The notes under the pieces: generated by a model | Told to the model about the DNA's origin: nothing | The model's input: the letters and a program-made list of their open reading frames with translations, nothing else | The model's database searches: none | IMG/VR virus record: IMGVR_UViG_3300025168_000745 | Span: 1 to 22,390 of that record | DNA: 22,390 nucleotides | Source of the DNA: a virus | Reading direction: 5' to 3' (one strand) | In this document: positions 1 to 22,390 of the stretch, piece by piece | Layout of the letters: every line of letters begins with the position of its first letter | How positions within the stretch are numbered: the stretch's first letter is position 1 | Translations under genes and position numbers: made by a program

Positions 1-200
1 ATAAAAATAAATCATATCATCAATCAGGAAATGCTTTAGATGTTGTGCCTTATGTTAATGGTGGTGCTTCATGGGATGAAAAAGAACTTTATAAAGTTGC
101 TGTATGTATGTTACAAGCTGCAAATGATTTAAACTATAAATTAGAATGGGGAGGATTTTGGAAAACTTTTAGAGATTTACCACATTACCAAATTAGATAA
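1..200 (+). CDS. Endolysin, M15-type D,D/L,D-peptidase (C-terminal part)
   Basis: This is the 3' end of a gene that starts left of the window; the open frame reads from base 3 to a TAA at 198-200. The visible 65 residues contain SYHQSGNALDVVPY and, near the end, LEWGGFWKTFRDLPHYQIR. These match the two zinc-site regions of M15 (VanY/L-alanyl-D-glutamate) peptidases: the H-x(6)-D half and the WGG...D-x-PHxQ half. Such enzymes cut peptide bonds in peptidoglycan and serve as endolysins in many phages. The stop is one base from the next start (202), which encodes a holin-like membrane protein, so the two form a lysis cassette. The N-terminus, including any signal or wall-binding part, is not visible. 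The family call is fairly safe; the exact bond cleaved is not known. Confidence 0.85.
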   Translation, partial: KNKSYHQSGNALDVVPYVNGGASWDEKELYKVAVCMLQAANDLNYKLEWGGFWKTFRDLPHYQIR

Positions 201-201
201 T

Positions 202-453
202 ATGAAGAAGGTGTTAAATGTAATAGGAAGGGTTTTAAAAGGTGCTGGTGATGCTTCTACTGGTGGTGTAGTATCTGCAGTTTTAAATTCTAAAAACAGT
301 CCTGATGGTGGAAAAGGAAAATACGATATAGCAAAGATTTCAGGATATTTAATAATGGGTTTTATAATATTTGGTGTTATATTCAAGGGTTTAGAAGCTG
401 AAACTGCTAAAAGCTTAATGAAGTTGATCGTAAAATTAGGCTTTTGGTCTTAA
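202..453 (+). CDS. Small membrane protein, candidate holin
   Basis: This 83-aa protein has an amphipathic, glycine-rich N-terminal half (MKKVLNVIGRVLKGAGDAST...). One clear hydrophobic segment follows at about residues 48-63 (ISGYLIMGFIIFGVIF), with a short second half containing another weakly hydrophobic helix. It starts one base after the endolysin stop, so the pair is almost certainly translated together. Position, size and the membrane segment fit a holin or other lysis-timing protein that lets the endolysin reach the periplasm, but no holin family motif is recognised. A spanin or a simple membrane protein of unknown role is possible. A terminator follows at 481-515, so this is the last gene of its operon. 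Confidence 0.6.
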   Translation: MKKVLNVIGRVLKGAGDASTGGVVSAVLNSKNSPDGGKGKYDIAKISGYLIMGFIIFGVIFKGLEAETAKSLMKLIVKLGFWS

Positions 454-480
454 ATTAATTTTTTTATTTTATTGTTTATA

Positions 481-515
481 CCTCGTTTTCATTAGTGTTA
501 ACGGGGATTTTTTTT
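481..515 (+). terminator. Rho-independent terminator after the lysis genes
   Basis: CCTCGTT (481-487) pairs with AACGGGG (500-506), including one T-G pair, around a 12-base loop, followed by a run of eight T (508-515). It separates the lysis cassette from the promoter module that drives the gene at 601. Confidence 0.8.
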
Positions 516-520
516 GTTTA

Positions 521-600
521 TTACTATTAAAATAACATTCATATGAACTTTTTTTAAAATAAAATACCTATATTTGTAGAACACACTAAAACAAAACACT
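521..600 (+). promoter_or_regulatory. Promoter module copy 1 (box, T-tract, -7, A-rich leader)
   Basis: AATAAC (531-536) is followed by the palindromic 12-mer ATTCATATGAAC (537-548), a 7-T run (549-555), the -7 element TATATTTG (569-576; an exact TAnnTTTG match) and the leader CACTAAAACAAAACACT (584-600) that abuts the ATG at 601. The 12-mer centre lies 26.5 bp before the -7 element. The same order of elements recurs at 1470, 4296, 6476, 11836 and 22167. Confidence 0.75.
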
Positions 601-879
601 ATGAATATTCAGGAAAGTTATTACATAAGCGAATCAGAAACATTATTAGTTAATAATAAAAACATTTCTTACTTAGTAAATTACAATGTAATTAAAGAAA
701 CAGAAGAAGGTTTAGGATATGTTGATTATGATACACCATATGATTCTGATGAAACTACTACAGAAATAGAAATGATAGAATGTTTTATTTGCAATGAAGA
801 TTTAGAAAATACTTCAAATGTTTCTGAAAAAGATTTAGAAATTATAAAAGATTATTTAATAACTATTAACGAGCATTAA
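601..879 (+). CDS. Strongly acidic small protein, unknown function
   Basis: The protein is 92 aa with about 22 Asp/Glu, only four Lys and no Arg, so it is very negatively charged. It has no transmembrane segment. Two cysteines lie in the stretch ECFICNED (CxxC-like), which is too little for a zinc finger on its own. It is the first gene after a strong-looking promoter module and starts exactly at the end of the A-rich leader, which fixes the start. One base separates its stop from the next start (881). A first-expressed, highly acidic small protein ahead of a methyltransferase gene invites comparison with DNA-mimic anti-defence proteins such as Ocr, but that is only inference. No family is recognised. 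Confidence 0.65.
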   Translation: MNIQESYYISESETLLVNNKNISYLVNYNVIKETEEGLGYVDYDTPYDSDETTTEIEMIECFICNEDLENTSNVSEKDLEIIKDYLITINEH

Positions 880-880
880 G

Positions 881-1186
881 ATGAACTTAGAAAAACAAAT
901 AGAAGGATTAATTAAGGAATATAAAGACTATGGTAAAAATAGTCTTCCTTATGATATTCTTAGAGCTAAGGCAGTAGTAGAAATAGTAGAACTAATTGAA
1001 AAGAATATAGAAATACTTAAAGAAAGAATTTACTTTCATAAATGGCACGATAAAAAAAGAATTTACATTTTAAATAAATCTATGGATAGACTAGAACAAA
1101 GAAAACAAAATGCAGTTAATAATTTACTAAAACCAAATAAAAATGAAACAGTACAGGCAAAAAGATTTTATTCATCTTATAGCTAA
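881..1186 (+). CDS. Hypothetical helical protein
   Basis: The protein is 101 aa, rich in Lys, Glu, Ile and Leu, and predicted by eye to be almost entirely helical, with a possible coiled coil over residues 1-85 (e.g. VVEIVELIEKNIEILKERIY). The C-terminal quarter is basic. It follows the acidic 92-aa protein by one base and overlaps the next gene by 44 bases in another frame, so all three belong to one operon. No family is recognised. The basic tail and helical body could bind nucleic acid or a partner protein; nothing in the sequence decides this. Confidence 0.6.
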   Translation: MNLEKQIEGLIKEYKDYGKNSLPYDILRAKAVVEIVELIEKNIEILKERIYFHKWHDKKRIYILNKSMDRLEQRKQNAVNNLLKPNKNETVQAKRFYSSYS

Positions 1187-1469
1187 GTCTAAAGATGCAA
1201 CATTAACAGAATTAGCTGGAGTTCTAGATTTAGAATTAAGCTCCTTTAGGGTAACATTAGAACGTAGCAATTTAATGTTGCACCAGTTCCTAACAATCTA
1301 TAAATACTTATATGGTGAAGAGTACAAAACAGATAGTTATTTTTTAGATATAATGCGTGAGCTTTATAATTTTACTTTAAAACAATATGTAGAAGCTATG
1401 GCATTAGATGAAGGGCAAAAAGTTATAGTAAAGCTTTACAGAAAAACTAAGATTCAATTAATAAACTAA
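1143..1469 (+). CDS. Small protein with a possible helix-turn-helix
   Basis: This 108-aa protein has a segment at about residues 10-45 (LIAKSKDATLTELAGVLDL, then ELSSFRVTLERSN) that has the spacing of an HTH: helix, small residue plus turn, recognition helix. The rest is helical (FLTIYKYLYGEEY...). The start at 1143 lies 44 bases inside the preceding gene. Beginning later would remove the HTH-like part, so the long form is preferred. It could be an early transcription regulator of this phage, but the HTH match is by eye only and an unrelated helical protein is possible. A non-coding gap with promoter module copy 2 follows. Confidence 0.55.
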   Translation: MKQYRQKDFIHLIAKSKDATLTELAGVLDLELSSFRVTLERSNLMLHQFLTIYKYLYGEEYKTDSYFLDIMRELYNFTLKQYVEAMALDEGQKVIVKLYRKTKIQLIN

Positions 1470-1564
1470 TTTAGAACCATTATAAATAAGGTTTAATTAA
1501 ACTTTTTTTAAATTATAACACAAATAAATAAGTAATTTCACCAAACACTAAAACAAAACAATTT
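1470..1564 (+). promoter_or_regulatory. Promoter module copy 2, with operator-like palindrome
   Basis: TTTAGAA-CCA-TTATAAA (1470-1486; one mismatch from a perfect 7-3-7 palindrome) runs into AATAAG and the perfect 12-bp palindrome GTTTAATTAAAC (1491-1502). Then come a 7-T run (1503-1509), a -7-like TAATTTCA (1533-1540) and the leader CACTAAAACAAAACA (1546-1560). The 12-mer centre is 36.5 bp before the -7 element. It drives the helicase-methyltransferase gene at 1565. Confidence 0.7.
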
Positions 1565-3745
1565 ATGGAGTATAAAGATTTCTTAAAAACAAAAGAGAAA
1601 AGTCATATATCAAGTGGTTTTGATATAGAAGAAGATAAACTAAATAATAGTTTATTTGACTTTCAAAAATTTACAGTTAAAATAGCACTTAAAAAAGGTA
1701 GATTTGCAGTATTTGCCGATTGTGGTTTAGGTAAAACATTAATGCAGTTAAGCTGGGCTGAAGAAGTATTTAAACACACTAGTAAAAAAGTTTTATTATT
1801 AGCTCCATTAGCAGTAGTAGAACAAACTAAAAGAGAAGCTATAAAGTTTAACATTAACTTAGATAGCTTTGATATTACAAATTATGAGCAGCTTAAAAAT
1901 ACTGATACTTCTATTTATTCAGGTGTAGTATTAGATGAATCAAGTATTTTGAAAGGTAGAGATGGTAAATTATCAAGATATATTATTGATACTTTTAAAT
2001 TTACTCCATATAAATTAGCTTGTACTGCTACTCCATCTCCAAACGATCATATGGAATTAGGACAGCATTCTGAGTTCTTAGGTGTTATGTCTTACTTAGA
2101 AATGTTAGCTATGTATTTTGTTCATGATGGTGGAGAAACTTCTAAATGGAGATTAAGAAAACATGCTAAAGATGATTTTTGGAAATTTGCTATGACTTGG
2201 GCTATTGCTATTGATAATCCTAAAACATTAGGATTTAATCATGATGGTTATGATTTACCTGAAATAGAATATATAGAACATACTATACCAGTTGAAAATT
2301 TAACTAATTCATTATTTGGAGATGTTTCTGTATCTGCTACTGAAATAAATAAAGATCTAAGAAGAAGTTTACAAAATAGACTTAATAAAACTAATGAGAT
2401 AGTAAATAACAATCCTGATGAACAGTTTATAATATGGGGATTGCAAAATGCAGAAACAGATTCTTTAAATAAGTTAATAGATGAATCTGTTAATGTACAA
2501 GGTTCTGATAAGCCTGAAGTAAAAGCTAATAATTTAAATGGATTTGCTAGAGAAGAGTTTAAAAGATTAATAACTAAAACATCAATAGCATCTTTTGGTA
2601 TGAATTACCAACAATGCCATAATATGGTTTTTTGTTCTTATGATTTTAAATTCGAAGCTTTTTATCAAGCTGTTAGGAGATGTTATAGATTCGGACAAAC
2701 AGAAAAAGTAAAAGTACATTTATTAGTTCCTGAATCACAGAAAAACGTAAGACAATCAATTTTAGAAAAAGAAAAAAAACACTTTCAAATGATTAAAGAA
2801 ATGAGTAATTATTCAGCTAATACAGATTATAAAACTGCTGTATCAAAAGTTAAAATAACAAATAAAGAAATAGTAACAGATAACTATTCTGTATTTAATG
2901 GAGATTGTGTACAGACTCTACAACAACTACCTGATAACTGTGCTGATGTTTCAGTTTTTAGCCCTCCATTTGCTGAACTATATGTTTATAGTGATAAGAA
3001 GGAAGATATGGGTAATGTTGCTAATTATAAACAGTTTGAGAATCATTTTAAATACCTTATTCCTGAATTAAAAAGAGTTGTTAAAGATGGTAGAATAGTT
3101 GCTGTTCATTGTATGGATCTACCAATACAAAAAGGTAAAGAAGGTTTTATAGGTTTGAGAGATTTTTCAGGAATGTTAATTGATTGGTTTACTGATCAAG
3201 GTTTTATTTATCATTCAAGAGCTACAATATGGAAAAACCCAGTAACAGAAATGCAAAGAACTAAAGCATTAGGATTACTACATAAAACAATTAAAAAAGA
3301 TAGCTCTATGAGTAGAGTAGGTATTCCTGATTATGTTTTATTTTTTAGAAATGAAGGAGAAAATTTAACTCCTATAACTCATCAAGATAAAGATGAAACT
3401 AAATCTGATTATTTACCTGTAGATTTATGGCAAAAATATGCATCTCCTATTTGGTATGATGTTGACTATAAAAGAACATTACAATATACTACTGCAAGAG
3501 ATAATAATGATGAAAAGCATATATGCCCTTTACAATTAGATACAATTGAAAGAGTATTACATTTATATTCTAATGAAGGAGAAACAGTTTTAAGTCCATT
3601 TGGTGGAATAGGTTCTGAAGGATATCAAGCTCTTAAAATGAATAGAAAATCTATTAGCGTAGAATTAAAAGAGTCATATTTTGAAATTAATAAAAAGAAT
3701 CATAAAGCAGCAGTTTTAGAACAATCTGCATTAACATTATTCTAA
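1565..3745 (+). CDS. SNF2-family helicase fused to a DNA methyltransferase
   Basis: This is a 726-aa two-domain protein. Residues about 25-410 are an SNF2-type ATPase: motif I GLGKT (54-58), Ia LLLAPLAVVEQT (77-88), motif II DESS (124-127), motif III TATP (154-157), and motif V/VI ending QAVRRCYRFGQ (368-378). Residues about 440-726 are a beta-class amino-methyltransferase: catalytic SPPF (466-469) comes first and the SAM-binding SPFGGIGSEG (677-686) comes last, with the usual NGDC lead-in at 445-448. SPPF fits N4-cytosine or N6-adenine methylation. No nuclease domain is visible, so it is not a complete type I/III-like restriction enzyme. A translocating methyltransferase that protects phage DNA is the likeliest role; P1 DarB also joins helicase and methyltransferase domains, but is far larger. 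The start follows leader copy 2; the stop overlaps the MazG start (TAATG). Confidence 0.9.
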   Translation: MEYKDFLKTKEKSHISSGFDIEEDKLNNSLFDFQKFTVKIALKKGRFAVFADCGLGKTLMQLSWAEEVFKHTSKKVLLLAPLAVVEQTKREAIKFNINLDSFDITNYEQLKNTDTSIYSGVVLDESSILKGRDGKLSRYIIDTFKFTPYKLACTATPSPNDHMELGQHSEFLGVMSYLEMLAMYFVHDGGETSKWRLRKHAKDDFWKFAMTWAIAIDNPKTLGFNHDGYDLPEIEYIEHTIPVENLTNSLFGDVSVSATEINKDLRRSLQNRLNKTNEIVNNNPDEQFIIWGLQNAETDSLNKLIDESVNVQGSDKPEVKANNLNGFAREEFKRLITKTSIASFGMNYQQCHNMVFCSYDFKFEAFYQAVRRCYRFGQTEKVKVHLLVPESQKNVRQSILEKEKKHFQMIKEMSNYSANTDYKTAVSKVKITNKEIVTDNYSVFNGDCVQTLQQLPDNCADVSVFSPPFAELYVYSDKKEDMGNVANYKQFENHFKYLIPELKRVVKDGRIVAVHCMDLPIQKGKEGFIGLRDFSGMLIDWFTDQGFIYHSRATIWKNPVTEMQRTKALGLLHKTIKKDSSMSRVGIPDYVLFFRNEGENLTPITHQDKDETKSDYLPVDLWQKYASPIWYDVDYKRTLQYTTARDNNDEKHICPLQLDTIERVLHLYSNEGETVLSPFGGIGSEGYQALKMNRKSISVELKESYFEINKKNHKAAVLEQSALTLF

Positions 3746-4050
3746 TGAAAGAGTTAATAGAAGATAATTATAAAACTATAGTAGATAGAGGGTGCATAAA
3801 GCCCTCTACTACTTACATAGAGTTTATAGATAAACTAGATGAAGAAGTAAAAGAATTTAAAACTGCTTTAGACTGGTGGACTAGGAAAGATAGCTTAGGT
3901 TTTAAGCCTATGCACATTTCAGTATGTGAAGAGTTAGCAGATGTTATAATGGTATGTTTAAACTTTGCTAAACATCATGATATAGATATTCAGCAGGAAA
4001 TAAAAAACAAAATTAAAATAAACGAACAAAGAGCAAAAGATGGAAAATAA
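3745..4050 (+). CDS. MazG-like nucleotide pyrophosphohydrolase (1)
   Basis: This 101-aa, all-alpha protein matches the MazG/NTP-PPase metal site: EEVKEF (33-38) is the ExxE helix and CEELADVIMVCLNFAKHHDI (61-80) is the second ExxD helix. Such enzymes hydrolyse (d)NTPs to the monophosphate and pyrophosphate. In phages they may remove unwanted nucleotides or lower alarmone levels, but the substrate cannot be read from sequence. The start overlaps the methyltransferase stop by one base (TAATG), which shows translational coupling. The 3' end overlaps the next gene by 11 bases. A second, different MazG-like gene lies at 20780. Confidence 0.85.
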   Translation: MKELIEDNYKTIVDRGCIKPSTTYIEFIDKLDEEVKEFKTALDWWTRKDSLGFKPMHISVCEELADVIMVCLNFAKHHDIDIQQEIKNKIKINEQRAKDGK

Positions 4051-4291
4051 AAAAATAGTTTTAGAAAGTAATATAATGTTAGCTTTAATGAAAGCAACTA
4101 TAGAACAGTCAGAGCATTTAAGAGGAGAATTAAAACAAAAGCCTAAACAAGTTTTTAATAGGTGGAATAATATGGGTAATTGTTTATTAGATGAATTAGA
4201 AAAAAGAAATGTAGTTAATGAAGAATATTTAGATCAATTAACTGATATAATACACGATGTATTACATGAAGTAAGAAAAAACAGTATTTAG
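4040..4291 (+). CDS. Hypothetical small helical protein
   Basis: This 83-aa soluble protein is mostly alpha-helical by composition (e.g. LMKATIEQSEHLRGELKQKP, then LLDELEKRNVVNEEYLDQL). It overlaps the MazG gene by 11 bases and ends the operon that began at 1565; the next promoter module starts at about 4296. No family is recognised. Its tight coupling to the pyrophosphohydrolase suggests joint expression but does not prove a shared function. Confidence 0.65.
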   Translation: MENKKIVLESNIMLALMKATIEQSEHLRGELKQKPKQVFNRWNNMGNCLLDELEKRNVVNEEYLDQLTDIIHDVLHEVRKNSI

Positions 4292-4295
4292 TTAA

Positions 4296-4371
4296 TTACT
4301 TTAAATAAAGTTCAAACGGTATTATTTTAATAGTAAATAACTATCTTTACCAAACACTAAAACAAAACACT
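4296..4371 (+). promoter_or_regulatory. Promoter module copy 3 (recombination operon)
   Basis: AATAAA (4304-4309) is followed by a degenerate 12-mer GTTCAAACGGTA (4310-4321), a short T-rich run (4325-4328), the -7-like TATCTTTA (4342-4349), and the leader CACTAAAACAAAACACT (4355-4371) ending at the ATG of 4372. The 12-mer centre is again 26.5 bp upstream of the -7 element. The palindrome is weaker here than in copies 1, 2 and 4. Confidence 0.65.
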
Positions 4372-4926
4372 ATGAAAAATTTATTTAAAGCATTAGCAGG
4401 ATTTCAGCAAGAAGTACCGGCTATTCATCAAGGAACTAAAGGATATGGATATACATATTCAGATTTAAAAACCATTTTTAAAGTTATCAATCCAATATTA
4501 AAAAAGCATGATTTAGGATTTACACAACTAATAGAAGGAACTAACATTAAAACTATTATTTTTCATACTGAAAGTGGTGAAAGTATTGAAAGTATTACAG
4601 AAATACCACAAGGAATAACTTTAAAAGGTATGAATACTTTTCAGGTTAATGGATCAGGAATAACATACTACAGAAGATATTCTTTATCTAGTGCTTTAGG
4701 ATTAGTAACAGATGTTGATTCAGATGCAGATGGTACTGAGGTTAAAAAAACAGATAGCGAAATAGCAATAGAATACAATGCTTTAATTAAAACTGCTAAA
4801 GCTAACTTAAAAGCTTGCAAAGATATTGATTCACTTGTTACTGCATGGAAAGCATTGCAATCTAATCAGCAAAGTAATAAAGAAGTAATGGCTTTAAAAG
4901 ATTCATTAAAAACAAAATTATCTTAA
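4372..4926 (+). CDS. erf: ERF-family single-strand annealing protein
   Basis: This 184-aa protein has the hallmarks of the ERF recombinase family: GYGYTYSDLKTIFKVINPIL (24-43) near the N-terminus and GSGITYYRRYSLSSALGLVT (94-113) followed by an acidic DVDSDADGTE stretch. ERF proteins load on single-stranded DNA and anneal complementary strands during phage recombination and genome circularisation. The next gene, two bases downstream, is a YqaJ/lambda-type exonuclease, the usual partner that makes the single strands. A DUF3127 SSB-like gene follows. The start is fixed by leader copy 3 that ends at its ATG. The C-terminal 60 residues are helical and probably oligomerisation or partner-binding; this last point is inference. 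Confidence 0.88.
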   Translation: MKNLFKALAGFQQEVPAIHQGTKGYGYTYSDLKTIFKVINPILKKHDLGFTQLIEGTNIKTIIFHTESGESIESITEIPQGITLKGMNTFQVNGSGITYYRRYSLSSALGLVTDVDSDADGTEVKKTDSEIAIEYNALIKTAKANLKACKDIDSLVTAWKALQSNQQSNKEVMALKDSLKTKLS

Positions 4927-4927
4927 T

Positions 4928-5602
4928 ATGATGTATATAGACTATGATTTAAAACAAGGTTCTGAAGAATGGCATGAACTAAAAAATGCTAAAATTGGAG
5001 GAACTAGAGCTAAATCAGTACAGGTTAAAAAATCAATTACTGAAGCTGTAATATTTGACGAAGTAATGAGTGAAAGAAACACCTTCTTTAATTATGAAGA
5101 AGGATTTACTTCTGAAGCTATGCAACGTGGAATTGATTTAGAACCTTTAGCAATTAAAGAAGTAACTAAAGAAACTGGTGTAATATTTAAAGATGCTGGT
5201 TGGATTAGTAGAAATAATTATCATGGTCATTCTCCTGATGGTATTTCATTATGCGAAAAGATAGGACTAGAAATTAAATGCCCTTCAGCTAAAGTACATA
5301 ACAGCTATGTAAGAGATAATAAATTACCTTTAGAGTATGTATGGCAAATAGTTAATTTTTTTGCAATGGATGAAAGCATAGAAAGATTATACTTCGCTTC
5401 CTTCAATCCTGATTACCTTCTAATGCCTTTATTCTTATTGGAAGTAACAAGGGAAAGCGTTATATTTACATCTAAAAAAGATAGTGGTATAGTATCTGAA
5501 TTAGCAGCAGATTTAAATAAAAATGTTGATGATCTAATATTAAAGATTAAGCAAGAAGAAAAAGTAATAATACAAAGGATTTCAAATAAATTAAAATTTT
5601 AA
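4928..5602 (+). CDS. YqaJ-like/lambda-type recombination exonuclease
   Basis: This 224-aa PD-(D/E)XK nuclease of the YqaJ viral recombinase family has QGSEEWHELKNAKIGGT (10-26), MQRGIDLEPLA (65-75), the catalytic HSPDG (D104) and LEIKCPS (E115, K117), then YVWQIVNFFA (137-146) with the conserved Gln. It should digest one strand of duplex DNA to give single-stranded tails for the ERF protein encoded just upstream. The two genes are two bases apart. The start is ATGATG; either Met could be used. The full set of nuclease residues is present, so it looks active. Confidence 0.9.
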   Translation: MMYIDYDLKQGSEEWHELKNAKIGGTRAKSVQVKKSITEAVIFDEVMSERNTFFNYEEGFTSEAMQRGIDLEPLAIKEVTKETGVIFKDAGWISRNNYHGHSPDGISLCEKIGLEIKCPSAKVHNSYVRDNKLPLEYVWQIVNFFAMDESIERLYFASFNPDYLLMPLFLLEVTRESVIFTSKKDSGIVSELAADLNKNVDDLILKIKQEEKVIIQRISNKLKF

Positions 5603-5621
5603 CAACTAAACATTTACAATT

Positions 5622-5960
5622 ATGAGCAATTTAACATTTACAGGAACAGTTAACAAATTAAAAGAAGTACAAGTAATATCTGATAAGTTCAGAAAGCAAG
5701 AAATAATATTAACTGATAACCATGAAAAGTACCCTAAGTTTATAAACTTTGAGGCAACTAATGATAACTGCGATTTATTAGCAGGAATTAAAGAAGGGCA
5801 GGAAGTAGAAGTTAATTTTAACTTAGAAGGTAGATTATGGACTAACCCAAAAACAAACGAAGAAAGATGTTTTAATACTTTAAGAATTTGGAAAATAAAC
5901 ATTAAAGGTTCTGAACCAGCAGAAACTAAACCTAATGTAACTTCTGATTTACCATTTTAA
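5622..5960 (+). CDS. DUF3127-like single-strand DNA-binding protein with DLPF tail
   Basis: The 112-aa protein resembles DUF3127, an OB-fold-like family common in Bacteroidetes and their phages: an N-terminal beta-rich LTFTGTVNKLKEVQVIS, then FRKQEIILTD, then FINFEATNDNCDLLAGIKEG, then a strand with WTNPKT. The last 18 residues are a flexible, Pro/Glu-containing linker ending in SDLPF. That ending is the protein-binding tip of bacterial SSB proteins. The likely role is coating phage single-stranded DNA and recruiting tail-binding partners during ERF/exonuclease recombination and replication. It lies 19 bases after the exonuclease gene and nine bases before the DUF4494 gene. The DNA-binding role is inferred from family and context. 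Confidence 0.8.
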   Translation: MSNLTFTGTVNKLKEVQVISDKFRKQEIILTDNHEKYPKFINFEATNDNCDLLAGIKEGQEVEVNFNLEGRLWTNPKTNEERCFNTLRIWKINIKGSEPAETKPNVTSDLPF

Positions 5961-5969
5961 TTTTAAGCT

Positions 5970-6401
5970 ATGATAGAAAACAATTTTTTTAAACTAAAAG
6001 TTAAGTACTTAATACAAGATCCTGATAAAGGAAGTATTAAAAAAAAGACTAGTGAATATGTTTTAAAGGCTGTTAGCTTTACAGATGCAGAAAAAAGTCT
6101 ATTAGAGTGCTTAAAAGATGATTTTGAATATAACTTAGTTAGCTGTTCAAAGTTCAATATTCAAGATGTTAGAATAGATGAAACTAAAGAAGACTATTTT
6201 AAAGTTAAGATAGTTTCTACTTCTTCAGATGTTGATAATGGTAAAACTAGTAAGATCATTGATAATTATATAATTCAAGCAAATACAGTAGAAGATGCTA
6301 ATAAATCAATTAAACAACTTCTTTCAGGTTCTGTTATGGATTATGAGATAGAAAACATTCAAAAAACTAAAATAGAAAAAGTATTTTATGAAGTAAAATA
6401 A
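5970..6401 (+). CDS. DUF4494-like protein
   Basis: This 143-aa protein is built as two related halves. Each has a strand-rich part ending in a stretch like YVLKAVSFTDAEKSLLECL (first half) or YIIQANTVEDANKSIKQLL (second half), so it looks like an internal duplication. The first half resembles the DUF4494 pattern (FFKLKVKYLIQD...A.SFTDAE), a family of unknown function found in Bacteroidetes genomes and phages. It is the last gene of the recombination operon and is followed by a strong terminator at 6442-6474. A link to recombination or replication is suggested only by position. Confidence 0.65.
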   Translation: MIENNFFKLKVKYLIQDPDKGSIKKKTSEYVLKAVSFTDAEKSLLECLKDDFEYNLVSCSKFNIQDVRIDETKEDYFKVKIVSTSSDVDNGKTSKIIDNYIIQANTVEDANKSIKQLLSGSVMDYEIENIQKTKIEKVFYEVK

Positions 6402-6440
6402 TAAAAGCATTGTAATAGCTGCACATATTACAATTATAAA

Positions 6441-6474
6441 GCCCTGTTAGATTAAGTTTTAACAGGGTTTTCTT
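6441..6474 (+). terminator. Rho-independent terminator of the recombination operon
   Basis: CCCTGTTA (6442-6449) pairs perfectly with TAACAGGG (6460-6467) around a 10-base loop, followed by TTTTCTT. Promoter module copy 4 begins immediately after it at 6476. Confidence 0.9.
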
Positions 6475-6475
6475 A

Positions 6476-6569
6476 TTTAGAATCATTATAAATAACGATC
6501 ATATGAACTTTTTTCAATCGTAGTTAGAAATAAATAACTATATTTACATACACACTAAAACAAAACGAT
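6476..6569 (+). promoter_or_regulatory. Promoter module copy 4, with operator-like palindrome
   Basis: TTTAGAA-TCA-TTATAAA (6476-6492) runs into AATAAC and GATCATATGAAC (6497-6508). Then come six T (6509-6514), the -7 element TATATTTA (6539-6546) and the leader CACTAAAACAAAACGAT (6553-6569). The 12-mer centre is 36.5 bp upstream of the -7 element, as in copy 2, and the operator centre is 55 bp upstream in both. Confidence 0.75.
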
Positions 6570-6869
6570 ATGAAAAGCAAGTTATTTAAAGCAGCATGGC
6601 AATTAGTAAGAACATTAGGAATCTCTATTTCTGAAGCATTAAAAAAATCATGGAAAGCTTATAAGCTTAAATTGAAATTAAAAGCAGGAAAGGTTAACTT
6701 TACATTTAAGAAGAAATCAGGAGAGCTTAGAAAAGCAAAAGGAACATTAAAAGCTGAATTAATCAATTACGATTTTAAAGGAAGCACTAAAGATAATTTT
6801 TCTGTTATTGCTTACTGGGATTTAGAAGCTGAAGGATTTAGAAGTTTTAAAATAGAAAATTTAGTATAA
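6570..6869 (+). CDS. Basic WYL_2/Sm-like SH3 fold protein
   Basis: The 99-aa protein has a Lys-rich helical N-terminus (1-38) followed by a beta-barrel-like domain: GKVNFTFKKKSGELRKAKGT (39-58), ELINYDF, then VIAYWDLEAEGFRSFKIENL near the end. This matches by eye the WYL_2 (formerly DUF2693) Sm-like SH3 fold, a small family frequent in phages and mobile elements of Bacteroidetes. The role is unknown; the basic N-terminus would suit nucleic-acid binding. Its own promoter module precedes it and a tight UUCG-loop terminator follows 7 bases after the stop, so it can be a single-gene transcription unit, suggesting high or specially timed expression. Confidence 0.7.
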   Translation: MKSKLFKAAWQLVRTLGISISEALKKSWKAYKLKLKLKAGKVNFTFKKKSGELRKAKGTLKAELINYDFKGSTKDNFSVIAYWDLEAEGFRSFKIENLV

Positions 6870-6874
6870 ACTTA

Positions 6875-6893
6875 ATGCCCTTCGGGGCTTTTT
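6875..6893 (+). terminator. Terminator with TTCG tetraloop
   Basis: GCCC (6877-6880), TTCG loop, GGGC (6885-6888), then five T. A short but very stable hairpin ends the single-gene unit at 6570. Confidence 0.85.
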
Positions 6894-6900
6894 AAAAAAA

Positions 6901-6943
6901 ATAACCTTAGCAAAGGCTTTTATTTATAGCCATTGTTAGCAAA
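6901..6943 (+). repeat. Imperfect palindrome, copy A (ATAAC...GGC...GCC...GTTAG)
   Basis: ATAAC (6901-6905) and CTTAG open the element, GGC (6915-6917) and GCC (6929-6931) form a central stem, and TTGTTAGCA (6933-6941) closes it. The termini AAC/GTT are complementary. A second element with the same ends and central GGC/GCC lies at 12913-12964. Both lie just downstream of a gene end. Confidence 0.4.
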
Positions 6944-6954
6944 CATTTAATAAT

Positions 6955-7227
6955 ATGATTGATTTTAAAAGTTACCACGAAAAAAACCCACAAATATGGG
7001 AGGCTTTTCAAAAATTTGCTCGTCAAGCAAAAGCTAGAGGATTTAAACATTATTCAGCCAATGGAATATTTGAAATAATTAGATGGCATACTGAAGTTTC
7101 AGCTAGAGATAATTTTAAAGTTGGTAATAATTATAGACCTGATTACGCTAGAAAAATGATGACTGATTTTCCAAATGAGTTTGATGGTTTTTTTAGAATT
7201 AGAGAGTTGAAAGCACCTAGAACTTAA
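6955..7227 (+). CDS. Small phage protein of unknown function
   Basis: The 90-aa soluble protein begins MIDFKSYHEKNPQIWEAFQK and contains GFKHYSANGIFEIIRWHTEV, NYRPDYARKMM and FDGFFRIREL. I recall this pattern (aromatic-rich, ...ENPxIWExF...YSAxxIxExIRW...NNxxxxYARxxxxxxPxxxxFFxxR) as widespread in phages without a known function. It is probably a DNA-metabolism accessory protein, but this is a guess. The start follows 12 bases after palindrome copy A. Several small genes follow on the same strand. Confidence 0.7.
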   Translation: MIDFKSYHEKNPQIWEAFQKFARQAKARGFKHYSANGIFEIIRWHTEVSARDNFKVGNNYRPDYARKMMTDFPNEFDGFFRIRELKAPRT

Positions 7228-7262
7228 TGTGCTTATTTTTAAAAACTAATTAAATTAACATA

Positions 7263-7490
7263 ATGATAAAATTATTTAGATATATGTTTAGGTGGCAATT
7301 AAGCACACCAATATTAGCAGTAATACCATTTATATTATTAAAATACAATATAAATAACTTTTGGTTAACAGCTTTTATTGCTAATTTAATAGGATCATTA
7401 ATTTTCTTTAAAGTAGATGAATATATATTCTCTAAAAAACTATCAAGATTTCAAAGATTAAGAAAAAAAGTAATTAAAAGAAAAAAATAA
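7263..7490 (+). CDS. Small two-helix membrane protein
   Basis: The 75-aa protein has two hydrophobic segments, about residues 13-29 (STPILAVIPFILLKY region) and 33-50 (FWLTAFIANLIGSLIFF), then a charged VDEYIF and a strongly basic C-terminal tail (RFQRLRKKVIKRKK). This suggests an inner-membrane hairpin with a cytoplasmic basic end. The core WQLSTPIL...ANLIG.LIFF.VD resembles small membrane proteins I associate with phages and mobile elements, but the function is unknown. It is followed five bases later by the zinc-ribbon protein gene. It could act at the membrane against host or rival phage, or be an extra lysis factor; neither is shown. Confidence 0.65.
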   Translation: MIKLFRYMFRWQLSTPILAVIPFILLKYNINNFWLTAFIANLIGSLIFFKVDEYIFSKKLSRFQRLRKKVIKRKK

Positions 7491-7495
7491 AAGAT

Positions 7496-7978
7496 ATGGA
7501 TAAGTTAAAAAAAGTATGCCCTTTTTGTAAAAATATATTTGAAACTACTAAAAAAAATAAAAAATATTGTATCTCAACTTGTAAAATAAAACATAATGGA
7601 ATGTTAGCTAAACTTAGTAGAGGTTATATACCAAAAAAAGAAAACTTCGTATATCAAAACATTCAAAACAATACACAGCCTTTAGCGGGTGATATAGTTA
7701 GGCTTAGTAATAATTATAATAATATTAAAAAAAATACTTTAGGAATTATTACAGGTGTTATATCTGAAAAACAAGAAAAATACGAAATAGTATTCAATCC
7801 AATATTACCAGCTAATATATTATTAGATAAAACAATAACTTGTGAAGGTGGTATAAAAATAGTTTTACAAATTAAAAATCTTTGTCATTCAAAAATTACT
7901 AATATGTTATATTGTTATCCTGATAGAAATAAGGCTGATGATTTATTTTTAGTTAATGAGTACAAAACAGTTTTATGA
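7496..7978 (+). CDS. Zinc-ribbon protein with a C-terminal SH3-like domain
   Basis: The 160-aa protein opens with four cysteines, C8, C11, C25 and C29 (CPFC, 13 residues, CISTC), a pattern like phage CPxCxxxF...KYCSxxC zinc ribbons. The second part (about 62-105: PLAGDIVRLSNNYNNIKKNT, then LGIITGV) reads like an SH3/KOW-type beta-barrel, in which a flexible loop follows GDIVRL. Such proteins usually bind nucleic acid or a protein partner. It overlaps the next gene by four bases (ATGA), so the two are coupled. No named family is recognised for the whole protein. Confidence 0.6.
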   Translation: MDKLKKVCPFCKNIFETTKKNKKYCISTCKIKHNGMLAKLSRGYIPKKENFVYQNIQNNTQPLAGDIVRLSNNYNNIKKNTLGIITGVISEKQEKYEIVFNPILPANILLDKTITCEGGIKIVLQIKNLCHSKITNMLYCYPDRNKADDLFLVNEYKTVL

Positions 7979-8262
7979 TAATAACTAGAGAAAATTTAGA
8001 AACTGCAGATAGTGAATTAGTAGAAGATGTTTTAAGGCTTTATTTAATATTTGATAAAAAAGATCCTAATTTTATAAGATCAAAAAAAGATAAAGATTTT
8101 TACTGTAGTTTAGATTATTTTGTAATTGAAAATAAAACTATAAAATTAAAAGTATCTTTTCATACTTACTCAAAATGGTTAGGCTGGTTTTGGACTGGAA
8201 ACAAAAGATATAATTTAAGAGCTAAAAATATTATTGAAAAAGTTAACTACATTTTAAATTGA
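7975..8262 (+). CDS. Hypothetical protein
   Basis: The 95-aa soluble protein has a helical first third (ENLETADSELVEDVLRLYLI) and a beta-rich second part containing an aromatic cluster, KWLGWFWTGNKRYNLRAKNI. The start overlaps the stop of the zinc-ribbon gene (ATGA), so it is expressed from the same mRNA. No family or motif is recognised. Confidence 0.6.
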   Translation: MIITRENLETADSELVEDVLRLYLIFDKKDPNFIRSKKDKDFYCSLDYFVIENKTIKLKVSFHTYSKWLGWFWTGNKRYNLRAKNIIEKVNYILN

Positions 8263-8271
8263 ATTAAAAAA

Positions 8272-8391
8272 ATGAAAAAAGATAAAATTATATTATCAAA
8301 AAAGATTACTGAATTAGTTGAAAAATTAGAATTAAACAAAGATCAACTAAAAAAATACTATGAAATATTAAAATTAATAAATAGAATGTAA
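8272..8391 (+). CDS. Tiny helical protein (39 aa)
   Basis: ATG at 8272, stop TAA at 8389-8391. The 39 residues are Lys/Leu/Glu-rich and would form one amphipathic helix or coiled coil (ITELVEKLELNKDQLKKYYE). It begins nine bases after the preceding stop, on the same strand, with an A-rich leader (TTAAAAAA). Size alone makes it uncertain, but spacing and heptad-like composition favour a real gene. Confidence 0.45.
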   Translation: MKKDKIILSKKITELVEKLELNKDQLKKYYEILKLINRM

Positions 8392-8395
8392 ACAT

Positions 8396-8417
8396 AAAGC
8401 AGTTTAAAACGCTTTTT
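8396..8417 (+). terminator. Possible weak terminator
   Basis: AAAGC (8396-8400), 10-base loop, GCTTTTT (8411-8417), five bases after the stop of the 39-aa gene. It is AT-rich and so weak, but it closes the operon just ahead of the candidate origin. Confidence 0.4.
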
Positions 8418-8520
8418 AACACTGTTTAGGCTTAATCTAATGGCTTTTATTATTAAATCTATATATTGTATTGACTGTATATTTTTAAAGTGCTTAAATC
8501 TAAAGTTTTATATACTGTTA

Positions 8521-8660
8521 TTTTTTCAACGTTTGTTAAATTCGTTTCAACGTTTTTAACGTTTGTTAAATTCGTTAAATTTTTTTCAACGTTTTTAACT
8601 GTTATATGTTATTGTTATTGTTATTGTAATATGTAATTGTAATATAATATATTTACAATA
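8521..8660 (+). other. Candidate replication origin with AACGTT iterons and AT-rich tract
   Basis: The longest gene-free stretch of the window (8392-8744) holds four copies of the palindrome AACGTT, at 8528, 8549, 8558 and 8588. They sit in two longer direct repeats: AACGTTTGTTAAATTCGTT (8528-8546 and 8558-8576, 30 bp apart) and TTTCAACGTTTTTAAC (8545-8560 and 8584-8599). A nearly pure A/T stretch follows, with TTATTG three times in tandem (8609-8626) and TAATATAATATATTTAC. Iterons next to an easily melted tract, just upstream of an HTH protein, a replication initiator-like gene and a RecA/DnaB-fold ATPase, are the classic arrangement of a phage origin. The proximal part, 8418-8520, shows only AT-rich sequence. 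Confidence 0.6.
8624..8654 (+). promoter_or_regulatory. Possible promoter in the origin region
   Basis: TTG (8624-8626), 20 bp, then TATATTTA (8647-8654), which fits the Bacteroidetes TTG-N19/20-TAnnTTTG pattern. Chance matches are common in such AT-rich DNA. Confidence 0.3.
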
Positions 8661-8701
8661 CTGTCGCATTTTTCAAATGCTAAATATTTTTTTAAAAAAC
8701 T

Positions 8702-8732
8702 ATTGAAGTTAGAAACTAAAAACCTATATTCA
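8702..8732 (+). promoter_or_regulatory. Possible promoter for the HTH gene
   Basis: TTG (8702-8704), about 20 bp, then TATATTCA (8725-8732). It lies 12 bases before the ATG at 8745, and is part of the reason for choosing that start over the in-frame ATG at 8703, which would lie inside the promoter. Confidence 0.35.
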
Positions 8733-8744
8733 CAAAAAAAAAAT

Positions 8745-8885
8745 ATGGAGAATTTAGTAAAGGTTTCTACCTACGCAAAACAAATAGATAAATCCGTAAC
8801 ATGGGTTTATAGACTGGCTACAAATAAAGTAATTAAAATAGTAGTTATTGATGGAGTTAAATTTGTTGAATTGGAAAAAATATAG
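8745..8885 (+). CDS. Small HTH protein (excisionase/MerR-like)
   Basis: This is a 46-aa protein from the preferred start at 8745; an upstream in-frame ATG at 8703 would add 14 residues but overlaps the likely promoter. Residues 8-30 (STYAKQIDKSVTWVYRLATN) form a compact helix-turn-helix, and KIVVIDGVKFVEL is the short wing hairpin. This is the HTH_17-like architecture seen in excisionases and small phage DNA-binding proteins. It sits directly between the iterons and the replication initiator gene, so it may bind the origin or control transcription of the replication genes. No integrase gene accompanies it in this window, which argues against an excisionase role. Confidence 0.7.
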   Translation: MENLVKVSTYAKQIDKSVTWVYRLATNKVIKIVVIDGVKFVELEKI

Positions 8886-8939
8886 CTTTTTTTTTAGTTA
8901 AAAAATTTAAAGTATAAAACAATAAACTAATAGTTAAAA

Positions 8940-9734
8940 ATGGCAGAAAATAAAAAAAGCTTTTTACTCTATGCAAATATAATTGAAGTAGTATCTAAGC
9001 TTCCTGATGATAAGGCAGGGCAACTATTTAAACACATTTTAGAATACGTAAATGATCTAAATCCTAAAACAGATGATCTAATGATAGAGCTAGTTTTTTT
9101 ACCCATTAAACAAAGGTTAAAAGCTGATTTGGATATATGGGAAAAAAAGAAAATAGGATATTCAAAAGCTGGTAAAGCAAGTGCAGAAGCTAGAAAAAAT
9201 AAAAAACAATCTCCTGAAGAAAACAACAGTTTAAAAACTGAAAAATTTAATAAGTTTTGGGATATTTACAATAAAAAACAAGGCAAAAAAAAGTGCTTAA
9301 CAAAGTTCTTAAAATTAAAAGATAGTGATATTTTAAAGATTGCTGAAACTATAGAAAACTATATTAAATCAACTCCTGATATTAAATTTAGAAAAGATCC
9401 ATATACTTATTTAAACGGTGAACATTGGAATGATGAAATAAAAAAAGAACCTAAAATAATTAACTACAGAAGTAAGTTTACAACTATAGATAAAGTAATT
9501 GATTTATTCAATGAAACGGACTTTACCAAAACAATAAAAAAATACAAAAGTAGTGAAGAAAGAGTTAAAGAAAGATTAGATGAATTTCTAGAAAAAGAAG
9601 TATTTAAAGCAGATTTTAAGAATAGACAAACAGATGAGGTACTAAGCCATTTTATTAATTCATTACAATTTAATCCACCTAAAAAAGTTATTATAATAGA
9701 TGAAAATCCTATAGTCCCATGGTTGAGTAAATAA
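8940..9734 (+). CDS. Phage replication initiator/helicase-loader-like protein (DUF6291-type N-terminus)
   Basis: This is a 264-aa protein. Residues about 5-75 match the DUF6291-type domain frequent in phage replication proteins: KKSFLLYANIIEVVSKLPDD, KAGQLFKHILEYVND, ELVFLPIKQRLKADLDIWEK, then a Gly/Ala/Ser-Lys-rich hinge (KAGKASAEARKNKKQ). The second half (about 100-170) has FNKFWDIYNKKQGKKKCLTK and DPYTYLNGEHWND, a pattern often found at the C-terminus of phage replisome organisers, where it contacts the helicase. It is the first large gene after the iteron region and precedes a RecA/DnaB-fold ATPase by 19 bases, so an origin-binding or helicase-loading role is likely. The exact biochemical role is inferred. 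Confidence 0.72.
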   Translation: MAENKKSFLLYANIIEVVSKLPDDKAGQLFKHILEYVNDLNPKTDDLMIELVFLPIKQRLKADLDIWEKKKIGYSKAGKASAEARKNKKQSPEENNSLKTEKFNKFWDIYNKKQGKKKCLTKFLKLKDSDILKIAETIENYIKSTPDIKFRKDPYTYLNGEHWNDEIKKEPKIINYRSKFTTIDKVIDLFNETDFTKTIKKYKSSEERVKERLDEFLEKEVFKADFKNRQTDEVLSHFINSLQFNPPKKVIIIDENPIVPWLSK

Positions 9735-9753
9735 CACTAAAACACAAAACTAA
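9735..9753 (+). promoter_or_regulatory. A-rich translation leader without a promoter
   Basis: CACTAAAACACAAAACTAA sits between two genes only 19 bases apart, just upstream of the ATG at 9754, with no -7 element nearby. It is almost the same leader found downstream of the promoter modules, so the motif probably acts in translation initiation rather than transcription. Confidence 0.5.
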
Positions 9754-10749
9754 ATGAATGATATAATTAACCCAATGTTAACTCCTTCTGATGCTATATT
9801 AGAGCTGGATCAAATCAGGCTAGATAAAATAGAAAAGGGTTTTGGTATAGGAAATGAAAAATGGGATAGCCATATTTTATTTAAGAGAAAAGAATTTAAC
9901 ATGATTAACGGGCATGATAATGTTGGTAAGACAGATGTTCTTTTATGGTACTTTGTATGTTTAGCTAAAAAGCATAACATGAAATTTAATATTTATAGTT
10001 CAGAAAATACCCATAGATCACAAGTATTTAAACTATTTAACTTTTGGACTGGAAAAAGATTAGATAAGGACTTTACAAAAGACACTAAAGGTTTTCATAG
10101 TACACTAAATGAAATGACTGATTGTTTCAATTTTATTAGATCAGATAAAAGATATAATTCTAATCAAATATTAGACATAGCAGATAAACACCCTGCAGAT
10201 GGTTTATTAATTGATCCTTTTAATTCATTAATAACTGAATCAACTAATAAGCATCAGGAAGATTATGATACATGTGCTAATATTAGAATATTTTGCGATA
10301 ATACAAATACAACTACTTTTGTAAATACCCATTTAGTAACACAAGCTGCAAGAAATGTATATCCTAAAGATAGTGAATACGAAAACCACCTCAAACCTCC
10401 AGAAAAGAGTGATACTGAAGGGGGACAGAAGTTCGCCAATCGCTGCGATAATTTTTGGACTATTCACAGAATGACACAACATCCCCAATTATGGAGTACT
10501 GCAGAAGTACACGTTAGAAAGATAAAAGAAACTATTACAGGTGGTTCATGTACTTTGAGAGATAGCCCTATTTTAATGAAATGGAATAACCATTGTAGAT
10601 ATACTATTAACGGTAAAAACCCATTAGCTAATTCATATAGTGATGTAGGAGATAAAGACATATCCAACCTGGCGGAATTATCGCCAAGTCATAAAGCAAT
10701 GCAAAAAATGAGCTATCAGGAAGAAGAAGAAGACGATTTACCTTTTTAA
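9754..10749 (+). CDS. RecA/DnaB-fold replication ATPase with SSB-like acidic tail
   Basis: This 331-aa RecA-like ATPase has Walker A GHDNVGKT (53-60), a second-strand signature YSSENTHRSQ (81-90; the Glu after the strand is typical of DnaB/RadA-type proteins), Walker B LLIDPFNSL (151-159) and the sensor-like FVNTHLV (189-195). It lacks the DnaB N-terminal domain and any primase domain, so it is a compact helicase/translocase or loader ATPase in the AAA_25/Twinkle-like group. The extreme C-terminus, after a linker, is QEEEEDDLPF, matching the SSB protein-interaction tip and the end of the DUF3127 protein at 5622. It follows the initiator gene by 19 bases through an A-rich leader, so the two act together in replication. 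Confidence 0.82.
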   Translation: MNDIINPMLTPSDAILELDQIRLDKIEKGFGIGNEKWDSHILFKRKEFNMINGHDNVGKTDVLLWYFVCLAKKHNMKFNIYSSENTHRSQVFKLFNFWTGKRLDKDFTKDTKGFHSTLNEMTDCFNFIRSDKRYNSNQILDIADKHPADGLLIDPFNSLITESTNKHQEDYDTCANIRIFCDNTNTTTFVNTHLVTQAARNVYPKDSEYENHLKPPEKSDTEGGQKFANRCDNFWTIHRMTQHPQLWSTAEVHVRKIKETITGGSCTLRDSPILMKWNNHCRYTINGKNPLANSYSDVGDKDISNLAELSPSHKAMQKMSYQEEEEDDLPF

Positions 10750-10760
10750 AAACCAAAACC

Positions 10761-11114
10761 ATGAAAACACACGAGAAAAAAATTACACCAGTATTAAAAG
10801 CATGGAAGCAATCTAAAGATGCTTTATGTGATGATGTGGTAAACTGTTTCAAAACAGATTTATATTCTATTCATGCAGCTCTAATATACTTAGATCAACT
10901 ATTTAAAAAGAAAGGTTTAAATAATGATGCAAGTAAATTAGTAGAAAAAGGATTAGAGGATTTTGATAGCTGGAGGCACTACTACGATATTCTAAGATTT
11001 GAGTTAATAGGACATAGACAGTCTAAAGAAAGATACGAGGACGAAATACAAAAGCTTAGAGAAGAAATAATACTATTAAGACAGGATGATGAAATTAATA
11101 AATTTGGAGCTTAA
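10761..11114 (+). CDS. Hypothetical helical/coiled-coil protein
   Basis: The 117-aa soluble protein is mainly alpha-helical. Residues about 35-60 are aliphatic/aromatic (SIHAALIYLDQLFKKKG) and the last 30 form a probable coiled coil (SKERYEDEIQKLREEIILLR). It starts 11 bases after the ATPase stop and belongs to the replication operon. The HNH homing endonuclease gene begins four bases after its stop. No family is recognised; a replisome accessory role is only suggested by context. Confidence 0.6.
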   Translation: MKTHEKKITPVLKAWKQSKDALCDDVVNCFKTDLYSIHAALIYLDQLFKKKGLNNDASKLVEKGLEDFDSWRHYYDILRFELIGHRQSKERYEDEIQKLREEIILLRQDDEINKFGA

Positions 11115-11118
11115 AAAT

Positions 11119-11607
11119 ATGGAAATTTGGAAAAAAATAAAAGATTATCCTGATTATGAAGTAAGTAATTTAGGAAATGTAAAGAGCTTAAAATTTAATA
11201 AAGAAAGAATTTTAAAAGCGTTAAATGATGGTAGAGGATATTTAACAGTTTCTTTATTAAAAAATGGAAAAGGAAAAAAAAAGAAAATTCATCAACTTGT
11301 AGCAATGGCTTTTTTAAATCATATTCCAAATTATAATAATATTGTAGTAGATCATATTAATAATATACCTACAGATAATAGATTAGAAAATATACAGTTA
11401 ATTAGCTGTAGAGAAAATTCTAGTAAAGATAGAAAAAATGGAACATCTAAATATACAGGTGTTTCATGGCATAAAAAAACTAAAAAATGGGAATCTAAAA
11501 TAAGAATTAATGGTAAAGTAAAATTTTTAGGACTATTTAACTGTGAAATAGAAGCATCTAAAGCATATCAGGAAGCATTAAAAAAACATTTGAATGATTC
11601 ATTATAG
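11119..11607 (+). CDS. HNH homing endonuclease (NUMOD4-HNH-AP2)
   Basis: This is a 162-aa free-standing homing endonuclease. NUMOD4 is at about 1-45 (MEIWKKIKDYPDYEVSNLGN), the HNH core has KIHQLVAMAF (56-65), then VDHINNIPTDNRLENIQ (77-93) with His79-class and Asn residues, and RENSSKD. An AP2-type DNA-binding domain is at 108-155 (SKYTGVSWHKKTKKWE, FLGLFNCEIEASKAY). The start at 11119 is preferred over an in-frame ATG at 11086, because the NUMOD4 domain begins there and the longer form would add only 11 residues overlapping the previous gene. Such genes cut a recombination target and spread themselves in phage populations; they are usually dispensable. Catalytic residues look intact. Its end overlaps the tiny zinc-ribbon gene by 14 bases. 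Confidence 0.9.
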   Translation: MEIWKKIKDYPDYEVSNLGNVKSLKFNKERILKALNDGRGYLTVSLLKNGKGKKKKIHQLVAMAFLNHIPNYNNIVVDHINNIPTDNRLENIQLISCRENSSKDRKNGTSKYTGVSWHKKTKKWESKIRINGKVKFLGLFNCEIEASKAYQEALKKHLNDSL

Positions 11608-11725
11608 TTTATTTCCTAATGAAAAGTGCGTTATTTGTGGTGTTAAAGTGTTAAATAATGCTTTGCACTGTGAAAAATGCTATAAAAAATGGCTGGAATT
11701 AAGTGAAGAAAAAACCCGTTTTTAA
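11594..11725 (+). CDS. Tiny zinc-ribbon protein (43 aa)
   Basis: ATG at 11594, stop at 11723-11725. The 43 residues contain two CxxC knuckles, C12/C15 (CVIC) and C26/C29 (CEKC), ten residues apart: a complete zinc ribbon in a protein with almost nothing else but a short helix (YKKWLELSEEK). It begins 14 bases inside the HNH gene in another frame. The four spaced cysteines make chance translation unlikely. It may bind nucleic acid or a partner protein; no family is recognised. The HNH gene may have arrived upstream of it and altered its original start. Confidence 0.6.
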   Translation: MIHYSLFPNEKCVICGVKVLNNALHCEKCYKKWLELSEEKTRF

Positions 11726-11758
11726 ATCTAAAAGACATTTTAAAAGTGAAAAACACGT

Positions 11759-11828
11759 AAACCCGTAAAAAACCCGTAAAATAATTACTTTTTTTTTAAA
11801 GTTCTATAGCTATACTGTACGGGCTTTT
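11759..11828 (+). repeat. AAACCCGT repeats and possible long hairpin
   Basis: AAACCCGTAAAA occurs at 11759-11770 and again with one base shared at 11770-11780; AAACCCGT is also at 11712-11719. CCCGTA (11773-11778) can pair with TACGGG (11818-11823), followed by CTTTTG, which could make a long-looped terminator. The evidence is weak. Confidence 0.3.
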
Positions 11829-11835
11829 GTAGTGT

Positions 11836-11932
11836 TTTCTAAAATAAAAATAACATTCGATTGATCTTTTTTTGTTTTTAAATTAGATTTTTATCAAGTG
11901 TTAACGTATCTTTATAAAAAAAACAAAACGCT
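11836..11932 (+). promoter_or_regulatory. Promoter module copy 5
   Basis: AATAAC (11849-11854) is followed by the 12-mer ATTCGATTGATC (11855-11866; imperfect palindrome), a 7-T run (11867-11873), the -7-like TATCTTTA (11907-11914) and an A-rich leader (11916-11932) ending AAAACGCT before the ATG at 11933. The 12-mer centre is 46.5 bp upstream of the -7 element, ten bp more than copies 2 and 4 and twenty more than copies 1 and 3. Confidence 0.65.
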
Positions 11933-12178
11933 ATGAAAAATATTTTAAACAATGACACAGTAAAAACTAAAGAAGTTTTTCAAACAAAAAATACAGTTAA
12001 CATCTCTTATGCAGACGAGAGATACTTTGCAAAAGTTAACGATAAAAACGAATATGTTATTTTAACTCATTCAAACCCGTTAGGAACGACTGATTTTAAA
12101 AATGAATCAGAATTTATATCACATTTAGAAGGTGATAAAAAAGTTGGTAATTTTATAGCCAATACAGGTAGGTATTAA
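11933..12178 (+). CDS. Hypothetical small protein
   Basis: The 81-aa soluble protein has a repeated polar pattern and a strand-rich centre (TVNISYADERYFAKVNDKNE, YVILTHSNPL) and a C-terminal helix-like region. It has its own promoter module and starts exactly at the leader end. It is followed after 18 bases by a 31-aa membrane peptide gene. No family is recognised. Confidence 0.65.
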   Translation: MKNILNNDTVKTKEVFQTKNTVNISYADERYFAKVNDKNEYVILTHSNPLGTTDFKNESEFISHLEGDKKVGNFIANTGRY

Positions 12179-12196
12179 TTTTAAAAACAAAAAAAA

Positions 12197-12292
12197 ATGA
12201 AAACTAAAGAAGAACAAGAAAGAAATCACAGATTAATAGCTCAACTGGTATTTGGTGTATCGGTAATGTATTTTATCTTTAGCAATATTTAA
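12197..12292 (+). CDS. Tiny membrane peptide (31 aa)
   Basis: ATG at 12197 after an A-run leader, TAA at 12290-12292. Charged residues (KTKEEQERNHR) precede one transmembrane-like segment (LIAQLVFGVSVMYFIFSNI). It follows the 81-aa gene by 18 bases and precedes a terminator. The small size makes it uncertain; the clean charged-then-hydrophobic layout supports it. Confidence 0.45.
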   Translation: MKTKEEQERNHRLIAQLVFGVSVMYFIFSNI

Positions 12293-12332
12293 AACCGTTC
12301 TTTAAAACTAGTTTATTAATACGATTTTGCTA

Positions 12333-12366
12333 GGGTAAGTTTGAAGCTAGTCTTACCCGTTTTTTA
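12333..12366 (+). terminator. Rho-independent terminator
   Basis: GGGTAAG (12333-12339) pairs perfectly with CTTACCC (12352-12358) around a 12-base loop, followed by GTTTTTTT. Confidence 0.85.
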
Positions 12367-12384
12367 AATATAAAAATACATTAC

Positions 12385-12528
12385 ATGAATGATAAAATAA
12401 AAGAAATGCAATCTTACATCCAGCACTTAGAAAAGATGCTAATAGGATATAAAGAAGTTTGTAAAAAAAAAGATGAAACAATAGATTATTATAAAAAAGA
12501 ATTAGATAATTTAACCTGTAAAAAATAA
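12385..12528 (+). CDS. Tiny coiled-coil protein (47 aa)
   Basis: ATG at 12385, TAA at 12526-12528. The residues form one long amphipathic helix (MNDKIKEMQSYIQHLEKMLI, then KKKDETIDYYKKELDNL). It resembles the first two-thirds of the next protein (12533), which shares the ...IKE...DKKD..ID pattern, so the two may be tandem paralogues. The gap to that gene is four bases. Confidence 0.5.
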   Translation: MNDKIKEMQSYIQHLEKMLIGYKEVCKKKDETIDYYKKELDNLTCKK

Positions 12529-12532
12529 ACAC

Positions 12533-12754
12533 ATGGAAACGTACATAAAAAGCAAAATAGAAGGTTTAGAAGATCATATTAAAACACAAGCTAATACTAT
12601 AAAAGAATACAGAAGCACTATAGATAAAAAAGATGTTTTAATAGATAAACTTTTAAAAGAAGCAGCAAAAAAAGATGATTTAATAAATAGTTTATTAAAA
12701 GATTTATTAGAAAAAGTATCTGATAACATAATACAAATAGTTAAAAAGCTATGA
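12533..12754 (+). CDS. Coiled-coil protein with internal repeat
   Basis: The 73-aa protein is a continuous coiled coil. The unit KKDVLIDKLLKEAA is followed at once by a second copy, KKDDLINSLLKDLL. It starts four bases after the 47-aa coiled-coil gene and overlaps the following gene by four bases (ATGA). The two coiled-coil proteins could pair with one another. The function is unknown; similar small coiled coils occur in phages as structural linkers or partner-binding factors. Confidence 0.6.
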   Translation: METYIKSKIEGLEDHIKTQANTIKEYRSTIDKKDVLIDKLLKEAAKKDDLINSLLKDLLEKVSDNIIQIVKKL

Positions 12755-12912
12755 GAGATCAATTAAACTCCTGTGATAATTTAACTACTAAACAGTTTTT
12801 AATAGTTTTTTTTTGGTTTGTTTTTAGAAGAAGAAAGTGGAAACGCTATGATATGCTGGTTGAAAGTTATTACTTTGAAAATGTAGCTTATAGAATGGCT
12901 AAAGACTATTGA
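12751..12912 (+). CDS. Small single-pass membrane protein (53 aa)
   Basis: ATG at 12751 overlaps the preceding stop (ATGA), TGA at 12910-12912. A hydrophobic aromatic segment, FLIVFFWFVF (about 17-26), is followed by a strong positive patch (RRRKWKR) and a helical C-terminus. Translational coupling to the coiled-coil protein suggests the two are made together. It might place the coiled-coil protein at the membrane; this is inference. Confidence 0.55.
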   Translation: MRDQLNSCDNLTTKQFLIVFFWFVFRRRKWKRYDMLVESYYFENVAYRMAKDY

Positions 12913-12964
12913 TTATAACGGTTAGTGTAATAGGCGTTTTAATGCCTTTTACACCTTGTTAGGC
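12913..12964 (+). repeat. Imperfect palindrome, copy B (attC/REP-like)
   Basis: TTATAAC (12913-12919) opens the element. GTGTAA (12925-12930) pairs with TTACAC (12949-12954) and GGC (12933-12935) with GCC (12944-12946), around a GTTTTAAT loop; it closes with GTTAGGC (12958-12964). The ends and the GGC/GCC core recur in copy A (6901-6943). GTTAGGC fits the integron R' box GTTRRRY, but the opposite end does not fit RYYYAAC. Confidence 0.5.
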
Positions 12965-12983
12965 ACTTTTAATTTAATATGAT

Positions 12984-13625
12984 ATGAAGATATTAAACAT
13001 TTACGCTTGTTTAGGTGGTAACCGTTACAAGTGGAATGAAATAAAAGAAGATATAAAAGTAACTGCTGTAGAATTAGATCCTGAAGCTGCAAGATTATAT
13101 CAAGAAAGATTCCCAGATGATACGGTAATAATTGCAGATGCACATCAATATTTATTAGACCATTATAAAGAGTTTGATTTTATATGGAGTTCTCCACCTT
13201 GTCCTAGTCATTCTAAGGCTAGATTTGCAAGAAGAAATACAACAGAAGCAAAATATCCAGACTTAAAACTATATGAAGAAATTATATTTTTAGATAAATG
13301 GTTTAAAGGTAAATATGTAGTGGAAAATGTTATACCATACTATCAACCTTTAATTGAAGCAAAAAAAAGAGGTAGACATTTATACTGGACTAACTTTAAT
13401 TTACCTAATGATGTAGGAGCTAGAAAGAGTAGTATAATGGAGGGTAAAGATGAAATAAATAGATGGTGTAAGTTTCATGAATATGACTTTAAAAAATATA
13501 AAGGAAAACAAAGAACTGATAAAATAGCTAGAAACTTAGTAGATTATGAAGTAGGTAAAACAATATTAGAAACTGCTTTAGGAATTATGAAACAGAAAAA
13601 TATTAAACAAACTGAACTATTTTAA
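12984..13625 (+). CDS. Compact C5-cytosine DNA methyltransferase
   Basis: The 213-aa Dcm-type enzyme is about two-thirds of the usual length. Motif I is ILNIYACLGGNRYKW (3-17), a variant of the usual LDLFxGxGG. The catalytic motif IV is SSPPCPSHSKAR (69-80), with Cys73. Motif VI is VVENVIPYY (112-120), the FWTN/H-type region is GRHLYWTNFNLP (130-141), and NLVDYEVGKTILETAL (184-199) resembles motifs IX-X. Only a short target-recognition region can fit. The specificity is unknown, but the catalytic core looks whole. It probably methylates phage DNA to escape host restriction. It stands alone between palindrome copy B and a strong terminator, with no restriction enzyme partner. Confidence 0.85.
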   Translation: MKILNIYACLGGNRYKWNEIKEDIKVTAVELDPEAARLYQERFPDDTVIIADAHQYLLDHYKEFDFIWSSPPCPSHSKARFARRNTTEAKYPDLKLYEEIIFLDKWFKGKYVVENVIPYYQPLIEAKKRGRHLYWTNFNLPNDVGARKSSIMEGKDEINRWCKFHEYDFKKYKGKQRTDKIARNLVDYEVGKTILETALGIMKQKNIKQTELF

Positions 13626-13656
13626 AAGTATTAAAAATGCAAGTTAAATCTGAGAG

Positions 13657-13691
13657 GCATCATTCTTAAAAGAGTGGTGCTTTTCTTTTTT
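13657..13691 (+). terminator. Rho-independent terminator after the methyltransferase
   Basis: GCATCATTCTT (13657-13667) pairs with AAGAGTGGTGC (13670-13680), with two G-T pairs, followed by TTTTCTTTTTT. Confidence 0.85.
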
Positions 13692-13719
13692 GTTTATAGG
13701 CTTTTTTTTGTTATATTAC
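13689..13719 (+). promoter_or_regulatory. Possible promoter for the packaging operon
   Basis: TTTG (13689-13692), exactly 19 bp, then TATATTAC (13712-13719), two mismatches from TAnnTTTG. It lies directly after the terminator and 23 bases before the ATG at 13743. It lacks the 12-bp box and CACTAAAACAAAAC leader of the other modules, which may mean a different (late) control. Confidence 0.45.
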
Positions 13720-13742
13720 AAGCAAATTTTAAACTTTATAAA

Positions 13743-13811
13743 ATGAGCCTTTTGGATGACTACATTAATGATTTAGCAACTGAATCAATAATAGATAGCA
13801 GTCTTATATGA
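13743..13811 (+). CDS. Possible leader peptide (22 aa)
   Basis: ATG at 13743, TGA at 13809-13811, reading MSLLDDYINDLATESIIDSS and two more residues. Its stop overlaps the nuclease start as ATGA, so its translation would feed ribosomes to the nuclease gene. It is the first ORF after the presumed promoter. At 22 aa it could also be chance. Confidence 0.35.
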   Translation: MSLLDDYINDLATESIIDSSLI

Positions 13812-14212
13812 GAAAACCTAAGCTACTAAAAAAGAGTAAGCTAAAGAAATACACACCTACTAAGGTAAAAGCTAAAAGGAAGCCTAAAAATAGTCTTATT
13901 AATGCTGATGTACTAAAAGCCTTAATACTTCAGGACTTCAATTTAAATTGTATCTTAGAGCATAAGTTTCATGATACTAGAAAGTGGAGAATAGATTTGT
14001 TTATTCCTGATCTAAAAGTAGCTATTGAATTAGAAGGTGGTGTTTATACTGGTGGAAGGCATACAAGACCTGAAGGATTTTTAAAAGATATTGAAAAGTA
14101 TAATAATATAACTATTTTAGGTTTAAAGCTTCTTAGATATGCACACGTTAAGCACTTGTATAGTGATATTTTAAAAGACTTAAAAGAAATAATAGATAAT
14201 GGGAAAGAGTAG
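13808..14212 (+). CDS. Vsr/DUF559-like PD-(D/E)XK endonuclease
   Basis: The 134-aa protein has a very basic 30-residue N-terminus (many Lys/Arg) and a Vsr-fold nuclease core. E51-H52 is followed by KWRIDLFIPDLKVAIELEGG (59-78) with Asp63 and Glu74/Glu76, then GGRHTRPEGFLKDIEKYN (82-99) and GLKLLRYAHV (105-114). This is a common phage nuclease family often annotated as endonuclease or resolvase; it may process branched DNA before packaging. It lies at the start of the packaging operon and overlaps the terminase small subunit gene by 14 bases. A true Dcm-partner Vsr mismatch enzyme is less likely, as the specificity motifs are not visible. Confidence 0.8.
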   Translation: MRKPKLLKKSKLKKYTPTKVKAKRKPKNSLINADVLKALILQDFNLNCILEHKFHDTRKWRIDLFIPDLKVAIELEGGVYTGGRHTRPEGFLKDIEKYNNITILGLKLLRYAHVKHLYSDILKDLKEIIDNGKE

Positions 14213-14645
14213 AACAAGTTTTAAAGCTGGTAATTTAGCTGCTGAAAAATGGACTGAAGAAAATGCTTTAGATTTAGCAGATGAGCTAATAGAATGGATG
14301 AAAAAAGAAGATGCTAATATATTCTATGAAGACTTTCTATTTATAGAAAAGGATTTATACAAAGAACTTATATCATATCTTAGTATAAAATTTCCTAAAA
14401 GCTTTGAATTAAAAATAAAACGAGCAAAGAAAATACAAGAAATTAAGCTAAAAAAATTAGGTGTATTAGATCAATTAAACTCTGCTATGACTAGATTTAC
14501 TTTAATTAATAATCATGGCTGGAAGGATAGAATAGAAAGTAATGTAGAACAAACAGTAAAAACGGAAATAGATTACTCAAAACTAGATGCAGGAACAATT
14601 AAGAGTATTATTGAGCAACTTAAACTTAACGAGCCTAAAGGCTGA
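14199..14645 (+). CDS. terS: Terminase small subunit-like protein
   Basis: The 148-aa helical protein has NLAAEKWTEENALDLADELI (12-31), EWMKKEDANIFYEDFL, and a middle helix run KSFELKIKRAKKIQEIKLKK (66-85), then MTRFTLINNHGWKDRIES (97-114). This pattern matches small terminases of Bacteroidetes phages, where an HTH region recognises the packaging site and later helices oligomerise. Position supports it: it overlaps the large terminase gene by 59 bases. The protein should bind phage DNA and start packaging. No Walker motif is present, as expected. Confidence 0.75.
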   Translation: MGKSRTSFKAGNLAAEKWTEENALDLADELIEWMKKEDANIFYEDFLFIEKDLYKELISYLSIKFPKSFELKIKRAKKIQEIKLKKLGVLDQLNSAMTRFTLINNHGWKDRIESNVEQTVKTEIDYSKLDAGTIKSIIEQLKLNEPKG

Positions 14646-16050
14646 GTTATACAGAAAGTCTTTTTATGAATTTAGTTTAGAAGCTTTTAAAACATTACAC
14701 AATGGACAGGAGCTAACATATAATTGGCATATAGAATATTTATGTGATAAACTACAAAAAGAAGCTGAAAGAATAGTAAGAGGTGAAAAAAGAGATAAGC
14801 ATATATTAATAAACGTACCACCTAGAACATTAAAGAGTGAATTAGTTAATGTTTTTTTTAGTGTTTACTGTTGGGTTTTAGATGATTCTATGCAGTTTAT
14901 TTCTTCATCTTATTCATCTAGTTTATCTATTACATTATCAACTCAATCCAGAAGAATAATAGAAAGTGATTGGTTTAAAATTCATTTTCCTGAAGTTCTG
15001 TTATCTAAAGATGAAAATACTAAATCAAGGTTTACAACTCCTAAAGGTGGTCTAAGGTATTCTACTTCTACAGGTGGAACTGTTACAGGAATGGGAGCAG
15101 ATGTTATAGTTATTGATGATCCACAAAACCCACAGTTAGCACGATCAGAAGTAGAAAGAGAAAATGCTAATAGATTCTTCAATGAAACTTTAAGAAGTAG
15201 ATTAAATAATCCTGAAGTAGGTGTTTTTATTGTTGTTATGCAAAGGCTACATGAAAATGATTTAACAGGAATGTTATTAGATAAAGAACGTAATGAATGG
15301 AATTATACTTGTCTACCTGCTGAATCTTCTAATAATATATCTCCACCTGAATTAATAGATAATTACGTAGATGGTTTACTGTTTCCTAAAAGATTATCAT
15401 TAAAGGTATTAAACAGCTTTAAAATTGGTTTAGGTGCTTATGGTTATTCAGGGCAATATGCACAGCTTCCAGCTCCTAGTGATGGTGGTATAATTAAAGG
15501 TGAATGGTTTAATATTATAAAACAACTTCCTAGAGATCAAAATAATAAATTAGTTAACCTTAAATGGGATTTCTATTTAGATACTGCATATACTAATAAA
15601 CAAGAAAATGATGCAACTGCTCTAATGTGTGCAGCGTTTTATAATAATGAACTTTATATAAAAGAAGTTAAGGCTGTTAGATTAGAATTTCCTGAACTTA
15701 TAAAAGAAATACAGCACTTTGCTTCTATTAATGGTTATTCTAATTCTAGTAGAATATATGTAGAACCTAAAGCAAGTGGTAAAAGTATAGTACAAATGCT
15801 TAGAAAGTCTACAGGTTTAAATATAATGGAAGATAAACCACCAACACAAGATAAAGTTAGTAGAGTTTCTGCAGTATCTCCATTCATAGAATCAAAAAGA
15901 GTTAATTTATTAGATGGTAGATATATTAATGATTTTTTAAATGAACTTAAAGCCTTTCCTAATGGATCACACGATGATCAGGTAGATGTTTTAGTAATGG
16001 CTATTGACAGGAATATAACAAGAAGAAAAAAAGTACGTGCAATTGCTTAA
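14587..16050 (+). CDS. terL: Terminase large subunit
   Basis: The 487-aa packaging motor has an ATPase with Walker A VPPRTLKSE (77-85; a deviant form seen in this TerL group), Walker B VIVIDDP (173-179) and a coupling-type motif near VVMQRLHENDL (217-227). The C-terminal RNase H-like nuclease has FYLDTAYT (Asp332), YVEPKASGKS (Glu393) and SHDDQVDVLVMAI (Asp463/464/467). It translocates DNA into the prohead and cuts it to length. The only in-frame ATG near the 5' end, 14587, lies 59 bases within the small terminase gene; a non-ATG start nearer 14640 is possible, but then the protein would lack about 20 residues. Downstream genes are on the same strand. Confidence 0.93.
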   Translation: MQEQLRVLLSNLNLTSLKAELYRKSFYEFSLEAFKTLHNGQELTYNWHIEYLCDKLQKEAERIVRGEKRDKHILINVPPRTLKSELVNVFFSVYCWVLDDSMQFISSSYSSSLSITLSTQSRRIIESDWFKIHFPEVLLSKDENTKSRFTTPKGGLRYSTSTGGTVTGMGADVIVIDDPQNPQLARSEVERENANRFFNETLRSRLNNPEVGVFIVVMQRLHENDLTGMLLDKERNEWNYTCLPAESSNNISPPELIDNYVDGLLFPKRLSLKVLNSFKIGLGAYGYSGQYAQLPAPSDGGIIKGEWFNIIKQLPRDQNNKLVNLKWDFYLDTAYTNKQENDATALMCAAFYNNELYIKEVKAVRLEFPELIKEIQHFASINGYSNSSRIYVEPKASGKSIVQMLRKSTGLNIMEDKPPTQDKVSRVSAVSPFIESKRVNLLDGRYINDFLNELKAFPNGSHDDQVDVLVMAIDRNITRRKKVRAIA

Positions 16051-16068
16051 TTTATTTTATATTTAACT

Positions 16069-17235
16069 ATGAAACAAACGCTTAAGGATTATGAAGAAGA
16101 AGTAGTACAGTTATCTAAACAGGGGAATAGTTCAGAAGTAATTAAAAAGCATTTAAAAGAAAAGTATAATTTTGATGCTTTATCCAATGGTATTAGAAAG
16201 TTTTTAAGTTTAAGAGGTGTATCAGCTACTCAATTACAAGGTGGAAATACTTTTGAAAAAAAATTACAAAACAGTAATTTTCAAATGCCTGAAAATTGGG
16301 CTTATGGATGGTTAAAAGGTAAAGATGCTTCTGTATTTATTAGGAATACAAAAGGATTAATACCTTATGATGAAATGAGAAAGGAATTTAAGGAAGAAAT
16401 GAGCAAATACTCTCCTAAATACCTAAAGATAGATAGAGATCCAATAAAAGATAAGCATTTATTAGTAGTTGATATAGCAGATTTACACGTAGGAAAACTT
16501 GCTGAAGCTTCTGAAACTGGAGATAAATACAATTCTAATATAGCAAAGCAAAGAGCCATTAGAGGTATTGAAGGAATATTAAAAAAGGCTTCAGGTTTTG
16601 AGATTGAAAAGATACTTTTTATAATTGGTAATGATGTTTTACACGTAGATAATGCTAATAAATCAACTACTACAGGAACAATACAGGATGTAGATGGATC
16701 ATGGCATAAGAACTACATAATAGCTAGAAATGTTTACATAGAGGCTATTAATATGCTTTTAGAGGTTGCAGATGTTCATATAGTTCATAATCCTTCTAAT
16801 CATGACTTTATAAGTGGTTTTATGTTAGCTGATTCTATTTACTGCTGGTTTAGAAAAAGTAAAAATGTTACGTTTAATGTTACGAATAAACATAGAAAGT
16901 ATTACAAATATGGAAGGAATTTAATTAGTTCTAGTCATGGAGATGGTGCAAAAATGGCTGATATGCCTTTATTAATGGCAAATGAAGCTAAACAAGAATG
17001 GGCTGAAACAGATTATAGATATGTTTATCTTCATCACATACATCATAAAGATGTCACTAAATTCAAAAGTGGTAAAGACTATCAAGGTGTAACAGTAGAA
17101 TATATTAGAAGCCCTTCAGGTACTGATGCATGGCACAATAAAAAAGGCTATTGCCATTCACCTAAAGCTATAGAAGCTTTTATACATCATAAAGACTATG
17201 GACAGTGTGCAAGGTTAACTCATTTATTCAAATAA
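16069..17235 (+). CDS. Calcineurin-like metallophosphoesterase
   Basis: This is a 388-aa protein. Residues 1-50 are a helical HTH-like section (QGNSSEVIKKHLKEKYNFDA) and about 130-350 are a two-metal phosphoesterase: DIADLHVGK (135-143), GNDVLH (187-192), NPSNHD (241-246), SSHGDG (288-293) and LHHIHH (321-326). All the usual metal-ligand positions (D-x-H, GND, N-H, H, H-x-H) are present. The substrate is unknown: phosphodiester DNA ends, nucleotide signals or an SbcD/Mre11-like role are all possible. It directly follows the large terminase gene, where a portal gene would often be, so it may be packaged with or assist DNA packaging; this is inference. TATATTTA sits four bases before the start, probably by chance. 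Confidence 0.82.
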   Translation: MKQTLKDYEEEVVQLSKQGNSSEVIKKHLKEKYNFDALSNGIRKFLSLRGVSATQLQGGNTFEKKLQNSNFQMPENWAYGWLKGKDASVFIRNTKGLIPYDEMRKEFKEEMSKYSPKYLKIDRDPIKDKHLLVVDIADLHVGKLAEASETGDKYNSNIAKQRAIRGIEGILKKASGFEIEKILFIIGNDVLHVDNANKSTTTGTIQDVDGSWHKNYIIARNVYIEAINMLLEVADVHIVHNPSNHDFISGFMLADSIYCWFRKSKNVTFNVTNKHRKYYKYGRNLISSSHGDGAKMADMPLLMANEAKQEWAETDYRYVYLHHIHHKDVTKFKSGKDYQGVTVEYIRSPSGTDAWHNKKGYCHSPKAIEAFIHHKDYGQCARLTHLFK

Positions 17236-17254
17236 TAATTATTATATTTACAAC

Positions 17255-17464
17255 ATGGAAAAGAAAAAAGAAACACCGAAAAAAATTAATAAAGTAGTTA
17301 AAGCTCCAGTTAAAAAAAGTATATCTGAAAAGATAGATTCTTTAGTTTTAGAAATGCAAGATGTAATTAAGAATGACAGAAAAGAATTAAATACTTCTTC
17401 ATGTGCTTCTATTAATAAAGCTATTTCAGATTTAACAAGAATATCTAAAAACTTAAAGCGTTAA
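17255..17464 (+). CDS. Lysine-rich small protein
   Basis: The 69-aa protein has a strongly basic N-terminal 25 residues (MEKKKETPKKINKVVKAPVK) and a helical rest (SEKIDSLVLEMQDVIKNDRK). It starts 19 bases after the phosphoesterase stop, and its TAA overlaps the next ATG by one base (TAATG), so it is coupled to the frameshift gene. It may bind DNA or neutralise charge in the virion; no family is recognised. Confidence 0.6.
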   Translation: MEKKKETPKKINKVVKAPVKKSISEKIDSLVLEMQDVIKNDRKELNTSSCASINKAISDLTRISKNLKR

Positions 17465-18249
17465 TGATAAAAGTAACCATATTAGAAAAAGAATATAAGG
17501 TTAGAAACGATTGGCAAGACAACACTATAAACCAACTAGAAAAACCACAGGAATATATTAATAACCTTCCTAAATGGTTAGAAAGTTATATCTATAAAGG
17601 TTCTGAAACTCCTGTATCTGAATCTAAGTTATTAGATTTTTATATTGATTGGATAGAATTGTTTTCTGATATTCCTAGAAACCTTTTAGAAGAAGTTTTA
17701 GCTGTTAAGGATGAAGAAAATTCTATAGTATTTTTATTTGATTCTGTATCTAAGTTCTTAGGAGAACCAACACAAGAAGAAATAGAACCAAATGATACTA
17801 TCACATTAAGAGGTACTAAATATACTTTAATAGAATCTGTTAAAACTGCTGGAGGTATTGAAAAACTTTTAGGTGGTGCTACTTATAAACACTTTTCAGA
17901 AGCAAATGCTTTAGCTCATTTATTTCAAAATAAGAATTATAGAAAGTGGGAGTACATTGCAAGAATAACGGCTATACTTTTTAGAGCAGATGCAAATGAG
18001 CAGTACAATGAAGATACTATAGATAGAAGGTCTAAAGAGTTTGGAAAATTAACTATTTCAGAGGCTTACAAAGGTTATTTTTTTTTGTCAAATTCTTTGA
18101 ACAACTTACAAAAATCTACTCTAACATCTTTTCAGGAAAATCAGGTAAACCAGTTAACAGTTTATCGGAAACTATTGTTAAAAGTGTATACTATGAAATT
18201 AAAGCTTATGAACTTGCTGAGAAAGGTATTTACAGCAAAGAAGGCTTAA
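17464..18249 (+). CDS. Tail-assembly-chaperone-like protein, zero-frame product
   Basis: This is the 261-aa zero-frame product. Residues 1-207 look like a folded acidic helical protein (MIKVTILEKEYKVRNDWQDN, YIDWIELFSDIPRNLLEEV, TAGGIEKLLGGATYKHFSEA, YRKWEYIARITAILFRADAN). After codon 207 the reading passes through nine T and a G. From there the zero-frame tail becomes basic and low in complexity (to LRKVFTAKKA), while the -1 frame gives a well-formed acidic-to-neutral continuation. The heptamer T-TTT-TTG (18081-18087) is a standard -1 slippery site. Tail assembly chaperones often make two products this way, as with lambda G/GT, but I do not recognise the family and there is no tape-measure gene next door. 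A fixed or sequencing indel in the T-run would also explain it. Confidence 0.6.
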   Translation: MIKVTILEKEYKVRNDWQDNTINQLEKPQEYINNLPKWLESYIYKGSETPVSESKLLDFYIDWIELFSDIPRNLLEEVLAVKDEENSIVFLFDSVSKFLGEPTQEEIEPNDTITLRGTKYTLIESVKTAGGIEKLLGGATYKHFSEANALAHLFQNKNYRKWEYIARITAILFRADANEQYNEDTIDRRSKEFGKLTISEAYKGYFFLSNSLNNLQKSTLTSFQENQVNQLTVYRKLLLKVYTMKLKLMNLLRKVFTAKKA

Positions 18250-18383
18250 CACCTTTAGAAAGTGTTTATAGTACCAATGTATGGCAGGTATTTCAATTTA
18301 TAAGTATTGAAACAGCACAAGATACTTTAAAGTCTGAAATGCAAGAAATGGCACATAAGGATGCTAAAAGAGGTAGAAAGTAA
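18087..18383 (+). CDS. -1 frameshift extension of the 17464 gene
   Basis: The -1 frame is open from 18036 to a TAA at 18381-18383 and has no ATG upstream of the slip, nor any until the last 15 codons, so it cannot start alone. From 18087 it encodes 98 residues: VKFFEQLTKIYSNIFSGKSG, KPVNSLSETIVKSVYYEIKA, YELAEKGIYSKEGLTPLESV, then NVWQVFQFISIETAQDTL and a basic end KDAKRGRK. Joined to zero-frame residues 1-208, this makes a 306-aa protein. It reads as a real protein and fills the 150 bases between the zero-frame stop and the next gene (18402), which would otherwise be empty. The mechanism is inferred. Confidence 0.6.
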   Translation, partial: VKFFEQLTKIYSNIFSGKSGKPVNSLSETIVKSVYYEIKAYELAEKGIYSKEGLTPLESVYSTNVWQVFQFISIETAQDTLKSEMQEMAHKDAKRGRK

Positions 18384-18384
18384 T

Positions 18385-18401
18385 AATTAAAACAAAACAA
18401 A
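18385..18401 (+). promoter_or_regulatory. A-rich translation leader
   Basis: ATTAAAACAAAACAAA precedes the ATG at 18402 with no -7 element. It is another promoter-free use of the AAAACAAAAC motif, seen also at 9735-9753, and supports the chosen start. Confidence 0.45.
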
Positions 18402-19124
18402 ATGAAAAAAGTATTAATTTCATGCCCTACTGCACAGGCTAAAGATTATTGCGTAGATGAATTTATAGAGCAAATTAAAAGCTTTACATATCCTTTATAT
18501 GATATTTTTATATTAGATAATTCACCTGATAAAAACCATGTTTATAAGTTTTGGAATAATGGAATAAAAGCAGTTCATGAACCTTTTAATGGTAATTTTA
18601 AAACCTTTTCAGGACGTGAAGAACTAGCAAGGCATCAAAACATTATTAGAAACTACTTTTTAAATGGTGATTACGATTATCTTTTAATGATTGAAAGTGA
18701 TGTTTTTACCGGTGAAAGTATAATAGAAAACTTAGTATCTTATGCAGATGTTTATAATGCTGGATCTGTAACAGTTACTTATGAGATCAAAAAAGAAGAA
18801 GAAGAAGTTTTATGCTTAACCTCAACAGTAGATCAATTAGGAGTAAGAAGTGAAAAATTATTAAACCGTTCTGTAGGACACGATATAATGGGGAAAGGTA
18901 CATTACCTTTAAACCATTTGTTAAATGATACAGAAGCAAAGATAACAGCAACTGGAATAGGCTGTACTTTGTTCACTAGAGATGTAATGCAAAACATAGA
19001 ATTTAGAGTAGATAAAAAACTATCACAAACTGCATATAGTGATACTTATATATTCACAGATATAAAAAAAGCAGGTTATGAAGTTTTAATAAATAGTAAT
19101 TTAATTTGTATACATAAAAAATAA
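18402..19124 (+). CDS. Glycosyltransferase, GT-A fold (GT2-like)
   Basis: The 240-aa protein has the start of a nucleotide-sugar fold, VLISCPTAQAKDYCVDEFIE (4-23), then YDIFILDNSPD (33-43), EELARHQNIIRNY (73-85) and the metal-binding YLLMIESDVFTG (93-104), in which ESD stands for the usual DxD. The later TGIGCTLFTRDVM and DTYIFTDIKKAGYEVLINS match the second half of GT2-like enzymes. It should transfer a sugar from a nucleotide donor to an unknown acceptor. It is placed in the structural region, so the target could be a virion protein or modified DNA rather than cell-wall polymer. No signal peptide or membrane helix is visible, so it acts in the cytoplasm. Confidence 0.75.
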   Translation: MKKVLISCPTAQAKDYCVDEFIEQIKSFTYPLYDIFILDNSPDKNHVYKFWNNGIKAVHEPFNGNFKTFSGREELARHQNIIRNYFLNGDYDYLLMIESDVFTGESIIENLVSYADVYNAGSVTVTYEIKKEEEEVLCLTSTVDQLGVRSEKLLNRSVGHDIMGKGTLPLNHLLNDTEAKITATGIGCTLFTRDVMQNIEFRVDKKLSQTAYSDTYIFTDIKKAGYEVLINSNLICIHKK

Positions 19125-19129
19125 ATAAC

Positions 19130-19630
19130 ATGAGCAGTTTAGCAACAAAAGAAGTATTAGAAAAAGAGTTAGTAAGATTTAAAGAAAGAGTTAATTTCTT
19201 AAATGATTACATTAAAGATTTATCTAAGGATAAAAATAACTTTGAAGCACTTGATAAGGCTTATAAATTAGATATTGAAAAGGAATTTAAAGAACATTTA
19301 ATTAATCAAAGAAATTCACAGATAGATCAGATTAATAAACAGGATGAATTAAAAGCAAATGCAATTAAAGAGATTCCTGCAATGTTAGAAGATTGTGAAA
19401 AAGTTGTTTTGCGAATTGCAAATGATATTGAAGAACTAAGAAAGTCTAATAAACTAAAAGGAGAAGCTAAAAAGCAAAGAAGCGAAGCTATTAAAAACCT
19501 ATTAGGAACTAAAGAACAAGTAGAAACTATTTTAAAATCTATTAGTAAAAAGTTCAAACAAGATCCAAACAATACAGGAATATTAGCAGACTTTAGGCAA
19601 TTAAACGAAATTAAAAAAATAATTAAGTAA
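19130..19630 (+). CDS. Coiled-coil protein, unknown
   Basis: The 166-aa protein is almost entirely helical with a long heptad pattern (KEVLEKELVRFKERVNFLND; KVVLRIANDIEELRKSNKLK; GTKEQVETILKSISKKF). Such proteins at this point of a phage genome often serve as scaffolds, linkers or tail components, but nothing identifies this one. It starts five bases after the glycosyltransferase stop. Its TAA overlaps the next ATG (TAATG), coupling it to a 29-aa membrane peptide gene. Confidence 0.65.
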   Translation: MSSLATKEVLEKELVRFKERVNFLNDYIKDLSKDKNNFEALDKAYKLDIEKEFKEHLINQRNSQIDQINKQDELKANAIKEIPAMLEDCEKVVLRIANDIEELRKSNKLKGEAKKQRSEAIKNLLGTKEQVETILKSISKKFKQDPNNTGILADFRQLNEIKKIIK

Positions 19631-19719
19631 TGAGTTTTTTCACTTTATTACTGTGTTTATGTATAATTAGAATATTCTGTAAATTAGTATCTAACTTTTT
19701 TAAAGACAATAACCTATAA
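19630..19719 (+). CDS. Tiny hydrophobic peptide (29 aa)
   Basis: ATG at 19630 overlaps the previous stop (TAATG), TAA at 19717-19719. MSFFTLLLCLCIIRIFCKLV is a single membrane-spanning segment with three cysteines, then a polar end. Translational overlap supports it; the short length does not. Confidence 0.4.
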   Translation: MSFFTLLLCLCIIRIFCKLVSNFFKDNNL

Positions 19720-19799
19720 ACAAAAAAACATAAATAATGAAATTTAGCGTGGTTTTTATCGTGCTTTTTTTTATATTAGCAACTAATAGATTAAATAAT

Positions 19800-20036
19800 A
19801 TGGCTACAATTACAAATAAAACTGATGGTATAGAGATATTAGATTCACATGGAGATACTTATTTTATTAAGTATGCGAATTGTAAACTAATAAAAAGAGA
19901 TGTTTTAAATATCTATGACAATTCAGAAAGAAGAATAGGAGCAGCTCCAATAAGATTAACATTTGCTGAAGTTACAAGTCCATCTACTGCTAATTTAGAT
20001 GCTTTATATACAACAGTTAGAAATTACATAGATTAA
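19800..20036 (+). CDS. Small structural domain protein (first copy of a tandem pair)
   Basis: From the ATG at 19800 the 78-aa product begins MATITNKTDGIEILDSHGDT and ends SPSTANLDALYTTVRNYID. It is a paralogue of the first 80 residues of the next protein (20042), which begins MATITNKTSGLEIVFAGATT. The bases around both starts are also nearly identical (AGATTAAATAATATGGCTAC). An in-frame ATG at 19737 would add 21 residues, MKFSVVFIVLFFILATNRLNN, that look like a signal sequence, but the shared start context favours 19800. The pair probably arose by tandem duplication. The protein may be a single-domain virion component; no enzymatic motif is present. Confidence 0.65.
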   Translation: MATITNKTDGIEILDSHGDTYFIKYANCKLIKRDVLNIYDNSERRIGAAPIRLTFAEVTSPSTANLDALYTTVRNYID

Positions 20037-20041
20037 ATAAT

Positions 20042-20770
20042 ATGGCTACGATTACAAATAAAACAAGTGGATTAGAGATAGTTTTTGCAGGTGCAACAAC
20101 ATATATTAAGCATGGAAATGTTAAGTTATTAAAAAGAGGTGTTAACCTTAATATATATGATGATTCAGATGGTGATGGTAATCAAAGAGGGCAGGTTTTT
20201 ATGACTATTGCCTATAGTGAGGTTACAAGTCCTGCTACTGCTAATATAGATGCACTTTATGATACTGTTAGAGGTTATATAGATGTTTCTTCAGGTGGTG
20301 GAGGTACAGATGCTGATGCAGTTCATGTTAATGTAGCAAATGAGATAACTGCAATAACTGAAAAAACAACAGTAGATAATATTGATGAATTTATTATAGA
20401 AGATAGTGGAGCTTTATTTGTAAAGAAAAGCATTAAAAGAGCTAACATAGTTAAGCCTATTAATAATAATACTACAACTGCAACTACATTAACACCTAAT
20501 GTAGATTTAAATGATCAGGAAACAGTAACAGATTTAGCTAGTGCAATGACAATAGCAGAACCTACTGGAACTGTTTCTAGTGGTATGAAGTTGATGTTAA
20601 GAATAGCAGACGATGGAACAGGTAGAGCTTTAACATGGAATGGTATATTTAGAGCAGTAGGAGTAACACTACCAACTACAACAACAGCTAATAAAATTTT
20701 ATATGTTGGATGTATTTATAGTGAGCAAGGTTCTAAATGGGATGTAGTAGCAATTAAAGAAGAAGTTTAA
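20042..20770 (+). CDS. Virion structural/tail fibre-type protein
   Basis: This is a 242-aa protein. Residues 1-80 repeat the domain encoded by the preceding gene; a Gly-rich hinge follows (SSGGGGTDAD). The C-terminal 100 residues (NTTTATTLTPNVDLNDQETV, then ALTWNGIFRAVGVTLPTTTT, ANKILYVGCIYSEQGSKWDV) match a beta-rich domain widespread at the ends of phage tail-fibre and baseplate proteins. It is probably on the virion surface and possibly involved in receptor contact. Five bases separate it from the upstream paralogue. There is no signal peptide or catalytic motif. The family call for the C-terminal domain is from memory of its pattern. Confidence 0.7.
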   Translation: MATITNKTSGLEIVFAGATTYIKHGNVKLLKRGVNLNIYDDSDGDGNQRGQVFMTIAYSEVTSPATANIDALYDTVRGYIDVSSGGGGTDADAVHVNVANEITAITEKTTVDNIDEFIIEDSGALFVKKSIKRANIVKPINNNTTTATTLTPNVDLNDQETVTDLASAMTIAEPTGTVSSGMKLMLRIADDGTGRALTWNGIFRAVGVTLPTTTTANKILYVGCIYSEQGSKWDVVAIKEEV

Positions 20771-20779
20771 AACAATAAT

Positions 20780-21166
20780 ATGAGCGATTTAACAAAATTT
20801 GTTAATCTAACTTCTAAATGGTCTGAAGATAGAAACTTAATTAAAGGAAGTACAGCAAAAGATCAAACTTTAAAACTTATTCAAGAAGTTGGTGAGTTAT
20901 CGGATAGTATTTGCAAAGGTAAAAACCCTGTAGATGATATAGGAGATTGCTTAGTAGTTTTAAATAATTTGGCTTTACAACATGGCTTAACTTTATCTGA
21001 ATGCTTAGAACATTCTTATAATGATATTAAGGATAGAAAAGGAATTATGAAAGATGGCATTTTTATAAAAGAAGCAGATTTATCTTTAGAAAATATGTTA
21101 GAATCTAGTTTAGAACAAATGCTAGAATCTAGTTGTAATTTTAAAAAAAATACTAAAACATTATGA
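20780..21166 (+). CDS. MazG-like nucleotide pyrophosphohydrolase (2)
   Basis: The 128-aa protein has QEVGELSDSI (35-44) as the first metal-binding helix and DDIGDCLVVLNNLALQHGL (52-70) as the second: the full MazG-like site. It is clearly different from the enzyme at 3745, and its C-terminal 40 residues are a unique extension with a short repeat (MLESSLEQMLESS). It should hydrolyse an NTP-type substrate; the target is unknown. It lies inside the virion-gene region and overlaps the next gene by four bases (ATGA), an unusual place for a nucleotide enzyme. Confidence 0.8.
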   Translation: MSDLTKFVNLTSKWSEDRNLIKGSTAKDQTLKLIQEVGELSDSICKGKNPVDDIGDCLVVLNNLALQHGLTLSECLEHSYNDIKDRKGIMKDGIFIKEADLSLENMLESSLEQMLESSCNFKKNTKTL

Positions 21167-21444
21167 TAACAATAATTAGTAAAATAGAATTAGAGGGAAC
21201 TGATAATTTAAAATATTCAGATGTTGGATATACTACAGATGTTTCAGTAATTAATGAAATAAATGAACAGTATGATTTTACTTTAGGAGCTTTTTTAGGA
21301 GAAAATAGAACTAAATTAGAAATAGGTGAAGTTAGTATAAGTAATTTTTTCGCTAATACTTCTTATGTTAATGAGGCTAGAACACAAGTAGAAAATACTG
21401 ATACTTTAGCATTAGTTGAAATAAATGATATAAACGAATTATAA
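21163..21444 (+). CDS. Hypothetical small acidic protein
   Basis: The 93-aa soluble acidic protein starts within the stop of the MazG gene (ATGA). It has mixed strands and turns (ISKIELEGTDNLKYSDVGYT, FTLGAFLGENRTKLEIG) and ends in ALVEINDINEL. It contains no recognised domain; the beta-rich composition and its neighbours suggest a minor structural or chaperone role. Confidence 0.6.
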   Translation: MITIISKIELEGTDNLKYSDVGYTTDVSVINEINEQYDFTLGAFLGENRTKLEIGEVSISNFFANTSYVNEARTQVENTDTLALVEINDINEL

Positions 21445-21445
21445 A

Positions 21446-22111
21446 ATGGCAGTACCAACTAAAGGAAATGCTACAAGTGCTAATCCAACTCCTGGAGCAA
21501 ATTTTAAAACACAAAACCACACCCAAAATACGGGTAATGATGGTTTAATTATTGCTCAATTTACTATGAGTAATTCTAGAACTTATTCAAGTTGTACTTA
21601 TGGTGGTGTTGCTATGACTCAATTATACCAAATTAATAGAAGTGGTTTATCTCAAAGAATGGCTTTTTTCTATTTAGAGAATCCACCAACGGGAAACAAT
21701 CAATTAAGAGTTAATTTTAATAACTCACAATGGAATCCAATTAGTATGCATATTAGAAGCTTTACTAATTCAGGTGGTATAGGTGCATCTACTAGAGTAG
21801 GAGGACAATCTACACCAAACAATGGTAGCTTAACAGTAGAAGATGATTCTTTAATAATGATTACTTCATCTTCTATAAATGCTATATCAACTCAACAAAT
21901 ACCAACAGGAACAAATAGAACTTTTACAAGTCATAATACTAATAGACAAGTAGCAACAGGTGCAATTAGTGCAGATGTTGGTCATAGTGCTGGTAGTATT
22001 CCTTTACAATCTACATCAACATTTGGAAGTATAACTTTAGATAGAACAGAAATAAAAGGTTTATCTTCTTCTGTTGATACTTCAGGTGGTGATTTCTTTG
22101 CAATGATGTAA
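21446..22111 (+). CDS. Beta-rich virion surface protein
   Basis: The 221-aa protein is rich in Ser, Thr, Asn and Gly and has almost no Lys, typical of beta-sandwich surface proteins. TYGGVAMTQLYQI (about 52-64), MAFFYLENPPTGNNQLRVNF (72-91), then a long TSSS/STS-rich half. The YGGVAMT...PPTG pattern is shared by a domain I know from phage tail and host adhesin proteins. It is likely on the virion, perhaps on the tail or as a decoration. It starts one base after the preceding stop. A terminator follows. No catalytic residues are evident. Confidence 0.65.
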   Translation: MAVPTKGNATSANPTPGANFKTQNHTQNTGNDGLIIAQFTMSNSRTYSSCTYGGVAMTQLYQINRSGLSQRMAFFYLENPPTGNNQLRVNFNNSQWNPISMHIRSFTNSGGIGASTRVGGQSTPNNGSLTVEDDSLIMITSSSINAISTQQIPTGTNRTFTSHNTNRQVATGAISADVGHSAGSIPLQSTSTFGSITLDRTEIKGLSSSVDTSGGDFFAMM

Positions 22112-22136
22112 TAAATACATAAAAATGATTAATTAA

Positions 22137-22164
22137 AGAGGGCTTAAAAGCCTTCTTTTTTTAT
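22137..22164 (+). terminator. Rho-independent terminator after the surface-protein gene
   Basis: AGAGGGCTT (22137-22145) pairs with AAGCCTTCT (22148-22156), one G-T pair and a minimal loop, followed by at least eight T. Promoter module copy 6 begins three bases later. Confidence 0.8.
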
Positions 22165-22166
22165 TA

Positions 22167-22211
22167 TTTAGAATCGTTCTAAATAGCATTTTTTTTTGTA
22201 TATTTAAAAAC
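22167..22211 (+). promoter_or_regulatory. Promoter module copy 6, with a perfect operator palindrome
   Basis: TTTAGAA-TCG-TTCTAAA (22167-22183) is a perfect 7-3-7 inverted repeat, the best of the three copies. It runs into AATAGC, a T-run (22189-22197) and the -7-like TATATTTA (22199-22206); ATG follows at 22212. The operator centre is 24 bp from the -7 element, against 55 bp in copies 2 and 4, a difference of 31 bp or three helical turns. Confidence 0.65.
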
Positions 22212-22390
22212 ATGGCAGATTACAGTGATATAATAGATGAACTTAAAGCAGTTTCAGATGCTTTTACGTCTATTAATTATTTTAAATATAATAAAGTTAG
22301 TGATATTAATGGTAGCTTACAGGATAAAGCATATCCTTTAATACTTGTTAAAAGTTCACCAAATACAAGTAGAGGAAATGTTAATAATTT
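22212..22390 (+). CDS. Virion protein, partial (tail terminator/head-tail-like)
   Basis: The gene opens at the ATG 22212 after promoter copy 6 and runs off the window. The first 59 residues read MADYSDIIDELKAVSDAFTS, then INYFKYNKVSDINGSLQDKA, YPLILVKSSPNTS. The pattern (N-terminal helix, INxFxYxxxSDI, xYPxxxVxP) resembles tail terminator or head-tail joining proteins of Bacteroidetes phages, so more virion assembly genes are expected to the right. The call rests on pattern memory only. Confidence 0.45.
   Translation, partial: MADYSDIIDELKAVSDAFTSINYFKYNKVSDINGSLQDKAYPLILVKSSPNTSRGNVNN

Follow-up and report, generated by a model that had tools for sequence, protein, structure and literature searches.

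The promoters of a virus of Bacteroidota bacteria were found to carry up to two palindromes, A and B, which keep whole helical turns to a -7 element of ordinary host type, and palindrome B matches a Fur box of Bacteroidota bacteria that has EMSA support. The reading in which host RNA polymerase would be contacted, at whole-turn spacings, by a phage regulator at A and by the host Fur protein at B has in our judgement an even chance of being correct. The analysed stretch of DNA (the window) was the complete IMG/VR record IMGVR_UViG_3300025168_000745 (22390 bp).

Promoters of the window and their two palindromes

The positions and distances of six promoters were counted anew in the sequence (Table 1), the distance of palindrome A being that between the 12-mer centre and the first base of the -7 element. 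The distances given in the original prediction (26.5, 36.5, 26.5, 36.5, 46.5 and 5.5 bp) were reproduced, the last of them in the earlier frame of reference. All six copies had been described as one module made of AATAA[CG], a shared 12-mer, a T-tract and TATMTTTR, and this description required revision. The 12-mer stands at promoters 1-5 (weakly in the copy at 4310) and is missing from the copy at 22167, which had been regarded as degenerate and is instead a promoter with palindrome B only. AATAA[CG] belongs to palindrome B, whose right arm it forms at promoters 2, 4 and 6. The -7 element at position 1533 is TAATTTCA rather than TATMTTTR. In place of the single upstream box that had been proposed there are two boxes: A, which is indeed phased, and B, which matches the host Fur box.

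The consensus of palindrome A is GTTCAAATGAAC, followed by approximately 7 T. Palindrome B spans 23 bp (TTATTTAGAATNATTCTAAATAA) and has the 7-1-7 structure of a Fur-type repeat; promoters 2, 4 and 6 carry it, and promoters 1, 3 and 5 retain no more than a vestige. The arrangement of promoter 6, with B alone, recurs in the relatives G019, G020 and G022. The centres of B and A are 18.5 bp apart in most modules; in others the distance is 28.5 or 29.5 bp, about one turn more. The B to -7 distances fall at whole-turn positions of about 24, 45, 55, 65 and 76 bp.

The -7 elements fit the housekeeping TAnnTTTG motif of Bacteroidota, with TATATTTG, TATCTTTA and close variants as the best matches. Since this element is the ordinary one of Bacteroidota, there is no sign of a phage RNA polymerase factor, which had been offered as an alternative to an activator for the protein contacting the box; what stands of that proposal is a phased, putative regulatory site upstream of host-type promoters. 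A -33 element (TTTG, identified by eye and unscored) is visible in some copies, such as locus L167, and in others is degenerate or replaced by the T-tract. A generic promoter scan performed no better than on shuffled sequences, as expected for Bacteroidota.

Two of the assignments require comment. The A box of promoter 3 has a matrix score of 13.7, inside the range of shuffled sequences, and its position is kept in the relatives G020, G025 and G027. At promoter 5, a second -7 match (TAAATTAG, at 11879) has an equal score and would give an A to -7 distance of 18.5 bp. For the genes downstream, the operon of promoter 1 begins with a gene starting at 601, promoter 2 precedes a helicase-methylase gene at 1565, and the gene at 6570 encodes a WYL_2-domain protein (Pfam PF10902).

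Table 1. Promoter elements and candidate regulator gene in the window
Feature	Sequence	Position	Strand	Remarks
Promoter 1, palindrome A	ATTCATATGAAC	537..548	+	Matrix score 33.4; A to -7 26.5 bp
Promoter 1, T-tract after A		549-555		
Promoter 1, -7 element	TATATTTG	569..576	+	Best-scoring TAnnTTTG match
ORF1143 (108 aa), candidate A regulator, putative XRE/lambda-repressor-like fold		1143..1469	+	Conservation, model, Foldseek
Promoter 2, palindrome B, predicted Fur-type box	TAATTTAGAACCATTATAAATAA	1467..1489	+	B to -7 55 bp
Promoter 2, palindrome A	GTTTAATTAAAC	1491..1502	+	Matrix score 26.9; A to -7 36.5 bp
Promoter 2, T-tract after A		1503-1509		
Promoter 2, -7 element	TAATTTCA	1533..1540	+	Weak TAnnTTTG match
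Promoter 3, weak palindrome A	GTTCAAACGGTA	4310..4321	+	A to -7 26.5 bp
Promoter 3, -7 element	TATCTTTA	4342..4349	+	Upstream of ERF gene at 4372
Promoter 4, palindrome B	TTATTTAGAATCATTATAAATAA	6473..6495	+	B to -7 55 bp
Promoter 4, palindrome A with T-tract	GATCATATGAAC	6497..6508	+	Matrix score 30.6; A to -7 36.5 bp
Promoter 4, -7 element	TATATTTA	6539..6546	+	Upstream of gene at 6570
Promoter 5, palindrome A with T-tract	ATTCGATTGATC	11855..11866	+	Matrix score 31.4; A to -7 46.5 bp
Promoter 5, -7 element	TATCTTTA	11907..11914	+	Upstream of gene at 11933
Promoter 6, palindrome B alone	TTATTTAGAATCGTTCTAAATAG	22164..22186	+	B centre to -7 24 bp
Promoter 6, -7 element	TATATTTA	22199..22206	+	Upstream of gene at 22212, late region

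Two other non-coding stretches of the window were noted. Short direct AACGTTTGTTAAATTCGTT-type repeats lie at 8520-8600, before the replication genes, and may represent an origin or an array of operators. In front of a methyltransferase-like gene, a 63-bp intergenic stretch (12935-12997) shares 89% identity with DNA lying between two methyltransferase genes in Polaribacter phage P12002L; the overlapping segment 12910-12972 folds as a DNA hairpin which, by eye, recalls an integron attC site.

Spacing classes of palindrome A and a candidate binding protein

The helicase-methylase, the terminase and the ERF protein served as queries in protein searches that yielded related phage contigs. Palindrome A was located with a module matrix (25 columns, built from 15 seed copies), which replaced a loose half-site scan that was too noisy. 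Approximately 33 copies above 22 bits, the seeds among them, were obtained in 224 kb of DNA (17 contigs, comprising the window and its relatives), and the best score in three shuffled sets was 17.8 bits. For the distance measurements, the -7 element was picked by score and not by position. Across the window and its relatives, the A to -7 distances were 26.5-27.5, 36.5-37.5 or 44.5-47.5 bp: classes of about 10 bp rather than an even spread, as the original prediction had anticipated for related phages.

Orthologous promoters switch between these classes by whole helical turns. The promoter of the MNIQES-type gene has A at 26.5 bp in the window, G020 and G001 and at 36.5 bp in G028; that of the MKQIKLFNQ gene has it at 36.5 bp in G020 and 26.5 bp in G004; and that of the ERF gene, mostly at 26.5-27.5 bp, has it at 36.5 bp in G001. 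For the statistical assessment of the spacing, modules with look-alike spacers were removed, which left 15 dissimilar modules, and the tie at 11855 in the window was counted against phasing. The distances clustered with R = 0.89 (P ~5e-5 against uniform gaps and P ~5e-4 against shuffled spacers); the fitted period lay at the edge of the tested range and is therefore poorly determined. Modules without B show the same classes, thus A is phased in its own right. The module was absent upstream of the helicase-methylase gene in the relatives of that protein, and no spacings were obtained from them.

Strict A patterns were searched in viral, host and Bacteroidia collections; outside the phage family the matches were mostly chance-like, and no host regulon of A was seen. 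By these pattern searches, palindrome A appears specific to this virus family.

ORF1143, in the operon of promoter 1, is a candidate for the phage DNA-binding protein that would occupy A. It is the best conserved gene of that operon, with 75-98% identity wherever a contig covers the locus, and was found only in module-bearing contigs; this is weak evidence of linkage to the A module, as the module-bearing contigs are all related to one another. The predicted structure was HTH-like and its quality moderate (pLDDT 67.8, with higher values for residues 11-60). Almost all of its Foldseek matches were XRE proteins, none of them individually significant (best E 0.14). Pfam and PHROG gave no match to ORF1143, and it was not found in any named phage. 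The phage regulator that would bind A is most likely this XRE-like protein.

Palindrome B in host genomes and in unrelated phages

The Fur box of the flavobacterium Riemerella anatipestifer has been predicted as ATTTAGAATTATTCTAAAT, with EMSA support on four promoters (PMC5609570), and its core, ATTTAGAATNATTCTAAAT, is contained in palindrome B. In phage DNA, this core sits in promoters and is often distal and helically phased, which distinguishes B from the Riemerella box.

The 23-bp B pattern was present in 37 of 395 Bacteroidia genomes, and the reversed control pattern gave 0 matches. Behind B, genes were found for a sufA-type Fe-S biosynthesis protein, FeoAB, a TonB receptor, glutamyl-tRNA reductase (hemA), cytochromes c and a UbiA-family protein resembling heme O synthase; these iron-related genes are raw occurrences among 44 host loci, which also include non-iron genes. 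In the host genomes, the distance between B and a -7 match is 9-19 bp for the sufA-type, feoAB, TonB-receptor and DUF4856 genes, and 64-66 bp for several cytochrome c genes. At four host loci (L308, L321, L325 and L327), B is found 20-32 bp before genes resembling response regulators, of which the one at L308 was assigned by profile, to the LuxR type; a response regulator of Bacteroidia may be under Fur control.

A search of 42 phage records, of which many are fragments, revealed no Fur homologue. A phage-encoded Fur was accordingly dropped as the binder of B, and the host Fur protein is the likely one.

The viral B scan covered a sample of at least 119 stretches. Among the matches listed from outside the window family, the B to -7 distances peaked at 16-18, 23-27, 44-45, 54-56 and 64-67 bp. 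Over the range 20-80 bp, these listed matches were phased with a period of 10.4 bp (R 0.51; P ~2e-4, the floor of the test). The phase of the window family predicted the B positions of unrelated phages (z 6.4; P ~5e-5, again the test floor), and a second, small sample of B (n=13) pointed in the same direction without reaching significance (P ~0.08). In 1.46 Mb of phage DNA that had not been selected for B, a degenerate B core occurred 6 times, whereas 120 permuted palindromes occurred 0.07 times on average; the exact 15-bp core was too rare for counting, and the B box was absent from four named Bacteroidota phages.

Ten proteins were hand-picked for each position of B. The ten genes behind a proximal B include those for a portal, a major tail protein, a head protease and two tail fibres, and the ten behind a distal B encode small proteins without known function.

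Proposed mechanism and alternative explanations

In the mechanism that we favour, host RNA polymerase would use TAnnTTTG -7 promoters provided with up to two upstream operators, A being bound by a phage regulator (candidate ORF 1143-1469) and B by host Fur. The whole turns kept between A or B and the -7 element imply that the bound proteins would face the polymerase. At 26.5 bp, the A protein could make a class II-type contact beside the -33 region; at 36.5 or 46.5 bp, and likewise for a distal B, contacts of class I type would be made further upstream. By analogy with CRP, A and distal B would activate early promoters, although Fur is best known as a repressor. A B near the promoter core, as at the late genes, probably represses, as it would at the host iron genes. 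The boxes suggest that host iron status may control these viruses. The fullest version of this idea, in which host Fur would activate early promoters from a phased distal B and repress late structural ones from a proximal B, and so provide an iron-read temporal or environmental switch of infection in many Bacteroidota phages, we regard as rather doubtful.

An alternative for A is the operator of an XRE-type phage repressor that keeps the early promoters off, with the spacing classes set by repressor contacts. The lambda-repressor-like fold modelled for ORF1143 is in keeping with this, as are the operators of typical repressors, which are short palindromes of such a kind. However, at 36.5 and 46.5 bp A lies upstream of the promoter core, where simple occlusion would fail, and an integrase was not seen among the G020 gene starts listed; we consider this explanation unlikely. 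Much the same standing is given to a role of Fur at B limited to repression, or to B as a decoy that titrates Fur during replication, with the phase arising from polymerase-contact repression or another cause. In favour of this, B at the host sufA, feoAB and TonB-receptor genes overlaps the promoter core as a repressor site would, and B is enriched in phage DNA. Against this, a fixed phase to the -7 element would not be required of a pure decoy, B is tied to promoters, and a distal B at 44-67 bp cannot occlude the polymerase.

The spacing classes could also be a functionless inheritance from a few duplicated ancestral promoters, since several copies of equal spacing have similar spacers (hence the reduction to 15 dissimilar modules). 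This is highly improbable in view of the whole-turn switches at orthologous promoters, the unchanged classes of the modules without B and the phase of B shared by unrelated phages. Least credible is an intrinsic terminator of the upstream operon formed by A and its T-tract. An inverted repeat followed by about 7 T has the appearance of one, but three of four A boxes had a folding energy of 0 and the remaining one reached -2.3 kcal/mol, and separate terminators (-9.8, -15 and -12 kcal/mol) lie just upstream of promoters 1, 4 and 6, respectively. The terminator role was rejected on the folding energies.

Phased activator sites and Fur boxes are each already known. The class I and class II sites of the E. 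coli activator CRP are placed in whole-turn steps (about -41.5, -61.5, -71.5 and -82.5), and B likewise moves in steps of 20, 10 and 11 bp; the protein, the site and the sigma promoter type are different here, and activation is by analogy only. In phages P2 and P4, the phage activator Ogr/delta acts at a palindrome centred near -55, upstream of late promoters used by the host polymerase. The putative A factor would resemble it as a phage activator at an upstream palindrome, whereas A is unrelated in sequence, has three spacings and belongs to the replication region rather than to late genes. In Enterobacteria prophages, host Fur controls phage-borne accessory genes; host Fur would likewise act on phage-carried genes here (predicted), with its boxes instead at promoters of the replication region and of structural genes. 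Searches of open-licence papers brought up no account of Fur boxes, phased host boxes included, in phages of Bacteroidota. If the favoured mechanism is true, the transcription programme of a broad range of Bacteroidota phages includes host Fur, and their infection is linked to iron supply. The spacing classes also provide a natural data set for the study of activator contacts with RNA polymerase in a phylum whose promoters are unusual.

At three loci of the viral scan (L221, L256 and L257), a single B lies between divergent promoters, 23-24 bp from one -7 element and 44 bp from the other, and one protein bound to the shared box could act on both promoters.
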